Origin: Simplicispira suum
Lineage (GTDB): Bacteria > Pseudomonadota > Gammaproteobacteria > Burkholderiales > Burkholderiaceae_C
DNA: 64,000 bases
Assembly: GCF_003008595.1 (NCBI RefSeq)
Contig: NZ_CP027670.1
Span: 76,078-140,077, forward strand
Direction: 5' to 3'
Shown: positions 1 through 64,000 of the stretch, one piece after another
Layout of the letters: every line of letters starts with the position of its first letter
Position numbering within the stretch: position 1 is the stretch's first letter
The notes under the pieces: model-generated
What the model was told of the DNA's origin: nothing
Databases searched by the model: none
What the model saw: only the letters and a program-made list of their open reading frames with translations
Program-made: the position numbers and the translations under genes

Positions 1-1
1 A

Positions 2-2302
2 CCGGCCAATGTTGCGGGCCCGGTTCGGACGGATTTTCCGATCATGGGTGGGGCCATGTGTCCAGGCGGGGAGGGGTGCTCGACTGAAAAGCTGCCCGAT
101 GATCCCCGAGGGGGCAGCGAGGGACCCTATCTGGAGTACATGCACACCCCGGTGGGAGGAGACCCAAAGTCTTATGCGTTTGACGGCGTGTACGTCCAGG
201 CGGGTGGGTCGAGCAACTTCAGCAACTACGGCAAGCCCAGCGAGTCCTGGCGGCCCTCAGGGACCGCGAGCGGCGACGGCACACTGCACCAGTTGCGGCT
301 GATGGCCAAGACGTACTCGGTGCCCATCAACACCTTCGCGGGCTGCGAAAAGTACATGCAGTACGTGGCAGATGGCTTCTGCAAAGGGGGCAAGTTGACG
401 TGTGTGGATACCGCCCCAACCAGATCCATTGGTGGAGTGACGTTCGGCCCTGGGCTTCCCAACAGCGGCATCGTTGAGCTGCTCAAGAATTGGGGTACGG
501 ACGCCTCGGCGGTGCACGATGGCATCAGCGATGGTGCTGGGGCCGACCCCACGCCAAATGGCGATCCCATAGTCATGCTGGAAGACAAGATGTGCTGGGC
601 GGCCGAAGGCGAGAGCTTCACGAGCTGCTCCACGATGGAAGATGAAGGGTCGCTCGCGCATTTCTTCAAGCCCGATGGCAGCGAATGGGCCTCGGACTGC
701 GACAGCGTAACCAACGACGATGGCCAGCCAATCACGCAGGCCTGCAAGCCTTCACCAGGCAATAACTCATGCGATTCGCGATTTGAAGGCGTATTTACGG
801 GCGTTTGCTACAACCCAACGCTTGCTTACGATTGCGGAGAAGACAAAGAACCCAACATTCCAGTTGTCGTTGAAGAGCAAGGCGACACGTGCTCTGGCGT
901 GGTCCGGTGTATGGGGACAGAGTGTCACCGCCCGAACCTGAGCGGCAATCACGGTGAGGGCTTTGCGCGAGCTGTATCGGGGATGGAGGCGCTGAACTTC
1001 ATGATCAGCGAGATGGTGTGCGCAGAAACCGGCGAACCACCTAAGTCAGTAAATGAACCGTGCACCCCGATGGTCTTTGGCGGAAAGCCGATGTATTGTA
1101 AGCAGCCAATTGGCCGTCAAATTGGCATTACGCCTGATTGCTGCAAAGAAGCCCGCAAAGGGGCAAAAAGCGGCCCCTCGTGGATCATGTATCTGCAGGC
1201 AGCAAAAGCATTGTACAAAATTTCCCGGAATGAGACTGTTCAGCATTTTCTTGGGAATTTCGATGTGTACAACAACGCCTCACAGACGTTTGGAGAAATA
1301 TCCAAACCAGTTACAGATCTGTATGATTCTGCGTCAACCTGGCTGACTGAAAACGTTGTGGAGCCATTTAACGCTGGTTTCGATAATATGTTTGGAAATT
1401 TTGGTTCGGGAGGTGGGGTTAATCCGGCACAGATAGCTGTTGACTCGCCTGTTAAGCAAAGCGCGATAGGCGGGGCGATTGATCAGCTCAAAACGAATTT
1501 AATGAATTCCGCTTATGAAGTGCTGAATTCCATAAGTCCGGAGTTGGCCAACAGTGTTTTTGTGAATGGCGGCTTCTCCACGGTTGCATTCACGGAAAGC
1601 GCGAAACAAATCCTCGAAACCCTGAATACCGCATTTATGATCTACTCAATCGCCCGGTTGATTGGACACATCATATTTGCATGCAAACAGGAAGAGTACG
1701 AGTGGGGAATGAACGACCGTTGGCGTTTGTGCACCTTTGTAGATTCATGTTGCAATAAGAAATTCCTGTTCGTCTGTGTCGAGAAACGTCAGTTGTATTG
1801 TTGCTACAAATCAATAGCGACAAGGGTGATTTCTGAACAAATAACCAAACAAAACCTCTCTGGGAGCAAGCCATTCGGTTTTCGCACCGGCCCGAACGGC
1901 AGCAAGCTTGGCGGTTGCAAAATTAATTGCGGCGGATTCACTCCTCTGGAGTTGGCATCTGTGGACTGGTCTCGGGTTGACCTGACCGAATGGACCGATG
2001 CACTTGTTGAATCGGGGACCATAAATACGGCCAATCCAGGGCAGTCTTATGGAGTCACCAAGAACTCAGTACCAATCAGTAAAGCGGTTGGGGGGCCGGA
2101 TGGCGAAGGTGGGGACATCGATGAGCGCGCCGCTGCATACAAGACGGTGGAGGGCTGGCAGCAGAACCAGGGCAAGATGACAACGTTTACCGAAACATTG
2201 CGCCAGGACGGCATCGAGCACTGCTACGACCCGAGCAACAACAAGAAAATGCCATTCGTGTATCCAGGCTGCAAACCAAGCCCCGAGCCAACACCGCCTT
2301 AA
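2..2302 (+). CDS. traN: TraN, mating-pair stabilisation protein (5' truncated by window)
   Basis: Outer-membrane protein that stabilises donor-recipient contact in F-type conjugation. The frame is open to the first base, so the N-terminus lies outside the window; the first ATG (44) is probably internal. The protein is very rich in cysteine. Its C-terminal third has the TraN signature: a Cys-dense block around nt 1735-1805 (DSCCNKKF, CVEKRQLYCCY) followed by the CGGFTPLEL...DWSRVDLTEW block (nt 1925-2000), as in F and SXT TraN. At more than 760 residues it is longer than F TraN (602). The cysteines imply dependence on the disulfide enzymes encoded nearby. Confidence 0.85.
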   Translation, partial: PANVAGPVRTDFPIMGGAMCPGGEGCSTEKLPDDPRGGSEGPYLEYMHTPVGGDPKSYAFDGVYVQAGGSSNFSNYGKPSESWRPSGTASGDGTLHQLRLMAKTYSVPINTFAGCEKYMQYVADGFCKGGKLTCVDTAPTRSIGGVTFGPGLPNSGIVELLKNWGTDASAVHDGISDGAGADPTPNGDPIVMLEDKMCWAAEGESFTSCSTMEDEGSLAHFFKPDGSEWASDCDSVTNDDGQPITQACKPSPGNNSCDSRFEGVFTGVCYNPTLAYDCGEDKEPNIPVVVEEQGDTCSGVVRCMGTECHRPNLSGNHGEGFARAVSGMEALNFMISEMVCAETGEPPKSVNEPCTPMVFGGKPMYCKQPIGRQIGITPDCCKEARKGAKSGPSWIMYLQAAKALYKISRNETVQHFLGNFDVYNNASQTFGEISKPVTDLYDSASTWLTENVVEPFNAGFDNMFGNFGSGGGVNPAQIAVDSPVKQSAIGGAIDQLKTNLMNSAYEVLNSISPELANSVFVNGGFSTVAFTESAKQILETLNTAFMIYSIARLIGHIIFACKQEEYEWGMNDRWRLCTFVDSCCNKKFLFVCVEKRQLYCCYKSIATRVISEQITKQNLSGSKPFGFRTGPNGSKLGGCKINCGGFTPLELASVDWSRVDLTEWTDALVESGTINTANPGQSYGVTKNSVPISKAVGGPDGEGGDIDERAAAYKTVEGWQQNQGKMTTFTETLRQDGIEHCYDPSNNKKMPFVYPGCKPSPEPTPP

Positions 2303-2360
2303 ACAGGGCGAAACCTGGTGCGTTTCGTCATGGATTGAGACGAGTGCAACCCTAGTATCC

Positions 2361-2400
2361 AAACACCTGCGCGCTGAAGCCTGCAGGTGTTTGTTTTGTT
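2361..2400 (+). terminator. Rho-independent terminator after traN
   Basis: A perfect 10-bp stem (2361-2370 with 2383-2392, AAACACCTGC / GCAGGTGTTT) encloses a 12-nt loop and runs into a T-rich tail. It probably ends the traN transcript and separates it from the following small operon. Confidence 0.7.
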
Positions 2401-2421
2401 TTGGATCACGAGAGTTGCACA

Positions 2422-2718
2422 GTGGGCGCCTTCCTTATCGCAATCATCCTTTTGGCAGCAGGACTGGCTCTCGTAACCCTGGGGGTGGGGGCATCCAAGA
2501 GAAATGATCGCCCCAAAACGGTCAAGAAATTGGGGACCACCAAGAGCCCTGCAGGGCAAGGGGGCACCAGGGTCGCCAGCCACTTGGCTGCGGAAGAGGG
2601 GGAAGACCCCGCCGAAATCATCCTGAGCACTCTGCGGATTCCTCCCCCAGACGAGAAGCGCATAGAAGCGGTGGCCCCAAAGAACGATCGACCGGCACCG
2701 ACCGGGGGGCGCTTGTGA
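2422..2718 (+). CDS. Small single-pass membrane protein
   Basis: 98 residues if read from GTG 2422, which has GAGAG seven bases upstream. The TTG at 2401 lies in the T-tail of the preceding terminator and has no ribosome site. A hydrophobic segment (VGAFLIAIILLAAGLALVTL) opens the protein, followed by a basic, hydrophilic tail. The stop overlaps the GTG of the next gene (GTGA), indicating translational coupling. No family recognised; probably a conjugation accessory protein by position. Confidence 0.55.
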   Translation: MGAFLIAIILLAAGLALVTLGVGASKRNDRPKTVKKLGTTKSPAGQGGTRVASHLAAEEGEDPAEIILSTLRIPPPDEKRIEAVAPKNDRPAPTGGRL

Positions 2719-3698
2719 AGTCTCTGTTCCCCACCCTGATCGCCTGGGCCTGTGCCGCGGGGTTCAGCGCCCCCGCTGTCGCAGCAGGAGAGCCAAACCC
2801 GGTTGTGCAGATGATTCGCCAGACCGCCAGCAGCAACTCGCGCCTTGGGGTCTGCGTAGCCCTTCAGCGGGCAAACGCAGCCCCGACAAAGGGGGATGAC
2901 GAAAAGAGGCGCATCGAAGCAATTCAACTGGTCGCGCAGAAGATCAACAACCGAGATCCTCACATGCTGCGAGCTCGGGCCGACGCAGCTCGGCTGGGCT
3001 TGTACGGTTTCAAGACCGACCAGAACCTCGCGCTCTCTCTTTACAAAAAAGCCAAGATACCCGATGCCGGATTAAATGCGGCCTTAATGCTGTATCGCGG
3101 CACCGATTACAGCAATAACGCTAAGGCCGCAAAAGAAATCCTGAATGTGCTTTATTCGTCCGGGGCAGCCACCGACCGGACTCGGGGGCCGGTAGGCGGC
3201 CAGGCGCATTACATTGCCGGCCTTATTCATGAAGGCGGCTATGCGGGGCAGGTGGACATGAAAAAAGCATTTATCCACTTCAGATCGTCCGCAAGAAATT
3301 CGTACGTCCCCGGTATATATCACTATCTCCGTCTGATAGTTCGTAACCTACCCGAATTGACGCGCGCTGAGCAGCAGGTAGCAACGCAAGAGATCCGCCT
3401 GATGACAAACAGGTGGCGTTGGCAGGCTGCCGAAATCATGATGATCAATGGTGATATGCATGCGGGAGGTTGGTTCCCTGATGATAAAGACGGCTATTTC
3501 GCACAGTATTACTGGCGAGTAGCTCAAAGAATGGGGGACGGGTCGGTGATACCTAATATCCAATCGCTCCTACAGCAGCGGATCAGGCGAATGTCCAATG
3601 AAAATGAAGATCGGCTGCAGAACGATGTTCAAGTAGCCCTGCGAAATGTCGCAAACACCAAACACGATCTGGAGTTTTCCGACCTATGTGCCGAGTAG
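2715..3698 (+). CDS. Exported Sel1/TPR-like repeat protein
   Basis: 327 residues with a clear signal peptide (cleavage near AVAAG, about residue 24). The body is helical with Sel1-like features: ARADAARLGLYG, LALSLYKKAK, YIAGLIHEGGYAGQ and AFIHFRSSARNSY resemble degenerate 36-residue alpha-alpha repeats. Such proteins act as periplasmic protein-protein scaffolds. It starts with GTG overlapping the upstream stop and its own 3' end overlaps traF by 13 nt, so it belongs to the traF-H-G operon. Its specific role is unknown. Confidence 0.6.
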   Translation: MKSLFPTLIAWACAAGFSAPAVAAGEPNPVVQMIRQTASSNSRLGVCVALQRANAAPTKGDDEKRRIEAIQLVAQKINNRDPHMLRARADAARLGLYGFKTDQNLALSLYKKAKIPDAGLNAALMLYRGTDYSNNAKAAKEILNVLYSSGAATDRTRGPVGGQAHYIAGLIHEGGYAGQVDMKKAFIHFRSSARNSYVPGIYHYLRLIVRNLPELTRAEQQVATQEIRLMTNRWRWQAAEIMMINGDMHAGGWFPDDKDGYFAQYYWRVAQRMGDGSVIPNIQSLLQQRIRRMSNENEDRLQNDVQVALRNVANTKHDLEFSDLCAE

Positions 3699-4666
3699 AG
3701 TATTGGATTCCACGGCTACTGGGCGCGGCCTGCGCATTGGTGCTTGCAATTTCATGGGTGGAGCCGGCCTTCGCTATTGACCAATTCATTTTAGACAAGG
3801 AGGACGGTTGGTTCTGGTACGAGAGGGAGCCCGAGCCAGAAACGCCCGTCAAGCCACCGGAAATAAAACCCGAACCGAAAAAGCCAGTTGAGCCCGCTCC
3901 ACCCAAGAAGACTCAGCCTCAAAAGGTGGAGCCGCTATCGGTTGAATGGTTTCAAAAAGAGTATCAGCAGATACTCAACAAGGCGATTGATGAACCTTCG
4001 CAAGAGAACGTCCGCAAGTACCGCTATGCGACCCGCGTGATGCTCGATAAGGCCAGTAATTTCACGCATGTGTTTCAGCGCGAATCTCTGCTGGATCCAC
4101 TTCTCGACGAGGCCAACCGCATGCCGTTTTCTTCGGCTTCGCGCGGAAGCTTCATGCGTTTGACCATCGAGGAGCAAGCGAAGGCAATCAAGGCAATCTC
4201 CGAGAAGGCGGGGCTGTGGGTTTTCTTGGATGAATCCTGCGCATTTTGCGCATTGCAATACCCCATCGTGGCGCGGATGGCCCAGGACAGAAAACTCACG
4301 GTGATCTACATCACCCCAGATGGGAAGCGTCCTCCCTGGATGGCCAAGACCGATGACGTGCGTGCGGAGTCTGGTCAATCCAAATTTCTGCGCATTGGTG
4401 TGCGTCCTGCCGTGGCCGTGGTGGTACCGCCCGAGAACGTGACGGTGCTCACCCAGGGATTGCTCTCCCAGGACATGCTGGAAGAGCGGTTGCTCTTTGC
4501 CGGAGATCAGTCTGGGCTTCTCAGCAAGGAAATCAGTGACAAGGCGTTCCCAGAGCGTCGCGGCTTGCTCACGCCCGACGACATCAAGGAAATCGGCGGC
4601 TCGATGAGCGACGACACCAAATCATTTACCAATTCGGTGCAAGACCGACTGCAAAAAAGGTATTGA
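3686..4666 (+). CDS. traF: TraF, conjugative pilus assembly thioredoxin-fold protein
   Basis: Periplasmic protein of the F-type pilus assembly complex. 326 residues: an N-terminal export signal (to about residue 30), a Pro/Lys/Glu-rich spacer (residues 48-83), then the TraF domain with a thioredoxin fold. Unlike F-plasmid TraF, it keeps a CxxC pair (C185-A-F-C188 in LDESCAFC), so it may be redox active. Directly followed by traH, the usual F-type order, and overlaps the Sel1-like gene at its 5' end. Confidence 0.85.
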   Translation: MCRVEYWIPRLLGAACALVLAISWVEPAFAIDQFILDKEDGWFWYEREPEPETPVKPPEIKPEPKKPVEPAPPKKTQPQKVEPLSVEWFQKEYQQILNKAIDEPSQENVRKYRYATRVMLDKASNFTHVFQRESLLDPLLDEANRMPFSSASRGSFMRLTIEEQAKAIKAISEKAGLWVFLDESCAFCALQYPIVARMAQDRKLTVIYITPDGKRPPWMAKTDDVRAESGQSKFLRIGVRPAVAVVVPPENVTVLTQGLLSQDMLEERLLFAGDQSGLLSKEISDKAFPERRGLLTPDDIKEIGGSMSDDTKSFTNSVQDRLQKRY

Positions 4667-4668
4667 AC

Positions 4669-6177
4669 ATGTTGTGGAATTTCAAACGCATGGCAACGCG
4701 AACGGCCGCGGCAAGCCTGTCCATAGCGGTAGCACTGGGCTCGCTTTCGCTACCGGCCCATGCTGGCCTGAAAGAAGCGCTCAATGAAATGTTCATCGGG
4801 ACATCGACCAATCCTCAGGCGATCAGCACTCAGCGCCTCAAGGGGATGTACGGCGGTTCCATGACCCTGCGCCCCATCAGCAGTGGGATCAACGTGATTC
4901 AATTTGCACCGCCCAAAATTGATGCCGGCTGCGGGGGCGTCGATATATTCTTCGGATCGTTCTCGTTTATCAATGGGGCTCAATTCGAACAATTGATACG
5001 CTCGATTGCGGCCAATGCTGTGGGTTTTGCTATCAAAGCAGCCATTGAGTCCATGTGTTCTCCATGCGCCAAACTGATTGCGGAGTTGGAGGCGGCAATG
5101 AGAGAGCTTAATGCAATGGCCAAGAACACATGCGCCATCGGTAAGGCTATGCTTACCTCAGCGGGCAGAGGAAAGCTAATGGAGCAGGCTTCCGATATAG
5201 GGAAGCGCGTTTCTACTGCTCTGGGAAACTTCGCTGATGAATTGAAGGCAGAGAATAGCCGCAACTATACCAATCCAAACGAAACAGCGAAGGGGACAGG
5301 GCCTGGCACGGGGGGTACAGGAGCTGAAGTGGCGGCCAATAACCCATTGGACGGGAATTTGGTTTATCTAGCAGCAAGGGAATCATTGGATAACGGCGGA
5401 AATACACTGCGTTTATTTCTCAGCAGAAATGACGCAATCGGCATAGTGATGGGCCTGTATGGCGTCGTGATCGTCAATCCAGAGACCAATACGCCCAGTA
5501 ATTGCTCTGGCACTACCCCGCCTGAGCGCTGCGTCAAAGACCCAGAAACCTTCGAGCCCACCATTACTCGATGGGACAACCTGATGTACCCGGCGCGGTT
5601 TGATCCCGATGGCGTGATGGTGCGCTCATGCGGTGGCTCTGATTGCCGTAGTGTTCCACCCGCAAGACTCCCGCTGGCTACCTGGGGTGGTGTCACGGAA
5701 ATTATCAATAGGGCCCTGTTTGGTACCTCAGATATTCCAACATCTAAAGCCGATGTTTCACCTGATTCGGTCGTCGGCATGTTTGTGCACAAGTCGGGAG
5801 AGGGGGCGTTGAGCGCATCCGCGCGATCTTTGATCAGCGTTGCGCCGCTTCCAATTATCAACCTGATGATGGAAACGCAGGATATTGAAGGGGCATCCAT
5901 GACCTTGGGGATTCAGCTTGCCGAAGTGCTCCCTCAATACTTGGCCTACAAAATGGCAGTTGAGTTTCAGGGGATCGGTGCAAACGTGTTTTCTGGCCAA
6001 ACCAAGAAGGATATGCCGGCTCTCTATGAGCGGAACCTGAAAGAGAAAGCGCGCCAACTGGATGCACTCAAACCTGTGGATGGCACCATGGCAAAAATCT
6101 TGAATGAGACCACGAAATCTATGGTGAATATTCGAAATCTCACGCGTTCTCAATTGAGCGTGGCCCCTAAACGCTAG
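4669..6177 (+). CDS. traH: TraH, conjugative pilus assembly protein
   Basis: Periplasmic component of F-type pilus assembly that works with TraF and TraW. ATG 4669 is preferred over TTG 4663 because AAAAAAGG lies eight bases upstream. The protein has 502 residues with a signal peptide ending near LPAHA. Family hallmarks are visible: GCGGVDIFFGSFSFINGAQF, then the CSPC pair inside the helical region around residues 130-150, and the conserved NTCAIG segment. It is about 40 residues longer than F TraH. It follows traF by 2 nt and precedes traG by 8 nt. Confidence 0.9.
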   Translation: MLWNFKRMATRTAAASLSIAVALGSLSLPAHAGLKEALNEMFIGTSTNPQAISTQRLKGMYGGSMTLRPISSGINVIQFAPPKIDAGCGGVDIFFGSFSFINGAQFEQLIRSIAANAVGFAIKAAIESMCSPCAKLIAELEAAMRELNAMAKNTCAIGKAMLTSAGRGKLMEQASDIGKRVSTALGNFADELKAENSRNYTNPNETAKGTGPGTGGTGAEVAANNPLDGNLVYLAARESLDNGGNTLRLFLSRNDAIGIVMGLYGVVIVNPETNTPSNCSGTTPPERCVKDPETFEPTITRWDNLMYPARFDPDGVMVRSCGGSDCRSVPPARLPLATWGGVTEIINRALFGTSDIPTSKADVSPDSVVGMFVHKSGEGALSASARSLISVAPLPIINLMMETQDIEGASMTLGIQLAEVLPQYLAYKMAVEFQGIGANVFSGQTKKDMPALYERNLKEKARQLDALKPVDGTMAKILNETTKSMVNIRNLTRSQLSVAPKR

Positions 6178-6185
6178 GAGTCGAG

Positions 6186-9100
6186 ATGTCTTTAACCATT
6201 TATACCGTTTCGGATCCGGCTACCGTTGGGTCAGTGATGACCTCCATGGCTATGTTCTTTACCCAGGACTCGTGGGTAGGGGGAGCCCTCAAGCTCGCTT
6301 TGATTTGCAGCCTCCTGGCTATTCTTGCCAAGGGTGTCCTGGCCAGGGAGGGGCTGCGCCTGGATGTCATGCTGATACAGCTCTTGGTAGTAATGGCGGC
6401 ATTCATCCCGAAGACCACGGTCGTCATTGAGCAGTTTGACAATAACGCCCCTGTGCGTGTGGTGGATGATGTCCCATATGCGATCGCATTTCCCGGAGCA
6501 ATTGCAGGGGCATTCGCGCTTTACATGACACAAAAAATAGAAACCGTCATGTCAGGAGTTAACGGCAAATATATTGCCCCAAGCGGGGAGCTCGATCCAT
6601 TTATGCCGGCACGCGTGCTCATGCAAATCGCGACGGCACCTCTCGATCCTGCGAGACACGTGGACCCCAATCTGACGCAGACGCTGTATTACGCCTCGCG
6701 CTATTGCGGAAAACCAGAATTGATGAATATCGAATTTGCGCAAACAGCCAATGGTTTTGTTAAGTTTGCCGATGCTTTGAATTCGGACGGGACACCGACA
6801 TTTATCTATTCGAAGAGTCATCCCTATCGACCTGGTGAACCATCCGGGCAAGTTGCCACCTGCGCGGATGTAGCCACTTATATCAGGGATATAGGATTGC
6901 AACTAGCCTCGCAAGACGCTGTTATGTTCAAAAGTACGCTCGACGGAATTGCGCGAACGAGCGACAGCAAGCGTTATAGCGAGAATCAAACGGGGACACA
7001 AACAACCAAGGAATGGGTTGACCTCTTGCCTGAATTAAATCGTGTAGCCCCGGCACATGCGGCGCTTGACAACCTGGCCGTGGCCAACTTGATGACCTAT
7101 ACGATCCTCAAACAAACGGCACGGGATTCGCGCAACCCCATAGACGAGATTGTAGAACTCCAGCGTGACACCGGCTTATTCCAGTGGGCGAAAGAAGAAT
7201 CATCCCAGGCATTGATGGTGACAACCACAGCGCCCAAATTTATGGATATTCTTTTTTTTATTTTCATAGCCGCCACACCCATCGTGATGTTTGTTGTAGC
7301 GGCTAACCCTGCCACCGGACTGAAGGTGGCTGCAGGCTATGTGCTTTTTGGATTGTGGACCCAAAGCTGGATTCCTATGCTGGCCATTATCAATGGCTGG
7401 TACCAAGCCGAAATTCAGGGATTTGCAGCGCCAGGGGTAGAGGGGCTTACTCCTGAATATTTGTCATCCCTTATGAGGCACGTGCATACAGCCACCATTG
7501 CTGCCTCGAACATGCTGCAGTCTGCTCCCTACATGATGTTTGCAATCATGACTGGCAGTATGTTTGCCATGTCCAACATGATTGCTAAAGCCGCACCATC
7601 TGGCGGTGCCAGCGCGGGAGGCGAAAGCGGATCTGGAACGGGAGGATCGTCTGGAAAGGGGCCAATGGCAATTGGCGGGGGTGCTCTTGTGGGCAATCAA
7701 ATCAATCCAGGGGCGCAGTTGCAGGGTCTGCAGCAGGCCCAGGCCTTGGCAGGCGGTCAATCTAGGATAAGGGATTTGAATTCACGAGGAGACGCCAATT
7801 CTGTAGTAATGGGTCAACCAACATTTGGTTCAGGCGGAGATGTTTCTGCTGTGGTCGCTGCTGCAACCGAGACATCTGCGGCACTCAGGTCGTCATTAGG
7901 CCAGCAGTTTGCTCGGGTAGCTAAAGATAGCGCGAGTTTGGCCAAAGCGTCTTCTTCTTATGTCCGAGGTGACCAGCTTGCCCAGGCACTGCAGTCGGCA
8001 GGGTTCGACGCAAACTACCACTCTGATACTGATTCGGTAGTTGGGGATGGGTTTAGCTACTCGATGAAGGATGGAGTTCAAAGTCAGTCACAAGCCGTCT
8101 TTGGTGGGAAGGGTGATTTGTCTCTTGGAGGTGGAGTTGGAGGTGGAGGGTTCAATTTTAAAGCCGCAGCGGCATTAGCGGCGGCCCTTAATAAAATTTC
8201 AACTGATATTCAGGCATTGGAACACGGCCGAAAGCAAGAAGGGGGGACGAAAGCGACTTCCGGGGGGGGAGTCACCGGGAGGTCGGGTAAGTCGGCAAGC
8301 GAGGGAGTGGGCGGAGGATCGGGTGCAGATTTCAAAGAGATGGCGCAAAAGGCCAAAGAGATGTCTGACGCTTTCCAGAATATTGCACAGCAAATCAAGT
8401 CGCTCGATCAAGCTGACAAATTTACCCAAACCGCGAGTAACAGTGGGAATGCTGGCACAAGCGCTCAGTTGAAATTTGGCGATATTGCGAACCTCTATGC
8501 GACCAAACACAATACGGCGAGCGGCAACGCTGAAGGGGCGCGGCAAAAAGTGATTGCGGCTATTGGCGGCGAATTGGGAATGAAGCTTGGCGAGCAGATC
8601 AAGCAAAACCAAGACAAATTGAGAAGTGCCAATACTGGCGCCACCCATGCTCTTTCAGAAGATCAGATTGCCGCGGTAGCTGCATTGCAAGCGCTTGAGA
8701 CGATGAAGAATCAGAGCGGGAACGCGGGGAAACTAGAAGCGCTATCTGGAATGGCTCGTCTCGCTGCTGCGGCAGGGGCGCATGATGCTTCGCCGGCGAT
8801 TTCCCAACTTGCGCAGGCTGAGAACGTATTCAAGGGTGTTATAGACAACCTGGCCAGTATGGATAAAGGGGTGCGGCCAGCAGTTGATCAAGCTGCGGCA
8901 GGGGCTGCTGCGGCAACGAGTGATGGCACAAACGATATACATCGTCAAAAGGTCGAGGCTCAGCAAAACTCCGATAAAGGACGGGCAGCGGCTACATATG
9001 GGAGCGCAGTCGGAGGAGTCGGACGCGTTGATGCCGAGGGGCGGCAAGCTAAGCAGGCGCAAGATGGCAGCGGATTTATTCCCCAGTTTATGCGCGCAAT

Positions 9101-12100
9101 GGATACGAGCGGTCTGATGTTGGAGGCTGGGCAGAGGCAAACGATGCGCCCAACGATCCCCGACATGGCCCCATCAGGTGCCCGTGTTATGGGGAGCGAT
9201 GCCAAATACGTGAAGCAAGGGCAAGCTGAAGGCTCCGATAGGACACAAAGAGCCGACCAGGCTCCGTCCCGTGCCGCCGTCAAGGATATATATGGGCCGC
9301 TCATGGATAGGAAAGAAGGCCAAATTGATGCCGCTAATGAACGCAGAGCAGCGCAAGGCCTTCCATTAATTGATAAGCATGCCGCATTGAGTAAATGGGC
9401 CAATACGGAGCTGAAAAATCGGCAAGGCGATAGGGATTTTGAGAGCACGTACGGACAACCGGTACCGAAGCCCGCGAGCGCTGGATCTGCGGGCGCACCT
9501 GCGCCGGCGCATCCATCGGCACCATCTCCGGCGCCTTCGCCGGCACCTGTGCAGGCAGTTAGGGGTGCTGCAGCAGGAGGCGCTGCAGCGGCGAATATCG
9601 TGACTGGGGCAGCTTCGGCCGGCCTGGTGGCAGCCAGGGCGATTACAGGGGCGCCTGCTTCGTTTGAGCAGCCGAAGGGCGGCCCCCGTAGCGGTAGCGG
9701 AGGTGGTAGCGGTGGTGGTGGTGGTGGTGGTGGTTACGGTGGGGATGTGGCACCCCAACCCTCAGCGGCAAAGACCGTTGCGCCTGCCCCGGCCGCCGTG
9801 AGCGCGCCGAACGAGGCGGCGCCTCAACCAGCAGCCGCCCCTGCCGTCGCCCCTGCGCCGGTGGCGGCCAGCGCGCCGCCCGAGGCCGCGCCCCATGCTG
9901 TAGCCGCTCCCGCCGTCGCACCTGCGCCAGTGGCGGCCAGTGCGCCGACCGAGGCGGCGCCTCAACCTGCGGCAGCACCTGCCGTCGCAGCGGCACCGGC
10001 CGCAGTGAGCGCAGCGCCCGAGGCCGCGCCTCAGCCCGCGGCGGCTCCCGCTGTTGCATCGGCACCGGCCGCCGTGAGCGCGCCGAACGAGGCGGCGCCT
10101 CAACCAGCAGCCGCCCCTGCCGTCGCCCCTGCGCCGGTGGTGGCCAGCGCGCCGAGCGAGGCATCGCCCCAGCCCGCGGCAGCTCCCGCTGTCGCACCTG
10201 CACCGGCCGCAGTGAGCGCAGCGCCCGAGGCCGCGCCTCAGCCCGCGGCGGCTCCCGCTGTCGCACCTGCACCGGCAGCGACCAGCGCAGCGCCCGAGGC
10301 AGCGCCCCAGCCAGCGGCAGCGCCTGCCGTCGCCCCTGCGCCGGTGGCGGCCAGTGCGCCGAGCGATGCGGCCCCCCAGCCCGCGGCAGCTCCCGCTGTC
10401 GCACCTGCACCGGCAGCGATCAGCGCAGCGCCTGAGGCCGCGCCTCAGCCCGCAGCGGCTCCCGCTGTCGCAGCGGCACCGGCCGCAGTGAGCGCAGCGC
10501 CCGAGGCCGCGCCTCAGCCCGCGGCGGCTCCCGCTGTTGCATCGGCACCGGCCGCCGTGAGCGCGCCGAACGAGGCGGCGCCTCAACCAGCAGCCGCCCC
10601 TGCCGTCGCCCCTGCGCCGGTGGTGGCCAGCGCGCCGAGCGAGGCATCGCCCCAGCCCGCGGCAGCTCCCGCTGTCGCACCTGCACCGGCCGCAGTGAGC
10701 GCAGCGCCCGAGGCCGCGCCTCAGCCCGCGGCGGCTCCCGCTGTCGCACCTGCACCGGCAGCGACCAGCGCAGCGCCCGAGGCAGCGCCCCAGCCAGCGG
10801 CAGCGCCTGCCGTCGCCCCTGCGCCGGTGGCGGCCAGTGCGCCGAGCGATGCGGCCCCCCAGCCCGCGGCAGCTCCCGCTGTCGCACCTGCACCGGCAGC
10901 GATCAGCGCAGCGCCTGAGGCCGCGCCTCAGCCCGCAGCGGCTCCCGCTGTCGCAGCGGCACCGGCCGCAGTGAGCGCAGCGCCCGAGGCCGCGCCTCAG
11001 CCCGCGGCGGCTCCCGCTGTTGCATCGGCACCGGCCGCCGTGAGCGCGCCGAACGAGGCGGCGCCTCAACCAGCAGCCGCCCCTGCCGTCGCCCCTGCGC
11101 CGGTGGTGGCCAGCGCGCCGAGCGAGGCATCGCCCCAGCCCGCGGCAGCTCCCGCTGTCGCACCTGCACCGGCCGCAGTGAGCGCAGCGCCCGAGGCCGC
11201 GCCTCAGCCCGCGGCGGCTCCCGCTGTCGCACCTGCACCGGCAGCGACCAGCGCAGCGCCCGAGGCAGCGCCCCAGCCAGCGGCAGCGCCTGCCGTCGCC
11301 CCTGCGCCGGTGGCGGCCAGTGCGCCGAGCGATGCGGCCCCCCAGCCCGCGGCAGCTCCCGCTGTCGCACCTGCACCGGCAGCGATCAGCGCAGCGCCTG
11401 AGGCCGCGCCTCAGCCCGCAGCGGCTCCCGCTGTCGCAGCGGCACCGGCCGCAGTGAGCGCAGCACCCGAGGCAGCGCCTCAACCCGCAGCCGCTCCTGC
11501 CGTCGCACCTGCTCCAGTGGCGGCCAGCGCGCCGCCCGAGGCCGCTCCCCAGGCTGTAGCCGCTCCCGCCGTCGCACCTGCGCCAGTGGCGCCCAGTGCG
11601 CCGACCGAGGCAGCGCCTCAACCCGCAGCCGCCCCTGCCGTCGCCCCTGCGCCGGTGGCGGCCAGTGCGCCGAGCGATGCGGCCCCCCAGCCCGCGGCAG
11701 CTCCCGCTGTCGCACCTGCACCGGCAGCGACCAGCGCAGCGCCCGAGGCCGCGCCTCAGCCCGCAGCGGCTCCCGCTGTCGCACCTGCACCGGCCGCAGT
11801 GAGCGCAGCGCCCGAGGCCGCGCCTCAGCCCGCAGCGGCTCCCGCCGTCGCAGCGGCACCGGCCGCAGTGAGCGCAGCGCCCGAGGCAGCGCCCCAGCCT
11901 GCGGCAGCACCTGCCGTCGCCCCAGCTCCGGTGGCGGCCAGCGCGCCGAGCGATGCGGCCCCCCAGCCCGCGGCAGCTCCCGCTGTTGCATCGGCTCCGG
12001 CCGCCGTGAGCGCAGCGCCCGAGGCCGCGCCTCAACCCGCAGCGGCTCCCGCTGTTGCACCGGCACCGGCCGCAGTGAGCGCAGCGCCCGAGGCAGCGCC

Positions 12101-14162
12101 CCAGCCTGCGGCAGCACCTGCCGTCGCCCCAGCTCCGGTGGCGGCCAGCGCGCCGAGCGATGCGGCCCCCCAGCCCGCGGCAGCTCCCGCTGTTGCATCG
12201 GCTCCGGCCGCCGTGAGCGCAGCGCCCGAGGCCGCGCCTCAACCCGCAGCGGCTCCCGCTGTTGCACCGGCACCGGCCGCAGTGAGCGCAGCGCCCGAGG
12301 CAGCGCCCCAGCCTGCGGCAGCACCTGCCGTCGCCCCAGCTCCGGTGGCGGCCAGCGCGCCGAGCGATGCGGCCCCCCAGCCCGCGGCAGCTCCCGCTGT
12401 CGCACCTGCACCGGCAGCGACCAGCGCAGCGCCCGAGGCAGCGCCCCAGCCAGCGGCAGCGCCTGCCGTCGCCCCAGCTCCGGTGGCGGCCAGTGCGCCG
12501 AGCGATGCGGCCCCCCAGCCCGCGGCAGCTCCCGCTGTCGCACCTGCACCGGCAGCGATCAGCGCAGCGCCCGAGGCCGCGCCTCAGCCCGCAGCGGCTC
12601 CCGCTGTCGCAGCGGCACCGGCCGCAGTGAGCGCAGCACCCGAGGCAGCGCCTCAACCCGCAGCCGCTCCTGCCGTCGCACCTGCTCCAGCAGCGGCCAG
12701 CGCATCGAGCGAGGCAGCGCCCCAGCCCGCAGCCGCTCCTGCCGTCGCACCTGCTCCAGCAGCGGCCAGCGCACCGCCCGAGGCCGCGCCTCAGCCCGCA
12801 GCCGCTCCGGCTGTCGCACCTGCTCCAGCAGCGGCCAGCGCATCGAGCGAGGCAGCGCCCCAGTCTGCAGCCGCCCCTGCCGTCGCACCTGCGCCGGTCG
12901 CGGTCAGCGCGCAGCCCGAGGCCGCGCCCCAGTCTGCAGCCGCCCCTGCCGTCGCACCTGCGCCGGTGGCGGTCAGCGCGCAGCCCGAGGCCGCGCCTCA
13001 GCCCGCAGCGGCTCCCGCTGTCGCAGCGGCACCGGCCACAGTGAGCGCACCGCCCGAGGCCGCGCCTCAGCCCGCAGCCGCCCCTGCCGTCGCACCTGCG
13101 CCGGTGGCGGTCAGCGCGCAGCCCGAGGCCGCGCCCCAGCCCGCAGCGGCTCCCGCTGTTGCAACGGCACCGGCCACAGTGAGCGCACCGCCCGAGGCCG
13201 CGCCTCAGCCCGCAGCCGCTCCGGCCGTCGCACCTGCGCCGGTGGCGGCCAGTGCGCCGCCCGAGGCCGCGCCTCAGCCCGCAGCGGCTCCCGCTGTCGC
13301 AGCGGCACCGGCCACAGTGAGCGCACCGCCCGAGGCCGCGCCTCAGCCCGCAGCCGCCCCTGCCGTCGCACCTGCGCCGGTGGCGGTCAGCGCGCAGCCC
13401 GAGGCCGCGCCCCAGCCCGCAGCGGCTCCCGCTGTTGCAACGGCACCGGCCACAGTGAGCGCACCGCCCGAGGCCGCGCCCCAGTCTGCAGCCGCCCCTG
13501 CCGTCGCACCTGCGCCGGTGGCGGTCAGCGCGCAGCCCGAGGCCGCGCCCCAGCCCGCAGCGGCTCCCGCTGTTGCAACGGCACCGGCCACAGTGAGCGC
13601 ACCGCCCGAGGCCGCGCCTCAGCCCGCAGCCGCTCCGGCCGTCGCACCTGCGCCGGTGGCGGCCAGTGCGCCGCCCGAGGCCGCGCCTCAGCCCGCAGCG
13701 GCTCCTGCCGTCGCACCTGCGCCGGTGGCGGTCAGCGCTCCGAGCGAGGCGGCGCCTCAACAAGCAGCCGCTCCCGCTGTCGCACCAGCTCCGGTAGCGT
13801 CCAGCGCGCCGAGCGAGGCAGCGCCTCAACAAGCAGCCGCTCCTGCCGTCGCAGCAGCGCCGGCCGCCACCACCGCACCGAGCGATGCAGCACCCCAACA
13901 GGCATCGGCTCCCGCTCCGCAACAGCCAACAGCGCCTTCCGTTGAAACCGTGCCCGGATCTGGGGGCGCTTCTAGCGGCGCGTCTCTCCCCACTCTCGGA
14001 GGCGGGGGCGGGGGGGTGCTGACTGGCGGAGGGGCAGCAAACGGCTGGGGCGGTGGCGGAGCAGCGCAGCCTAACAGCCAACCTCAGCAGGGAAATGGAC
14101 GGCCTCAGCAAATCCAAGGAAGGCAGGGTTCCAATTCGCGAACGATCCCAGGTAGGCAATAG
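6186..14162 (+). CDS. traG: TraG-like mating-pair stabilisation protein with giant Ala/Pro repeat domain
   Basis: 2658 residues, nearly three times F TraG (938). The first 470 residues match the TraG N-terminal region: hydrophobic segments near residues 32-52, 58-75, 98-113, 350-375, 382-402 and 449-466, with IYTVSDPATVGSVM at the start. Residues 470-1200 are Gly/Ser/Ala/Gln-rich with predicted helices. From about residue 1200 to 2570 there are roughly 60 copies of a 23-residue Ala/Pro repeat (AAPQPAAAPAVAPAP core). A Gly/Gln-rich tail closes the protein. In F, TraG acts in pilus assembly, mating-pair stabilisation and, through its periplasmic part, entry exclusion. The repeat may be an extended periplasmic spacer (inference). 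SD AGGAG precedes the ATG. Confidence 0.85.
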   Translation: MSLTIYTVSDPATVGSVMTSMAMFFTQDSWVGGALKLALICSLLAILAKGVLAREGLRLDVMLIQLLVVMAAFIPKTTVVIEQFDNNAPVRVVDDVPYAIAFPGAIAGAFALYMTQKIETVMSGVNGKYIAPSGELDPFMPARVLMQIATAPLDPARHVDPNLTQTLYYASRYCGKPELMNIEFAQTANGFVKFADALNSDGTPTFIYSKSHPYRPGEPSGQVATCADVATYIRDIGLQLASQDAVMFKSTLDGIARTSDSKRYSENQTGTQTTKEWVDLLPELNRVAPAHAALDNLAVANLMTYTILKQTARDSRNPIDEIVELQRDTGLFQWAKEESSQALMVTTTAPKFMDILFFIFIAATPIVMFVVAANPATGLKVAAGYVLFGLWTQSWIPMLAIINGWYQAEIQGFAAPGVEGLTPEYLSSLMRHVHTATIAASNMLQSAPYMMFAIMTGSMFAMSNMIAKAAPSGGASAGGESGSGTGGSSGKGPMAIGGGALVGNQINPGAQLQGLQQAQALAGGQSRIRDLNSRGDANSVVMGQPTFGSGGDVSAVVAAATETSAALRSSLGQQFARVAKDSASLAKASSSYVRGDQLAQALQSAGFDANYHSDTDSVVGDGFSYSMKDGVQSQSQAVFGGKGDLSLGGGVGGGGFNFKAAAALAAALNKISTDIQALEHGRKQEGGTKATSGGGVTGRSGKSASEGVGGGSGADFKEMAQKAKEMSDAFQNIAQQIKSLDQADKFTQTASNSGNAGTSAQLKFGDIANLYATKHNTASGNAEGARQKVIAAIGGELGMKLGEQIKQNQDKLRSANTGATHALSEDQIAAVAALQALETMKNQSGNAGKLEALSGMARLAAAAGAHDASPAISQLAQAENVFKGVIDNLASMDKGVRPAVDQAAAGAAAATSDGTNDIHRQKVEAQQNSDKGRAAATYGSAVGGVGRVDAEGRQAKQAQDGSGFIPQFMRAMDTSGLMLEAGQRQTMRPTIPDMAPSGARVMGSDAKYVKQGQAEGSDRTQRADQAPSRAAVKDIYGPLMDRKEGQIDAANERRAAQGLPLIDKHAALSKWANTELKNRQGDRDFESTYGQPVPKPASAGSAGAPAPAHPSAPSPAPSPAPVQAVRGAAAGGAAAANIVTGAASAGLVAARAITGAPASFEQPKGGPRSGSGGGSGGGGGGGGYGGDVAPQPSAAKTVAPAPAAVSAPNEAAPQPAAAPAVAPAPVAASAPPEAAPHAVAAPAVAPAPVAASAPTEAAPQPAAAPAVAAAPAAVSAAPEAAPQPAAAPAVASAPAAVSAPNEAAPQPAAAPAVAPAPVVASAPSEASPQPAAAPAVAPAPAAVSAAPEAAPQPAAAPAVAPAPAATSAAPEAAPQPAAAPAVAPAPVAASAPSDAAPQPAAAPAVAPAPAAISAAPEAAPQPAAAPAVAAAPAAVSAAPEAAPQPAAAPAVASAPAAVSAPNEAAPQPAAAPAVAPAPVVASAPSEASPQPAAAPAVAPAPAAVSAAPEAAPQPAAAPAVAPAPAATSAAPEAAPQPAAAPAVAPAPVAASAPSDAAPQPAAAPAVAPAPAAISAAPEAAPQPAAAPAVAAAPAAVSAAPEAAPQPAAAPAVASAPAAVSAPNEAAPQPAAAPAVAPAPVVASAPSEASPQPAAAPAVAPAPAAVSAAPEAAPQPAAAPAVAPAPAATSAAPEAAPQPAAAPAVAPAPVAASAPSDAAPQPAAAPAVAPAPAAISAAPEAAPQPAAAPAVAAAPAAVSAAPEAAPQPAAAPAVAPAPVAASAPPEAAPQAVAAPAVAPAPVAPSAPTEAAPQPAAAPAVAPAPVAASAPSDAAPQPAAAPAVAPAPAATSAAPEAAPQPAAAPAVAPAPAAVSAAPEAAPQPAAAPAVAAAPAAVSAAPEAAPQPAAAPAVAPAPVAASAPSDAAPQPAAAPAVASAPAAVSAAPEAAPQPAAAPAVAPAPAAVSAAPEAAPQPAAAPAVAPAPVAASAPSDAAPQPAAAPAVASAPAAVSAAPEAAPQPAAAPAVAPAPAAVSAAPEAAPQPAAAPAVAPAPVAASAPSDAAPQPAAAPAVAPAPAATSAAPEAAPQPAAAPAVAPAPVAASAPSDAAPQPAAAPAVAPAPAAISAAPEAAPQPAAAPAVAAAPAAVSAAPEAAPQPAAAPAVAPAPAAASASSEAAPQPAAAPAVAPAPAAASAPPEAAPQPAAAPAVAPAPAAASASSEAAPQSAAAPAVAPAPVAVSAQPEAAPQSAAAPAVAPAPVAVSAQPEAAPQPAAAPAVAAAPATVSAPPEAAPQPAAAPAVAPAPVAVSAQPEAAPQPAAAPAVATAPATVSAPPEAAPQPAAAPAVAPAPVAASAPPEAAPQPAAAPAVAAAPATVSAPPEAAPQPAAAPAVAPAPVAVSAQPEAAPQPAAAPAVATAPATVSAPPEAAPQSAAAPAVAPAPVAVSAQPEAAPQPAAAPAVATAPATVSAPPEAAPQPAAAPAVAPAPVAASAPPEAAPQPAAAPAVAPAPVAVSAPSEAAPQQAAAPAVAPAPVASSAPSEAAPQQAAAPAVAAAPAATTAPSDAAPQQASAPAPQQPTAPSVETVPGSGGASSGASLPTLGGGGGGVLTGGGAANGWGGGGAAQPNSQPQQGNGRPQQIQGRQGSNSRTIPGRQ
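9790..13900 (+). repeat. 69-bp minisatellite inside traG (about 60 units)
   Basis: Tandem GC-rich 69-bp units, each encoding 23 residues. All length steps keep frame. Unit variants differ at a few positions (VSAPNEA, ASAPSDA, TSAAPEA, VSAQPEA), which reveals higher-order arrays. The reverse strand also stays open for 1465 codons because of the composition; that is not a gene. Confidence 0.95.
9983..11431 (+). repeat. 483-bp higher-order repeat, three copies
   Basis: A block of seven 69-bp units recurs with a 483-bp period: the stretch around 9990 reappears at 10473 and 10956, practically identical. Further on (11876, 12083, 12290) a three-unit block repeats with a 207-bp period. Both show recent in-frame unequal duplication within traG. 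Confidence 0.85.
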
Positions 14163-14272
14163 GTTCTATTGAGATCGAGACGCGACGGTTGCAAGCGCGT
14201 CTTGAGCCAAAGTTGAAGGCGCTTCTTTCTAGGATTGCTCAATCCATAAGCGCCCTCAACGAACGCTCTCCT

Positions 14273-15088
14273 ATGAAACCCTTCCGAAAAAAAGGCGCTA
14301 CCGCGATCAGCACAAAGCTCCTGGCCTTCGTGCTTTTGACCGTTGGTGCGCTGCAGGCATCGGCTGCGAGTTCTTGTAGCTACCCGCAAGACGAAATCAG
14401 CTCGTTGCGGATCGACTATGCCAAGGCGCCTTATCCATCGGGCTATGGGAAGTTTGATGGCCCGATCAGAAGCTGGGACATGCTGGATATACCGCGGGAC
14501 GGGCAAGCTGAAGCCTCGCGCCTTTTTGTTCAGGCCAAGACTTTGATGAGTCAAGGCGATGAAGACCGCGGCATCAGGCTAGCAAATCGTTCAGCCGAGT
14601 GTGGGGATGATGATGCCATTATGTTCCTCGCAGAGCTGAGCATAGCCCGTAATAATAATAATGGCGCAGCCAAATACCTTGAATTAGGCAGCAAAAAGAA
14701 CTTGCCAAAGGCGAAGTACCTTCTGGCCGAACAATACGATCAAGGCGCGCTTGGATTCCCTAAGGATCTGAAGCGCGCTTTTATTTTGTATTACGCCGCC
14801 GCCCAAAGCGGAATACCTCAGGCCATGTCGGCAGTTGCTTACTACTTTGTTCGTGGGCAGCATGGGGTGAAAGACGAATTGGCAGCGCTACATTGGTATC
14901 ACAAGGCAGCCTTGGCCGGCCATGTGGAATCAATGACGGCTTATGGCTGGATGCTCATGGTCGGTAAAGGTGGTCCGGTGGATCGTGAAGAGGCCGCCCA
15001 TTACTTGCACAAAGCGAAGGCATTGGGTGACAGGCAGGCCAGAGTGTTTCTAAGTGACCTCGCAATCACTACAAAGAATGTTCGGTGA
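14273..15088 (+). CDS. Exported Sel1-repeat protein
   Basis: 271 residues from ATG 14273; this start exposes a signal peptide (KLLAFVLLTVGALQASA), whereas the in-frame TTG at 14189 would add 28 residues ahead of it. Clear Sel1 repeats from residue 130 onward (AKYLLAEQYDQGALGFPKDL, AMSAVAYYFVRGQHGVKDEL, SMTAYGWMLMVGKGGPVDRE). Likely a periplasmic scaffold; second Sel1-like protein of this tra region. It follows traG with no clear terminator. No strong SD is visible. Confidence 0.7.
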   Translation: MKPFRKKGATAISTKLLAFVLLTVGALQASAASSCSYPQDEISSLRIDYAKAPYPSGYGKFDGPIRSWDMLDIPRDGQAEASRLFVQAKTLMSQGDEDRGIRLANRSAECGDDDAIMFLAELSIARNNNNGAAKYLELGSKKNLPKAKYLLAEQYDQGALGFPKDLKRAFILYYAAAQSGIPQAMSAVAYYFVRGQHGVKDELAALHWYHKAALAGHVESMTAYGWMLMVGKGGPVDREEAAHYLHKAKALGDRQARVFLSDLAITTKNVR

Positions 15089-15160
15089 AAGTAACCCAAA
15101 CTGGGCAGTGAACAGCGAACAGCCACCATGCATATGGCAGATTTTTGAGGGGATAAAGTA

Positions 15161-17701
15161 ATGAAACATCTTCTGAAGGTGTGCCGAGTTCTTGCGTGTT
15201 TGGCGCTTGCGTATCTTGCGCCAAGTCTTGCTTTTGCTCAGTTCGCGGTAACTATCCAAAACCAATCTCAGACGCTTTCTAATAATTACGAACTCAAGTA
15301 CGGTGCGTCCGTTGTATATACCGGATCACTGTCGCCTGGTCAGAGCATCACGAGAACAGGCGCTTTTGACATGGTGTTGATTTACAATCCAAGTGGCGGA
15401 CAGGCTTGCTCGGGGATGGCTCCGGTCTGTACCACAATGTACTCCACTCGTACATTCGGAGTTAATTCCACCACGACTATTCTTTTTGGCGATGATCATC
15501 CCGAATGCGCGGCAGCCCCATTGACTTGGGGGCCTGGTAATTACTGTTCCGCGGTTGCACAAACTACATTAAATGGGCAATCGATCGTCATTTCAAACTC
15601 TGCGGCCGGCGCAATAGGAAGCGCAACTGCTGTTTGCAATAGCGCCGTTTGGGAAGTCAGCAATCCAACCTGTTCTGCATCCCTGAGCGCTCCGGCGTCG
15701 GTGTCAGCGACGGACGGCACGGTTGTTGGCAAGATCACTGTGACCTGGGGGGCGGTCGCAAACGCCACCGGCTACGACATACGCCACCGCAAGCAGGGTG
15801 CCCCTTCATGGACCACTGTGAGCAATGTGACCAGCGGCTGGCAACTCACTACAGCGGACGAGTCGGTTTTCGAATTCCAAGTTGTTGGCAAGAACGTCGC
15901 GGGCGAAGGGACGTGGAGTGGGACCGAGACGGGGAACATCGCCAAAGGCTGCGCGACGCAAACCCTGAATTGGGGACCAAGCAACTACTGCGCAGCTTCG
16001 GCTGCAGCAGGGGCCGCGGGCACCTCGCGAGCTCTCAGCAACACCACGGCGGGGGCCAGCGGCGGATCGACGGCGGTGTGTAATGGCGTCACCGGCTCCT
16101 GGGGCCAGAGTGCATCCACCTGCAACGCCAGCCTGAGCGCTCCGGCGTCGGTGGCTGCGACGGACGGCACGGTTGTTGGCAAGATCACTGTGACCTGGGG
16201 GGCGGTCGCAAACGCCACCGGCTACGACATACGCCACCGCAAGCAGGGTGCCCCTTCATGGACCACTGTGAGCAATGTGACCAGCGGCTGGCAACTCACT
16301 ACAGCGGACGAGTCGGTTTTCGAGTTCCAAGTTGTTGGCAAGAACGTCGCGGGCGAAGGGACGTGGAGTGGGACCGAGACGGGGAACATCGCCAAAGGCT
16401 GCGCGACGCAAACCCTGAATTGGGGGCCAAGCAACTACTGCGCAGCTTCGGCTGCAGCAGGCATCCAGGGCACGTCACGGACCCTTACAAACACGACCTC
16501 AGGGGGCAGTGGTGGCGCGACCGCGGTGTGTAACGGGCTCACGGGAAGCTGGGAACTAAGCGCGACCACTTGTACCGCCAACCTATCTACCCCAGTAGCG
16601 GTATCGGCAACCCAGGGCACGCTGGATGGCGCCATAAAGGTTACCTGGGGCGCAACTCCTGGGGCGTTGAGCTATGAATTACAGCACCGCAAGGCGGGTG
16701 ATGCAAATTGGGTCGCTGCAGGTACCGTTTCGAGTGGGTGGCAACTGACGATAGCAGATGCGGCCGATCATCAGTTCCAAGTGCGGGCGGTTAATTCCGT
16801 AGGGACAAGCGGGTGGAGCACGGCGGTAACCGGTTGGGCCCAGCGGTGTGCCGCGGCATCGATTGGCTGGGGCACGGCGAATATGTGCAGCGGTAATGCT
16901 CAAACAACCGCAAATAATGGGACGAGCTCCCTGATTAATATGAGCCCCGGTGCGACAGGTACAGCCAGTGCGGTTTGTACCAATGGCGCTTGGGTTGTTG
17001 GCGAAAACACGTGCTTGTTCGAACTAAGCGCAAATGCAACTGATGGCACAATTGAAGACGCCGTTAATATCACCTGGGAAATGTCGTACACAGGGGGAGG
17101 TAGCGTAACGTATGACCTGTTCCGGGACGAAGAGTCGATTGCCACGGGGATTACTCCGAAAGAATTCCTTGATTCCGCAGCGACCAGAGGAGCAATTCAT
17201 ATTTACAAGGTGCAAGCCAAAGTTGGAGGAGTAGTGGTTGGGGAAATAACCGACACGGGGTTTATTCCAGAATGCCGAGCCGCCCGTTTTATTGGAGCGA
17301 GTCTCAGTGGGGACATGGCGTCGGTTAACGGCTTAATTGAGCAATGGCAATGTCTCTCTGAATTGAATGCAACTCGCGCGATAGACGCCGCAGCCCCTGA
17401 AGCGCTTTCGGTGAGCGGTAGCGGCGCGTACAAGAGCTTTTCCATCCCACTTAGCGCTGGACTCGCGGACGGGAATCACGTGGTTCATCTAACTCTTGAA
17501 TCGGTGGGGGTAGGTATCAATTCCAATCGCACATTCGATATTCCGTTCACACTGAATCGAGCCTCCATCGCCGTCAAAAATCTGTCTATCATCTACAACG
17601 GATCCCTGGCAGTTAATGGATTGGAAGCAAACTCCATTGGTCGGTTTGGTGTCCGCATGGATGGGGGCTCCGGGATCGGTTTTGCTGAGGAAGTGAAGTA
17701 G
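15161..17701 (+). CDS. Secreted fibronectin type III-like repeat protein
   Basis: 846 residues with signal peptide (cleavage near SLAFAQ) and a good SD (GAGGGG). Repeating modules of about 150 residues pair an FnIII-like segment (VTWGAVANATGYDIRHRK ... FEFQVVGKNVAGEGTW) with a Cys-containing segment (GCATQTLNWGPSNYC ... STAVCNG). The first two modules are near identical, the third diverged, a fourth partial. Beta-rich extracellular modules suggest a surface or periplasmic adhesin-like role, but no functional assignment is possible. Its placement between traG and dsbC suggests it is made with the conjugation apparatus. Confidence 0.65.
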   Translation: MKHLLKVCRVLACLALAYLAPSLAFAQFAVTIQNQSQTLSNNYELKYGASVVYTGSLSPGQSITRTGAFDMVLIYNPSGGQACSGMAPVCTTMYSTRTFGVNSTTTILFGDDHPECAAAPLTWGPGNYCSAVAQTTLNGQSIVISNSAAGAIGSATAVCNSAVWEVSNPTCSASLSAPASVSATDGTVVGKITVTWGAVANATGYDIRHRKQGAPSWTTVSNVTSGWQLTTADESVFEFQVVGKNVAGEGTWSGTETGNIAKGCATQTLNWGPSNYCAASAAAGAAGTSRALSNTTAGASGGSTAVCNGVTGSWGQSASTCNASLSAPASVAATDGTVVGKITVTWGAVANATGYDIRHRKQGAPSWTTVSNVTSGWQLTTADESVFEFQVVGKNVAGEGTWSGTETGNIAKGCATQTLNWGPSNYCAASAAAGIQGTSRTLTNTTSGGSGGATAVCNGLTGSWELSATTCTANLSTPVAVSATQGTLDGAIKVTWGATPGALSYELQHRKAGDANWVAAGTVSSGWQLTIADAADHQFQVRAVNSVGTSGWSTAVTGWAQRCAAASIGWGTANMCSGNAQTTANNGTSSLINMSPGATGTASAVCTNGAWVVGENTCLFELSANATDGTIEDAVNITWEMSYTGGGSVTYDLFRDEESIATGITPKEFLDSAATRGAIHIYKVQAKVGGVVVGEITDTGFIPECRAARFIGASLSGDMASVNGLIEQWQCLSELNATRAIDAAAPEALSVSGSGAYKSFSIPLSAGLADGNHVVHLTLESVGVGINSNRTFDIPFTLNRASIAVKNLSIIYNGSLAVNGLEANSIGRFGVRMDGGSGIGFAEEVK
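15682..16461 (+). repeat. 450-bp tandem duplication within the FnIII-like gene
   Basis: 15682-16011 and 16132-16461 are nearly identical over about 330 bp, with a 450-bp period that preserves frame. The copies diverge only in the linker encoding the second Cys segment. Confidence 0.9.
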
Positions 17702-17711
17702 ATCCGGAGAT

Positions 17712-17733
17712 GCGCCCGAAGTGGGCGCGTTTC
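17712..17733 (+). terminator. Possible weak terminator after the FnIII-like gene
   Basis: GCGCCC (17712-17717) pairs with GGGCGC (17723-17728) across a 5-nt loop and is followed by GTTTC. The hairpin covers the ATG at 17710, which argues against that codon being the start of the next gene. Confidence 0.4.
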
Positions 17734-17772
17734 ACGTCTATTGCGCCCCCATCGTTGCTTAATATCAACGAC

Positions 17773-18450
17773 ATGCCTATCAGCTTCCATGAGATTGCTC
17801 TTACGAGGCGGCGCGCTTTGTGCGTCTTGGCTTCCGCGGCTTACGGCCCAGTGCACGCACTTGCGGAGAATGCTCAGCCCAGGAAGAAGCAATTGACGGA
17901 AGATGAGCGGTATTTGCTCCCTGCACTCACCGTCAACAACTGGCTTGCAATTGACCAAACCTCGCTATCGGATGTGCAGAGCAACGTGCAGTCCATTGTG
18001 GCGAACACCAGAGGGGCGACGCTCCACACAGGACCGTCTGAAATTACGCATGGCGAGGCGTTAACCATGAGTTCCGTCGCGCCCCTTCTGGGTGACCCGT
18101 GGCTTCGCGTGTTGTCAATAGCGTTTAATCCAAAAAATAAACTGGAACTTGTGATTTTCATGTTCCAGAGGAAGCCCAATGACGCGAACGTAGAAACGAT
18201 AATCAATCGACTTACGAAAAAACTGGAGTTTCTTGCCCCGCCTATCTTGATCGCGGGCACGGACGAAGAGGCGGCAGATCGCTACTATATTTTCGATATT
18301 GGCAAGTTTGTAGTGGAGCTCTCAATCCCCCAATACAGCTCCTTGATCCCGGTGTATTTCACCACGAAAGCAACCCATAAAACAATGCGTACGGCCGATG
18401 GCACGTATGACAAATTCAGCAATTATTTGGAAAAGAAATCCCGAAGCTAA
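17773..18450 (+). CDS. Exported protein of unknown function
   Basis: 225 residues from ATG 17773. A TRRRALCVLASAAYGPVHALA segment near the N-terminus looks like a signal peptide with a twin-arginine-like start. The ATG at 17710 is in frame but sits inside a hairpin directly after the previous stop. The mature part is mixed alpha/beta without a motif I recognise. Located between the FnIII-like gene and dsbC, so probably co-expressed with them. Confidence 0.5.
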   Translation: MPISFHEIALTRRRALCVLASAAYGPVHALAENAQPRKKQLTEDERYLLPALTVNNWLAIDQTSLSDVQSNVQSIVANTRGATLHTGPSEITHGEALTMSSVAPLLGDPWLRVLSIAFNPKNKLELVIFMFQRKPNDANVETIINRLTKKLEFLAPPILIAGTDEEAADRYYIFDIGKFVVELSIPQYSSLIPVYFTTKATHKTMRTADGTYDKFSNYLEKKSRS

Positions 18451-18462
18451 CTGACTTCTATT

Positions 18463-19197
18463 ATGTTCAAAAAAATCTTTGCACTAATTTTCGCGGCGGC
18501 GGGTCTTGTTGGCGCGGCGACTGCAGCGCAACCAATGGACGCGCTTGTCGGTGTTCTGAAAAAGAGCATGCCAGGTCTGAATATCGACTCGATCAAAGAG
18601 ACGCCCATGAAGGGGATATTTGAGATTGTCTCGGGTGGCGACGTGGCGTATGTGTCCGGGGATGGTCAGCACATGATTCAGGGCACCTTGTTTAATGTGC
18701 CCAAGCGCAAGAATCTTTCCGACGAGACTTTGCAGAAGGTGCGCTTGAAGGCATTGGCCGGCATCGACGAATCGGCGCTGATTGTTTATCCGGCCAAGGG
18801 CAAGGCGCTTCACACGATCACTGTGTTTACCGACCCGTCTTGCCCCTATTGCCATCGGCTGCATGACGAGCTCGCGCAGCTCAATGAGCTGGGCGTCACC
18901 GTGAAATACGCACTCTATGCCCGCAATGGCGGCGGCACCCTCACGGGACGGCAACTCCAAGAGGCACTTTGCTCCACGGATCCCAAGGCGTCCGTGGACG
19001 GGTTCTTCAAGAACTCTCAGCGCCCGACCGAAGGGGGCGATTGCAGCCAGGTCGCAGCGCTCGACAAGATTGCCGCGACCGCGCGCCTCGTCGGCCTCCA
19101 AGGCACGCCGCACATCGTCACGGACACGGGCCTTTCCTTTTCGGGCTACAGGCCTCCGCAAGAGATGCTCAAGCTGCTGGAACGCGGCGCACTCTAA
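18463..19197 (+). CDS. dsbC: DsbC-family thiol:disulfide isomerase
   Basis: Periplasmic disulfide isomerase. 244 residues: signal peptide (to about residue 21), an N-terminal DsbC dimerisation domain (FEIVSGGDVAYVSGDGQHMIQG), a linker, then a thioredoxin domain with active site C127-P-Y-C130 and cis-proline loop TPHIV near residue 221. DsbC-like proteins (TrbB in F, DsbC in SXT and IncA/C) are standard partners of F-type transfer systems with Cys-rich TraN and TraU. Strong terminator follows. Confidence 0.9.
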   Translation: MFKKIFALIFAAAGLVGAATAAQPMDALVGVLKKSMPGLNIDSIKETPMKGIFEIVSGGDVAYVSGDGQHMIQGTLFNVPKRKNLSDETLQKVRLKALAGIDESALIVYPAKGKALHTITVFTDPSCPYCHRLHDELAQLNELGVTVKYALYARNGGGTLTGRQLQEALCSTDPKASVDGFFKNSQRPTEGGDCSQVAALDKIAATARLVGLQGTPHIVTDTGLSFSGYRPPQEMLKLLERGAL

Positions 19198-19240
19198 ACC
19201 GATTGCATGGATCCCTCCTCGGAGCCAACCGGCTCCTTTG

Positions 19241-19269
19241 CCGCCCTATCCGCAGGGCGGTTTTTTTTT
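19241..19269 (+). terminator. Strong Rho-independent terminator after dsbC
   Basis: CCGCCCT (19241-19247) pairs with AGGGCGG (19254-19260) around a 6-nt loop, followed by nine T residues. A second small hairpin (GGAGCC/GGCTCC, 19221-19236) lies just upstream. Confidence 0.85.
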
Positions 19270-19282
19270 GAGGCGAACGAGA

Positions 19283-20341
19283 ATGACCCGGTTTCTCCCA
19301 TCGGCCCTGGTATCTGCCGCCTTGGTGGCCATCGCGACCCTGCAGCCCGCTGATGCCGCCCAAACGTGCTCGGGGCTACCGAAAGCGGGTACCTTGCTCG
19401 CGAGCGAGCCACTGGCAGACGGTCTGACCGCCCACTCAGCCGCAGCAGTGGTGATCCGAAATGAACTGGGGGTAGAGGCGGCAGTCATCTTGAGGAACAA
19501 AACAGACAGCTCGCGGCAGGTGTTGCGCCTGGCGTCCACCTCGGCGGCCAGCATGGTGCTTGCGGGCGCAAGCTATGGTCTGGAGATTGCAGTAGGTGAC
19601 CGCTGGTGCGACGCTGACAGAGGCTTTCTGGAAGGGAAATCCTTCCGGATCGTCGGGGGCATGAAGGCGCTCGCTGGAGCTGGCGTGGCGGTGGCCGTGA
19701 AGCGTCACGCAGCGGATCCGGCCAAGATCAACGTGGTCTTCGAACCCCTGGCCGTTGACCCTCAAGAAATGCAGCGCGCGATAGCGGCAATGCAAACTGG
19801 GTGGCGGGCTGTTCCCAGACAGGACTCATCCGATACCCCCCCGAAGCTTCAAGGGCCTGCCACCTTGCCGCAGGCTGGGCAATGGCTCACGGAATCGACC
19901 GAGCGAGTGCGCGGGGTGTTTGTGGATCACATCCAAAATGGGGCACACATCAGCACATGGCTGCGTGATGCGATGGTGCTGGGCGTGCTCCCGATGCTCT
20001 TGCTTTTCTTCTTTGGGATATGGTCGCTGGTAGGGTGGGCCCGTCGCAGGCCCCGGTCGAAGCCTGAACTCTGGATAGCGCCGAGTGTTTCTGGCGGGAC
20101 GGCATTGGCACCAGGCTATGAGGACGGCGAATCTCCCATCCGTCCGTCGCAATCAAAGCAAACCCAGATGGGCGAAGCGTTCACTAACTTCCAGCGCAAG
20201 CGGCTACTGAGCATGTGCATGGGAGATGCAGGCAAAGCACAACGGCTCATCAACTTCGAGCACAGGAGAGATTCGCGCCTATGTGACGAGGATGCGGCGC
20301 GCCGTGCCATCGAGCGCTGGGAGCGCGACATGAGCTCGTGA
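19283..20341 (+). CDS. Exported, membrane-anchored protein of unknown function
   Basis: 352 residues from ATG 19283, with signal peptide (LVAIATLQPADAA) and one strong membrane segment near residues 233-257 (VLGVLPMLLLFFFGIWSLVGWA). That gives a periplasmic N-terminal domain with several cysteines and a cytoplasmic tail of about 95 residues ending in a charged helix (FEHRRDSRLCDEDAARRAIE). The longer in-frame opening back to 18917 overlaps dsbC and is not real. No family recognised. Confidence 0.6.
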   Translation: MTRFLPSALVSAALVAIATLQPADAAQTCSGLPKAGTLLASEPLADGLTAHSAAAVVIRNELGVEAAVILRNKTDSSRQVLRLASTSAASMVLAGASYGLEIAVGDRWCDADRGFLEGKSFRIVGGMKALAGAGVAVAVKRHAADPAKINVVFEPLAVDPQEMQRAIAAMQTGWRAVPRQDSSDTPPKLQGPATLPQAGQWLTESTERVRGVFVDHIQNGAHISTWLRDAMVLGVLPMLLLFFFGIWSLVGWARRRPRSKPELWIAPSVSGGTALAPGYEDGESPIRPSQSKQTQMGEAFTNFQRKRLLSMCMGDAGKAQRLINFEHRRDSRLCDEDAARRAIERWERDMSS

Positions 20342-20376
20342 TCGGCGCGACGCGCAACGATGGGGGGTGGCGCATA

Positions 20377-20396
20377 TACTGTGAAGATGTACAGTT
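20377..20396 (+). promoter_or_regulatory. LexA (SOS) box of umuDC
   Basis: TACTGT-N8-ACAGTT, an exact match to the gamma/betaproteobacterial CTGT-N8-ACAG core (CTGT 20379-20382, ACAG 20391-20394), immediately at the 5' end of umuD. It indicates DNA-damage-inducible expression of the polymerase V pair. Confidence 0.8.
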
Positions 20397-20869
20397 GTTC
20401 TGTGTCATCGCTCCCCAATTCGGAAGCTCGCCTGTTCGGGCGTGCATCGATAGATCCATGCACTTTGGAGTTGCCACTTGCTGCAGTCCGCGCCAAGTTG
20501 GGGTTCCCTTCGCCGGCTGAGGATTTCCAAGATGGCGCGATCGACCTGAACCGCTATCTGGTGCGCAATCCAGCGGCGACTTTCCTGTATCGCGCTCATG
20601 GCAACTCAATGCTGGACGCGGGCATCGTGAGCGGTGACGTTCTGGTTGTTGATCGTAGCGAGCAACCGCAAGACGGTGACATCGTGCTCGCACAGTGGGA
20701 GGGTAACGCGCCGGTGTGCAAGGTGCTGCGCTTGCGCAGCGCGCACATGGAGCTGCACAGTTGCAATTCACAGGTTCCTCCGATCATCATCAAGGGGGAG
20801 TGCGAGGTGGAGGTGTTCGCTGTCGTGGCGGTCGCCAGACAAGTTCGGCGGGAGCACGCCAGTCGGTAA
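20387..20869 (+). CDS. umuD: UmuD-like S24 peptidase, polymerase V subunit
   Basis: Self-cleaving SOS mutagenesis protein that activates UmuC. The family block is unmistakable: GFPSPAEDFQDGAIDLNRYL, then the serine in HGNSM and the lysine in VCKVLRL as the Ser-Lys dyad. The cleavage junction reads Leu-Gly (AKLG/FPSP) rather than the usual Cys- or Ala-Gly. The start is uncertain: ATG 20387 lies inside the LexA box, ATG 20360 lies before it, and GTG 20402 is an alternative giving a length nearer the family norm (about 140). It ends 2 nt before umuC. Confidence 0.85.
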   Translation: MYSCSVSSLPNSEARLFGRASIDPCTLELPLAAVRAKLGFPSPAEDFQDGAIDLNRYLVRNPAATFLYRAHGNSMLDAGIVSGDVLVVDRSEQPQDGDIVLAQWEGNAPVCKVLRLRSAHMELHSCNSQVPPIIIKGECEVEVFAVVAVARQVRREHASR

Positions 20870-20871
20870 GC

Positions 20872-22158
20872 ATGTTCGCTCTGATTGACATGAACAACTT
20901 CTACGCGAACTGCGAAAGGTTGTTCCAGCCCGAACTGCGCGGCAGGCCATTGATCGTCTTGTCCAACAACGATGGCTGCGCCATTGCGCGCAGCGATGAA
21001 GCCAAGGCCCTCGGCGTGAAGATGGGCCAGGCGCTGCATCTGATACCCCCAGCGGTTCGCCGTCAGCTCGCCGTGCGCTCAGCCAATTTCGCGCTGTATG
21101 GCGACATCTCGGCGCGCATCGGGACAATCCTAAGAGAGGCGGCGCCGCGCATCGAGACCTACAGCATCGACGAGTCATTCCTTGATCTGCAGGGCATGCG
21201 TGATCGCACCAGGTTCGCCTTCGATTTGCGCGCGCGAGTGCAACGCTGGACGGGCATCGCCAACTGCGTTGGCATAGGGCCGACAAAGACTCTGGCCAAG
21301 CTGGCGAATTACGTGGCCAAGAGCGCTGTGCGCAAGCCCGGAAGCTATCCGGCAAGCCTCGGCGGTGTGGCCAACTTGGCGGAGATGACAACGGCCGATC
21401 TGTACACCATCTTGCGGGCGACCCCGGTGGATGAGGTCTGGGGGGTTGGGCGAAAGTGGGGAGCACGGCTGCAAGAGATGGGCATCACGACCGCGGCCGA
21501 TCTGCGGGATGCTCCCGTGTCGCTTGTTTTGGAGCGCTTTGGGGTGGTGCTCGCGCGCACGCAGCAGGAGTTGGCTGGGAGCCCCTGCATAGATCTGCAG
21601 GAGGTCGAGCCTGACCGACAACAGATCATGGTTAGCCGGTCCTTTGGTGCCAAGGTGGGGGAACACGAAGCAGTGTTTCAGGCGCTGGCCACGTTTGCCG
21701 TTCGAGCGTGCGAAAAGCTTCGCCAGCGCAGCCTTACGACTGCTGCTGTGGGGATATTTGTCGGAACCGATGTGTTCGACCGGGGCCCCTTTCAGCACTT
21801 CCCTCATCGCAGCATGAACCTGCCTGCGGCAACGAGTGACACCCGGATCGTGCTCGAAGCGGTGCGCCAGATGCACCGAGGAATGCTCAAGCCGAAGACG
21901 CTCTACAAGCGTGCAGGTGTTTGGTTAATGGATTTGGCGCGCCCGCAAGTGTTGCAGCGGGATCTGTTTGGCGATGGGCGAGTGGGCGATGATGAGCTCA
22001 TGGCCGCGATCGATGCGATCAACAATCGTTGGGGGCGCGGCACAATTGGCGTGGCGGCAAGTGGTTGGGCGGCACGCCCGCAGTGGGCGATGCGCCAGAG
22101 GCACCTGTCGCGCAGGTGGACCACGAGCATTGCAGAGCTGCCGGTAGCGCGGTGCTAG
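20872..22158 (+). CDS. umuC: UmuC, Y-family translesion DNA polymerase V catalytic subunit
   Basis: Error-prone polymerase that copies past lesions once activated by UmuD' and RecA. 428 residues starting MFALIDMNNFYANCER; the catalytic residues are D6 of ALIDMNNF and the YSIDESFLD acidic pair; SNNDGCAIARS is also typical. Helix-hairpin-helix region VDEVWGVGRKWGARL. The C-terminus (NRWGRGTIGVAASG) matches the DUF4113 tail of plasmid UmuC. UmuDC homologues (RumAB) occur on SXT/R391-type elements. Confidence 0.95.
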   Translation: MFALIDMNNFYANCERLFQPELRGRPLIVLSNNDGCAIARSDEAKALGVKMGQALHLIPPAVRRQLAVRSANFALYGDISARIGTILREAAPRIETYSIDESFLDLQGMRDRTRFAFDLRARVQRWTGIANCVGIGPTKTLAKLANYVAKSAVRKPGSYPASLGGVANLAEMTTADLYTILRATPVDEVWGVGRKWGARLQEMGITTAADLRDAPVSLVLERFGVVLARTQQELAGSPCIDLQEVEPDRQQIMVSRSFGAKVGEHEAVFQALATFAVRACEKLRQRSLTTAAVGIFVGTDVFDRGPFQHFPHRSMNLPAATSDTRIVLEAVRQMHRGMLKPKTLYKRAGVWLMDLARPQVLQRDLFGDGRVGDDELMAAIDAINNRWGRGTIGVAASGWAARPQWAMRQRHLSRRWTTSIAELPVARC

Positions 22159-22315
22159 CGCGCCCGAGAATGGCGGCTATCAGATTGAGTGGGGGGTAGC
22201 GCAGTCATGGTCCTCAAACTTGCATATGGTTGGTTGTGTTGATAGGCCTGAAGGTCTCTTATTCTGCGCTCCCAACCGATCCAGGAATCGCACAGCTTGC
22301 CTCGGGTGGTGTGCG

Positions 22316-22624
22316 CTAAAACGGAGCCACTTCAGGGCCAACTTCAACCAACGTGGATGAGACATGCTCCACCAGTGGCTCCCCGTGAAAAGTGACACGC
22401 GAGGGCACCGTTAGGGGTATTGCGGCCTCGACGATCTGAAAAATTCCAAAGGTCCGCCCAGGATGCTCACGGCCAAGGCGCTGTGCTTCCGACCGTGCGC
22501 TGATCAGCGATGTCTGCAGCACACTCGGGCGCCCCTTCTCGTCGATCCGCTTCGCGCCGCGATACCCTTCCCAGGCATGGGCATCGGTGATGTCGAGGAT
22601 GAGGCAAGGGGTTTCGTTGTCCAT
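22316..22624 (-). CDS. Small protein of unknown function
   Basis: 102 residues with a textbook SD (AGGAGG, 5 nt before ATG 22624). Composition is ordinary soluble alpha/beta (CLILDITDAHAWEGYRGAKR). Last gene of the minus-strand operon, 9 nt after the DUF1294 gene. Not recognised. Confidence 0.6.
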   Translation of the reverse strand: MDNETPCLILDITDAHAWEGYRGAKRIDEKGRPSVLQTSLISARSEAQRLGREHPGRTFGIFQIVEAAIPLTVPSRVTFHGEPLVEHVSSTLVEVGPEVAPF

Positions 22625-22633
22625 CGGGACCTC

Positions 22634-23029
22634 CTAAAGAATCCAGAGCATCGCGTACGTGCCGCCGAGGTTTAGCAGCACGCACAACCAGGACGAGACC
22701 AGGAATCCGGTTTTCAGGGTCTTGTGCCGAAACAGTTGCCTGGCGAGGTATGCCATGGGCCAACCCCCCAGTACCTCCAGCGTATGCAATCGCGCTTCGC
22801 TCACTCGCCAACCCCGGCGAAGCGCGGCAAGCTTGTCGGCCCTGTACACCAGCAGCGTCACTATGTTAAGCAGCAGCAGCGCGGCAAGCCAATGCCACGA
22901 AACGATCCCTGAGAACACGGCGCGCAGCCAGAGGGTGCTCCAGATGATCGACAAGATGGCGACAACCACTGGCGCGAGTGCCCCTCGGGTACGTTTCTTC
23001 GGCCGGTTGGACGCTGTTGCCGATCGCAT
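22634..23029 (-). CDS. DUF1294 family membrane protein
   Basis: 131 residues with about three membrane segments (VVVAILSIIWSTLWL, WLAALLLLNIVTLLVYRADK, GFLVSSWLCVLLNLGGTY). Between them lies the DUF1294 signature: YRADKLAALRRGWRVSEARL, then LHTLEVLGGWPMAYLARQLF and RHKTLKTGF. Function unknown; often on mobile elements. It lies 6 nt after the DUF411 gene. Confidence 0.8.
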   Translation of the reverse strand: MRSATASNRPKKRTRGALAPVVVAILSIIWSTLWLRAVFSGIVSWHWLAALLLLNIVTLLVYRADKLAALRRGWRVSEARLHTLEVLGGWPMAYLARQLFRHKTLKTGFLVSSWLCVLLNLGGTYAMLWIL

Positions 23030-23035
23030 GCGGCC

Positions 23036-23515
23036 TCAGTGCCTGGCGAATACGCGGGTCTTGATCTGACCGCCCGGTGTCTTGCTCACCAGCAGAACGG
23101 AATAGGGGTCCATGCGTCCACGATACGCAGGGCCATCCATCCCAGGGCTACCGATTGGCATGCCGGGGTTGGCCAAGCCGATGGCGTCAGGCCCTAATTT
23201 GAGCAGTCGAAGCACGTCTTCGGCGGGGATGTGACCTTCAAGCAGGTAGTCATTGACCAATGCCGTGTGGCACGAACCGAGGGCGTCTGGCAGGCCCAGG
23301 CGCGCGCGAATTTCTTGGTTGCCGTCCTCGTGCTGCCTGACCTGAAATCCGTGCGCACGCATGTGTTCAACCCAGAATTTGCAGCAACCGCAACTGGGGT
23401 CTTTCCAGACATCGACGATGGGCAAACGCGACTTTTCGGGCGCTGCCGCCCATGCCGAGGCGGTGCCAGTCAGGAATACGGCGGGAAGTGAGGCAAGAAG
23501 GGATCGGCGTTTCAT
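23036..23515 (-). CDS. DUF411 family, putative copper/metal-binding periplasmic protein
   Basis: 159 residues with signal peptide (SLPAVFLTGTASAWA). The DUF411 pattern is clear: VWKDPSCGCCKFWVEHM (thiol-rich CGCC), then LGSCHTALVNDYLLEGHIPA and GLANPGMPIGSPGM. DUF411 proteins are associated with copper handling. Here it follows a cluster of disulfide enzymes, so a role in protecting or supplying thiols is possible (inference). Confidence 0.8.
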   Translation of the reverse strand: MKRRSLLASLPAVFLTGTASAWAAAPEKSRLPIVDVWKDPSCGCCKFWVEHMRAHGFQVRQHEDGNQEIRARLGLPDALGSCHTALVNDYLLEGHIPAEDVLRLLKLGPDAIGLANPGMPIGSPGMDGPAYRGRMDPYSVLLVSKTPGGQIKTRVFARH

Positions 23516-23629
23516 CCTGGTGTCTTCAGTTCAAAGATGAGGGAGGGGTGAAGTGGTATCGCGTGGAGCTTCATTGCGCGCTTCGCGAGCTGTGCAACAC
23601 GGTGGGTCCTCTGCCTGTGGGCGGGGCTT

Positions 23630-23824
23630 CTACGGCTGGAGGCTGACGCGCTGGGAAATGATTGCGCGTACGCTGGCGAGCTCCCGTGCGCTCTCCTCAT
23701 CGGCTGCGGAGATCAACACAAAGTCGTCGCTCATCCACGAATACGGCGCACCGTCTCCGACAGCCTGCAGCGTGCCGTCTGGCCACACTCGGTAAAAGTC
23801 GTACTCGCTGCCAGAGTTGGCCAA
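23630..23824 (-). CDS. Small protein, translationally coupled to upstream gene
   Basis: 64 residues from TTG 23824, whose SD (GAGG) overlaps the stop of the preceding Dsb-like gene 9 nt upstream. Sequence (MANSGSEYDFYRVWPDGTLQ...) reads as a compact soluble protein. Not recognised; followed by a 114-nt gap before the DUF411 gene. Confidence 0.45.
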   Translation of the reverse strand: MANSGSEYDFYRVWPDGTLQAVGDGAPYSWMSDDFVLISAADEESARELASVRAIISQRVSLQP

Positions 23825-23833
23825 AACAGAGCC

Positions 23834-24832
23834 TCACCGGGTCAGTAGCGTTTCCCAGTCCTGCCGGGACTGGGGCAGCATCACGTACTTGACCGATTCG
23901 CCCTTGGTGTCGTACACGAGCGGCAGGGTATCCAGGCGTGCCAGCATGGCTTGGTTGGAGTTGTCTTCGAGCTGGAAGATGCCAAGCCCCATGGCTTGTT
24001 TGAGCTTGGCTTCCTTGCGCAGGCGAGAGGGTTCCATCCAGGGGGTGTCCTTACCCTTCTCGGCAAACTCCATGAGTCGCTGGATACCGTCGCCCGAGAC
24101 CTTCTGGTACCCCATCGCCATGGCCATGGCGCCGGTGGCTTTTTCGTCCTTCCCAGCGGACACAAGCACGATGCGCAGGCCGCGGGTCTTTTTGCCGCTC
24201 TTCACGAGCGATTGCTGCAGGCGCACGACATTCAGCAAAGAGGATCGGCCAGACTCATGCCCGAGGTCCACCACGAACTGCACAGGGGCGGCCTTGCTGT
24301 CTTTGCTCCCATCCACTACCAGACCGTGCATGCCTTGAGGCCGCAGTGCATTGGCCGGGTTGTCGGCCAGCGTGCCGCGGACATAGCGCTCAGTCATCAG
24401 GTTCAGGTCACGCTCCTTCTCCATGTCGATCAGCATGCCGACGAACAGGTAGCGGCTGGATTTGTCCGTATAGAACACGAACAGCTCCTGCTTACCCTCA
24501 GGGTGCTGGTCGTTCATGATGTCGGCCTGCACCACGAAGCCATTCAGGCCTTGCACAGGTGTTTCCACCTTGCTCACCACCTTCGGGTTTTTGACTTCGC
24601 CTCGATCGCCGCTGCTCAGCATGGCTTCGAGTTTTTCGCTCTTCTTGAGCCAGTCCGGAATGCTGGGGTCGTCTTGCGAAATCGCAGAGGCCTTTACGCT
24701 CGCTTCCGCATTGAGGGGAGACTGCTTTGCGAAATACCCGGAAATTCCGTCAGCGGCCTGTGCGACGGGCATGGCCAGAATGCAGGCAAAACACCCAATG
24801 GAGAATACGAGCCGGGTCAGCTTAAAGCGCAT
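23834..24832 (-). CDS. DsbC/DsbG-like thioredoxin-fold protein lacking the CxxC pair
   Basis: 332 residues with signal peptide (ACILAMPVAQAA). The order resembles DsbG: a basic N-terminal part, a GLNGFVVQADIMNDQHPEGKQ segment, FVFYTDKSSRYLFVGMLIDM, then a thioredoxin-like domain. At the place of the active site stands VVDLGHESGRSSL: no cysteine is present, and the mature protein has none. It may be a chaperone-like or structural homologue that lost catalysis. Its start overlaps the end of the DsbA-like gene by 11 nt. Confidence 0.65.
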   Translation of the reverse strand: MRFKLTRLVFSIGCFACILAMPVAQAADGISGYFAKQSPLNAEASVKASAISQDDPSIPDWLKKSEKLEAMLSSGDRGEVKNPKVVSKVETPVQGLNGFVVQADIMNDQHPEGKQELFVFYTDKSSRYLFVGMLIDMEKERDLNLMTERYVRGTLADNPANALRPQGMHGLVVDGSKDSKAAPVQFVVDLGHESGRSSLLNVVRLQQSLVKSGKKTRGLRIVLVSAGKDEKATGAMAMAMGYQKVSGDGIQRLMEFAEKGKDTPWMEPSRLRKEAKLKQAMGLGIFQLEDNSNQAMLARLDTLPLVYDTKGESVKYVMLPQSRQDWETLLTR

Positions 24833-25538
24833 TGAGCCCCCCTTGAATAAGACGGCTGGTCAGGGCATTGAGCAGCAACAGAAACTGCTGGGGATCGCCG
24901 CCAGCGTGGTCCGGGGTCACAACGACCTGGCCGCCGATCGCAACTGAAGGGGTCGCCTTCAGACCGTACGTCGAAATCATCATGGCGTGGTTCGGGATCT
25001 GCTTTTCGATTGCTGCTCCGTGCTGCTTGATGAACGCGCGCAGATTTACCAACGGCACTTCCGCTTGCTGGCCAATGAGCCGGATCACTTCATCGGCAGT
25101 GATGATTTGCTTGGGGGCAACGCCAGCATCCTTGTCACCCTGCACGTAGGTGTACATGGCGTAGTCGTAGAGCTTGAGCTTGGACGGTGCCAAGCCTTGC
25201 ATGAGCAGACGACCATAGATGGCCAGGACCAGGTTGTCGGAGTCCGATGTGAGGACAGGAGTGGCCTCAAAGCGCAGAGGCGAGGGGAGGGTGTTGCCCC
25301 ATTGAACGATGCCGTTGTGATAGCTGCGACAAAACTGGCAGTCATAGGTAAAGAGCAGGCGAACGCGGTCTTTGTCCGCCTTGACGACTGAGGGCACTTT
25401 GTCGTAGGGCTTGCCGACCGGGCTCTCAGGAGCCGTATCCTGCAGGCTTGTGGTTCGCCTTTTCTCCAGCCCGTAGGAGGGAAGGGTGGCCAAGGCAATG
25501 GCGCCGAGAAGCGCTCGGCGAGCTACAGAGAAGGACAT
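24822..25538 (-). CDS. DsbA-like thiol:disulfide oxidoreductase
   Basis: 238 residues with an N-terminal export signal (RRALLGAIALATLPSYG). Thioredoxin fold with active site C-Q-F-C (LLFTYDCQFCRSYHNG) and cis-Pro loop KATPSVAIGG; a helical insert between them is DsbA-like. Probable periplasmic oxidant for Cys-rich transfer proteins. It is 5 nt downstream of the secretion-ATPase gene and overlaps the cysteine-free Dsb-like gene. Confidence 0.8.
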   Translation of the reverse strand: MSFSVARRALLGAIALATLPSYGLEKRRTTSLQDTAPESPVGKPYDKVPSVVKADKDRVRLLFTYDCQFCRSYHNGIVQWGNTLPSPLRFEATPVLTSDSDNLVLAIYGRLLMQGLAPSKLKLYDYAMYTYVQGDKDAGVAPKQIITADEVIRLIGQQAEVPLVNLRAFIKQHGAAIEKQIPNHAMMISTYGLKATPSVAIGGQVVVTPDHAGGDPQQFLLLLNALTSRLIQGGLNAL

Positions 25539-25543
25539 TTCAA

Positions 25544-26818
25544 CTACTCGACAATGAAACTGGAGCCAGCCACCGACATGGATTCGTGCAATGAAGTGAC
25601 GCCCGAGAGCACCATGCGCATTGCATGCTGCGAGAGCGTCTGGTACTGGTCCTGGGCACGAGCTGCGCGCTCAAGGCCCTTGAGGTCGCCTTCCTCCACC
25701 GCTTGACGAACCTCCTGTGTGGGGAGGATCAATTCGAATACCGGCGTGCGGCCAACCCAGCCGCGCGAGCAGTGTTCGCAGCCATCCCGGTTGGCGGCGT
25801 AAACCACGTCAGTGCAATTCACTTCGGATTCGGGCACGCCCTGAGCCAGCATTTGCGCGCGGGCATACGAATCGATGGGCTTGGCCACGCGGCAGTGCGG
25901 GCACAAGCAGCGCACCAGGCGTTGCGCCATGAACCCACCAATGGACGCAGCCAGCGCGTTGGCGTCCACGCCCAGATCCAACATGCGGGTAAGAGAGATC
26001 GCGGCGCTGTTGGTGTGCAGTGTCGAAAGAACGATATGCCCAGTCAGGGAAGCCTGCGTTGCGATGCGCGCGGTGTCGCTGTCACGAATTTCGCCGACCA
26101 GGATCACATCCGGGTCTTGGCGCAGCATCGATTTGAGCGCCGAGGCGAACGTGAGGTGCTCATTTGTCTGGGATTGGACGATTCCAGAGATTCGGTATTC
26201 GATCGGGTCCTCGGCGGTAATGATTTTTACCTTCGGGGTGTTCAGGTGTTGCAAGATGCCATAAAGGGTGGTGGTTTTGCCCGATCCCGTGGGGCCCGTC
26301 ACCAGCAGCAGCCCCTGGGGTTGCGCCACGATCATTTTGATCGCATCACGAACGGCACTTGGCATTTGCAGCTCATCGAGCCGCATCAAGGTCGAGGCCT
26401 GGTCCAACAGGCGACACACGATGGACTGCCCGACGCCGGTGGGCAGGATGCTCACCCGAACGTCCACCATGCGCCCATCCACCGAAAAGCGGAACTTCCC
26501 GTCTTGGGGGGTCAGCCGCTCCATGAGCGACTTCTTGCACTTGACCCGAAATTGCTTATCGAACTCCCGAGATGCCTGTAGCGGCTTGCGCGCAACTTCG
26601 TACAGCTCGCCATTTCTGCGGAAGCGCACGATGCACTCGCTTTCCGTGTCCTCGAAATGCACATCGCTGACCGCCTCTCGGGCCGCAGTGCAAAACACTT
26701 CATTGAGAAAAGCGACCGAGCTCGCGTCGGTCGCTCCCGTCGAGATGAACTCGGCGGGTTCTTTCGCAATTTCGTGGTGCACCCTGGTGTTGGCGCGGGT
26801 CTGCACTTCCATGTACAT
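25544..26818 (-). CDS. GspE/PilB/PilT-family secretion ATPase
   Basis: 424 residues from ATG 26818 (SD AGAGGA, 6-nt spacing); the frame extends 42 codons further but without a ribosome site. It contains Walker A GPTGSGKTTT (about 175-184), Asp box ITAEDPIEYRI, Walker B DPDVILVGEIRD (about 235-246), His box STLHTNSAA, and a zinc-binding tetracysteine CPHC...CEHC (306/309, 347/350) as in GspE and PilB. Such ATPases power type II secretion or type IV pili. No pilin or secretin gene is visible here, so its machine is unknown; a conjugation accessory role is possible. First gene of the minus-strand operon. Confidence 0.85.
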   Translation of the reverse strand: MYMEVQTRANTRVHHEIAKEPAEFISTGATDASSVAFLNEVFCTAAREAVSDVHFEDTESECIVRFRRNGELYEVARKPLQASREFDKQFRVKCKKSLMERLTPQDGKFRFSVDGRMVDVRVSILPTGVGQSIVCRLLDQASTLMRLDELQMPSAVRDAIKMIVAQPQGLLLVTGPTGSGKTTTLYGILQHLNTPKVKIITAEDPIEYRISGIVQSQTNEHLTFASALKSMLRQDPDVILVGEIRDSDTARIATQASLTGHIVLSTLHTNSAAISLTRMLDLGVDANALAASIGGFMAQRLVRCLCPHCRVAKPIDSYARAQMLAQGVPESEVNCTDVVYAANRDGCEHCSRGWVGRTPVFELILPTQEVRQAVEEGDLKGLERAARAQDQYQTLSQHAMRMVLSGVTSLHESMSVAGSSFIVE

Positions 26819-26938
26819 AGGAGATCCTCTGTATCCACTCGATAGAGAGCCATCATAGGAAACGAGGTGCGGCAAATGATGCTGAAATACGACAAAAACG
26901 GGCCTGTTTGCGCTCTGGAATAGCTTTCTCAATAAGCG

Positions 26939-26966
26939 TTGCAATTCAAATCAAAACAGATACAAT
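26939..26966 (+). promoter_or_regulatory. Candidate sigma-70 promoter of the SF1 helicase gene
   Basis: TTGCAA (26939-26944), a 16-bp spacer and TACAAT (26961-26966) lie 31 bp before the helicase ATG, in the divergent interval between the ATPase operon and the helicase. Confidence 0.5.
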
Positions 26967-26997
26967 TGGAATCAGAGATAAGGCATTAATTAAAATC

Positions 26998-29900
26998 ATG
27001 GATACTTTAGCGGTCCGCGCTTCGTCCCTTACCGACTGTCGTTTCGAAGTGCGGTGGCGATGGCACAAGAACAACACCCCTCAGCCCATTGGCGGGGTCA
27101 TCAACGTCGAAGTCCCTGTGAGCCATCTGGGGGACGCTGCGGCATTGGCGGAGCTGCGGGCACTTTTCTACTTGCTCGAAGAGCGAAAGGTGCATGGGAA
27201 CGGGGCCAATCGTCTCGGCTCCGGCATAACAATCGAGCAGTCTTTTGGGGCCGTAAAGAAGGCGCTCGCAAAAAAGGCCCTGAAGACCTCGGGCGTTGGC
27301 AATACCGAAAAGCGTCACATCGCGGCAGCAACGGAATTCCTGGCCACCAAATTCTTTGGCGCAAAGATTGTGGTTGAGCCACGAGACAAACAATTTCAAT
27401 TCAAGCAATTCGAATCAATTCCGGTTGAATTGATGCAGACATTCCCACGCGTAAGGCTGCATCACGACGGATTCGATGGTGGGATAGCGGTTTCCCGGCA
27501 CGCACTGCACAGACAAGTGGGCCGGGTGGACCAGGGCCGCATTCCAAGCCTTGAAAACGATTTGAGCGATGTGCCGGATGCGCGGTTTGAAGCGGCCTGG
27601 GGTTGGTTCGCCAAGATTCTTTCGGGGGACAAGCTGGAAGAGATGTTTGCCAGGCCCGATGCAAAAGCACGCCGCGAGCGTTACACGGGATCGCGGTATT
27701 TGCACTTCCCGAGCTCCACGGTTCCTGCGGTCCTGGTCATTACCCCCGAGGCACAGGGATGGGCACTTGCGACGGTGCTTCGCAGGGAGCAAACCGGATT
27801 TCTAAATTGGCCCCGATTGCAGCCGGAGCGCAGCTCCGCCGCGATCGATTTCGTTAGGAGACAGATCATGCAGAAGACATTTCGGTTTTGGCGCGTTCTG
27901 GAGGCGCTTACGCCCAACGAGGCCGCCCGAGTTGACCGTTCCGGCACCCTGCCTGTGTATGGCGTGGATGTGTCTGCCGCAGGGGCAGCGCTGCCCTGGA
28001 ATGACCCGGAGCACCTTGCCCGCCACGTTGATGCAGGCACGGTTTGGAGCTACAACATGCAAGGGGGTGTGCATGATGCTGCCTCGGTCTTTGCCTTGGC
28101 GGTGAGGAACCTTCAGCAAGCGGGCCACTACGCTGCCGACCAGCGCTCGCGCAAAGCGCGTCTGTTCGATCTCGATTTCGATGCGCAGGGCTATCCCGTG
28201 GCCACCTCATTTCGCCTTTCTCTGGCAGCCTGGGCCGCAGGCTACTTGGCACAGCCAGGTAATTCGGTGCAGAGCCTCATTGCAGTAGGGGCTAGCCGCC
28301 AGCAAGCACCTGCTGACGAAACGGGTCGCCCAACCACCGGATTCAGCGAGTTCGATGCCGCGGAAGCCTCGCTCTTGGCCTGGGTGCGCGACGAGGCTCG
28401 GGCGCTACGTGCGCAAAGTACCCCCGCAAAACCTGCGTGGGTGCGATCAGTTGTTCAGCGCGTGCTTGACGCAACAGGACTTCCCAATTCGATTTTTGAT
28501 GGGGCCCTCCCATGCCACATCAAGGCCGCCCAGGTGCGCGAAACTGCAGACAAGGACACCTCAGAATCGAGTGCCTTGCTCGGCAGTTTTTTTGTCGAAG
28601 ACCTCGCTAAGCTTGAGCATTCGGTAGAGCAGCGTCGAATTGGGCAAGCGCTTGCGACGTTTTTGCGTGGCTCACACGGCATCAAAAGACTCGATGTCCG
28701 ATCGCCAGATGCAGAGAGCGTTTTGCTGGAACGGCTGCACCCTCGGAACATGCCCCAAGGCCGTTGGCCCTCTGATCATGCGCTGGTGTTCAGCCAGCAA
28801 CTGGCCGTCAACAGTGCCTGGCAAGAGCTTCGGGATGGGGCTGGCCTGTTTGCTGTAAATGGGCCACCCGGAACGGGCAAAACCACCATGCTGAGGGATG
28901 TCGTCGCTGCCGTTGTTACCGAGCGCGCGGCCGTATTGGCGCGTCTCGGCGCGAGTGTGTTTTCCGCAAAGCGGGCCTGCCGCGTTGGGGACACATGGGT
29001 GCCTTACTACGAGTTAGGGCCGGAGCTCTCGGGCTACTCGATCGTGGTGGCGTCGTCGAATAACGGCGCGGTGGAAAACGTTACGCGCGAATTGCCTGGG
29101 ATTGAATCGGTGCCGACTAGGGTGGGGACGCGCGGGGAGGGATATTTCCGCGAGATCGCTTCTCAAGTGGCCATGAAAGATGCCTGGGGATTGTTGGCCG
29201 CGCCGCTGGGCAAAAGCGGCAATCGCAATGCGTTTCTCCGCGCGTTTTGGTGGGGCGGCGGGCCGTCCTCTGAAATCGCCCCGAGTGTCGAGCCGAGGGG
29301 CATGCGGGCGCACCTCAAGAATTTGCAGAGCATCCCTCAGTTGGCGGATCTACGCTGGGAGAATGCGCGCATTCAGTTCGCTGCGGCACAACAGCGCGAG
29401 CGTGAAGCACGCTTGGCCATGGAAGCGGTAGCGGGCCGAGCAGATGTTCTCGCCAAACTCGTTACCGATCACGCAAGCGCCAAGAGCCGAATACTGACCT
29501 TGATCGAGGCTGCGGTTCAGCAGCGTGCCGACGCTCAAGCAGCCGGGGACGTATTGCGCGACCACACGGAACAGCTCGCCTCTCTGGTCAAGTCTTTGAG
29601 CGATCTTGCGCAAGCCAAACTGGCCACCCTCAGACAAAAACCGGGGGCCGTCAACTGGGTCCTGACTTTGGGTGGGGCGCATCGCCAATGGCGCAAGCGG
29701 TACGGGCAACAGTTGTCCCAGTACGAGGCGATGCGTACCCAAGCGCAGCTTGGCAAAGAGCGCCTGGAGGCGGCCGAGGCCGAAGCGATCGCCCTGACGG
29801 ACACGTACATAGCCACCGTGCATGCGGCGAAGCAACTGCGCAAACAGCTCACCAGGATCTCCAAGAACATCGAGAACGAAGAAAGGCAGATGCACGCTGA

Positions 29901-31065
29901 CCAACAGGCATTGGGAAGTGCCTGGCCCCGTACGGATGTGCTGGGCACTGAACGCGAGACAGGGAAGCCTTGGGCCTCGGCGCAATGGCTGCAGGCTCGG
30001 CAAGATGTGTTTCTGTCCGCGCTGGATTTGCACCGCGCGTTCATCGAGAAGAACGCAACACAGATCGTTGCAAACATCGGCTTGGCGAGCGACTGGCTCA
30101 ACGGCAAGAGAATGCCTACCGAGCTGGCCCAACTGGCGCTCGATTCCTTGTGCCTGGTCGTGCCTGTGATCTCAACGACTTTCGCGTCCATGTCTCGCAT
30201 GGGCAGGGATCTTGGCCCTGAGAGCATTGGCTGGCTGTTGATTGATGAAGCAGGGCAAGCCTTGCCACAACATGCAGCGGGGAGCCTTTGGCGCGCCCGC
30301 AGGGCGATTGTCGTAGGAGACCCTTTGCAGCTCGAACCGGTGCAGGCGCTCCCGGCCTCGGTCGAAAGTGCGGTGGCGGCGGCCTGTGGTGCCCCCGTGC
30401 GCCTTTGGCCAAGTGTGGGCTCTGTCCAAGGGCTTGCGGATCAAGCGTCCCAAATCGGGACCATGGTTGGGGAAGACTCAAGTGGCGCTGTCTGGGTCGG
30501 ATGCCCGCTGCGGCTGCATTGCCGCTGCGATGAGCCCATGTTCTCCATCAGCAACGAAGTCGCCTATGACGGTCAGATGGTGCTCGGAAAGCGCGCCCAG
30601 ACATCAACCCTGCCCCCCAGTGCCTGGCTGCATGTCAGTTCTCGTGCTGCAGACGGACACTGGGTCGAAGACGAAGGCGAATCGTTGCAGGATCTCTTGG
30701 AAGTTCTTCGGGGCGCCCATGGAGTTGATCCACAACAAATCGCGCTCATCTCGCCGTTTAGAGAGGTGGCCAGACAACTGCGCGCCATAGGCCGTCGCCA
30801 CGGCATAGAACCCGGCAAGATGGGAACAGTGCATACCGCACAGGGCAAGGAAGCCGAAGTTGTTGTTCTCGTTCTCGGGGGCGACCCGCAGGCGCCTGGG
30901 GCAAAGGCCTGGGCAGCATCGAAGCCGAATCTGGTCAATGTGGCGGTGTCCCGCGCCCGCCAGCGGCTCTACGTTGTAGGGGACCGAAAGGCCTGGAAAG
31001 GCCACCGCTACTTCGAAGTGCTGGCCAAGCACCTGCCGGTGAAATCCAAGAGCGAGAAGCTCTAA
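26998..31065 (+). CDS. Very large Upf1/Dna2-like superfamily 1 helicase
   Basis: 1355 residues. Motifs in order: Walker A GPPGTGKTTM (about 622), motif Ia ASSNNGAVENV, Walker B LLIDEAGQALPQHA (about 1082), motif III VGDPLQLEP, motif IV/V TVHTAQGKEAEVVVL, motif VI NVAVSRARQRLYVVGD. This is the Upf1/Dna2 branch of SF1. The N-terminal 600 residues have no family I can name. A long charged helical insert of about 250 residues, probably a coiled coil, separates motifs Ia and II. Helicases of this shape occur in mobile-element defence islands, so plasmid-borne defence is possible but not shown. It ends convergently against the XRE gene (3-nt overlap). Confidence 0.8.
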   Translation: MDTLAVRASSLTDCRFEVRWRWHKNNTPQPIGGVINVEVPVSHLGDAAALAELRALFYLLEERKVHGNGANRLGSGITIEQSFGAVKKALAKKALKTSGVGNTEKRHIAAATEFLATKFFGAKIVVEPRDKQFQFKQFESIPVELMQTFPRVRLHHDGFDGGIAVSRHALHRQVGRVDQGRIPSLENDLSDVPDARFEAAWGWFAKILSGDKLEEMFARPDAKARRERYTGSRYLHFPSSTVPAVLVITPEAQGWALATVLRREQTGFLNWPRLQPERSSAAIDFVRRQIMQKTFRFWRVLEALTPNEAARVDRSGTLPVYGVDVSAAGAALPWNDPEHLARHVDAGTVWSYNMQGGVHDAASVFALAVRNLQQAGHYAADQRSRKARLFDLDFDAQGYPVATSFRLSLAAWAAGYLAQPGNSVQSLIAVGASRQQAPADETGRPTTGFSEFDAAEASLLAWVRDEARALRAQSTPAKPAWVRSVVQRVLDATGLPNSIFDGALPCHIKAAQVRETADKDTSESSALLGSFFVEDLAKLEHSVEQRRIGQALATFLRGSHGIKRLDVRSPDAESVLLERLHPRNMPQGRWPSDHALVFSQQLAVNSAWQELRDGAGLFAVNGPPGTGKTTMLRDVVAAVVTERAAVLARLGASVFSAKRACRVGDTWVPYYELGPELSGYSIVVASSNNGAVENVTRELPGIESVPTRVGTRGEGYFREIASQVAMKDAWGLLAAPLGKSGNRNAFLRAFWWGGGPSSEIAPSVEPRGMRAHLKNLQSIPQLADLRWENARIQFAAAQQREREARLAMEAVAGRADVLAKLVTDHASAKSRILTLIEAAVQQRADAQAAGDVLRDHTEQLASLVKSLSDLAQAKLATLRQKPGAVNWVLTLGGAHRQWRKRYGQQLSQYEAMRTQAQLGKERLEAAEAEAIALTDTYIATVHAAKQLRKQLTRISKNIENEERQMHADQQALGSAWPRTDVLGTERETGKPWASAQWLQARQDVFLSALDLHRAFIEKNATQIVANIGLASDWLNGKRMPTELAQLALDSLCLVVPVISTTFASMSRMGRDLGPESIGWLLIDEAGQALPQHAAGSLWRARRAIVVGDPLQLEPVQALPASVESAVAAACGAPVRLWPSVGSVQGLADQASQIGTMVGEDSSGAVWVGCPLRLHCRCDEPMFSISNEVAYDGQMVLGKRAQTSTLPPSAWLHVSSRAADGHWVEDEGESLQDLLEVLRGAHGVDPQQIALISPFREVARQLRAIGRRHGIEPGKMGTVHTAQGKEAEVVVLVLGGDPQAPGAKAWAASKPNLVNVAVSRARQRLYVVGDRKAWKGHRYFEVLAKHLPVKSKSEKL

Positions 31066-31519
31066 AGCTTTCCTTTGTCCACGTCTGCTGGACCGATCAA
31101 GGGGGTCAGGGGAGCGGGCGAGGACATGCCAGTTTCGTAGCGCGCAAGCTTCACTGCTTCTTGGCTTCGTGCCGCAAAACCACGGGTCAACATGGCGAAA
31201 GCGGGTGGGTCAAGTGCGGCAAGCTCTCGAAGGGATTCCTCCAGGAGACGCAAATCTGCCCTCAAGTGCTCGGACAGGGTGTCCTGACGAGCCCTCCTCA
31301 GTCTCGCTCCTTCTCCCGTGAGCAGCCAATTGATATTGAGCCCTGTCCCGCATAACTTTGCGAGGGTTTCGGCGTTGGGGCCGTGCCATCGGTTTCGTAT
31401 TTCCGTAGCGTGGTCCGATCCACACCAAGGCAATCGGCAAGGCCGGCCTGAGTCAAGCCGCGCGATGTCCGCCACAGGCGAAGACGTTCTCCAATGGATG
31501 TTGTTGCTGGCAAAACCAT
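31062..31519 (-). pseudogene. XRE-family repressor gene with frameshift
   Basis: Frame one, from ATG 31519, encodes a canonical Cro/C1 helix-turn-helix (IGERLRLWRTSRGLTQAGLA ... TLRKYETDGTAP). The natural continuation (NAETLAKLCGTGLNINWLLTGEG) is in another frame that runs to 31062. The switch falls at the G4 run 31377-31380 (C4 on the coding strand); adding one C would join the frames into a normal repressor of about 150 residues. Either the gene is broken, phase-variable, or the sequence has a homopolymer error. Divergent from the FlhDC-like activators, an arrangement like SetR and CroS of SXT. Confidence 0.75.
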
Positions 31520-31640
31520 AAATGATTTCCGGAAGCAGAGACAACGCCCACGGCGTCCCGAATTTGCTCAATCAAGGTAGTGTCTCACACTGCGGCCGGG
31601 CAGAACGGGCATCTTCTTGGGAGTTGTTTGCTTGCGAAAT

Positions 31641-31656
31641 GATGACATATATCATC
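31641..31656. promoter_or_regulatory. Candidate repressor operator between XRE and FlhD-like genes
   Basis: GATGA-CATATA-TCATC, a 16-bp palindrome with 5-bp arms in the AT-rich interval between the divergent repressor and activator genes. It overlaps a possible -10 (TATATC, 31649-31654) for the activator operon. A site for the XRE protein is plausible but unproven. Confidence 0.4.
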
Positions 31657-31743
31657 GTTATCAATGTTAACTGTAGTGGCAACGCATCATTCTGGAAACC
31701 ATGTGTTACTCTTCGCGCAACCTTGTCACAGCCGAGACGCAAC

Positions 31744-32337
31744 ATGAATGACTTTGTTTCCCTTAACCGCGCTTTCTTGATGTTGGCCAGACAGCAAGCG
31801 TCCGACCCGGCGGCACCGCTGACGACTGGGCTCCCCAAAGAGACCCTGGCAAAGCTCAAGGAAATGTCGATCGGCCAAGTGGAGGATCTGGCCAAGAACC
31901 TGCCTGTGAGCGTATTTTCTGTGCGTCTTTCGCCTAAGCAGATGGACGTTGCGGCAGGCGCCGAACAAGGGGTAGCTTCGAAGTACGTGCTTGCAGCGCT
32001 GGCAGAGCGCACCGAATCGAGTGCCCGCACGGCGACCCCCAATGATCAGTGTCGCCGAGCTGCACGCGTACAACACCGCTACAGCACTGGTGCGGCGCAA
32101 GCTAAGGCTGTCGCTTGTTACGTCGCTTACCGGTGTTTCCCAGAGGACATTGCGTGGAATTTGGCGCGAGATTCACGGCGAGGGTGCGCCCAACGGCAAG
32201 CTCCCGGAATTTGCTCAGTCCCTCATCACCAGCCGACAAATAGCTGCATCGGCAGCAGCTTTTGTCAGCGTGTACCTGCAGCAGTACGGCCCAGTGAAGG
32301 GGGCAATCAATGCCGAACACCTGATGGGGGCTGTTGA
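31744..32337 (+). CDS. FlhD-like subunit of a conjugation activator (reads through into flhC-like gene)
   Basis: The first 85 or so residues resemble FlhD: SLNRAFLMLARQQASD, then a helix (LPKETLAKLKEMSIGQVEDLAKN) and VFSVRLSPKQM, matching the FlhD pattern LSYLLLAQRL ... LAxLTLPQMVKLAETN ... CHFRF. SetD/AcaD, FlhD homologues, act with SetC/AcaC as master activators of SXT and IncC transfer. After about residue 100 the frame continues 295 nt through the next gene and yields unlikely sequence. One more C in the C5 run (32036-32040) would end FlhD at a TGA overlapping the FlhC ATG (ATGA). Probable true size is about 100 residues. Confidence 0.55.
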   Translation: MNDFVSLNRAFLMLARQQASDPAAPLTTGLPKETLAKLKEMSIGQVEDLAKNLPVSVFSVRLSPKQMDVAAGAEQGVASKYVLAALAERTESSARTATPNDQCRRAARVQHRYSTGAAQAKAVACYVAYRCFPEDIAWNLARDSRRGCAQRQAPGICSVPHHQPTNSCIGSSFCQRVPAAVRPSEGGNQCRTPDGGC

Positions 32338-32524
32338 CCTCAGCGCGAGATTTGGCAACGAAGTGAACATAGCGACGGCGTTCTATTGCTTGCGCGACCT
32401 GAAGGCCGGGTTCCTCATGTTTCCAAAATGCTGCCAGTGCGGCGCACGGTATCTGTATGACAGCAGCGGCGGTAGGCATTTGGACCGATGCCCGTTTTGC
32501 TCACACGCACCTCTTAAACGCTGA
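32042..32524 (+). CDS. FlhC-like (SetC/AcaC-like) transcriptional activator subunit
   Basis: 160 residues from ATG 32042. N-terminal DNA-binding helices (ALVRRKLRLSLVTSLTGVSQ, TLRGIWREIHGEGAPNGKLP) match FlhC, including the short Gly/Pro turn followed by a Leu-Pro. The C-terminus carries the FlhC zinc site: CCQCGARYL ... DRCPFCSH. In SXT and IncC elements FlhC-like SetC/AcaC drives all transfer operons. The gene overlaps the relaxase ATG by 1 nt (TGATG), so regulator and relaxase are translationally coupled. Confidence 0.75.
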   Translation: MISVAELHAYNTATALVRRKLRLSLVTSLTGVSQRTLRGIWREIHGEGAPNGKLPEFAQSLITSRQIAASAAAFVSVYLQQYGPVKGAINAEHLMGAVDLSARFGNEVNIATAFYCLRDLKAGFLMFPKCCQCGARYLYDSSGGRHLDRCPFCSHAPLKR

Positions 32525-34914
32525 TGTTCTCCTGGCTTAGAAATTTGGTGGCCTCGCCCGCGCCGGGTAACGCCACGCCAGAGCACCTAAAACTCAAAGC
32601 GGCCCACAAGGACATCCCCCGCTACCCGCCTTTTATGAAGGGGTTGCCCACCCATACCCCAGAAGAGCTCCTTGAAACACAGGCCGACTTGCTTTTGGCA
32701 CTCCAGCAGAGCTGTGATGCAACTCGAAGCGAATTCGAGAAGTTCTACCGCGCGTCCATTGTCCGCTTCGCTGCCTTCGTCCATTTGTTGCCCGCATCGC
32801 AAGCGCACCATCATCGGGGGGCAGGCGGCCTGCTACGTCACTCACTGGAAGTAGGGCTGTGGGCCTTGCGAGAGGCTGACAAGATGCCGCTCATCGGGCT
32901 CACGAAGACACCAGGCAGAAAAGGAATCATCGTCCCGCGTTGGCAATTGACGGCATTCCTGGCAGGGCTTTGCCACGATGTTGGCAAGCCGATGACCGAT
33001 GTCTCGGTCCGCAACCACACGGCGACATCGCATTGGAAGCCCGTGAAGGAAACTCTCTGGGCCTGGGCCGATAGGCAAAGGGTTGATGCCTACTTTCTGG
33101 AGTGGCAGGAGAGCCGCGCGAGGCGCCATGTGGCCCTCACCGCAGCGATGGCCAAACACGTCATTACAGACAGCGAGATGGAATGGATTGATGAGGGCGA
33201 TCCACAGCTTCTCGGGTGGCTCATGGAGACCCTCAACGGAACGCCGAGCAACACCAATCCCCTGTACGACATTGTGGTCCGCGCAGACCAAAAGAGCGTG
33301 GAGAGGGACCTCAAGAGCATCGGCGCTGCAATGGCAGGCTATGACCTCGGCGTGCCGGTGGAGCGAGTTCTCATCGACACGATGCACAGCATGGTGCGGC
33401 AGGGTGTTTGGCTGGTCAATGAGCCAGGGGCGAAAATTTGGTGTCTCGATGGCACCGTATTTGCCGTCTGGCCGACTGCCGGACAGGATCTAGCTACCGA
33501 AGTGCACCGCGACAACATTCCCGGCGTTCCTCGGAGCGCGGACGCCATCTTGGACATGCTGCTGGAGCGGCAGTTGGCATTCATGAATGGGGACGACTTT
33601 TACAAGATCGCCCCGTCCGTGCTCGCCAAAAAGATCCCGGACATCAAGCTCAATTGCATTCGCCTGCGCGATGACACCCTCGTCTCCAAGTTGCCCCTGG
33701 CGAGCATTGACGGCGTTGTGCTCAATGCCAAAAAGGCATCGGTGCCGGCACCTGATGACCAGCAGGCCGCTGTCTCGGGCGCGCCAAGCGAACCAGGGCA
33801 AACCTCGGCCGCGCCGAATCCTGTTCAGGCACAGAAGGCAACCCCAACCTCCCTTGAGCAAGTTGCTCAAGCTGCCCCGCGAGAAGAATCAGAACAGCCA
33901 TCCCAGCCCAAGCGGGAGAGGGCGGTTAAACAAAAGAGCCAACCGTCCACGCGCAGCGCTCCGCAAGCGGGGCAAGAGTCGGTGGACGGCAACCGATCTT
34001 CGCCGCCCGCAAGAGAATTGCCAGGGCCAGCTACAGCTACAGCTACAGCTACAGCTACAGCTACGCGAGAACCAACTGAGTCCAAGCAGCCTTCTGAGGT
34101 CGTGCAGCTCAGCGGCGCGCTGGGCGAAGCGTTGAAGGCTCTCGCCGAAGATTTGAATGTGGGTGATAAGCAGTGGGGAGAGCACGCATTCATCGGGGAC
34201 GATGGGCGCCTACTGCTGGCCTGGCCTGCCGCGTTTGCTGGTTATGGATTGTCGCCAAGCTCCATCATTGCGGAGTTCACAGAACGCAACTGGTGTAGTG
34301 CCGATCCAAATTTTCCGACGCGCAGAGTGATCGAGGTCGAGATCGAGGGGGCGCAGATCCGTGCAATGCGTCTGCACCATGACGTGAGCCAGACCCTGCT
34401 GCAAATTTGTGGAACTACCGGCGAAGCGGCCAAGAACAAGACAGCGCCGCCGCCCAAGCCCGAACTCCCGGCTACGCAGGTGGCCCCGACCGCAAAAACC
34501 AGCGTCGCAACTGAGACGCCTCCTGCGCCTACATCTGCCTCTTCCAGCCCACCCAAAAAGAAGCGAAAGAAGGATGCCTCGGCTGCAGGCCACATTGCCC
34601 CCAAGCACAGCAGCCCAGAAAACTTGGTACCTAAGACGGCCGAGCCCAACAGCACTGCACCCGTGCAGCCGTCTCTGCCCGCACCTGAGGAGGTGGCGCG
34701 TCAGGAATTCACCCTGGTGATGAAGGCGCTTGCTTCACTGCAGGCGCCGCCACAGGAAGACGGGTGGAGCGCAGCGCCCCTGAAGGATGCATTGGCAGCC
34801 ATCCTTGAGCAGACCGGGAAAACCTATGGGCGTGCGGGGCTGTACAGCTTGGCCACAGCAAACAGGGACCGTCTCAAGCTGAGCAATGGCAAGCTGCTGT
34901 TCAAGCCCAGTTAG
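32524..34914 (+). CDS. traI: TraI-type conjugative relaxase, MOBH (HD-domain) family
   Basis: Nicks oriT and leads the transferred strand. 796 residues. The N-terminal TraI_2 domain shows HHRGAGGLLRHSLEVG (about residue 96) and GLCHDVGKP (about residue 148), the His-rich and HD metal-site motifs of MOBH relaxases such as those of SXT, R391 and IncA/C. A low-complexity Pro/Ala/Gln linker (420-520) includes an Ala-Thr run, then a C-terminal TraI_2_C-like winged domain (LLLAWPAAFAGYGLSPSSII), a Lys-rich patch (PPKKKRKKD) and a terminal helical domain. Convergent with the UvrD-like gene, stops directly adjacent. Confidence 0.85.
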   Translation: MFSWLRNLVASPAPGNATPEHLKLKAAHKDIPRYPPFMKGLPTHTPEELLETQADLLLALQQSCDATRSEFEKFYRASIVRFAAFVHLLPASQAHHHRGAGGLLRHSLEVGLWALREADKMPLIGLTKTPGRKGIIVPRWQLTAFLAGLCHDVGKPMTDVSVRNHTATSHWKPVKETLWAWADRQRVDAYFLEWQESRARRHVALTAAMAKHVITDSEMEWIDEGDPQLLGWLMETLNGTPSNTNPLYDIVVRADQKSVERDLKSIGAAMAGYDLGVPVERVLIDTMHSMVRQGVWLVNEPGAKIWCLDGTVFAVWPTAGQDLATEVHRDNIPGVPRSADAILDMLLERQLAFMNGDDFYKIAPSVLAKKIPDIKLNCIRLRDDTLVSKLPLASIDGVVLNAKKASVPAPDDQQAAVSGAPSEPGQTSAAPNPVQAQKATPTSLEQVAQAAPREESEQPSQPKRERAVKQKSQPSTRSAPQAGQESVDGNRSSPPARELPGPATATATATATATREPTESKQPSEVVQLSGALGEALKALAEDLNVGDKQWGEHAFIGDDGRLLLAWPAAFAGYGLSPSSIIAEFTERNWCSADPNFPTRRVIEVEIEGAQIRAMRLHHDVSQTLLQICGTTGEAAKNKTAPPPKPELPATQVAPTAKTSVATETPPAPTSASSSPPKKKRKKDASAAGHIAPKHSSPENLVPKTAEPNSTAPVQPSLPAPEEVARQEFTLVMKALASLQAPPQEDGWSAAPLKDALAAILEQTGKTYGRAGLYSLATANRDRLKLSNGKLLFKPS
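34029..34064 (+). repeat. Hexanucleotide microsatellite in traI
   Basis: About six tandem GCTACA units encode an Ala-Thr run inside the disordered linker of TraI. Unit gain or loss keeps the frame. Confidence 0.85.
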
Positions 34915-36618
34915 TTAAATCCCGGCCTCCTCCAAAAACCGCGACTCCGCGCCCTCTTGGAGTGCGCTGCTGATCACTAGACGCTGCTTGGCTCTGGTCA
35001 TTCCCACGTACATCAAGCGGCGCTCTTCTTCCTCGGTGGAATCCGTGTGCGGAAGGTTTCCTTCCTCGCATCCCATGATCCACACGTTATCGAATTCAAG
35101 ACCCTTGGACGAATGCAGAGTGACCAACTGCACCCTGAGGTCAGCCCCATTTTTCGAGCTACCGCCACGGGAGATGAAATCCACGCGCTGCGGCAAAGAC
35201 CCCCTCAGTCCACCGAAGCTGTCTGCCAAGGCTTTGAACACGGGGACCTGGGCCGTTGGGGCGTAGCCACAAAGTAGATCTGCAATTGCTTCAGCCACAA
35301 GAGGCAAGCGGTCTTTGGACAGTTGCGTTGCCCAGGAAATGAATCCTTCGCGCAGAGCTGTGAGCACCTTCCTGCGGCTCTCATCATGTGGGGCAGCGAG
35401 CGCCTGGTCCAATCGGTCGAGGTAATGGCCCTCGCTGGTGCGCGAATGTTCATTGACCCACGTGGCATCGACACGACAAAACACCAGGGCATTGGCCACT
35501 CCTGTCCACGAGCCATCGGCCAGGCTGCGTAGGAGCCCCAGAAAAACACTTCCCACAGCGCGGTCCCAGATGCTCTTGCCTCCGACGCGTGTGTAACCCA
35601 CCGCCAATTTTGTGAGGGCGAGTTCAACGGTATCCAGGATCGTGTTGGTTCGCCCGAGAACGGCCCACTGCTGCTCAGAAGGCGCAGCAACAGTGTGCGC
35701 AATCATTGAGACTTCATCGGCGCGCGTGGGGGTTCGCTGCACCTCCAGCACGCCCATGGTCGATTTTGCGGCCTGGATGTTTTTGTGGGCGCGATGCGGG
35801 TTCTTGACGATCAAGCGTGCCGCCGCGCCCAAAATGTTGGGGGCGCAGCGGTAGTTCACTGGCAGCGTGAGTTCGAGAGAGCTCAGCGCGAGAGAGGCCT
35901 CCTGCAGCCCTCCGTAGCCCAAGGCGTGCCGGAACGAATACAGGCTCTGGTCATCATCGCCGACCAGGGTGACCTCTACCCCTTTGCGGCCATAGTTCAG
36001 TATCCACTCAAGTTGTACGGCGTCCATGTCCTGCGCCTCGTCAACAAGCAGCCAGCGAATCGGAAGAGGCGACACGGACCCATCCTGCATGCCATGCACG
36101 GCGTTGAGCAGGATGTCTGAAAAATCCATCACCTGTTCAGAATGAAGAAGGCCGGAATACCTTTCGTAAATGCGTTGGACCGATACATCCGCAAATGCGA
36201 TGTGGCCAGGCTGTGATTTCGCCTTGTCGATGAGTTTGCACACATCATCGAAGGGCACATCCGTCTCCTCTTCTTGCCAGCACCGCCTCAAAACAGCCCA
36301 CCGCTCTCCGTCGCCCATCAGGCGTGGAGGGCGGCCACGGGAGCTTCGTTTGAGCTGCTCAAGTGCCAGGGAGTGAAAGGTGCCTGCGCCCAGTCGCCGG
36401 ATGTGCTCTTGACCGCAGGATTCCAGTATTCGGGTTCGCAACTCGTTTGCGGCATCTCGCGTGAAGGTAACGGCGCACAGCCTGCCGAGCTCGTGGCTCT
36501 TGATCAGGTGCGCCGCGCGCTCGGACAGCACCCGCGTCTTGCCCGAACCGGGGCAAGCCAAGATGGTGCAGTGGCCTGACGAACGCACAGCGCGCTCTTG
36601 GAAGGGATTTAACTGCAT
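34915..36618 (-). CDS. UvrD/Rep-like superfamily 1A DNA helicase
   Basis: 567 residues from ATG 36618; the upstream TTG 36633 lies in the T-run of the preceding terminator. Motifs: Walker A ACPGSGKTRVLSERA, Ia AVTFTRDAANELRTR, II LLVDEAQDMDAVQLEW, III VGDDDQSLYSFRHA, V LVTLHSSKGLEFDNVWIMG, VI RRLMYVGMTRAKQRLV. 3'-5' helicase, smaller than UvrD (720). May assist strand processing in transfer, repair or plasmid recombination; its exact role is unknown. Confidence 0.85.
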   Translation of the reverse strand: MQLNPFQERAVRSSGHCTILACPGSGKTRVLSERAAHLIKSHELGRLCAVTFTRDAANELRTRILESCGQEHIRRLGAGTFHSLALEQLKRSSRGRPPRLMGDGERWAVLRRCWQEEETDVPFDDVCKLIDKAKSQPGHIAFADVSVQRIYERYSGLLHSEQVMDFSDILLNAVHGMQDGSVSPLPIRWLLVDEAQDMDAVQLEWILNYGRKGVEVTLVGDDDQSLYSFRHALGYGGLQEASLALSSLELTLPVNYRCAPNILGAAARLIVKNPHRAHKNIQAAKSTMGVLEVQRTPTRADEVSMIAHTVAAPSEQQWAVLGRTNTILDTVELALTKLAVGYTRVGGKSIWDRAVGSVFLGLLRSLADGSWTGVANALVFCRVDATWVNEHSRTSEGHYLDRLDQALAAPHDESRRKVLTALREGFISWATQLSKDRLPLVAEAIADLLCGYAPTAQVPVFKALADSFGGLRGSLPQRVDFISRGGSSKNGADLRVQLVTLHSSKGLEFDNVWIMGCEEGNLPHTDSTEEEERRLMYVGMTRAKQRLVISSALQEGAESRFLEEAGI

Positions 36619-36634
36619 GAACGTAGCGCTCAAG

Positions 36635-36666
36635 AAAAAACCCAGACACAGAATCCCGTGTCTGGG
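36635..36666 (-). terminator. Rho-independent terminator after the AcaB-like gene
   Basis: A 9-bp perfect stem (CCCAGACAC 36641-36649 with GTGTCTGGG 36658-36666) with six T residues on the minus-strand side (36640-36635). It separates the AcaB-like gene from the UvrD-like gene. Confidence 0.85.
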
Positions 36667-36692
36667 TCTAGCGGTACAAGGGGGCGCGAGGT

Positions 36693-37553
36693 TTAAGCGA
36701 TAACTTCCTCGGGCTCTGCTTCGGTATCAGGCACCTCCACGGCGTCAAGCGCAGCGGGCTGCGTCGGTTCGGGCGCTGCTTCCTGCACCTCACCATTGAC
36801 CACAGGCGCGACATCCTTCGAAAGGGCCGTGCCTGCGCGGGGGTCGGGCACATTGTGTTCGCCATTGCGCTGAGCCGCGGCCATAGAACGAATGGCCAGC
36901 GAACGCAGATCATTGGCGCAGCGCATGAGAACGCGCTTGACGTTGAAGATGCCTTTGGAGTGCTCCGAGTCGCTGATCACATGCGACAACCACAGGATGT
37001 CGAACTTTTCGACGAGCTGGTCATAGTCGCGGATGAGATTGATCCAGCTCGCGGCCCGTGGGGATGTCAGCTTGGCGGACACGGAAAGGGGGGCCGAGTA
37101 AGACATCCCCGTGCCGGAGACCCCGAAGGATTCAGCGAGCTTTTCCAGGCGTGCAGCTTCGTCGGAAATCACCTTTTGGGTGGCGCTGAGCTGCTGGTTT
37201 ACAAGCTCGTCCACCTTCGTGCATTCGCTTTCGGGGGCGAGCACGCGCAAGATGACAGACAGGGTGTAGAGGGCCTCGTCGCCCACGGTGAACGAGCGGC
37301 TAAAGACGGTCTGGGCGTGGAAAGAATTGAGCGTGGCGGTGTAGGTCAAGAAGGCCTGAGACCTTGGGCCGCCTTGACGCCCCTTGCGCGCAGGCCGCGG
37401 GCCGTTTGCCCCGTTGGCCGGTGCCGCAGAAGCCTCGTTCGAGGACGCGACGGCAGCGGGCTGCGTCGTGGTCGGAGCGTCGGATTTCAGGGCTTTTGAA
37501 GTCGCTTTCGGCGCCTTCGGCGGCTTTGCAACTTGGGTGGATTCATCGGCCAT
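36693..37553 (-). CDS. DUF1845 / AcaB-like (PFL_4669 type) mobile-element protein
   Basis: 286 residues from ATG 37553 (SD GAGGT). The N-terminal 70 residues are a Lys/Ala/Pro-rich basic tail, the C-terminus acidic. The core (FLTYTATLNSFHAQTVFSR, EALYTLSVILRVLAPES, ASWINLIRDYDQLVEKFDIL, FNVKRVLMRCANDLRSLA) follows the layout of DUF1845/PFL_4669 integrative-element proteins, which include AcaB, a positive regulator in IncC plasmids. The family call is from pattern memory and moderate. It is transcribed away from the promoter of the large + strand array. Confidence 0.5.
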   Translation of the reverse strand: MADESTQVAKPPKAPKATSKALKSDAPTTTQPAAVASSNEASAAPANGANGPRPARKGRQGGPRSQAFLTYTATLNSFHAQTVFSRSFTVGDEALYTLSVILRVLAPESECTKVDELVNQQLSATQKVISDEAARLEKLAESFGVSGTGMSYSAPLSVSAKLTSPRAASWINLIRDYDQLVEKFDILWLSHVISDSEHSKGIFNVKRVLMRCANDLRSLAIRSMAAAQRNGEHNVPDPRAGTALSKDVAPVVNGEVQEAAPEPTQPAALDAVEVPDTEAEPEEVIA

Positions 37554-37715
37554 AGTGGATACCTCATGAAGTGAATGAAAACACCTTCGCTGCAAAACGC
37601 GCGCAGTGCAGCCGGGTGGACAACGGTCAGAACAGATGCTAGGTACCCCGCGAGCAGATGCGGACCGGAAAAGCGCCGCAAACTGGCGCATCTCCAGATC
37701 AACAAAAATTTGTCG

Positions 37716-37743
37716 TTGACAACATCGAGAGTGCTGCTAGGAT
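37716..37743 (+). promoter_or_regulatory. Promoter of the 26-kb gene array
   Basis: Consensus TTGACA (37716-37721), a 16-bp spacer and TAGGAT (37738-37743). Predicted start is near 37750, so the first structured RNA element (37763) opens the transcript. Just upstream, AGATGCG (37656-37662) and CGCATCT (37687-37693) form a spaced inverted repeat that could bind a regulator. Confidence 0.65.
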
Positions 37744-37762
37744 CGCGCTTATCTATTGAGCA

Positions 37763-37831
37763 GTGTGCGTAACGCCCTCTCATTCGAGCGGTAGCATGGC
37801 CGTACCTTTCGGGGTAAAACAGCGATTCAGA
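37763..37831 (+). ncRNA. Structured RNA element, copy 1 (promoter-proximal)
   Basis: Shortest copy of the repeated element: GTGTGCGTAACGC hairpin, GCGG-TAGCATGG-CCGT stem-loop (37788-37803), then TACC/GGTA hairpin (37803-37816) and AAACAGC. It lacks the two upstream stem-loops of later copies because it starts about 13 nt after the predicted transcription start. Confidence 0.65.
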
Positions 37832-38230
37832 GAGCCTCCGTAATGGATGCCAGACGTACGATGTTCATTCCGTATGTCTCAGCGTGCACCAGATGCATGC
37901 ACAGATTCAAGCCTCAGGCTTGCATCACAGGAGCGAAGCTCCCAACCCCTTCACTGCGGGTAAATGCAGTTGGGTTGTGAGCACAAATAAGACCTGGACT
38001 TCTTCCCGTTGGGATGAAGATGGGCATTCGCTTTCAACTCTGCCTTCAATGGCATCAAGAACGAAGAGACTTCCTTGTAGGACTCTCTTCCCGCCTGTGC
38101 GTGATGCACGGCCGGTCAAAGCACACCTGACAGACCCGACACCTTTGTGGTGTTTGGCTTGCGCACGTGTGCAATAAACATTGCTTGCTTTTGCAAGTAA
38201 TGGAGCACTCAGTCGAAAGACTGAGCTTCT
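37832..38230 (+). other. Untranslated leader region of the array, no convincing gene
   Basis: About 400 bases with no supported coding sequence; the available open frames lack ribosome sites and have biased composition. It holds small hairpins: AAGCCT/AGGCTT near 37909, GTGC-GTGAT-GCAC near 38098 (close to the conserved GTAAT-loop hairpin of the repeated element), and CTCAGTC-GAAA-GACTGAG near 38206 with a GNRA tetraloop. Could be a regulatory RNA. Confidence 0.45.
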
Positions 38231-38294
38231 AAATCCTCGGGATAGCACATGCCCGAGGGCGTGGTGTTTCCCGAGGCCTTCCTTGGAGTAAATC
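38231..38294 (+). promoter_or_regulatory. Two-hairpin leader (first of the series)
   Basis: Hairpin 1: CCTCGGG (38235-38241) with CCCGAGG (38252-38258), then GTGGTG and a U-rich stretch and TTGGAG before ATG 38295. The second hairpin is weak here. Confidence 0.5.
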
Positions 38295-38375
38295 ATGACC
38301 CTCGTTCTCTTGGCATGCGTTATTACCGGCAGTGCCCTGTCGTACGGCTTGTTCCGCAAGCTCGGCTGGTACTGA
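38295..38375 (+). CDS. 26-residue hydrophobic microprotein
   Basis: MTLVLLACVITGSALSYGLF followed by a basic end. It has SD TTGGAG and a leader of the type that precedes other array genes, which supports expression. A terminator-like hairpin follows 7 nt after the stop. Too short to classify; resembles a single-pass membrane peptide. Confidence 0.5.
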   Translation: MTLVLLACVITGSALSYGLFRKLGWY

Positions 38376-38381
38376 TAAATT

Positions 38382-38415
38382 GAAAGAACATCCTTTCGGG
38401 GATGTTCTTTCTTTT
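38382..38415 (+). terminator. Terminator-like hairpin inside the array
   Basis: A 12-bp perfect stem (GAAAGAACATCC 38382-38393 with 38400-38411) and a TTTTC tail. A functional terminator only about 640 nt into a long array would require antitermination or partial read-through. Confidence 0.6.
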
Positions 38416-38430
38416 CTGGAAGTGGACTTA

Positions 38431-38480
38431 CACCCTGCAGACCTAAAACGTTCGGAAAGATGTTTTAGGTCTGCAGGGTG
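38431..38480. repeat. 19-bp perfect inverted repeat
   Basis: 38431-38449 is perfectly complementary to 38462-38480 around a 12-nt loop. It stands 60 bases before the next small gene. It has no T-tail, so it is not a terminator; it could be a protein-binding site, RNA stabiliser or cruciform. Confidence 0.9.
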
Positions 38481-38539
38481 CCACGGACAGTAAATGTCAT
38501 GTGCGCCCTGCAGGTTTCGCAACTTCGCAGGAGCTCATC

Positions 38540-38617
38540 ATGGAATTGGTTATTCTCAGCCTTTGTGTTTTCGCCGGTCTCCTTATCAGTCGGCCCATCG
38601 TGCGCTTCATGCGTTGA
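38540..38617 (+). CDS. 25-residue hydrophobic microprotein
   Basis: MELVILSLCVFAGLLISRPI then a short basic end; a single membrane helix. SD CAGGAG lies 8 nt upstream. It is the second membrane microprotein in this segment. Function unknown. Confidence 0.45.
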   Translation: MELVILSLCVFAGLLISRPIVRFMR

Positions 38618-38630
38618 AAGTCGCGCTGAT

Positions 38631-38813
38631 ATGAACACCAAGACCACAATGGCCTCCGACCATCTCAAATCGATGTTCACGTCGCTGCCACTCCGCGACG
38701 CTGTGCTTTTGCACAACGGATTACGCAACCCTGAGCCACTAAGCATTGAGTTGCGCGAGAAGTTGCGCTTGGCCCTGCGCCGTACGAACGTGGTGACCAT
38801 TCGTGAACGGTAA
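38631..38813 (+). CDS. 60-residue protein of unknown function
   Basis: Starts at ATG 38631, 13 nt after the microprotein stop. Helical, basic C-terminus (ELREKLRLALRRTNVVTIRE). Weak ribosome site; may be translationally coupled. Directly followed by structured RNA copy 2. Not recognised. Confidence 0.4.
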   Translation: MNTKTTMASDHLKSMFTSLPLRDAVLLHNGLRNPEPLSIELREKLRLALRRTNVVTIRER

Positions 38814-38817
38814 AGCC

Positions 38818-38955
38818 TATCCCCTGCAAAGGGGATGGGTTTTCCAAAACATAGCGACCGTTATGTTTCGGAAAGCCTTTCTAACCTGTGTGCGTAATGC
38901 ACCAGACCTGAAGCGGTAGCTTGGCCGCGCCTAATTAAGGCGACTCAGCATCTCA
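38818..38955 (+). ncRNA. Structured RNA element, copy 2
   Basis: Stem-loops in order: ATCCCC/GGGGAT (38819-38836); TTTCC...GGAAA outer stem enclosing AACATA/TATGTT (38841-38874); GTGC-GTAAT-GCAC (38890-38902); GCGG-TAGCTTGG-CCGC (38913-38928); GCCT/AGGC hairpin; ACTCAGC. Confidence 0.75.
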
Positions 38956-39020
38956 TCAACCCCAACGGGCATGTCCACCCGTTTGGGGTGGCCGTGTCCA
39001 TTTCCACAGAGCAAATGAAC
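38956..39020 (+). promoter_or_regulatory. Two-hairpin leader
   Basis: Hairpin 1: CCCCAACGGG (38960-38969) with CCCGTTTGGGG (38978-38988), one bulge. AGAG (39008-39011) has 9-nt spacing to ATG 39021 and only 3 nt to ATG 39015, which decides the start. Confidence 0.5.
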
Positions 39021-39332
39021 ATGAGCAAATTCATCATCAGCGTTACGTACGAACATCAGGATGAAACAAGCCTCGAATCTGGTGAACCGTATGAACGCGG
39101 GTACGAGATCGAAGGACAAGAAGTCGATGAAGACGAACTCAAGGCGATCGCCAATGAGTACGGCGTCAACGCCGCGTCGAGCACTGTAATAGGACAATTT
39201 ACCTGGTTCAATTCCAGTTCGCCAAGAGAGGATCGTGAGTATTTCGAGAAGGGTATCGAGAAATTCTTTAGTCTTCACATCAAAAAGGGGGACGTGCTGC
39301 ACGCCGCCCGAATCCTTAACATCAAAGGCTAA
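39021..39332 (+). CDS. Acidic protein of unknown function
   Basis: 103 residues, strongly acidic in the first half (HQDETSLESGEPYERGYEIE, VDEDELKAIANEYG). A compact alpha/beta protein is likely. ATG 39021 chosen for ribosome-site spacing. It stands alone between RNA copies 2 and 3. Acidic small proteins on conjugative elements are sometimes antirestriction or DNA mimics, but nothing here proves that. Confidence 0.55.
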   Translation: MSKFIISVTYEHQDETSLESGEPYERGYEIEGQEVDEDELKAIANEYGVNAASSTVIGQFTWFNSSSPREDREYFEKGIEKFFSLHIKKGDVLHAARILNIKG

Positions 39333-39339
39333 AAGCCAG

Positions 39340-39483
39340 TAACCTTTTGCTCCCGCAGAAGGTTTGCTCAAGCGCCTTCTGGGCCCTTCATCAAACCTAT
39401 TTGCTGTGTGTAGGGTAATCCTGCCACTCAATTACTCCTGGCACGGGGAGTCAAAACAACCGGCAACAAGGCTCGAAAGAGCA
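39340..39483 (+). ncRNA. Structured RNA element, copy 3
   Basis: AACCTT/AAGGTT hairpin near 39341-39363; GGTTTG...CAAACC outer stem; AGG-GTAAT-CCT (39412-39422); CTCC-TGGCACGG-GGAG (39435-39450); AAACAACCGGCA; GCTC-GAAA-GAGC (39471-39482). It belongs to the subtype with no third stem-loop between loop 2 and the GNRA hairpin. Confidence 0.75.
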
Positions 39484-39545
39484 TCCACCCACACGGGATG
39501 ACTATCCCGTAGGGGTATGGCATCTCGCTTTTCAAAGGAGAGACC
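39484..39545 (+). promoter_or_regulatory. Two-hairpin leader of the RecE-like gene
   Basis: Hairpin 1: ACGGGAT (39493-39499) with ATCCCGT (39504-39510), flanked by ACCC/GGGG. Hairpin 2: TGG...CTC before and GAG...CCA after a U-rich loop, SD AAAGGAG. Confidence 0.6.
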
Positions 39546-40397
39546 ATGCTGATGAAAACAGGTCTAGTCGATATTCCGGCCTCGGAATATCACTCGGACA
39601 AGGACATCGTGGGGCATTCAGCGCTTGTCGAAATGCTGCGCTCACCGGCGCACTTCATGCACCGGCTGAACACGCCTTACGAACCCACCCCGGCCATGCA
39701 ATTTGGCACAGCCGTCCACACCGCCATCCTGGAGCCCTCGCGGTTCCACACGTTGTACGCGGTGCAGCCCAAGTTCGACCGTCGCACCAAGGATGGCAAG
39801 GCACTTGCCCTTGCTTGGGAAGAAGCCAACCGAGGCGTTCTGCCCATCGAGCAAGACGATCTGAACAGGATCACCCGCATTCGTGAGTCGATCAATCGGC
39901 ACGTGGATGCGTCGGCATTGCTGCAATCGAGCATCACCGAGCAAAGCTATTTCTGGACGGATCATGAAACGGGCATTCAATGCCGGATCCGAGCCGACTT
40001 GTTGAAGCTCGCTGCCGATGGCTGCATTGAAGCGATCGGGGACCTGAAGACGACGCTTGATGCGTCGCGCGACGGGTTCGTACGCGCGATAGACAAATTT
40101 GGCTACGACCTTCAGGCGGCGTTCTACGTCGATGGGATCAAGCACCTCACGGGGCGCGAGGTTCCGTTCTACCTGATGCCTGCGGAGAGCAACGCACCGC
40201 ATGGTGTTGCGCTGTACCGCGTTGGCCCGAAGAGCATTGAGGTGGGGCGCGCGAAATACCGCGCCGCACTGCAGTTGCTTCAGTGGTGCCGGGAACACAA
40301 TTCCTGGCCCAGCTACCAGCCGTTCGGCGAAGCTGAAGAGATCGAGATTTCAGACTGGAGTCTCAGACGCGCCGCGGCTGAGTTTGAAGATGAGTAA
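39546..40397 (+). CDS. RecE/exonuclease VIII-like nuclease (PD-(D/E)XK, DUF3799 type)
   Basis: 283 residues. Typical pattern: SALVEMLRSPAHFMHRLN, FGTAVHTAILEP, CRIRADLL, then the PD-(D/E)XK core IGDLKTTLDASRDGFVRAI and YDLQAAFYVDG. 5'-3' double-strand exonuclease that makes 3' single-stranded tails for the RecT annealase encoded next, a pairing also found as exo/bet in SXT and IncA/C elements. Confidence 0.85.
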   Translation: MLMKTGLVDIPASEYHSDKDIVGHSALVEMLRSPAHFMHRLNTPYEPTPAMQFGTAVHTAILEPSRFHTLYAVQPKFDRRTKDGKALALAWEEANRGVLPIEQDDLNRITRIRESINRHVDASALLQSSITEQSYFWTDHETGIQCRIRADLLKLAADGCIEAIGDLKTTLDASRDGFVRAIDKFGYDLQAAFYVDGIKHLTGREVPFYLMPAESNAPHGVALYRVGPKSIEVGRAKYRAALQLLQWCREHNSWPSYQPFGEAEEIEISDWSLRRAAAEFEDE

Positions 40398-40404
40398 GTA
40401 ATCC

Positions 40405-40487
40405 GCCCATTTTTGGGTGCCCAAGCGGGAACGCTATCCCGCTAGGGGTGGTGTTCCCTTTTTTTGTTAGTTCAAAAGGAGATCACC
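40405..40487 (+). promoter_or_regulatory. Two-hairpin leader of recT
   Basis: Hairpin 1: AGCGGG (40424-40429) with CCCGCT (40438-40443). Hairpin 2: GGTG...CACC, closing at the ATG, with a long T-run and AAAAGGAG in the loop side. Confidence 0.6.
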
Positions 40488-41615
40488 ATGAATCAAGTTC
40501 TCAAAACCATCCGTACCGCAGCACCTGCGCGGCGCGATCCGCAGGAGCTCAACTTCCCAGCAATGCTGGAACGCAGCAAAGCGGAAATTGCTCGGGCGCT
40601 CCCCAAGCACATTGACCCGGATCGCATGTTGCGCATCGCCTTGACGGCGTTTCGTACCACGCCAGCACTGGCCAAGTGCAAGCCCGTTTCGGTTCTGGCG
40701 TCGATCATCCAGGCGTCCCAGTTGGGCCTGGAAGTAGGCCAGAACGGCGAGGCCCACCTGGTCCCGTTCAAAGAAGAATGCCAGATGATCCCTGGCTATC
40801 AAGGCCTGATGAAACTCGCTCGCAACAGCGGGTTCGTCAAGGACATCTATGCACACGAGGTCCGCGAAAACGACCACTTCGTGATGCGGTTGGGCCTGGA
40901 ACGCCACCTGGACCACCACCCCATGCCTGGGCGCGGCGGCTTTCCTGCATCGGAAGCGATGCGGGGCGAAGTCGTGGGCTTCTACGCCGTGGGTGTTCTG
41001 AAGGACGGAACGCCGACCTTCGTCGCAATGTCAGTCGAAGACGTTTATCAAATCCGCGACAACAGCAAGGGCTACCAAGCCGCCAAACGGTATGGCAAGG
41101 CTTCGACGTGGGACACCGACTTCATCCCCATGGGCAAGAAGACCGTGATCCGAGCGCTTTGCAAGATGATGCCCAAGTCCGCCGAGCTGAGCGCTGCCAT
41201 GGCGCTCAACGATGTGGCCGATCGCGGCCAATCCCAGAACATCAGCCTCAAAGAGGCTGCAGATGGGAGCTACGAGGCGCCCACTGTGGTGGACGAGGAG
41301 ACCGGGGAAATCATCGGCAATGAGGCCGAACAGTCGGCTCCCGGTGCGTACGCACAACCCCAGCAAGCGCAGCCGCCCAAAGAACCGCAACCTCCGGTGC
41401 AAGCGCAAAAAAATGCGCCCAAACCCCGTGAAGACGTGCTGACCAAAGTCATCGGTTCGATGACGGCGGCTTGCACCGAAGATGACCTCAACGAGGCCTA
41501 TATCCGCGCAGAAACCCAGGTCTCCGGGGTGGACCGCGAGATCCTCGACAAGGAATATGAAAAGCGCCTCGAAGAAATTCGTAAAGGCGATGGACAAGTG
41601 GGCTCCTTGCTCTGA
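40488..41615 (+). CDS. recT: RecT single-strand annealing protein
   Basis: 375 residues from ATG 40488. RecT core: PALAKCKPVSVLASIIQASQ, LGLEVGQNGEAHLVPF, ECQMIPGYQGLMKLARNSG, IPMGKKTVIRALCKMMPKS. The C-terminal 110 residues are Gln/Pro-rich linker plus a small helical end domain. Anneals and exchanges single strands produced by the RecE-like nuclease; may act with the SSB encoded downstream in plasmid recombination or establishment. Confidence 0.95.
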   Translation: MNQVLKTIRTAAPARRDPQELNFPAMLERSKAEIARALPKHIDPDRMLRIALTAFRTTPALAKCKPVSVLASIIQASQLGLEVGQNGEAHLVPFKEECQMIPGYQGLMKLARNSGFVKDIYAHEVRENDHFVMRLGLERHLDHHPMPGRGGFPASEAMRGEVVGFYAVGVLKDGTPTFVAMSVEDVYQIRDNSKGYQAAKRYGKASTWDTDFIPMGKKTVIRALCKMMPKSAELSAAMALNDVADRGQSQNISLKEAADGSYEAPTVVDEETGEIIGNEAEQSAPGAYAQPQQAQPPKEPQPPVQAQKNAPKPREDVLTKVIGSMTAACTEDDLNEAYIRAETQVSGVDREILDKEYEKRLEEIRKGDGQVGSLL

Positions 41616-41636
41616 CATGTCCTTTCCATGAAACAT

Positions 41637-41785
41637 CCCCCGGCGCAAGCCTGGGGGTGTTTTTCAGCAGGCATTGCATGCAGTGTCTGCCGAAAAACAG
41701 GTTTTCTCTCCAGTGCGTAATGCACCAGGACTTGAAAGGGTAGTCTGGCCCGTCTCTTCAGAGCGAATCAGCAATTCACTTGTCC
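41637..41785 (+). ncRNA. Structured RNA element, copy 4
   Basis: First hairpin CCCCC/GGGGG (41637-41657) followed by TGTTTTTC, so it may also terminate recT. Then TTTTTC...GAAAAA outer stem (41660-41697), GTGC-GTAAT-GCAC (41713-41725), GGG-TAGTCTGG-CCC (41738-41751), CTC/GAG hairpin, AATCAGCAATTC. Confidence 0.7.
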
Positions 41786-41841
41786 AACCCACGGGGGCCC
41801 ATCCCTCGCGGGATGACGCCCTCTCATTTCGAGAGGTCACA
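41786..41841 (+). promoter_or_regulatory. Two-hairpin leader
   Basis: Hairpin 2 is strong: CCTCTC (41820-41825) with GAGAGG (41831-41836), extended by TGA/TCA; it places the SD GAGAGG inside the stem just before ATG 41842. Confidence 0.6.
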
Positions 41842-42504
41842 ATGTTTTTCAGAAAAAAGGTCGATTGCCGCTCTAAAGAGGCAATGACCACGTTTTTGCT
41901 CACCCACAACCGCTACCAGGTGGACAACCGGGCGATTGGTTCTGGCACCTCGTATGCCAACAAAATCAAGCTGCACAACCTCGGTCTGCGAGGCTCTCAG
42001 CTTGAAAAGGCCTTTGACATTTACGCGGCGGATGACGATTTCTGGCCCCAAATCTCGGGCCCGATCCGAGCCTTCGAACATGAAACCGATGCCGCCTACT
42101 CAGTGGCCCGCATGGGTCGCAGTGGGGGTTATCTGGTGCTTGCCAGGGCTCAATACGAGTACCCCGGCTACAAGAGCACCTGTTCGAAGTGCGGAAAGCT
42201 CAACTTCCAGGAAGCGGGGCCAGAGGCCAAATGCGGGGTCTGCCATAGCCCTCGCGTGAACCTCAAAAAACCGCTGCGCTGGATCCGTACCACCGGGTCG
42301 AGCATCGATCACGCAATGGCGGCCGAGGACTTCATGGACCTATCCATGGAGGACTTGAAGCTCAAGGTGGATCTCGTGCTCCGGTTCGACGAAGTATGCG
42401 ACTCTGTTCGTGAGAGGTTTCTTTGCCTACTCGACAACTACATGGTCGTCGAAAAAACCATCATGGTGCCAACCAAGGTTCGACACCTTGAACCAGTTCT
42501 CTAA
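41842..42504 (+). CDS. Zinc-ribbon protein of unknown function
   Basis: 220 residues. A four-cysteine zinc ribbon (CSKCGKLNF ... KCGVCHSPR) sits near residues 115-140 between an N-terminal alpha/beta region and a helical C-terminus (SIDHAMAAEDFMDLSMEDLK). Possible nucleic-acid-binding accessory of the recombination genes around it. ATG 41842 lies right after the leader hairpin; the longer opening upstream covers RNA copy 4 and is not coding. Confidence 0.6.
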   Translation: MFFRKKVDCRSKEAMTTFLLTHNRYQVDNRAIGSGTSYANKIKLHNLGLRGSQLEKAFDIYAADDDFWPQISGPIRAFEHETDAAYSVARMGRSGGYLVLARAQYEYPGYKSTCSKCGKLNFQEAGPEAKCGVCHSPRVNLKKPLRWIRTTGSSIDHAMAAEDFMDLSMEDLKLKVDLVLRFDEVCDSVRERFLCLLDNYMVVEKTIMVPTKVRHLEPVL

Positions 42505-42515
42505 CGCGGGCTGTC

Positions 42516-42596
42516 ATGAAACTTGTGTGCTGCGGCTGCGCCGCTTCCTACAAGGGCTGCTTCATCCACCACCACATGGATGGGCGCATTTCTTAG
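42516..42596 (+). CDS. Cys/His-rich 26-residue microprotein (tentative)
   Basis: MKLVCCGCAASYKGCFIHHH then six more residues: four cysteines and three histidines, a density suggesting metal binding. Starts 11 nt after the previous stop. No strong SD, so expression would depend on coupling. Could be chance. Confidence 0.3.
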   Translation: MKLVCCGCAASYKGCFIHHHMDGRIS

Positions 42597-42685
42597 CAGT
42601 CTCCCTCGCTGGAGGCACACCAGGCCCGATCGTGGCGCGCTGCCCAACTGGCAATCACGCGCATGTGAAGTCCGTTCGCAAACCC

Positions 42686-42723
42686 CGATGCCAGTAGGCA
42701 TCGATTTCAATCAGGAGTAAATC
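42686..42723 (+). promoter_or_regulatory. Two-hairpin leader of ssb
   Basis: Hairpin 1: CGATGCC-AGTA-GGCATCG (42686-42703). Hairpin 2: GATTT (42703-42707) with AAATC (42719-42723), holding the SD AGGAG in its loop and ending exactly at the ATG. Confidence 0.7.
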
Positions 42724-43155
42724 ATGTTTTCAGTTTCCAAAACCATTTTGATCGGCCGTATGGGGCGCGACCCGGAGGTGCGCGTGTTCCCTTCGGGGGA
42801 TCGTGTCGCTACCTTCTCGGTAGCCACCTCGGAGCGCTGGAAAGACAAGCAATCGGGCGAGTGGAAAGAGCTCACCGAATGGCACCGCGTCGTTGTGCGC
42901 GGGCCGTCTGCAGATTACGCCGAGCGCAACCTCCGAAAGGGGGACTCCGTGTACATCGAGGGCGTCATTCGCACGCGGAAATGGCAGGATCAAGGCGGTA
43001 ACGATAAATCGTCCACCGAGATTCACGCCAACGAGGTCAAGACGCACGCCAAGGCCAAGGCCAAGGATGCCTCTACCCCGGAAATCCAAGGCGGGAGTGA
43101 GGCCCCTGAGGGCAGCCATGGCTCGTTCGAAGGCGCAGACAATTTCCAATGGTGA
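42724..43155 (+). CDS. ssb: Single-stranded DNA-binding protein
   Basis: 143 residues, OB-fold: KTILIGRMGRDPEVRVFPSG, VATFSVATSERWKDKQSGEW, TEWHRVVVRG, YIEGVIRTRKWQD. The linker is Lys/Ala then Gly/Glu/Ser-rich, and the tip reads DNFQW rather than DIPF, so contacts with host partners may differ. Plasmid SSBs protect incoming single strands during conjugation. Confidence 0.95.
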   Translation: MFSVSKTILIGRMGRDPEVRVFPSGDRVATFSVATSERWKDKQSGEWKELTEWHRVVVRGPSADYAERNLRKGDSVYIEGVIRTRKWQDQGGNDKSSTEIHANEVKTHAKAKAKDASTPEIQGGSEAPEGSHGSFEGADNFQW

Positions 43156-43172
43156 TCTGAAGCCATCAATCA

Positions 43173-43300
43173 AACCCTGCTGGGGCCACCCCAGCGGGGT
43201 GGTCCTTTGCAGTTCTCTCATCGCCCTTCTCGGGGCACTCCAAAGTGCCTCACGGGCGTTTTGGTGTGCCCCGCGTCGGGCGTAACCAAAGGAGGCAGCA
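43173..43300 (+). promoter_or_regulatory. Hairpin-rich leader of the primase gene
   Basis: GCTGGGG-CCA-CCCCAGC with flanking CCC/GGG (43173-43199) looks like hairpin 1 of the common leader but is followed by about 100 nt with further hairpins (GGCACT/AGTGCC near 43233; TTTGGT/ACCAAA bracketing 43258-43292). SD GGAGG precedes ATG 43301. A variant arrangement. Confidence 0.45.
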
Positions 43301-44446
43301 ATGCAGCAAAGGACGAAGGAGGAGCGCGAGCAATACTGGAAAGAGTATTGGAAGAACGCTCGCACCATGGCCGATGGGCGCTGGGGCTCGGTCTTCATGA
43401 CCCTGGCAAAACCCTTGCAGTCGGCAGTCGAATCCAAAGGCAAACGCCATTGCGCCTGTCCGGTGCATGGCGGCACAGATGGATTCAGGTTTTTCAAGGA
43501 CTTCGAAACCACGGGCGCAGGGGTCTGCAACACCTGTGGCACGTTTTCAGATGGCTTCGCTATCCTGCAGTGGGTCAACGGTTGGACCGCCAGAGAAGCC
43601 GTTGAAGAGGTCGTCGAGCACTTGACCGGCAAGCGACACGGAGGGAGCACGACACCTATCAGGCGAGAGATTCCCAAGATCGCCCCGAAGCCTGAAAAGG
43701 ACAACACGGCGGTTCGGGCATCACTGAACAAGACCTGGCAGAGAGCTCTACCCGCAAACGCGAAACAGGCCGAGCCTCTTCGCATGTACCTGGCGCGGCG
43801 TGGTCTGGCTAAACCCAGAACCACGGCACTGAAACTGCACCCTTCCCTAGCCTACAGCGACGGGGAGAAGGTGACTGGTTTTCATCCGGCAATGGTGGCT
43901 GTTGTGCAGGCACCGGACGGCTCGCCAGTAACGATTCACAGGACCTACCTGGACGAAGACGGCAACAAGGCCAGCGTCGATGAAGCGAAAAAACTGATGG
44001 CATATCCAGAAGGGCTCAGGCTCTCTGGAGGAGCCATCCGTCTTGCTCCGGCAGGGCGTGTTCTCGGTGTCGCCGAAGGCATCGAGACCGCCCTGGCAGC
44101 AATGCAAGGGATGGGTATTCCCGTCTGGGCAACGGTCAACGCCACGATGTTGCAGCAATTCACCCCTCCCGATAACACAGAGTTGGTCTTGGTCTTCTGC
44201 GACAAGGATCGACCTTCAAAAAACCACCCACGTGGGCATGGCCAGGAAGCAGCAATGCGACTGGTCGAGCGAGTGTGGGCACAAGGGAAGAAGGCGATGG
44301 CGATCACACCGAAGGGAGAGATCCCTGAAGGCGCCAAATCGCTGGACTGGCTCGACATCCTCAACCGGGATGGCGTAAAGGGTTTCCCCAGCTATGAGGC
44401 GGTGCGTCGCGCTATGGTGGGTTATGAGTTGCGCAAGGCAGCGTGA
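43301..44446 (+). CDS. Zinc-finger/Toprim primase-like protein
   Basis: 381 residues. N-terminal zinc motif CPVHGGTDGFRFF ... CNTCGTFSDGFAI (CHC2-like, as in P4 and DnaG-type primases); C-terminal Toprim with GVAEGIETALAAMQ (catalytic Glu) and LVLVFCDKDRP (acidic pair). A central PLRMYLARRGL ... HPAMVAVVQAPDG segment is typical of plasmid/phage Toprim_3 proteins. Likely primes the complementary strand of transferred DNA. Confidence 0.8.
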   Translation: MQQRTKEEREQYWKEYWKNARTMADGRWGSVFMTLAKPLQSAVESKGKRHCACPVHGGTDGFRFFKDFETTGAGVCNTCGTFSDGFAILQWVNGWTAREAVEEVVEHLTGKRHGGSTTPIRREIPKIAPKPEKDNTAVRASLNKTWQRALPANAKQAEPLRMYLARRGLAKPRTTALKLHPSLAYSDGEKVTGFHPAMVAVVQAPDGSPVTIHRTYLDEDGNKASVDEAKKLMAYPEGLRLSGGAIRLAPAGRVLGVAEGIETALAAMQGMGIPVWATVNATMLQQFTPPDNTELVLVFCDKDRPSKNHPRGHGQEAAMRLVERVWAQGKKAMAITPKGEIPEGAKSLDWLDILNRDGVKGFPSYEAVRRAMVGYELRKAA

Positions 44447-44457
44447 GGAGGCGGATC

Positions 44458-44757
44458 ATGTACGGGCGAATCAACCTGAATACGATCGATACGCAGCCTG
44501 GCGCTGGCAACGCGTTTTCCCCCCCTGCGGGGTTCAACGGGAACTACAGGCAATTCATAAACCAGCGGGTCAAAGCCGACCCCGGAGTGCGTCAGCACAT
44601 TGCAATCGTGGCACTGAAGTTCCGCAGAGAACAAACGCCACCGGCGTTCCATGGTCAGTACGCGAATGAGGCCCAAGCATTTGCCAGGGCCGTTCTCCGA
44701 AAGCTCATAGCGGCAAGCGCTGCTCTACGCGAAAAGCAGGATGACGACGAATCCTGA
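44458..44757 (+). CDS. Small protein of unknown function
   Basis: 99 residues from ATG 44458, with GAGGAGG six bases upstream overlapping the end of the primase gene. It is helical, rich in Ala/Arg/Gln (QAFARAVLRKLIAASAALRE), with an acidic tail. Likely co-translated with the primase; function unknown. Confidence 0.55.
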   Translation: MYGRINLNTIDTQPGAGNAFSPPAGFNGNYRQFINQRVKADPGVRQHIAIVALKFRREQTPPAFHGQYANEAQAFARAVLRKLIAASAALREKQDDDES

Positions 44758-44765
44758 TTCAAACG

Positions 44766-44938
44766 AACCTTCTGCGCCTTTGGCGCAGAGGGTTTCCTAC
44801 AGCACGTGCAAAAGCGCGTGCTGCACGAAACCCCCAAAGACTTCTGCCTGTGTGCGTAATGCACCAGACCTGAAGCGGTAGCTTGGCCGCACTCTTTCGA
44901 GTGAAACAGCATCAAAACCGGCACGTCTCAGATGTGCC
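44766..44938 (+). ncRNA. Structured RNA element, copy 5
   Basis: Most complete copy: TCTGCGCC/GGCGCAGA; GTTTC...GAAAC outer stem enclosing CAGCACG/CGTGCTG; GTGC-GTAAT-GCAC (44852-44864); GCGG-TAGCTTGG-CCGC (44875-44890); CACTC-TTTC-GAGTG (44890-44903); AAACAGCATC; GGCAC/GTGCC (44920-44938). Confidence 0.8.
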
Positions 44939-44942
44939 ATTT

Positions 44943-45002
44943 CAACCCTCTGGGGCATCATCCCCAACAGGGGTTGGTGCTTCGGTTTTTTTGGAGTACC
45001 TC
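44943..45002 (+). promoter_or_regulatory. Two-hairpin leader
   Basis: Hairpin 1: CCCTCTGGGG with CCCCAACAGGGG. Hairpin 2: GGTGCTTC (44976-44983) pairs over eight positions (two G-U) with GGAGTACC (44993-45000), so the SD itself is in the stem, beside a run of seven T. Confidence 0.65.
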
Positions 45003-45434
45003 ATGACCCCTGAACAAATCGTTTTGATCCTTGCGCTCTTTGGCTCCGCCAAGGCGGCGCTCGATGTGGTGGTAAGTGTCGTGAAAACCATCTTCAAGCC
45101 CACTACAGGGCAAACCCCTCAGTCATCGGACCCAACCGCGATAGCGCGCATGGTCTCCTTGCTGGAATCGATGACGCTGGCCAACGAGAAGTTGGCTGAG
45201 CGCGTAGCCTCGCTGGAGGCTGCGGTTGTGGTGAAAAGAGCCAGTCGCAAGCCAGCGAAGCCGGCCGAGCGTACTGCCTCATTGGAAGCTGAAGCTGCAG
45301 TGAAACGAGTCAATCGAAAGCAAGTAACGAGCCCCGAGCAGGCCCACAATGAACCACCCATCGAAGGCATTCTCGGTATGGAACTTCCCCCAACGGAAGA
45401 CCGCCAAGAAGGGGCCTTCGAGGTCGTGCGCTAA
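45003..45434 (+). CDS. Membrane-anchored coiled-coil protein of unknown function
   Basis: 143 residues: an N-terminal hydrophobic segment (IVLILALFGSAKAALDVVVS), then a helical charged region with repeats of about 25 residues (LAERVASLEAAVVVKRASRK / AERTASLEAEAAVKRVNRK), likely a coiled coil, then an acidic tail. No known family. Confidence 0.55.
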   Translation: MTPEQIVLILALFGSAKAALDVVVSVVKTIFKPTTGQTPQSSDPTAIARMVSLLESMTLANEKLAERVASLEAAVVVKRASRKPAKPAERTASLEAEAAVKRVNRKQVTSPEQAHNEPPIEGILGMELPPTEDRQEGAFEVVR

Positions 45435-45443
45435 GGAATTGCC

Positions 45444-45581
45444 ATGCAACCCCTACAGATCATGATCAACAAGGGCGATGGGCTGAACTATGTCCAGCTC
45501 TCTCGACGGCCCCCTGTCGCTGTGCTTGGCTCGTCCACGTGGCGGATCGTCATGCAGCGGCTGCGGAAGTTGCTCGGCTAA
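45444..45581 (+). CDS. 45-residue protein
   Basis: Starts at ATG 45444 with AAGGA upstream, 9 nt after the preceding gene. Ends in a basic helix (RIVMQRLRKLLG). Unknown function. Confidence 0.4.
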   Translation: MQPLQIMINKGDGLNYVQLSRRPPVAVLGSSTWRIVMQRLRKLLG

Positions 45582-45705
45582 GAGAGTCACCGCAGCTCAA
45601 CCCCTATGGGCACGCACTTCCACCAAGCAGAACGCCCATGCCCCCCCCGAGTTGGCCACCATTCATCGAGAACGGGCGCTTCAACTCACTTTTCCATTTC
45701 ATTAT

Positions 45706-45767
45706 TCAACCCGCGGGGGAATTGGCCCTCGTGGGCATGTTCCTCTGCAATTCCTTTGGAGAGAAAC
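45706..45767 (+). promoter_or_regulatory. Two-hairpin leader pairing with the start codon
   Basis: Hairpin 2: GCATGTT (45735-45741) is complementary to AACATGC (45765-45771), which contains the start codon ATG 45768; an inner CTC/GAG pair includes the SD. Initiation would need this stem to open. Confidence 0.7.
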
Positions 45768-46220
45768 ATGCAAAGAACCGTCACCATCGTCACCAAGACG
45801 TTTGTGCCTTATATGAGCGGCGAATCACCCGAATGGGTGAAGTACGAGCTCAATGACCTGATACTGAACCGAATCATCGCGGAACAGAACCACGTGCGGG
45901 AAACGAACCTGAATGCTGTGGAGCTGGGCCTTGGGATTCAAAGCACCTGGCCAGATGGGTGGTCGGACGTTGTGTACGAAGCGGTACGCATCGACGCCAA
46001 TGGCTTCGCGGTTTGCGCTGTCGTGGACGGAGGGGCTCTGTACGTAGAGAGCCTGTCCCTGCCAGTTGAAGCCATCAACCAGTTGCTTGATCAGGCCAAC
46101 GGGGAGCCCACGCTTGCGCTGCCGAACAGTGTCATCTGCGACGGGGGGATCTACTTCTTTGACGAAGCTGATCCGCGCGATCTCGTGCTGGCCTATCGCG
46201 GCAGCGAAAGCGCCGAATGA
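45768..46220 (+). CDS. Protein of unknown function
   Basis: 150 residues from ATG 45768. Begins with a MQRTVTIVTKTFVPYM beta strand; the middle has WSDVVYEAVRIDANGFAVCA. Acidic overall. The longer frame upstream runs across the leader and is not coding. A small gene follows, with its GTG start 11 nt after the stop. Confidence 0.55.
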   Translation: MQRTVTIVTKTFVPYMSGESPEWVKYELNDLILNRIIAEQNHVRETNLNAVELGLGIQSTWPDGWSDVVYEAVRIDANGFAVCAVVDGGALYVESLSLPVEAINQLLDQANGEPTLALPNSVICDGGIYFFDEADPRDLVLAYRGSESAE

Positions 46221-46231
46221 AAGGAGTGAAC

Positions 46232-46375
46232 GTGCTGCGAAATCGGCATGAAATGGGTTTGCACGCACTCGCTTGTGATGAGCAGGCCAGCGCGCACTAC
46301 GCGGCTGACACCAACGGCTTGATTGGCTGGCTGTGGCGCATCCGATGCTACGGAAAGGGATTCATGGGCATGTGA
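46232..46375 (+). CDS. 47-residue protein with aromatic C-terminus
   Basis: GTG 46232 is preferred because AAGGAG lies 5 nt upstream (ATG 46217, overlapping the previous stop, lacks one). Ends GLIGWLWRIRCYGKGF. Unknown function. Confidence 0.4.
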   Translation: MLRNRHEMGLHALACDEQASAHYAADTNGLIGWLWRIRCYGKGFMGM

Positions 46376-46402
46376 GTTGCCGGGTCCCCAGTTTGATTTT
46401 TT

Positions 46403-46465
46403 TCAACCCCAAGGGGGCCTACCCCCTCATGGGGGATGGCCCTCTTTTTCATTAGAGGAGTCATC
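46403..46465 (+). promoter_or_regulatory. Two-hairpin leader of the DUF4942 methyltransferase
   Basis: Hairpin 1: CCCC..GGGGG with CCCCC..GGGGG (46407-46434). Hairpin 2: GATG..CCTC (46435-46444) with GAGG..CATC (46455-46465), ending at the ATG. Confidence 0.65.
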
Positions 46466-48349
46466 ATGAATGGTTACCAATACTTCCCCACGGGCGAGCG
46501 CACGGCGGCTCTTATGTGGAACATGTTCAAGCGCCCCATTGGGCACGTGTGCGATCCGAGCGCGGGCAAGGGCAACCTGATCCGCTATGCACAGGAAGGC
46601 TTCTCCGGCCTTGCCGAAGAGGACATTCCGTGGGTTGCAGAGTTCGAAGATACTGAGTATCAGCAAGGCCGATACACGGTTCGCCTGCGAGAGCGGGCAC
46701 GCCAAAAGTTCCAGCGCTTGCGCGAAGTGTCTGTTGTCGAAATCGATGCGCAGCACCACGCCAGCCTCAAGGAACTCGGCGCCAACCTGCTCGGGTACGA
46801 CTTCCTGCAGGTGCAAAGCCTGGCAGCCATTGATCAGGTCATCATGAACCCGCCTTTTTCGGAAGGTGCCAAGCATGTTCTGCATGCATGGGATACGGTT
46901 TATGACGCTGAAATCGTGGCCATCGTGAACGCGGAGACCATCAGGAATCCGTTTTCTCAGGAGCGCAAGCGCCTGGTTGGCCTGATCGAGAAGCACGGTA
47001 GCGTCGAGTTTCTACGGGACCAGTTCACTGGCGACGTGGAGCGCAAGACTGACGTGGAAATCGCACTGATCCATCTGGACAAAGAGCCGGCGAACGGTTT
47101 GGACATGGACGCCATCTTTGCCGGCATGCGCAAGGACCAAGAAGGTCCGGAGCTCAACCCCGAGCAATGTTCCGCATTGACGCTGCCCAACAACTTTGTG
47201 CAGGACACCTGCATGCGGTTTGACATGGCGGTCAACGCAGCACGAAAGTCATGCGAGGCGCAAGCGATCTCGGCCCATCTGTCGGCGCAGCTTGGCCTGA
47301 CATTGGAGGAGATGCAGGCGAAAGGTGTTGGCAGCGACTCACGCGAGAGCGTGGGCTCAATCCGAAAGTACGCCAACAAAGCCTTTCAGGAGGCCTATGC
47401 CCATCTGAAGAAGCAAGCGTGGGCGCAGATTATTCGCTCCGCGCTCTTGACCGAAAAGCTAAGCAACCAGGCACGCCGCAAGGTGGAGTCCTCGGCCGCA
47501 AGCATCTACCAGATGGAATTCAGCGCGTACAACGTTCATGGATTCCTGGCGGGGGTGATTGAGTCGATGGGCGACATTTACCGCGACATGATCTGTGATC
47601 TGTTCGATACCATCATCGAGCGCAGCACGGACAACGTGGTGTTCTACAAGAGTTGGAAGTCGAATCAGAAGCACCGCATCGGAGTGCGCATCAGGAAAAC
47701 CCGCTTCATCATCCCCCGCTTCCGGTCCCACTGGGGCGACGGGCTGGACTACGAAAGCGAGCAATTCCTTGCGGACATCGACAAGGTGTTTGGCTACCTT
47801 CACGGCGAAACCAAGCACTATGACGGTCTGGTGTCGGGCTTCAAGCGGCGCGAGAAAGGATCGTCGGAGCGCATTAAGACGCGCTACTTCGATTTCCGGT
47901 ACTACTGCGGCACGGGAACGATCCATTTCTACCCTGCCTCGCAAGAGGTCGTTGAAAAGATCAACCAGTTCGTGGGCAAGCTGCGTCACTGGATCCCTGC
48001 CGACATGAACGAGGCCAACGCCGACTTCAAGAAGCAGTATGAACAGGGCGAGTCGCTGAGCAAAGAGTACCTGGACGCATATCGCAAGAGCAACACCAGG
48101 ACCTACGGGTACGACGATCCCGCACGGGCAGTGATTCGCAGCCTGAAAGGTACTGGTAGCAACGAGTTGCCCGAGCTCGATCGCATACAGGCGGCCATTG
48201 ATGGGATCCATGCAAAACATGGTCTGCGTTGTGGCCCTGCGCTTGAGCAAAGGCCGGTGCTCCAAGCGCTCCCGGCGCCTCAAAAAGTAGCTGTAAGCGC
48301 ACCAACTCCACTCCCCCAGTCGGAACAGTTGGACCTGCTTGCGGCGTGA
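46466..48349 (+). CDS. SAM-dependent DNA methyltransferase with DUF4942 domain
   Basis: 627 residues. Rossmann motif I CDPSAGKGNLIRYA (near residue 29) and catalytic VIMNPPFSEG (near 128) mark an N6-adenine-type methyltransferase. The C-terminal half (VVFYKSWKSNQKHRIGVRIR, FIIPRFRSHWG, FLADIDKVFGYLHGETKHYD, IKTRYFDFRYYCGTGTIHFY) matches DUF4942 as found in plasmid and ICE methylases. No restriction enzyme is adjacent; protection of transferred DNA or signalling through methylation is likely. Confidence 0.8.
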   Translation: MNGYQYFPTGERTAALMWNMFKRPIGHVCDPSAGKGNLIRYAQEGFSGLAEEDIPWVAEFEDTEYQQGRYTVRLRERARQKFQRLREVSVVEIDAQHHASLKELGANLLGYDFLQVQSLAAIDQVIMNPPFSEGAKHVLHAWDTVYDAEIVAIVNAETIRNPFSQERKRLVGLIEKHGSVEFLRDQFTGDVERKTDVEIALIHLDKEPANGLDMDAIFAGMRKDQEGPELNPEQCSALTLPNNFVQDTCMRFDMAVNAARKSCEAQAISAHLSAQLGLTLEEMQAKGVGSDSRESVGSIRKYANKAFQEAYAHLKKQAWAQIIRSALLTEKLSNQARRKVESSAASIYQMEFSAYNVHGFLAGVIESMGDIYRDMICDLFDTIIERSTDNVVFYKSWKSNQKHRIGVRIRKTRFIIPRFRSHWGDGLDYESEQFLADIDKVFGYLHGETKHYDGLVSGFKRREKGSSERIKTRYFDFRYYCGTGTIHFYPASQEVVEKINQFVGKLRHWIPADMNEANADFKKQYEQGESLSKEYLDAYRKSNTRTYGYDDPARAVIRSLKGTGSNELPELDRIQAAIDGIHAKHGLRCGPALEQRPVLQALPAPQKVAVSAPTPLPQSEQLDLLAA

Positions 48350-48429
48350 CGAAACGAGTCAGCTCATTGCTGTGGCAAGGCGCGTCAAAGCGTTCTTGCT
48401 CCAGCGTGAGTTGTGTCGCTAAAATGAAG

Positions 48430-48580
48430 GCCGCCCCCACCAGGGCGGGCTTCCCAAAGCGTCTAATTCAGGGACGTTTTGGAAAGCAGCTTTTTTGGTC
48501 GCACCGGGTAATCCGTTCGACTTCAAAGAACTCCTGGCTGGGGAGTTAAAACAACCGGCATAGCGCGCTCGCAAGAGCGA
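48430..48580 (+). ncRNA. Structured RNA element, copy 6
   Basis: CCGCCC/GGGCGG (48431-48448); CTTCC...GGAAAG outer stem (48450-48486); CGG-GTAAT-CCG (48505-48515); CTCC-TGGCTGG-GGAG (48531-48545); AAACAACCGGCA; CGCTC-GCAA-GAGCG (48566-48579). Confidence 0.75.
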
Positions 48581-48585
48581 TCACA

Positions 48586-48644
48586 AACCCGTAGGGGCCA
48601 CTGCTCCAACCGGGGCCGTGGCCTTCTTTTTTGGAGTCCACGGC
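48586..48644 (+). promoter_or_regulatory. Two-hairpin leader with long second stem
   Basis: Hairpin 2: GCCGTGG (48615-48621) pairs perfectly with CCACGGC (48638-48644), ending exactly at ATG 48645; the inner CTTC/GGAG pair takes in the SD next to a T-run. Confidence 0.7.
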
Positions 48645-48845
48645 ATGCATGAAATTGAACTCTCGCCCATCACCTCGGGCGGCTTGAAATCCATCAGCGA
48701 CGACGATCTGTGCTCGCGCTGCTTGCACTGCAATTACAAACCGGGCGAACTGAGCTCTTGTTCCCAAGGCTGGCCTGGAATGGAAGATGCTGACGGCTAC
48801 GTGCAAGCGTGCTGGAATTGGACGCCGCGCAGTCAAGCGAAATGA
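48645..48845 (+). CDS. Small Cys-rich protein
   Basis: 66 residues. Four Cys in CSRCLHCNYKPGELSSC plus CWNW near the end suggest a metal-binding fold. Unknown family. Start fixed by the leader hairpin; the preceding in-frame GTG/ATG codons fall in the leader. Confidence 0.5.
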   Translation: MHEIELSPITSGGLKSISDDDLCSRCLHCNYKPGELSSCSQGWPGMEDADGYVQACWNWTPRSQAK

Positions 48846-48963
48846 ATGAGCCTTCCTGCGCGAGCAGGAGCGGCTTGCTCTCCCCAAGAGTCTCTGCTGA
48901 TGCAGAGAAGTCATGGGGCCTGATCTAAGGGTTTCCTGGCCTTCGGGCTTTTGTTTCATTCAC

Positions 48964-49028
48964 TTTTTCACCCTCGCGGGATACCTATCCCGCAAGGGCA
49001 TGGTGTCTCGCTTTTTTTGGAGATCACC
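48964..49028 (+). promoter_or_regulatory. Two-hairpin leader of the MoxR-like ATPase
   Basis: Hairpin 1: CCCTCGCGGG (48971-48980) with CCCGCAAGGG (48989-48998), one mismatch. Hairpin 2: ATGGTG (49000-49005) with CACCAT (49025-49030, including two bases of the start codon) plus CTC/GAG across seven T. Confidence 0.7.
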
Positions 49029-50072
49029 ATGTCGAATACCATCACTCCGCAAAAAGCTTCCCACCTGTTGGCAGCTTTCATGGCGGCAAACACGCCGGTA
49101 CTGCTCACTGGGGCGCCGGGAATAGGAAAGTCCTCGATCGTCGAACAGGCGGCCGCAAGCATCGGATACGACATCATCTTGTCGCACCCGGTTGTCAGCG
49201 ATCCCACGGACGCAAAGGGCTTGCCCTGGCCAAGCAAGGATGGCGCAAGCGCTACCTTCTTGCCCTTCGGGGATTTGGCGCGCGCCATCAACGCCACGCG
49301 CCCCACGTTGTGGTTCCTTGATGACCTTGGGCAGGCCAGCCCCGCGGTGCAAGCCAGCTACATGCAACTGTTGCTGGCACGGAGCGTCAACGGGCACAAG
49401 CTGCCCGATTGCGTCACCTTCGCTGCGGCCACCAACCGCCGTAGCGACCGCGCTGGTGTGAGTGGCATCCTGACCCCTGTGCTTTCTCGATTCGGCACCG
49501 TTATCGAGGTCGAGGTCTCGGTGGATTGCTGGACGCAATGGGCGCTGGGTGCGGGCATGCCGCCTGAACTCATCTCGTTCATCCGGTTTCGTCCGAACCT
49601 GCTGCATGTCTTCGATCCAACCAAGCGTTCGAATGACATGGAAAACTTCCCGTGTCCTCGGACCTGGGCATTCACCGGGAAGACCCTCAATATGGCTTTG
49701 CCTGAAGACTTGGAATTCACTGCCATTGCAGGAGCAGTCGGCGAAGGCGCGGCCTTCGAGTTGCGAGCTTTCCTGAAAATGTATCGCAGCAATATGCCGA
49801 GCCCGGACAAGATCATTCTTGACCCGGACAACGCACCGATCCCGGATCGTCCCGACATGATCTGGGCCGTCTGCAGCGCACTGGCAAGGAAGGCAAGCGA
49901 CAGCAACTGCGGGCGGATCTTCCGCTATGCAGAGCGCCTGCACGGAGATGGCAAGTCGGAGTTTGCGACCTTGATGGTCAAGGACACGACGCGCCTGCAT
50001 CCGGAAGTGCATGACACGCCCGACTGGACGCGGCTTGCGGTAAGTGAATTTGGCCAAACCTTCCTGGGATGA
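49029..50072 (+). CDS. MoxR-like AAA+ ATPase
   Basis: 347 residues. Walker A LLTGAPGIGKSS (about 25-36), Walker B LWFLDDLGQASPAVQ, sensor 1 FAAATNRRSDRAG, arginine-containing LTPVLSRFGTVIEV: the order of MoxR/RavA chaperone ATPases. Such ATPases usually work with a VWA protein; one with a metallopeptidase-like motif is encoded at 54593, after a DUF3150-like gene at 53672, so these three may form one system. Confidence 0.8.
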   Translation: MSNTITPQKASHLLAAFMAANTPVLLTGAPGIGKSSIVEQAAASIGYDIILSHPVVSDPTDAKGLPWPSKDGASATFLPFGDLARAINATRPTLWFLDDLGQASPAVQASYMQLLLARSVNGHKLPDCVTFAAATNRRSDRAGVSGILTPVLSRFGTVIEVEVSVDCWTQWALGAGMPPELISFIRFRPNLLHVFDPTKRSNDMENFPCPRTWAFTGKTLNMALPEDLEFTAIAGAVGEGAAFELRAFLKMYRSNMPSPDKIILDPDNAPIPDRPDMIWAVCSALARKASDSNCGRIFRYAERLHGDGKSEFATLMVKDTTRLHPEVHDTPDWTRLAVSEFGQTFLG

Positions 50073-50187
50073 GCCACGGGAGAGTTTCATGCCGCAGTTG
50101 CCGACAGCGGTGCAACGGCTAGACTTCAGTCGCCTGCCATGGTGGCACCAGAAATGGTGTCATCCCTGGCTGCGCGAAGGAGCTTCT

Positions 50188-50397
50188 ATGCATTTCACCA
50201 TCCACTACGACGACCTGGACACCACTCCAGAGCGGTTGAAAGCCATGGCGGAAGAACTCGGGCTCACGCCCGAAGAACTCATCCATCAGGCGATCGACAA
50301 ACACATGGGTGGATACGGGCTCAAAACGCCCCCACCTGGCTTCGAAGCCAAGAGTCTCCACGAGCTATTCGTAGCCCACGGAGTACAAAAACCTTAA
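50188..50397 (+). CDS. Putative antitoxin-like small protein
   Basis: 69 residues from ATG 50188 (AAGGAG, 5-nt spacing); ATG 50089 would give 102 residues with an unlikely Trp-rich extension. Helical region PERLKAMAEELGLTPEELIH followed by an extended tail (HELFVAHGVQ), as in ribbon-helix-helix or Phd-like antitoxins. It precedes the PemK-like gene by 28 nt. Confidence 0.4.
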   Translation: MHFTIHYDDLDTTPERLKAMAEELGLTPEELIHQAIDKHMGGYGLKTPPPGFEAKSLHELFVAHGVQKP

Positions 50398-50425
50398 CCA
50401 TTCCCCTCAGGGGCAGGAGACTGCG

Positions 50426-50806
50426 ATGAGCAAGTTTTCCGCCCCAGTTGGGGCAATCGTGCATGCATGGTTTCCGGAATCGGAAGCCGTCATGACGCCT
50501 GGTCCGAAGCTGCGGCCAGTGCTTGTTCTAAGTGTTGAGGACAGAGGAAACGGTCGCCGCGAGGCGCTTGTTGCCTACGGTACAAGTCAGCACCCGGAAC
50601 GCGTCGGCCAAGGGTCTTTCACGATCTCGGCCGCCAAGACGAAAGCACTGAAAGTGGACACGAGGTTTGACCTTCAAAGGCGCCTTTGGCTTCCCCTCGA
50701 CGAGCGGTATTTCGATACTGCACACGCTCCTGAAATGGTCCCGCTGGACCATATGGCGGCGTTCCGTCGCGAGGCCGTCAACGTGGGTTTGGTCAAAACC
50801 CGATAA
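50426..50806 (+). CDS. PemK/MazF-like toxin (tentative)
   Basis: 126 residues. The start VGAIVHAWFPES and the KLRPVLVLS strand, then LVAYGTSQ, follow the PemK/MazF pattern (GDIVLVDFP ... RPALVLS ... V.PITS) of endoribonuclease toxins. The rest is diverged and a single-gene role is possible. SD CAGGAG. A hairpin CCCC-TCA-GGGG sits in the 28-nt gap before it. Confidence 0.45.
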   Translation: MSKFSAPVGAIVHAWFPESEAVMTPGPKLRPVLVLSVEDRGNGRREALVAYGTSQHPERVGQGSFTISAAKTKALKVDTRFDLQRRLWLPLDERYFDTAHAPEMVPLDHMAAFRREAVNVGLVKTR

Positions 50807-50811
50807 AGAAC

Positions 50812-50960
50812 CCCTGCACCTCGGTGCAGGCGGTTTCCCAGAGCGTCCAGAAAGGGGCGCTGCGGGAAATCAGCATTTGATGCGGACGGGGTAATCCCTT
50901 CTGTTCAATGTTCCTGGCTCGGGGAACTCAAACAACCGGCAACAAGGCTCGCAAGAGCAT
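50812..50960 (+). ncRNA. Structured RNA element, copy 7
   Basis: CCTGCACC/GGTGCAGG (50813-50830); TTTCCC...GGGAAA with inner AGCG/CGCT (50834-50869); GGG-GTAAT-CCC (50888-50898); GTTCC-TGGCTCGG-GGAAC (50910-50927); AAACAACCGGCA; GCTC-GCAA-GAGC (50947-50958). Nearly identical to copies 8 and 11 over about 125 nt. Confidence 0.8.
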
Positions 50961-50965
50961 TCATC

Positions 50966-51017
50966 AACCCTTTCGGGCAATCCCGAAAGGGGGTTGCTCG
51001 TTTTCTAGGAGCAACCT
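50966..51017 (+). promoter_or_regulatory. Two-hairpin leader, both stems perfect
   Basis: Hairpin 1: CCCTTTCGGG (50968-50977) with CCCGAAAGGG (50982-50991). Hairpin 2: GGTTGCTC (50992-50999) with GAGCAACC (51009-51016), SD AGGAG partly in the stem, ATG at 51018. Confidence 0.75.
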
Positions 51018-51908
51018 ATGCACAGCGTAATTTCGTATCCTGATCGCGGCCATTGGGGCGACTCGAAGTGGCGGGGAAACTGCAGCGGACACGTCTATCA
51101 GGACCTGTTTCGACAACTGCAGCCGTCAACCTTTGTTGATCCCATGGTCGGCTCGGGAACCTCGGTGGAAGTGGCCAAGGAAATGAGCATCAAAGCATGG
51201 GGCCTGGATTTGCACCAGGGCTTCAATGCAGTCACCGACTCGATCCTCTTGACGGTGGGCGAGCAAGTTGACCTTTGCCTATCGCATCCGCCCTACGGCC
51301 CCATGATCGTTTACAGCGGGTCCGTTTGGGGCAGCGAACCGAACCCTGCAGACCTCTCACGATGCGGCTCCAATCAGGAGTTCCACGAGAAGATGCAGCT
51401 CGTGTTGCTGAACCAGCGCGATGCAACAAAGCCGCAGGGCTTTTATGGAACCATCATCGGCGACTATCGGAAAAATGGGACGTACACGTCCTACCAGGCC
51501 GAAATGATTGCTCGTATGCCCAGTGACGAACTGGCGGCGGTGATCATCAAGCAACAGCACAACTGCGTTTCTGACTCTCGCAGCTACTCCAAGTTGGCCC
51601 TGCCGCGGATCATGCACGAGTACATCCTCTTGTGGCAGAAGAAATCCGGCCCACTGCTTGTGCTTCTCGGCACGATGGCAAGGGAACAGCACTCGCGCCT
51701 GACGGGGACATGGAAGTCGATCATCGGCCTAGTGATGCAGCGCCTTCGCGGTAAGGCATCGCTCGAACAGATCTACCAGGAAGTCGCACGTGCAGCGCCT
51801 CAAAAGCTGGCCGTAAACCCCAATTGGAAAGCAAAGGTTCGGCAAGTCCTCAACAGCACCGGGATGTTCAGTTCGCCTGAACGTGGCTTGTGGATGCTTG
51901 CCGCTTAG
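51018..51908 (+). CDS. DNA methyltransferase (N4/N6 type) with C-terminal winged helix
   Basis: 296 residues. Motif IV SHPPYGPM (about residue 90) comes after motif I FVDPMVGSGTSVEVA (about 39), an order used by alpha/gamma-type amino methylases; the HPPY variant is unusual against DPPY/SPPY. The C-terminal 65 residues (SIIGLVMQRLRGKASLEQIY ... VRQVLNSTGMF) look like an HARE/Mrr-N-type winged helix that may read DNA. Orphan, no nuclease adjacent. Confidence 0.7.
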   Translation: MHSVISYPDRGHWGDSKWRGNCSGHVYQDLFRQLQPSTFVDPMVGSGTSVEVAKEMSIKAWGLDLHQGFNAVTDSILLTVGEQVDLCLSHPPYGPMIVYSGSVWGSEPNPADLSRCGSNQEFHEKMQLVLLNQRDATKPQGFYGTIIGDYRKNGTYTSYQAEMIARMPSDELAAVIIKQQHNCVSDSRSYSKLALPRIMHEYILLWQKKSGPLLVLLGTMAREQHSRLTGTWKSIIGLVMQRLRGKASLEQIYQEVARAAPQKLAVNPNWKAKVRQVLNSTGMFSSPERGLWMLAA

Positions 51909-51945
51909 AGATACGGGCAGCCCGCAGCCGATCGCAGTTTTTGTT

Positions 51946-52007
51946 TTTCCCTTGCGGGGACTTGCCCCGCCAGGGGTGAGCTCCGCAGATCAACTTAGGA
52001 GTTCTCC
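51946..52007 (+). promoter_or_regulatory. Two-hairpin leader
   Basis: Hairpin 1: GCGGGG (51954-51959) with CCCCGC (51965-51970), flanked by CCC/GGG. Hairpin 2: GGTGAGCTCC (51975-51984) pairs over ten positions, with one mismatch and one G-U, with GGAGTTCTCC (51998-52007), which contains the SD. Confidence 0.7.
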
Positions 52008-52226
52008 ATGATCAACATCAGCACCTGCAACTACGGAACGCACACGGCCGTCCACATCAGAAGCGGTCGTCGAGATCTGCAGCTCGTCATGTACAGCGGC
52101 CAAACCGTCGAAGAGTGCCTGGCGATGCACAGCCGCGATCTGAGGCGCCATGCCTCGCGCATCATCGCACAGACGGAATTCATCGAACGGGCGCAGGCCC
52201 AGATGAAAGAGAAAGCCCATGCCTAA
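52008..52226 (+). CDS. Small protein of unknown function
   Basis: 72 residues; beta-like N-terminus (NYGTHTAVHIRSGRRDLQLV) then a basic amphipathic helix. Overlaps the next gene by 8 nt, so they are coupled. Confidence 0.5.
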   Translation: MINISTCNYGTHTAVHIRSGRRDLQLVMYSGQTVEECLAMHSRDLRRHASRIIAQTEFIERAQAQMKEKAHA

Positions 52227-52596
52227 GCCGCGCGTCAAACCCCCCAAAGTGCTGTACGCACGGACGGTGGCCAAGATCCTTGAGCGCGAACTGCGCTGTT
52301 CGGACGAGGGCTCTTTTTATTGGGCGCAAGCCGCAGGAAGCGAAACCCCATGGGGCCCGCCGATCCTGGAGTGGCCTCTTACGGTGGATCCTGTCCTGAA
52401 AATTCAGGAGGGAGCGCACGAAGGGACACACGTGATCATCTGCGGTGGCCACGACAGCGACGGTCAACCGATCGGCCCTCTGGTCGAGATCAAGCTGCTC
52501 GGGTGCCTCAATCGCGTGATGACCATAGATGTGCCTCTCATCAATGGCGCGCTGAAGTCCCTGGACTACGACGCCTTGTTGGCAAAGCAGGCGTAA
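52219..52596 (+). CDS. Protein of unknown function
   Basis: 125 residues starting within the end of the preceding gene. Contains ARTVAKILERELRCSDEGSF, then a beta-rich middle (THVIICGGHDSDGQPIGPLV). Not recognised. Confidence 0.5.
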   Translation: MPKPRVKPPKVLYARTVAKILERELRCSDEGSFYWAQAAGSETPWGPPILEWPLTVDPVLKIQEGAHEGTHVIICGGHDSDGQPIGPLVEIKLLGCLNRVMTIDVPLINGALKSLDYDALLAKQA

Positions 52597-52616
52597 AGCC
52601 TGGCAGCAAACTTTTT

Positions 52617-52678
52617 TAACCCTCTGGGGCATCAAATCCCAGAGGGGATTGGTGCCTCATTTTTTTGGAGCATCAATC
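52617..52678 (+). promoter_or_regulatory. Two-hairpin leader
   Basis: Hairpin 1: CCCTCTGGG (52620-52628) with CCCAGAGGG (52638-52646), perfect. Hairpin 2: GATTGGTGC (52647-52655) with GCATCAATC (52670-52678), nine pairs with one G-U, ending at the ATG; a T-run and GGAG fill the loop side. Confidence 0.75.
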
Positions 52679-52978
52679 ATGAAAATCGTAAGCAAGACGC
52701 GCAGGTTTGAACCCGAGATGATCGAGCGCAATGAGCACGATCTGAATGGCATCGATGTGAGGCAACTCAAGACCGGTGTGCTCGATGTCAACCTGCTGAA
52801 AGAAGCAGGCCTGTGCGTCCAACCCATCCTTAACGAGTGCCGCGTGGTCGCAGTCTCCTACTCAGGACAGACGATGAACTTCAGCACGAAACAACGAGAG
52901 GTTCTCTTCCACGCGAAGGCGGTCAACGGCGCCTACCTGGGCACCTATTTCGCGAACGCGTTCAAGGCATTGTCATGA
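52679..52978 (+). CDS. Protein of unknown function
   Basis: 99 residues; LKTGVLDVNLLKEAGLCVQP in the middle, GTYFANAFKAL at the end. First of a tightly packed trio joined by ATGA and GTGA overlaps. Confidence 0.5.
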   Translation: MKIVSKTRRFEPEMIERNEHDLNGIDVRQLKTGVLDVNLLKEAGLCVQPILNECRVVAVSYSGQTMNFSTKQREVLFHAKAVNGAYLGTYFANAFKALS

Positions 52979-53154
52979 GCAAGATACGCGAATACGACTT
53001 CCCCAATGCAGTGATCAAGCGGCTGAACGATGGCACCTACCGGGAATACCCGAAATGGACCATCATCAGCGTGCGCAGATCACGGCAGTACGTCGCTGAG
53101 GCTCTTTTGGAGCTGCGCAAGTTTCGTTCTGCGATGAAGGGGAGGGCAAAGTGA
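52975..53154 (+). CDS. Basic 59-residue protein
   Basis: ATG 52975 overlaps the previous stop (ATGA). Strongly basic (VIKRLNDGTYREYPKWTIIS, RKFRSAMKGRAK), consistent with nucleic-acid binding but not a known fold. Confidence 0.5.
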   Translation: MSKIREYDFPNAVIKRLNDGTYREYPKWTIISVRRSRQYVAEALLELRKFRSAMKGRAK

Positions 53155-53411
53155 AATCCTTCGCCATCGTCTTCAGCAACTACACCGCCATGGTCATGGC
53201 GTGGGAAGGTACGGCACAAGAGATCAAGAAATACCTTGGGAACAGGGAAATTCTTGGCGAAGTGCTTGCCAACAGCGCTGAAACAGCCTTAACCCAATGG
53301 CGCAGCGATGTCGCTTCCCTCTCAATCAGAGGGAAGAGGCATACGTCCAACAGGCGTTCGGTGCGCCACTCAAGAACAGGAGCTCCACACCCTTGGGCTT
53401 CAAGGGCCTGA
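53151..53411 (+). CDS. Protein of unknown function, possibly extended
   Basis: GTG 53151 overlaps the previous stop (GTGA). The first 60 residues (SFAIVFSNYTAMVMAWEGTA, AETALTQWRSDVA) look like a real compact domain; the last 25 (RHTSNRRSVRHSRTGAPHPW) are compositionally odd and may reflect loss of an earlier stop. Confidence 0.45.
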   Translation: MKSFAIVFSNYTAMVMAWEGTAQEIKKYLGNREILGEVLANSAETALTQWRSDVASLSIRGKRHTSNRRSVRHSRTGAPHPWASRA

Positions 53412-53453
53412 AGTGCTGGAGCCTCTTCCAATTGAGCACTAAAATTGAACCCG

Positions 53454-53603
53454 CTCCAGCCTCACGGCTGGGGTGGTTTCCCAGAGCGTCCAGAAAGGGG
53501 CGCTGCGGGAAACCAGCATTTGACGCGGACGGGGTAATCCCTTCTGTTCAATGTTCCTGGCTCGGGGAACTCAAACAACCGGCAACAAAGCTCGCAAGAG
53601 CAA
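53454..53603 (+). ncRNA. Structured RNA element, copy 8
   Basis: CCAGCC/GGCTGG (53456-53471); TTTCCC...GGGAAA with AGCG/CGCT (53477-53512); GGG-GTAAT-CCC (53531-53541); GTTCC-TGGCTCGG-GGAAC (53553-53570); GCTC-GCAA-GAGC (53590-53601). Confidence 0.8.
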
Positions 53604-53609
53604 TGCACT

Positions 53610-53671
53610 TCAACCCTCGCGGGGCCATCCTCCGCAAGGGGGTGAGCTCCGCTTTTTTTCTGGAGATCACC
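53610..53671 (+). promoter_or_regulatory. Two-hairpin leader of the DUF3150-like gene
   Basis: Hairpin 1: CCCTCGCGG (53614-53622) with CCGCAAGGG (53632-53640). Hairpin 2: GGTGAGCTCC (53641-53650) with GGAGATCACC (53662-53671), one mismatch, ending at ATG; seven T in the loop. Confidence 0.75.
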
Positions 53672-54532
53672 ATGAATCAACAAACCAATCTGCACAACAA
53701 GGCAATGCTCGTGGGCCTGGCCATTCGTGGCTGGCAGGCTCGCAAATACGACAAGAAAATCAGCCTCGAAGTGGTGGAAAAACACTCCGCATCGAGTGAC
53801 GCAGGGCGCTTCAACAAGCACCTGCTCCCTGGCGCCGCCGAGTCCTACGAAGCGGTGCACAAGAAGGGACGCGAGTTGCGCGCCTTCTACTACGAACAGA
53901 CCCTTCCCTGGAGCAAGGATGGTCAGCGCATTCTCCCGACATCGAACTACGAGCAGTTCGCCGAGGGCGTGCGCAAGTTGCGCAACCAGTACGACTTGGA
54001 AACCGACGCCTTCCTGCGGGACTACCCTCGCTTGAAAGACGACGCACGGGTTTTGCTGGGCAGCATGTTCAATGAAATGGACTACCCGCTCACATCGGAA
54101 ATGGCCTTCAAGTTCGGAATCGATTTGGAGATCCTGCCGTTCCCGCTGGCGGAAGACTTCCGGGTCAACCTCGCGGACTCGGAGATCACCCGAATCCGCA
54201 AGGACATCGAGCAACGCATGCAGCGCGAGATGGAGCAAGCCAACAAGGATCTTTGGAACCGCCTGCGCAACGCCGTGGACAACATGGTGCTGCGTCTGAG
54301 CAAGCCTGACGGCAAGTTCCATGACACCTTGGTCGGCAACATCAATGACCTGATCGACCTCATACCTCGCCTGAATGTGACCGACGACAAGCAGCTCGAA
54401 GACATTCGTGCGAAGTGCAAGGCCGCGCTCACCGTCCACAGCCCGCAGCAACTGCGGGACGATTCCATTATTCGGGGTCGCGTCGCAGCGCAAGCGGCCG
54501 AGATCTCGACACTGATGGATGCCTACATGTAA
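53672..54532 (+). CDS. DUF3150-like protein, probable partner of the AAA/VWA pair
   Basis: 286 residues. Pattern LVGLAIRGWQARKYDKKISL, GRFNKHLLPGAAESYEAVHK, LRAFYYEQTLPWSKDGQRIL and a long charged C-terminal helix region resembles DUF3150 proteins that accompany MoxR ATPases and VWA proteins on phages and plasmids. Family assignment is from memory and moderate. It lies directly before the VWA gene. Confidence 0.55.
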   Translation: MNQQTNLHNKAMLVGLAIRGWQARKYDKKISLEVVEKHSASSDAGRFNKHLLPGAAESYEAVHKKGRELRAFYYEQTLPWSKDGQRILPTSNYEQFAEGVRKLRNQYDLETDAFLRDYPRLKDDARVLLGSMFNEMDYPLTSEMAFKFGIDLEILPFPLAEDFRVNLADSEITRIRKDIEQRMQREMEQANKDLWNRLRNAVDNMVLRLSKPDGKFHDTLVGNINDLIDLIPRLNVTDDKQLEDIRAKCKAALTVHSPQQLRDDSIIRGRVAAQAAEISTLMDAYM

Positions 54533-54592
54533 CCCCCTGGGGCCACTCCCCGCTTGGGGCGTGGCCTCACTTCAACAGCAAGGAGATCACAC
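54533..54592 (+). promoter_or_regulatory. Two-hairpin leader of the VWA gene
   Basis: Hairpin 1: CCC..GGGG with CCCC..GGGG (54534-54560). Hairpin 2: GTG..CTC with GAG..CAC, six pairs plus a G-U, SD AGGAG inside. Confidence 0.55.
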
Positions 54593-55765
54593 ATGATGCA
54601 AGCTGTATCAGCAGCACGCAGGGCACTGGTTCTCGACCAGCCCTTCTTCGGGGTTCTTTCCTTGAAGCTTGAGCTGGTTGAGGACAAGTCCAACACCAAA
54701 ACGCTAAAGACGGACGGCAAACGGCTCTGGTTCAACCCCGAGTACGTGGCCACGCTGAGCAAGCACGAGCTCAAGGGCGTTATCGCCCACGAGGTTTTGC
54801 ACTGCGGGAACGGGCATACCTGGAGACGCGAGCACCGTGATCCGAAAGGATGGAACGAGGCCGCCGATCTGGCCATCAACCCGATCGTTCTCGATGCTGG
54901 CATGGTGCTACCGAAAGGTGCACTCGACGGGACGCCCTACAAAGGCAAGAGCCCTGAAGAGATCTATGCCATCAGGCAGAAAGAGCGCCAGAGTCAGCCA
55001 CAGGAGCAACAACAAAACAGCAATAGCCAAGGCAACGGTCAAGGTAATCCGGGAAGCAATTCCTCGGGGGGCCAAGACGATGCTCAGGACAATGGCTGTG
55101 GCGAGGTTGTGGACAGCGATGAGTCTGACACGCATGAGCTCAAAGCCGACTGGTCTGCCTCGGTACTTCAAGCTGCCAAGCAGGCTCAAGCCATGGGCAA
55201 CTTGCCGGCAGGCATGGCGCGGTTGCTGAATGAAATCAAGAACCCGCCTCAAGACTGGCGCGCCATCCTCAGGCGATTTATCCAAGAGAACGCGACCGAC
55301 GATTACTCATGGAAGACGCCCAATGCACGCTACCTGTCTCTTGGCCTCTACATGCCATCGCTTCGGTCCGAATCCATGCCTCCCATGGTGGTGGCAGTGG
55401 ACACTTCGGGGAGTGTCAGCGACCTGATGGTGAGCCAGTTCACCAACGAGATCAACGCCATCGTGGATGAAGTGCAGCCTCAGGCTGTGCATGTCATCTA
55501 TTGCGATGCGAAGATCCAAGGGGTGGACGTGTTCGAGAAGGGCGAGCCCATCACCATCGTGCCCAAAGGGTTCGGTGGCACGGACTTCCGGCCCGTTTTT
55601 AAGTGGATCGAAGAGCAGGACCTAACGCCCTCATGCCTCGTGTACCTCACGGACATGGCGGGGCGGTTCCCTGCTGTTGAACCCGACTATCCCGTGCTCT
55701 GGGGAGACACCAATGGTGACTATCCGGCGCCTTGGGGAGAGACGGTTCGAGTTCGATGCCAGTAA
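54593..55765 (+). CDS. VWA-like / metallopeptidase-like protein (DUF2201 type)
   Basis: 390 residues. N-terminal domain with HEVLHCGNGH, an HExxH zinc-peptidase-like motif, in the context typical of DUF2201. A Gln/Asn/Gly/Ser-rich linker (about 140-180) follows, then a C-terminal VWA-like domain with the MIDAS start VVAVDTSGSVSD and GFGGTDFRPVFKWI, LVYLTDMAG. Expected partner of the MoxR-like ATPase at 49029. Known relatives are uncharacterised; a remodelling or proteolytic complex is an inference. Confidence 0.75.
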   Translation: MMQAVSAARRALVLDQPFFGVLSLKLELVEDKSNTKTLKTDGKRLWFNPEYVATLSKHELKGVIAHEVLHCGNGHTWRREHRDPKGWNEAADLAINPIVLDAGMVLPKGALDGTPYKGKSPEEIYAIRQKERQSQPQEQQQNSNSQGNGQGNPGSNSSGGQDDAQDNGCGEVVDSDESDTHELKADWSASVLQAAKQAQAMGNLPAGMARLLNEIKNPPQDWRAILRRFIQENATDDYSWKTPNARYLSLGLYMPSLRSESMPPMVVAVDTSGSVSDLMVSQFTNEINAIVDEVQPQAVHVIYCDAKIQGVDVFEKGEPITIVPKGFGGTDFRPVFKWIEEQDLTPSCLVYLTDMAGRFPAVEPDYPVLWGDTNGDYPAPWGETVRVRCQ

Positions 55766-55774
55766 AGTGAACTC

Positions 55775-55925
55775 CTCCGCCCCACCAGGGGCGGGGGTTT
55801 TCCCAAGCGTATCGCGGGTGCGCTTAGGAAAACCGATTCCTGTCCTGGTGCGTAATGCATCGGATCTGAAGCGGCAGCTTGGCCGCGTCCTCCCGGACGA
55901 ATCAGCAATCCACGGGCGCAAGCCT
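55775..55925 (+). ncRNA. Structured RNA element, copy 9
   Basis: CCGCCCC/GGGGCGG (55777-55794); GTTTTCC...GGAAAAC (55797-55833); GTGC-GTAAT-GCAT (55848-55860, closing G-U); GCGG-CAGCTTGG-CCGC (55871-55886); CGTCC-TCCC-GGACG (55886-55899); AATCAGCAATC; GGC-GCAA-GCC (55915-55924). Confidence 0.8.
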
Positions 55926-55927
55926 TT

Positions 55928-55990
55928 TAAACCCTGACGGGCGTCTGCTGCCCGTTGGGCCAGATGCTCGTCGTTTCTTCCTGGAGAACG
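55928..55990 (+). promoter_or_regulatory. Two-hairpin leader
   Basis: Hairpin 1: ACGGGC (55937-55942) with GCCCGT (55950-55955) plus CCC/GGG. Hairpin 2: TCGTT with AACGA closing on the ATG, with TGGAG inside. Confidence 0.6.
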
Positions 55991-56308
55991 ATGATGCAGA
56001 ACAGTATTGACGAGTCGGAGCTACCGCACGCAGTCATCCGCTTCAAACGCGATGTTTCCTTCCCTCGCTTCAGCATGGCCAAGGGCGAGCGGTGGGGGTT
56101 CGTCGTGTATCGCAAATGGGCGGATCGGCTCAACCAGATCAAGCACGGTGAACGCTTCGAGTTTGCAGGCGGGCAGTGCCTCTCTCAAGACGTAGATGTC
56201 GTCTTTGAGGGCGGCTGCGGCCGGGAGTACAGCATCGCGATGGGCTACATCCCTCCGATGCCACAGGAAGCACACAATGACTCGATGGGCAGGGGGCTGC
56301 ATGAATAA
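55991..56308 (+). CDS. Protein of unknown function
   Basis: 105 residues; reads like a small beta-barrel (HAVIRFKRDVSFPRFSMAKG, WGFVVYRKWADRLNQIKHGE). Overlaps the next gene by 8 nt. Not recognised. Confidence 0.5.
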   Translation: MMQNSIDESELPHAVIRFKRDVSFPRFSMAKGERWGFVVYRKWADRLNQIKHGERFEFAGGQCLSQDVDVVFEGGCGREYSIAMGYIPPMPQEAHNDSMGRGLHE

Positions 56309-56537
56309 CCTTCGCGTCCTCGCCAGTGAAAAGCGGCAACGCTTTTTGGGGCACCTTCGGGCAACGGACGTGCTCCCGCCATTTCACCTTGTCAGGGTGG
56401 CACAGGAAGAGGGCTACAGCGTGCTCATGCGTGCTGCAGCTCTACGCAATCTCACTGCCTGCGCACCTATCGAGGTCACCAAAGGCCGTCCGTACGCTGA
56501 GCGACGGCGCCTGGTCAGAGCCCATTTCGGGATCTGA
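56301..56537 (+). CDS. Basic helical 78-residue protein
   Basis: ATG 56301 inside the end of the previous gene. Rich in Arg and Leu (ASEKRQRFLGHLRATDVLPP, MRAAALRNLTACAPIEVTKG). Possible DNA-binding protein; no family match. Confidence 0.5.
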   Translation: MNNLRVLASEKRQRFLGHLRATDVLPPFHLVRVAQEEGYSVLMRAAALRNLTACAPIEVTKGRPYAERRRLVRAHFGI

Positions 56538-56550
56538 AGGCCACTTCACA

Positions 56551-56611
56551 CAACCCATGCGGGGACGCACCCCGCAAGGGGTGTGCCTTCGCTCTTTCCA
56601 AAGGAGTCATC
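56551..56611 (+). promoter_or_regulatory. Two-hairpin leader of the C5 methyltransferase
   Basis: Hairpin 1: TGCGGGG with CCCCGCA, flanked by CC/GG. Hairpin 2 is weak here; SD AAAGGAG. Confidence 0.5.
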
Positions 56612-58021
56612 ATGAAGGCATACGAAACGACGAAGATAGGCACGAACCGCGGCTGCCCGAGACTGTGGCTGCAAGGCCGCAAGCCGCGCGCGGCAGGGTT
56701 CCTGCCTGGCCAGCGCTTCAACGCCCGCAAGGACGAAGAGCGTGGCATGCTGGTACTGGAGCTCTCTGACATCGGTTCGCGAGTGGTCTCGCGCAAGGTC
56801 AAGGGGGACACGCAAGAGCCCATCATCGACATCAATTCGATGGAGGTGCTTTCAGTTCTCTCTGGCCATGAAGTCGTCCGCGTGATCGTGCAGGCCCGGC
56901 GAATCATCGTCATGCCGCTGGCCAGCGAGATTGCGAAAAGCGATCGTCTGGGCCGCCTGCAGCACAAGCTGCAAACGGGCGAACCCCTGGCGGTCGGCTC
57001 GATCTCGCACGGCGGCGGAGTGCTCTCGCATGCACTGCACGCGGGGTTACAGGACGCCGGCGTCGCAACTCACTTGGCGTTCGCCAATGACATCAGGCCA
57101 GAGCTGCTGGAGCAAGCAGGGGAGCACAACAGCGCATGGAGCGAGAGCACCATCGCCGTTGCAGCGCCCATGCAGGAACTGGCATTCGACGCCTGGGCCA
57201 TGTCTCAGCTTCCTAAAGTCGAGATCATGGAAGCTGGCATACCCTGCAGCGGCGCATCCGTCGCTGGGCGTGCCAAGCGCGGCCTGCAACACCCTGAAGC
57301 TCACCCGGAAGTGGGGCATCTGGTGGTGGCGTTTCTCGCCATCATCGCCAAGGTGCAACCGGCCGTGGTGCTTCTGGAAAACGTCAAGCCGTACATGGCC
57401 ACGGCGTCCATGAGCATTCTGCGGAACCAACTGCGTGATCTCGGATACCGGGTCCATGAGGAAGTCTTGCAGGCTTCCGACTGGAATGCGCTGGAGCACC
57501 GGGAGCGCATGTGCATGGTGGCAGTCACAGAAGGCATGTCGTTCGACTTTTCAGCGCTGCAAAGGCCTGAGAAGCATGAACGGAGAATCGCCGGAGTGCT
57601 CGATGCCGTGCCCGAGGACGCGGATTGCTGGAGCGAAATGCAAGGCCTCAAAACCAAGCAGGAGCGCGACCAGGAGGCCGGCAAGGGCTTTGCCATGCAG
57701 ATCATCACCGGCAGCGACATTCGTTGCCCGACGATCACCAAAGGCTACAGCAAGGTTCGCTCTACGGATCCGAAGCTTCGCCATCCCACGAATCCCAATT
57801 TGCTTCGCCAGTTCACACCTGGGGAGCATGCAAGGATCAAGGGGGTGCCGGAGCAACTGGTTCAGGGCCTCTCGGCCACATTGGCGCACGAGCTGCTGGG
57901 CCAGTCGATTTGTTACGAGCCTTTCCGGGCCGTGGCAATGGTGCTCGGCAAGATGCTCAAAGCCACCCACGCGGCGCAGTCGGTGCAAACCGAATCACCG
58001 CTACTTCAACTTGTCGGCTGA
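56612..58021 (+). CDS. C5-cytosine DNA methyltransferase with SymE/AbrB-like N-terminus
   Basis: 469 residues. Residues 1-100 (RLWLQGRKPRAAGFLPGQRF ... LELSD) resemble SymE-type swapped-hairpin AbrB domains. Then a diverged C5-methylase: motif I ISHGGGVLSHALHAGLQDAG, motif IV GIPCSGAS (about residue 209, catalytic Cys kept, PCQ changed to PCS), motif VI VVLLENVKPYM, motif VIII EHRERMCMVAV, and C-terminal LAHELLGQSICYEPFRAVAM. Orphan, no endonuclease neighbour. The fusion could let the protein read DNA or RNA near its target. Confidence 0.75.
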   Translation: MKAYETTKIGTNRGCPRLWLQGRKPRAAGFLPGQRFNARKDEERGMLVLELSDIGSRVVSRKVKGDTQEPIIDINSMEVLSVLSGHEVVRVIVQARRIIVMPLASEIAKSDRLGRLQHKLQTGEPLAVGSISHGGGVLSHALHAGLQDAGVATHLAFANDIRPELLEQAGEHNSAWSESTIAVAAPMQELAFDAWAMSQLPKVEIMEAGIPCSGASVAGRAKRGLQHPEAHPEVGHLVVAFLAIIAKVQPAVVLLENVKPYMATASMSILRNQLRDLGYRVHEEVLQASDWNALEHRERMCMVAVTEGMSFDFSALQRPEKHERRIAGVLDAVPEDADCWSEMQGLKTKQERDQEAGKGFAMQIITGSDIRCPTITKGYSKVRSTDPKLRHPTNPNLLRQFTPGEHARIKGVPEQLVQGLSATLAHELLGQSICYEPFRAVAMVLGKMLKATHAAQSVQTESPLLQLVG

Positions 58022-58036
58022 AGCCGGCAAATTTCA

Positions 58037-58096
58037 CCACCCATGCGGGGCCTTTCCCGCAAGGGGCGGGCTCCGCGTTTTTTCATGGAGTTCAAA
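58037..58096 (+). promoter_or_regulatory. Two-hairpin leader
   Basis: Hairpin 1: TGCGGG with CCCGCA. Hairpin 2: GGGCTCC with GGAGTTC, seven pairs with two G-U, enclosing six T; the SD GGAG is in the stem. Confidence 0.6.
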
Positions 58097-58375
58097 ATGG
58101 ATGAATTCGTTCAGCTAGTGCGCAAGTGCGCAGAGCAGGGGGAGGCGCTTGGTCGAATGATGGCGAGCGCCGGCACGGTGGAACCGATGTACCTGTACTT
58201 CAGGCCGTCTGAACCAGGCAAGCCTGGCGCGCTTTTCCTGGTGCGTGACAGTGCCCCGGTTTCACCCGGACTGCAGCTCGCCACCGGCGAAGGGCTGCGC
58301 TGCAACGTGCCGTACGACAACTACTTTCAGTGGGTGTACGACCGCTCCAAACGCTTGCCAGTTCTGGCCTTCTGA
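58097..58375 (+). CDS. Protein of unknown function
   Basis: 92 residues; FVQLVRKCAEQGEALGRMMA helix then a beta region (GALFLVRDSAPVSPGLQLAT). Followed after 11 nt by the next gene. Confidence 0.5.
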   Translation: MDEFVQLVRKCAEQGEALGRMMASAGTVEPMYLYFRPSEPGKPGALFLVRDSAPVSPGLQLATGEGLRCNVPYDNYFQWVYDRSKRLPVLAF

Positions 58376-58386
58376 AGGAGAGCCAA

Positions 58387-58611
58387 ATGACGAATCAACC
58401 CGTTCAACCGGGGCACATCCGCCTCGTCAAGCTGAAAGTGGAAGGACGGCTGCAAGTCGGCGATCAGGTCGAGACATCAAGGCTCGGCGTGTGCACCGTA
58501 CTCAGCATTCAATCTGCAGACAGCATCATCGTGACAACCTCCAGCAAGCAGTGTTTCAACCTGTCTGGACTGGGGTTCAGGGCACGCGTGGTTCAAGCCA
58601 CAACGGCCTGA
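58387..58611 (+). CDS. Small beta-rich protein of unknown function
   Basis: 74 residues, SD GAAGGAG. Sequence HIRLVKLKVEGRLQVGDQVE, GVCTVLSIQSADSIIVTTSS suggests an SH3-like or OB-like barrel. Unknown role. Confidence 0.5.
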   Translation: MTNQPVQPGHIRLVKLKVEGRLQVGDQVETSRLGVCTVLSIQSADSIIVTTSSKQCFNLSGLGFRARVVQATTA

Positions 58612-58627
58612 GCCGACAAACATCTTC

Positions 58628-58681
58628 TCAACCCACCGGGGTCACTCCCGGTTGGGAGTGCGCCCGGACTCAAGGACAACC
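58628..58681 (+). promoter_or_regulatory. Leader with hairpin 1 only
   Basis: ACCGGGG..CTCCCGGTTGGG forms the first hairpin; no clear second hairpin. SD AAGGA before ATG 58682. Confidence 0.4.
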
Positions 58682-58795
58682 ATGCGCACGAAAATCAAAG
58701 CCATCTGGAGTTCGCCCGAATGCCGGGTGGACATCCTCACCATCGCAGCAGGCATCATCGGCCTCGCGGTGAATATCAACTACTATTTCGGTTGA
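58682..58795 (+). CDS. 37-residue single-pass membrane microprotein
   Basis: Basic start (MRTKIKAIW) then DILTIAAGIIGLAVNINYYF. A leader and SD precede it and RNA copy 10 follows at once. Third membrane microprotein of the array. Confidence 0.45.
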   Translation: MRTKIKAIWSSPECRVDILTIAAGIIGLAVNINYYFG

Positions 58796-58803
58796 AAATG
58801 GGC

Positions 58804-58957
58804 GGCCTTGCACTTGTGCAGGGCTCTTCCCGAAGCCGCTCGCCACTGGTAGCATGCGGCTTCGGAAAGAATTCCACCAACCTGCGTAATGCAGACGGTA
58901 GATCGGTAGCTGGCCGCGCTCTTCGGAGCCAAACAGCAATCTTGAGCGCAAGCTCTT
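58804..58957 (+). ncRNA. Structured RNA element, copy 10
   Basis: CCTTGCAC/GTGCAGGG (58806-58823); CTTCC...GGAAAG enclosing GAAGCCGC/GCGGCTTC (58826-58869); CTGC-GTAAT-GCAG (58882-58894); CGG-TAGCTGG-CCG (58904-58916); GCTC-TTCG-GAGC (58918-58929); AAACAGCAATC; GAGC-GCAA-GCTC (58944-58955). Confidence 0.8.
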
Positions 58958-58961
58958 CAAC

Positions 58962-59020
58962 AACCCCAGGGGTCTCTATCCCCGCTGGGGATGGTGGCTC
59001 CATTTTTTATGGAGAAATTC
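58962..59020 (+). promoter_or_regulatory. Two-hairpin leader
   Basis: Hairpin 1: CCCC..GGGG with CCCC..GGGG. Hairpin 2 short: GCTCC with GGAG over ATTTTTTAT. Confidence 0.5.
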
Positions 59021-60061
59021 ATGGGAGCCACCATCATTACCGACAAGCTCGTCGCCGCCACAAAGGGCGCGGATGGCAAGCTGTACTACTTCCTCTACGA
59101 GGAAACGTACGAAAAGAACGTGTACCCCCACACCCCTCATTGGGGCTGTTGGTACATCGGGACGATCGAAGGCGCTTTGAGGCGAATCTTTCTGGCCGCT
59201 GGATCCTGCGAGAGCGGGATGCTTCGCAGCAGGAGAGGCGACATCAAACCCGAGAACTTCGTCAAGGATTGGTACAAGGAATTGGCCAACCCGGTCCTCC
59301 TTTCATTACCGAACCTGAAAATGAAGATGCACGGGGGCTTCGACGCCACCGTGCCCACTGAAAAACAGGAGTTTGTCGTGGCCGCTTTCAAGCGTCATGG
59401 CCACCCTGATCTCGCCCAACAGCTTCTGTCGGGCGGGGTGCTTTCGCTGTCCTTCAGCGAACACGCCGCAATGCTCAGCGAAATCTACAACGGGAATGAC
59501 CTGGGGCCTTGGCGCCTTGTGAGAGGCACACCGCATTCGGCCGAGAGGACCGCGGAATACGGCTACAAGCCGAAGCCTGTGCGGCACATTGATTTGCCGA
59601 AGCCGCCGAGCATCATGCGAGTCCCGAATGGCAAATTTTTGGTGGCCGACGAACAGGGAGCCTGGCGCAATCGCGGCGAGAAATGGGAGATCCTGCAGGA
59701 CTTCATCACTTCATGCTGGCGTACCGAGCTTGCTGAACCTGGAAGCTACAAGGTACGCATTGAGGCCCTCCGTGAGGCTCTGGATGTTGCACCTCCGATG
59801 CCACCTGGGATGAGCGTTGCTGTGGATGAGCGCGTCGAACTGGACGGCTACTTGAAAAGCACGGTCGAGGGGCTTCGGTACCTTGGGACCCCGACTAGCA
59901 CGGGCTACACCATCGACGTGGGTGCTGATGTGTTGCAGGACTCAAACCTGCTCTGGCGCATCTGCCACCTGCCTCGTGTTTGCACATCCTGGGAAATCGG
60001 GAAGTGCGTCGATGAGGCTGCTGATGACTTCGCAAGCAGGCAGATGGACATGTTCGTCTGA
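59021..60061 (+). CDS. Protein of unknown function
   Basis: 346 residues. Starts MGATIITDKLVAATKGADGK; the middle carries HGHPDLAQQLLSGGVLSLSF and a RHIDLPKPPSIMRVPNGKFL strand-rich part; Trp-rich (PHWGCWYIGTIEGAL). No motif I can place. ATG 59021 is next to the leader; ATG 58991 lies in the leader. Confidence 0.55.
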   Translation: MGATIITDKLVAATKGADGKLYYFLYEETYEKNVYPHTPHWGCWYIGTIEGALRRIFLAAGSCESGMLRSRRGDIKPENFVKDWYKELANPVLLSLPNLKMKMHGGFDATVPTEKQEFVVAAFKRHGHPDLAQQLLSGGVLSLSFSEHAAMLSEIYNGNDLGPWRLVRGTPHSAERTAEYGYKPKPVRHIDLPKPPSIMRVPNGKFLVADEQGAWRNRGEKWEILQDFITSCWRTELAEPGSYKVRIEALREALDVAPPMPPGMSVAVDERVELDGYLKSTVEGLRYLGTPTSTGYTIDVGADVLQDSNLLWRICHLPRVCTSWEIGKCVDEAADDFASRQMDMFV

Positions 60062-60087
60062 CAGGCTGCGAGGCTTGAACTTCAATT

Positions 60088-60147
60088 TTTAACCCGAACG
60101 GGTACCGGCCCGTTGGGCTGGTCTCGTTCATTTTCTTGGAGAGACCT
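60088..60147 (+). promoter_or_regulatory. Two-hairpin leader
   Basis: Hairpin 1: ACGGG (60098-60102) with CCCGT (60109-60113), flanked by CCC/GGG. Hairpin 2: GGTCTC (60120-60125) with GAGACC (60141-60146), perfect, one base before ATG 60148. Confidence 0.7.
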
Positions 60148-60447
60148 ATGAGTAAGCAGATAAGCGCAAAAGAACTGGCAGAAATCGTCACGAAACTGCT
60201 GACCAAAGACAGCGGCGAACTTGATGATTCCGCCATATTTTCGAGCTTCATGACCGAAATAGCTAACGTGATCTGCAATCACTGCGGCGGCGAGGTCAAG
60301 AACCCGGCATCGCCACTCGATGAAGTGTGGTACGTCGGCATTCATGGCAACGACAGCCTTCCCGATGCATTCGGTGGGATTTGGAGGGAGTACGACCCGG
60401 ATGGAGAACTAACAAACAAGAGTGATCTACTGGACCCGGAGGCCTGA
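60148..60447 (+). CDS. Acidic protein of unknown function
   Basis: 99 residues from ATG 60148. Helical N-terminus (AKELAEIVTKLLTKDSGELD), then ICNHCGGE. Ends 1 nt before the next ATG. Unknown. Confidence 0.5.
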   Translation: MSKQISAKELAEIVTKLLTKDSGELDDSAIFSSFMTEIANVICNHCGGEVKNPASPLDEVWYVGIHGNDSLPDAFGGIWREYDPDGELTNKSDLLDPEA

Positions 60448-60448
60448 C

Positions 60449-60856
60449 ATGTATCCAACACGAGTAATTGTGCAGGCATCAGCCCTTCGAGTCGGCGACG
60501 TTCTGTGCTTCGCTAACCCGAAGAATGAAATTGAAATCGAGTCGATCACCCACCGTGAGGTAGATGGTCGGATCGGCTTCCATGCAAATGACGACACGTG
60601 GGTGAATCACTATTACCCGAAAGATCGTGTCACTGTCGTGAATCGCATGGGGCTGGTTAAAAAGGCCGGTGCATGTCGATACGGCCCTGGTGGTGCACTG
60701 GTGACGGACGAGCCTCTTGAAGGTTTCGATCTTGCACCTCTGCCGGATGACGCTGCTGTGTTTTACGGCGGCAAATACCTGATCGCCGAGTCGATGAGCT
60801 ACAGAACCGCTCAAAAAATTGCTGAGCTACTTGGGCTCGTGATGTACCAAGGATAG
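60449..60856 (+). CDS. Protein of unknown function
   Basis: 135 residues from ATG 60449, one base after the preceding stop. Starts VIVQASALRVGDVLCFANPK, a Hint/SH3-like beta opening; DDAAVFYGGKYLIAESMSYR near the end. Unknown function. Confidence 0.5.
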   Translation: MYPTRVIVQASALRVGDVLCFANPKNEIEIESITHREVDGRIGFHANDDTWVNHYYPKDRVTVVNRMGLVKKAGACRYGPGGALVTDEPLEGFDLAPLPDDAAVFYGGKYLIAESMSYRTAQKIAELLGLVMYQG

Positions 60857-60890
60857 CGCAAAGACCGCGAGGTCGATGCACACCAGAACC

Positions 60891-61036
60891 CCTCCAGCCC
60901 TTGTGCTGGAGTGGTTTCCCAGAGCGTCCAGAAAGGGGCGCTGCGGGAAACCAGCATTTGACGCAGGCGGGGTAATCCCTTCTGTTCAATGTTCCTGGCT
61001 CGGGGAACTCAAACAACCGGCAACAAAGCTCGCAGA
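60891..61036 (+). ncRNA. Structured RNA element, copy 11 (degenerate 3' hairpin)
   Basis: CTCCAGC/GCTGGAG (60892-60911); TTTCCC...GGGAAA (60915-60950); GGG-GTAAT-CCC (60969-60979); GTTCC-TGGCTCGG-GGAAC (60991-61008). The final hairpin reads GCTC-GCAG-AAATC and no longer pairs, unlike copies 7 and 8. Confidence 0.75.
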
Positions 61037-61101
61037 AATCATTTCAACAACTGCTCAGGCCAGCGGTATCGCTGTCCCGTGCAAATTCCAAAGGAAAAAT
61101 C
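61037..61101 (+). promoter_or_regulatory. Divergent leader of the ParB-like gene
   Basis: Only CAGCG-GTAT-CGCTG remains as a hairpin; no second hairpin. SD AAAGGA. One of the few array genes with an atypical leader. Confidence 0.4.
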
Positions 61102-62037
61102 ATGACCGAAAAAATTCACGGGTCTTTCAAGGCCCTGGCCGGCAACTCTCAAGAGACCGGTGTCAAGAAGACGGACCTCTATAAGGTCCCACCCGCAAAA
61201 TTGATGGAAGAGCCTGGCTTCAACGAACGGGACTACAACGACCCGGACGTTCAAGCCCAGATCGAGGCGTTCGCGCAAGCCTATGCGGCGGGTCGCTACG
61301 TGCCGCCGCTCGCGGTTCGCATCGATTCGGCCACCGGGGACATCATCCTTGTTGATGGCCACCAGCGTCGCCGCGGTGCGTTGCTTGCCATCGAACGTGG
61401 CGCCACGATCACGCATCTGGAATGTCTTCCCTTCAGGGGGAACGACGCCGATCGCGTGGTTTGCATGCTCACCAGCTCCGAGGGGCTGAAGCTCAAACCC
61501 GTTGGCATTGCTCGCGGGTATTTGCGGCTTCTGCGCATGGGCCTGGATGTTTCCGAGATCGCGCGCAGTGTTGCCAAGACGGCTCAGCACGTAGAGTCGA
61601 TGTTGGTGCTGGCCGAGGCCAACACTGACGTTCAGGCTCTCGTGAACCAAGGTGCAGTCTCTGCGACCATGGCCATTGAAGTCGTGCGCAAGCACGGTGA
61701 CAAGGCCGGTGAGATCCTGGGCGCAAAACTCAAGGAAGCCAACGCCCGAGGCCAGACCAAGGTCAAGCCTTCGGCGATCAAGGAATGGGCACCTCCGCGG
61801 GCTCTGGCCACGAAGCTCTACCACTCGGTCGGATCCGCTCTCGGGCAGATCACGCAATCCAGCGAAGTGCAGCAATTGCTCGCCGATCTGGAGGCCAACG
61901 GTAGTGACGCGGCGGCGGGGAAGACCGTACCCGTGAACGCCGCCGCTCTCATCGAGCTGATGCGTCTCTTCAAAGAAACCGAGGAGGCTCGGACCAAGAA
62001 GAGCGAACCCAAGAAAGACGAGCAGCCGGAAGATTGA
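61102..62037 (+). CDS. ParB-like nuclease/partition-domain protein
   Basis: 311 residues. ParB N-terminal domain: PPLAVRIDSATGDIILVDGH then the QRRRGALLAIERG box; a helical DNA-binding middle (MGLDVSEIARSVAKTAQHVE, an HTH) and a charged C-terminus. No ParA is next to it, so it may be a ParB-family regulator or element-maintenance protein rather than a partition factor. Confidence 0.75.
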   Translation: MTEKIHGSFKALAGNSQETGVKKTDLYKVPPAKLMEEPGFNERDYNDPDVQAQIEAFAQAYAAGRYVPPLAVRIDSATGDIILVDGHQRRRGALLAIERGATITHLECLPFRGNDADRVVCMLTSSEGLKLKPVGIARGYLRLLRMGLDVSEIARSVAKTAQHVESMLVLAEANTDVQALVNQGAVSATMAIEVVRKHGDKAGEILGAKLKEANARGQTKVKPSAIKEWAPPRALATKLYHSVGSALGQITQSSEVQQLLADLEANGSDAAAGKTVPVNAAALIELMRLFKETEEARTKKSEPKKDEQPED

Positions 62038-62040
62038 ACC

Positions 62041-62103
62041 ATCAACCCTTAGAGGGCGCATGCCCTCTTGGGTTGGCGCCTTTCTTCATTGAAAGGAACA
62101 GGA
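62041..62103 (+). promoter_or_regulatory. Two-hairpin leader with the longest first stem
   Basis: Hairpin 1: CAACCC (62043-62048) + AGAGGGC (62051-62057) with GCCCTCT (62062-62068) + GGGTTG (62070-62075). Hairpin 2: CCTTTC (62079-62084) with GAAAGG (62091-62096), placing the SD in the stem. Confidence 0.7.
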
Positions 62104-62352
62104 ATGCTCAGACAGCGCATGCGCGGTGCTCTCGGCGATTTCAAAGATGCGTTGGCGCGGCCGACACTGAAGCAGAAGGAGGCCTACGGGCGTCTGGCTC
62201 ATACCCTCTGTGTGGCCTGCTGCGTGGGAGCGATCACTGTCCTCTTTGGGGCAGCGTTCTCATTCTGGACCACCCTCTTGTACGTATGCTCCCTGATGAT
62301 TTGGGGTCTGGTACTATTCGTCGCAGGGGCAATCCTCAGCAAAGGAGAATGA
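62104..62352 (+). CDS. Small membrane protein with two membrane segments
   Basis: 82 residues; basic N-terminus, then TLCVACCVGAITVLFGAAFS and TLLYVCSLMIWGLVLFVAGA. Ends 1 nt before the next ATG. Unknown; by position could be an exclusion or envelope protein. Confidence 0.55.
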   Translation: MLRQRMRGALGDFKDALARPTLKQKEAYGRLAHTLCVACCVGAITVLFGAAFSFWTTLLYVCSLMIWGLVLFVAGAILSKGE

Positions 62353-62353
62353 G

Positions 62354-62464
62354 ATGACTGCAGCCTTTCTCATCCTGGGAAGCCTGATTTGTGCAGGCTT
62401 CGTGTATTTGGCTACGCGGGAAACCGGGCCTTCCAAAACTGAAGACAAGGCACACACCGCCTGA
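62354..62464 (+). CDS. 36-residue membrane microprotein
   Basis: ATG 62354, 1 nt after the previous stop, with GGAG upstream. MTAAFLILGSLICAGFVYLA then a charged tail. Followed by a strong terminator. Confidence 0.5.
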   Translation: MTAAFLILGSLICAGFVYLATRETGPSKTEDKAHTA

Positions 62465-62492
62465 AAAGCGCCCATCTCGGAACGCTCACATC

Positions 62493-62530
62493 ATCCCGTG
62501 AATCGACTGCGCTCGATCGCGGGATTTTTT
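62493..62530 (+). terminator. Rho-independent terminator inside the array
   Basis: ATCCCG (62493-62498) with CGGGAT (62520-62525), inner ATCGA/TCGAT, and six T. Same-strand genes continue beyond it, so transcription must either re-initiate or be antiterminated. Confidence 0.75.
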
Positions 62531-62595
62531 ATTCACCCTGACGGGCACCTGTTGCCCTCCGGGCCAGTGTCCGTCTCTTTCGCAGGAGAACGGAA
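62531..62595 (+). promoter_or_regulatory. Two-hairpin leader
   Basis: Hairpin 1: CCC..ACGGGC with GCCC..GGG. Hairpin 2: TCCGT-CTC (62570-62577) with GAG-A-ACGGA (62586-62594), eight pairs and one bulge, SD AGGAG in the stem. Confidence 0.65.
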
Positions 62596-62976
62596 ATGTC
62601 GAATCTCACCCTGGAATCGGTGCCCGCTTACGAGCGCATGCTGCCCGAGCCCCTGACACGACTGAGGCTGGCCGAGGAGTTCTACAACGAGCTATCGGAC
62701 AGCGTTGAAGTGCTCTCAGATATTGTTGAGCAGCATGGCGCGCGCACGCTCTCAGACCTATTCCACTTGCACGCAGCCATCATGAGCAATGGCTTCATTG
62801 ATGCCTGGCCGGATTCCGCTGTGCTTGATGTTGTCTCGCTGTTGCCCTCGGCCGAGCGCTGGCTTGCCTATGCCAGTGTTTACGATGAATGCGGAGAGAT
62901 AAAAAGATCCATTTTTAGCAAGATGCAGGCTCAAATACCGGACGAACAGAACGTGGAGTCGCAGTATCTAAGCTGA
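62596..62976 (+). CDS. Helical acidic protein of unknown function
   Basis: 126 residues, predicted all-alpha (LTRLRLAEEFYNELSDSVEV, ARTLSDLFHLHAAIMSNGFI). Unknown. Lies directly after a terminator. Confidence 0.5.
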   Translation: MSNLTLESVPAYERMLPEPLTRLRLAEEFYNELSDSVEVLSDIVEQHGARTLSDLFHLHAAIMSNGFIDAWPDSAVLDVVSLLPSAERWLAYASVYDECGEIKRSIFSKMQAQIPDEQNVESQYLS

Positions 62977-63025
62977 AACCACGCTGCCGATGAGCCCCGA
63001 AGGCTCGTTGTCGGTGACAAAGCGA

Positions 63026-63183
63026 ACGCCCTGCTCCCCTCGGGGTTGCAGGGCTTTCCAAAGCCCCTGGAAAACCGGGCGCTTCGGAAAGCATTCACGC
63101 CCATCAGCCTAGTGCAGATGGTTTGAAACGGTAGCTTGGCCGTGCCCTTCGAGGCAAATCAGCATTTCTGCTCCCGCGAGCAT
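63026..63183 (+). ncRNA. Structured RNA element, copy 12
   Basis: GCCCTGC/GCAGGGC (63028-63054); CTTTCC...GGAAAG (63054-63091); the GTAAT hairpin is degenerate; ACGG-TAGCTTGG-CCGT (63128-63143); TGCC/GGCA (63143-63156); AAATCAGCATTTC; GCTC-CCGC-GAGC (63170-63181). Confidence 0.7.
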
Positions 63184-63186
63184 TCC

Positions 63187-63247
63187 ACCACCCTGACGGG
63201 CTCTTGTCCGTTTGGGCGAGGCCTGTCATTTTTCAAAAAGGCAGACC
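63187..63247 (+). promoter_or_regulatory. Two-hairpin leader
   Basis: Hairpin 1: ACGGGC..GTCCGT type with CCC/GGG flanks. Hairpin 2: GG.CTG.C with GGCAGACC over a T-run, one base from the ATG. Confidence 0.5.
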
Positions 63248-63931
63248 ATGAACCATCATTTGGATTCCATTGACCAAGAGATGCTCCGCATCTCAATTGA
63301 GATGCGCGACACACTGGAAGGCCCCCGCATGGGGGACTTCGTTCTGTTCCCCAATGGGGAGCTTGAGCGCTTCAGCTACGACTGGGGAAACGACATCCAG
63401 ACCTCGCCTGGTGGTTCGTTCTTCCTGGGCAAAGCGGGTCACGCGTCCTTGAGTTGCGGCGGCCTCCACCCGCCCGTGTCCAAACAATCGCTCGAAATCA
63501 CCTCGGCGGCACTGCCCGGAGCCTTCTGGTTTTTCCATCATGGAACTGCCGGGGCAGGGCGGGGCGTCGAGTGCGAAGCACCCTGCCGGGTGTACAAGTC
63601 CAGTGCGGCCTACCAAGGCTACCTGGGCAAGGACTTCCGCTCCGCCGTGAACGATCGCCTCAAGGCGTTGCTGCATGCGCAATTCGAGCCATCCGAGAGC
63701 AACCAGTGCGTGGTGAACGCGTCAGCGTTCCACTCCATGCTCGGCCACGTTGCTGATGGCACTCGCGTCAAATTCCAATCTGGTGATGAACTCACCGTGC
63801 GAAGCGCAATTCGCGGTTGGAAGCTGGTGGACGAGAAAAGCGGGAAGTGCATGGGCCCCTTTGATGGGGCCATGGAGCTGACTGCTGCGATTGTTCGTCA
63901 CGACGCAGCAAGCGCGTGCGTAGCCGCTTGA
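63248..63931 (+). CDS. Protein of unknown function (DUF6012-like context, not confirmed)
   Basis: 227 residues. N-terminal helix (LDSIDQEMLRISIEMRDTLE), then a beta-rich body with GDFVLFPNGELERFSYDWGN, FWFFHHGTAGAGRGV and RVYKSSAAYQGYL. No motif I can assign securely. A leader of the common type for another gene begins right after it (63943 to the window end). Confidence 0.5.
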   Translation: MNHHLDSIDQEMLRISIEMRDTLEGPRMGDFVLFPNGELERFSYDWGNDIQTSPGGSFFLGKAGHASLSCGGLHPPVSKQSLEITSAALPGAFWFFHHGTAGAGRGVECEAPCRVYKSSAAYQGYLGKDFRSAVNDRLKALLHAQFEPSESNQCVVNASAFHSMLGHVADGTRVKFQSGDELTVRSAIRGWKLVDEKSGKCMGPFDGAMELTAAIVRHDAASACVAA

Positions 63932-63942
63932 TCTGATTCGCG

Positions 63943-64000
63943 CAACCTTTTAACCACCCCTGATGGGCCTCGCCCTGAAGGGTGAGCCCATCTTCTTTCA
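63943..64000 (+). promoter_or_regulatory. Leader of the next array gene (cut by window end)
   Basis: ACCACCCCTGATGGGC..GCCCTGAAGGGT forms the first hairpin, followed by GAGCCCATC and a T-rich segment: the array continues to the right. Confidence 0.5.

Follow-up and report, generated by a model that had tools for sequence, protein, structure and literature searches.

We describe a conserved structured RNA, strongly supported by sequence comparison, that is repeated along a gene array on a 140-kb plasmid of Simplicispira suum (NZ_CP027670.1). The window, i.e., the whole stretch of DNA analysed, is 64,000 nt long and holds 12 copies of the unit; two more lie beyond the contig end (L007 2422 and 3848), giving a total of 14 copies if the contig is circular. 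Read from sequence, copies at the heads of arrays stand behind promoter-like sites, and terminator-like gene leaders are confined to the array. We infer the function of the unit from such features: the RNA probably either helps transcripts through leaders that resemble stop signals or cuts them into units. The best explanation we can offer, held only tentatively, is that it may let transcripts pass the leader terminators and bring its own built-in cutting points.

The copies were modelled with a covariance model, R1, built with six of the seven type A window copies; the other six window copies were not used. R1 matches 12 of 12 window copies (E 1.7e-20 to 4.4e-4), which bears out the twelve copies and starting points of a preliminary description of this DNA. 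The weakest matches are copies 1 (E 4.6e-5) and 3 (E 4.4e-4), which fall near a spurious antisense match elsewhere (L010:4499, E 4.5e-4); accepting them rests also, in part, on our reading of their sequence. Fold energy is lower than in dinucleotide shuffles for 11 of the 12 copies (z -2.9 to -5.3), with 1 of 200 shuffles folding equally well in four of those 11; the core of the head copy does not fold below its shuffles (z +0.74).

Positions are those of the window, and features lie on its + strand unless stated. Type A copies include unit 2 (38810..38950; R1 91.8 bits, fold z -5.3), unit 4 (41637..41773; 95.3 bits), unit 5 (44766..44911; 95 bits), unit 9 (55775..55907; the top R1 score at 100.1 bits, fold z -4.73), unit 10 (58804..58938; 78.2 bits), and unit 12 (63026..63164; 95.1 bits), the last of which has an identical copy on pALIDE01. 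Type B copies include unit 3 (39340..39465; 28 bits), with ACAACCGGC and a degenerate long hairpin, and unit 6 (48430..48560; 38.7 bits), where a bulge-free pairing of loop and 3' strand is possible (GCUGG/CCGGC). Units 7 (50812..50941; 34 bits), 8 (53454..53584; 35.7 bits), and 11 (60891..61022; 36.1 bits), also of type B, are almost identical in alignment. The common order of elements proposed earlier breaks down at unit 1, the head copy (37763..37824; R1 match 37727-37824): it consists of a small hairpin and pseudoknot, and in place of the GC hairpin and the TTTCC/GGAAA hairpin it has a promoter-like site.

We read the unit as a GC hairpin (H0), a long hairpin (P0), a linker, a small hairpin (P1'), and then what is likely an H-type pseudoknot. 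In unit 9, folding places H0 after a stop codon (55776..55795) and P0 directly behind it (GGUUUUCC...GGAAAACC; 55796..55834), followed by the linker (55835..55847) and P1' (GUGC-GUAAU-GCAU; 55848..55860). Pseudoknot stem S1 (GCGG/CCGC with loop CAGCUUGG; 55871..55886) and an optional hairpin P2 (55887..55898) precede the 3' strand of stem S2, CAGC, which may pair with the loop GCU(U)G (55903..55906). At the H0 place, 48 of 50 rows have a hairpin with a stem of 5 bp or more, against 156 of 500 random positions. The TTTCC/GGAAA pairing had been taken for an outer stem; it closes one hairpin and does not enclose the rest of the element. The GTAAT loop is exact in 10 of the 12 copies, whereas copy 1 has GTAAC and copy 12 CTAGT; beyond this plasmid and pALIDE01, 5 of the 42 model matches contain it. 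The 3' strand reads AAACAGC in three copies, A[AC]TCAGC in four, and ACAACCGGC in five; it can likely pair with the TRGCNYGG loop, forming a pseudoknot absent from the preliminary description. The pseudoknot loop is most often TAGCTGG. Single folds suggested a further closing helix between the linker and the third loop; a permutation test ruled it out (own -3.75 vs swapped -3.80, 1186/2000).

Covariation carries the case for a folded RNA. Among 57 distinct sequences—a set including neither the antisense L010:4499 nor the degenerate L101:13364—two-sided changes occur in 20 of 23 pairs, and 0 of 500 shuffles score as high; the earlier claim that compensatory change marks a folded RNA thus stands. 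Cells are paired in 94.9% of 1206 cases compared with 74.8% in shuffles, and all slid registers are far lower. In an alignment made without fitting to the model, two-sided changes occur in 18 of 27 pairs (0/500 shuffles as high). By stem, every pair changes on both sides in P0 (11/11, across the family), P1' (4/4; 90.8% of cells paired), S1 (4/4; 99.0%), and P2 (4/4, among the 8 sequences having it); S2 cells are 95.0% paired yet nearly invariant, and its permutation test is weak (57/2000). G·U pairs outnumber A·C mismatches 58 to 12 in 1191 cells, counted with only L010:4499 left out, and 15 to 6 in 336 cells of the unfitted alignment. Because G·U exceeds A·C, the sense RNA is the folded molecule.

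No Rfam family matched at gathering thresholds, in line with the earlier remark that no named family was recognised, but 3 of the 12 copies weakly resemble DUF3085 RNA (RF02959), scoring 24.8-27.7 bits where 40.6 are required: unit 5 (44876-44954), unit 10 (58904-58972), and unit 12 (63129-63200). At E up to 5, the only other Rfam match was a chance sucC match within a gene; among Rfam families, no described antiterminator of the put/EAR/conAn2/canT kind was matched. Like the unit, DUF3085 RNA (76 positions) has in order a CGGuAGCUGG..CCGG hairpin, a small hairpin, a CCAGC strand, a hairpin, and CAACCC..CGGG, with pairing of AGCUGG and CCAGC possible; unlike it, the model lacks counterparts of H0, P0, and P1'. 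In the own genome, a lax limit for RF02959 returned unit 10 (27.3 bits, E 0.02), unit 14 (23.6), and a chromosomal place (23.5); because the latter scores like unit 14, the genome-wide resemblance is near chance level. RF02959 gave no match at E up to 1 in 20 related 3-kb loci, and none reached the set limit in 60 relatives, own genome included. The same holds for 250 genomes of the order, with the own genome among them, but no control matched there either, so absence is not established. DUF3085 RNA is expected upstream of a DUF3085 gene; PF11284 had no match in the own genome. DUF3085 genes occur in 7 of the 250 genomes, and in the parts of these loci inspected, one (L067) has, by eye, a leader of the same type.

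Judged by sequence matches, relatives of the unit occur in other betaproteobacteria. Of 399 genomes of the order, R1 matches 9, counting the own genome, and in six of these it finds at least two copies; in a sample of the class, the 1 genome matched of 369 is the own genome. A DNA search of the unit among plasmids found pALIDE01 and pSTJ2, one record each, and other unit queries added no further plasmid record. The conserved array core includes genes for a single-strand binding protein (SSB; 42724..43155), RecT, and a nuclease; a unit lies just 5' of the PD-(D/E)XK nuclease-like gene (DUF3799; 39546..40397) here and in three other arrays. The pSTJ2 array carries ArdC-like and RadC genes. Divergent from the array head is an AcaB-like regulator gene (36693..37691, - strand), a weak match (E 0.0031; 17.7 bits, cut-off 27); the gene in its place on pSTJ2 is annotated as AcaB family.

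At the array head, a promoter scan finds a sigma-70-type promoter-like site, TTGACA-16-TAGGAT (37716..37743), divergent from the AcaB-like gene. It is the better of 2 such sites in 37500-51000, and the scan finds none in 51000-64000; 8.5 would be expected in the array where 2 are found. In pSTJ2 there is no promoter depletion (6 found vs 6.9 expected, and 6 vs 5.0). Head copies of six arrays follow promoter-like sites: our own and those of Dechloromonas, Rhodocyclus, L012 (close to Dechloromonas), Sulfuricystis, and G106. Three of these sites read TTGACA-16-TAGGAT, TTGACA-16-TAGAAT, and TTGACA-17-TATTTT, and the other three reach only 8-9 of 12; the Dechloromonas site is too weak for the promoter scan (0 found). 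As we read them, the head copies of all six arrays lack the two upstream hairpins, and start sites estimated from the -10 positions fall ~8-15 nt from the small hairpin. Exceptions are a copy in G215 that lacks the hairpins but has no clear promoter, and a likewise hairpin-less one, L111 6722, that is internal.

Gene leaders were counted in 17 loci with a hand-written pattern, which overlooks some of them and which matched 127 times in sense and 15 times in antisense. A run of T4 or longer is present in 71 of the 127, and the predicted hairpin abuts the T-run in 55. On the own plasmid, all 26 leaders detected on the array strand lie inside the array, 15 of them predicted to be of terminator type; the opposite strand yields 4 pattern matches, 0 of that type. 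A simple terminator scan shows no sense-strand excess (25 sense vs 25 antisense), and 9 leaders upstream of the first unit were found in four arrays. A strong intrinsic-terminator-like hairpin lies between units 1 and 2 (13 pairs, then TTTTCTGG; 38382..38411), and terminator-like leaders stand before RecT (a 14-bp stem abutting T7, then Shine-Dalgarno (SD) and ATG; 40420..40490), immediately 3' of unit 5 (44943..45005), before an AAA ATPase gene (48969..49031), and before a gene without its own unit (52618..52681). Pairings of leader loop with downstream sequence and of anti-SD with SD are better for own than for swapped partners (0/2000 each); SD occlusion is barely above shuffles (100/127 vs 265/381).

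The linker carries a short motif of its own. RN|WUU, the RNase E motif as given in an excerpt of PMC5222698, occurs in 37 of 50 linkers where ~6 are expected, and is missing from 13, with no exact instance in unit 9; the linkers are unpaired by prediction. Two of the 50 rows are head copies admitted by a length rule (L012:3104 and L100:7907), without which the count is 37 of 48; L010:4499 and L101:13364 were left out of the linker, hairpin, and permutation counts. Among distinct linkers the motif is found in 32 of 43 (5.5 expected), and in control segments in 2 of 38 and 1 of 40. By this sequence criterion the linker holds a putative RNase E processing site, where cleavage is predicted 10-13 nt ahead of the small hairpin.

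The read-through explanation can be put together as follows. A long operon would be read from a single promoter at the array head, with the unit serving as a sense-strand RNA element. Like put, conAn2, or canT RNAs, its pseudoknot half would act on RNA polymerase as it passes, leading to read-through of leader terminators; in internal copies the GC hairpin, long hairpin, and RNase E-type linker, which together form the upstream half, would cut the transcript. Each internal copy would then yield a new 5' end ~10-13 nt from the small hairpin, much like that of the head copy, and the operon would be both locked against stray transcription and split into separate mRNAs. Several observations sit poorly with this explanation. 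The antiterminator RNAs known so far work from few copies, which leaves a set of 14 unaccounted for; the even terminator scan, the undepleted pSTJ2, the faint Dechloromonas head site, the weak S2 covariation, the 13 motif-less linkers, the G215 and L111 6722 copies, and the 9 early leaders also count against it. A broader generalisation, somewhat unlikely in our view, is that Gram-negative conjugative elements have RNA-only operon control: an operon of ~30 kb with one promoter, many genes behind their own terminators, and a repeated pseudoknot RNA that licenses polymerase while internal copies cut to make a fresh 5' end.

The same evidence may be read without any action on polymerase. The unit could be a cassette for processing and stability only, in which the upstream hairpins cap an mRNA 3' end and RNase E cleaves within the linker; the 5' end so created would be protected by the small hairpin and pseudoknot, and the leaders would be independent attenuators or translation locks. 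The enriched and positioned linker motif fits, as do the hairpin that directly precedes P0 in nearly every row and the head copies, which need no 3' cap and have none. We nevertheless consider it rather unlikely: it leaves the leaders' restriction to the array on this plasmid unexplained, a motif so short may have another purpose, and ~10 unpaired 5' nucleotides are not obviously protective of an RNA end. Less likely again is a regulatory operator, where a plasmid or host protein or a ligand would bind the pseudoknot near the 5' end and control the next leader. The compact H-type geometry, conserved loop, and A-rich third loop suit such a role, as do the SSB, RecT, and nuclease genes of the array core and the fit of leader pairings to their own partners; no candidate binding protein was identified, however, and the marginal SD occlusion speaks against it. 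The model here is the T4 gene 32 mRNA operator, reportedly an H-type pseudoknot near the 5' end, before the gene of the DNA-binding protein gp32, which acts there on its own mRNA, with an unstructured region after it; in contrast, our unit is followed by a hairpin leader and is repeated along the operon.

Two further readings are very improbable. Several type A copies contain GCGGTAGC, which we take to resemble the ops element, and might thus recruit a NusG paralogue in the manner of RfaH; yet the sole NusG-domain match of the genome is on contig C1 rather than the plasmid contig, leaving no plasmid paralogue found, and S1 covaries, its sequence varying with pairing kept, unlike a fixed DNA motif. 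The leading-region-type genes (SSB here, ArdC-like and RadC on pSTJ2) would equally suit a single-stranded DNA promoter of the Frpo type, folded in the transferred strand. That reading, hardly more credible, calls for a folded transferred (template) strand, whereas the G·U excess puts the fold in the sense strand; nor was a promoter-like site found at internal units, in a scan blind to hairpin promoters.

Conjugative elements must hold long gene blocks silent and then activate them together. Should the unit prove to be an antiterminator, betaproteobacterial plasmids and genomes would hold, in scattered places, a many-copy Gram-negative equivalent of conAn and canT, and a role would be found for a structured RNA below Rfam thresholds, perhaps for DUF3085 RNA as well; as a cutting and capping cassette, the unit would be a natural tool to divide polycistronic mRNA. 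As excerpted, PMC8955417 describes how the pLS20 conjugation operon combines an antiterminator RNA in its leader with more than 20 terminators. This RNA, conAn2, and canT of Tn916 resemble our unit in that each starts a long mobile-element operon with terminators (excerpts of PMC8955417 and PMC11658703). They differ in their Gram-positive hosts and are not described as repeated in those excerpts, and conAn also needs the ConAn1 protein (PMC8955417, in part). The putRNA of phage HK022, which works over at least 10 kb without its tether, likewise lies downstream of an early promoter, before genes preceded by terminators (PMC9378689, in part). However, put is ~70 nt long, forms two stem-loops, and occurs twice per genome, whereas our unit probably contains a pseudoknot and is present in up to 14 copies.

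Along the one-directional gene series that starts at about 37.7 kb, all 12 copies of the structured RNA (here called units) were read by eye in the sequence. A covariance model, R1, was built from an alignment of eight copies of one of the two unit classes, type A, from the unit's own plasmid (six in the window, two beyond its end), and six others from Dechloromonas, Rhodocyclus and the locus L012. R1 recovered 12 of 12 window copies, in agreement with the preliminary description of a twelve-copy family, and two more beyond the contig end. Units 7, 8 and 11 (window 50812-50941, 53454-53584 and 60891-61022) are near-identical over about 100 bases and unlike the other units, suggesting that one site was recently copied to another.

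The units share an order of elements. A stop codon is followed by a GC hairpin (H0), a long hairpin (P0), a linker of about 15 nt and a small hairpin (P1'); next come the stem S1, whose loop is TAGCTGG or related to it, an optional hairpin (P2), a stretch rich in A, and a strand reading CAGC, CCGGC or a variant. Beyond these lie another hairpin and the leader of the gene. In 48 of 50 rows P0 is directly preceded by a hairpin of 5 bp or more, compared with 156 of 500 random positions. The 3' strand is able to pair with the S1 loop (S2), forming a putative H-type pseudoknot—by sequence, the pairing is GCTG/CAGC or GC(N)CGG/CCGGC, with GCTGG/CCGGC in unit 6, and GCTGG/CCAGC and CCG/CGG in the fetched loci L104 and L106. 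S1 changes in four of four pairs; S2 hardly changes, and hence rests on few independent changes, its permutation test being weak (57/2000).

Compensatory change in a folded RNA, as proposed earlier, is borne out by two alignments. With MAFFT, 18 of 27 pairs show two-sided change and 94.6% of 336 cells are paired, which none of 500 shuffles equalled; for the number of pair types, two of 500 did. With R1 (60 matches, 57 distinct), in an alignment that is fitted to the structure and whose related rows are not independent, two-sided change is found in 20 of 23 pairs and 239 cells against 70.9 in shuffles, 0/500 being as high. The folded strand is the sense strand, since G·U pairs exceed A·C mismatches (58 vs 12 in the fitted set, 15 vs 6 in the unfitted one). 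Eleven of 12 window units fold below shuffles; the core of the head copy, unit 1, does not.

The RNase E motif is given as RN|WUU in PMC5222698. Of 50 linkers, 37 contain it, against a mean of 6.2 after shuffling; without two rows that are head copies the figure is 37 of 48. For distinct linkers the count is 32 of 43, and for two control segments elsewhere in these units 2 of 38 and 1 of 40. The predicted cut lies 10-13 nt before P1', near where, by our estimate, head transcripts would start—a hint that internal copies may be cut so as to mimic the head 5' end. By reading, the first copy of six arrays lacks H0 and P0, and is placed after a promoter-like site instead: TTGACA-16-TAGGAT in the window's own array, TTGACA-16-TAGAAT in Sulfuricystis, TTGACA-17-TATTTT in genome G106, and TTGCCG-16-TAGAAT in Rhodocyclus and TTGCAG-16-TAGAAT in Dechloromonas and the closely similar L012, the sites of these last three arrays having just 8-9/12 matches that singly could be chance. 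Window 37500-64000 holds two promoter-like sites vs 8.5 in shuffles, the head site being the best. On the plasmid pSTJ2 the head site is also best in the scan (11/12), which found no general promoter depletion there; at the Dechloromonas locus the scan gave no promoter-like site, with 3.0 expected.

Many array genes carry a leader with the pattern AACCC-GGGG-loop-CCCC-GGGG; a T-run often comes next, and then a Shine-Dalgarno sequence and start codon. A predicted hairpin abuts the T-run in 55 of 127 leaders, as in intrinsic terminators. Complementarity exceeds that of swapped partners both between the loop and the downstream strand and between that strand and the Shine-Dalgarno region (0/2000 each). 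All 26 leaders on the array's strand of the own plasmid lie within the array, and 15 are terminator-type; of four matches on the other strand, three are in the array and none is terminator-type. In G083, G130, G150 and G308, nine leaders in all precede the first unit found; there the stretch may lack the head copy, or that copy may have escaped recognition. At the start of an IMG/VR contig (L115:1-128) stands a unit's pseudoknot part, with a leader of this type behind it.

The window (G000:C2:76078-140077) lies at the end of a contig of 140,077 bases, one of three in a genome of 4.15 Mb, and contains F-type transfer genes and a TraI_2 relaxase. The array encodes a PD-(D/E)XK nuclease-like protein, RecT, SSB, a primase-like protein and DNA methyltransferases. 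Across arrays the order is kept—microprotein, nuclease, RecT, unnamed protein, SSB, primase-like protein—with units at corresponding places. The conserved microprotein frame near the array head (window 38501-38617; up to 38 codons) has a match in five of the 11 other arrays with which it was compared. An AcaB family regulator on pSTJ2 and a weakly AcaB-like gene on the own plasmid are each divergent from the head of the array.

In searches with stricter filters, by which weak matches are lost, R1 at E up to 1e-3 matched nine of 399 genomes of the order (own included; eight of 159 genera) and, in a class sample of 369, the own genome alone. Six of the nine have at least two matches (own nine, G055 five, G083 and G130 four each, G106 and G189 two each), and the fetched stretches of some hold more units than the genome search gave. 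Named carriers are Dechloromonas sp. SSD3, Rhodocyclus purpureus, pALIDE01 and pSTJ2 of Sulfuricystis. L012, filed as a Bryobacterales MAG, has an array close to that of Dechloromonas and may be a betaproteobacterial contig that was mis-binned. Two IS21-family elements stand immediately upstream of the shortened array of pALIDE01 (L060:10307-15959); tRNA genes adjoin units in G055 and G130 (L081:665-736 and L092:2256-2327); and in G083 a HEARO RNA (93.7 bits, above cut-off) lies directly behind a unit (L088:1658-1894). A Cupriavidus locus encoding a related ATPase has an sbcD RNA above cut-off (L043:15917-16066) and no significant R1 match.

The DUF3085 RNA (Rfam RF02959) is placed upstream of DUF3085 genes. 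As an identity for the unit it was ruled out by score, and across the whole genome the resemblance is close to what chance would give; the order of elements is common to both, which makes a distant kinship plausible. According to a 2026 paper (PMC12826799), broad-host-range plasmids are enriched in the DUF3085 protein, which often lies beside RadC. A description of the array RNA was not found among the matches listed in open-licence literature.

Three readings of the unit can be ranked. The one we tentatively place first is antitermination, in which the unit would be an antiterminator RNA for the leader terminators, with built-in cutting points. Cutting and capping alone would come second and seems rather unlikely; a putative operator bound by protein, third, is less likely still. 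Antitermination with built-in cutting takes its rank from a comparison with processive antitermination in pLS20, Tn916 and HK022: these have the same layout as here—promoter, RNA element and a row of terminator-like leaders—but a high copy number and a cutting motif, as in the array RNA, are not features of that layout.
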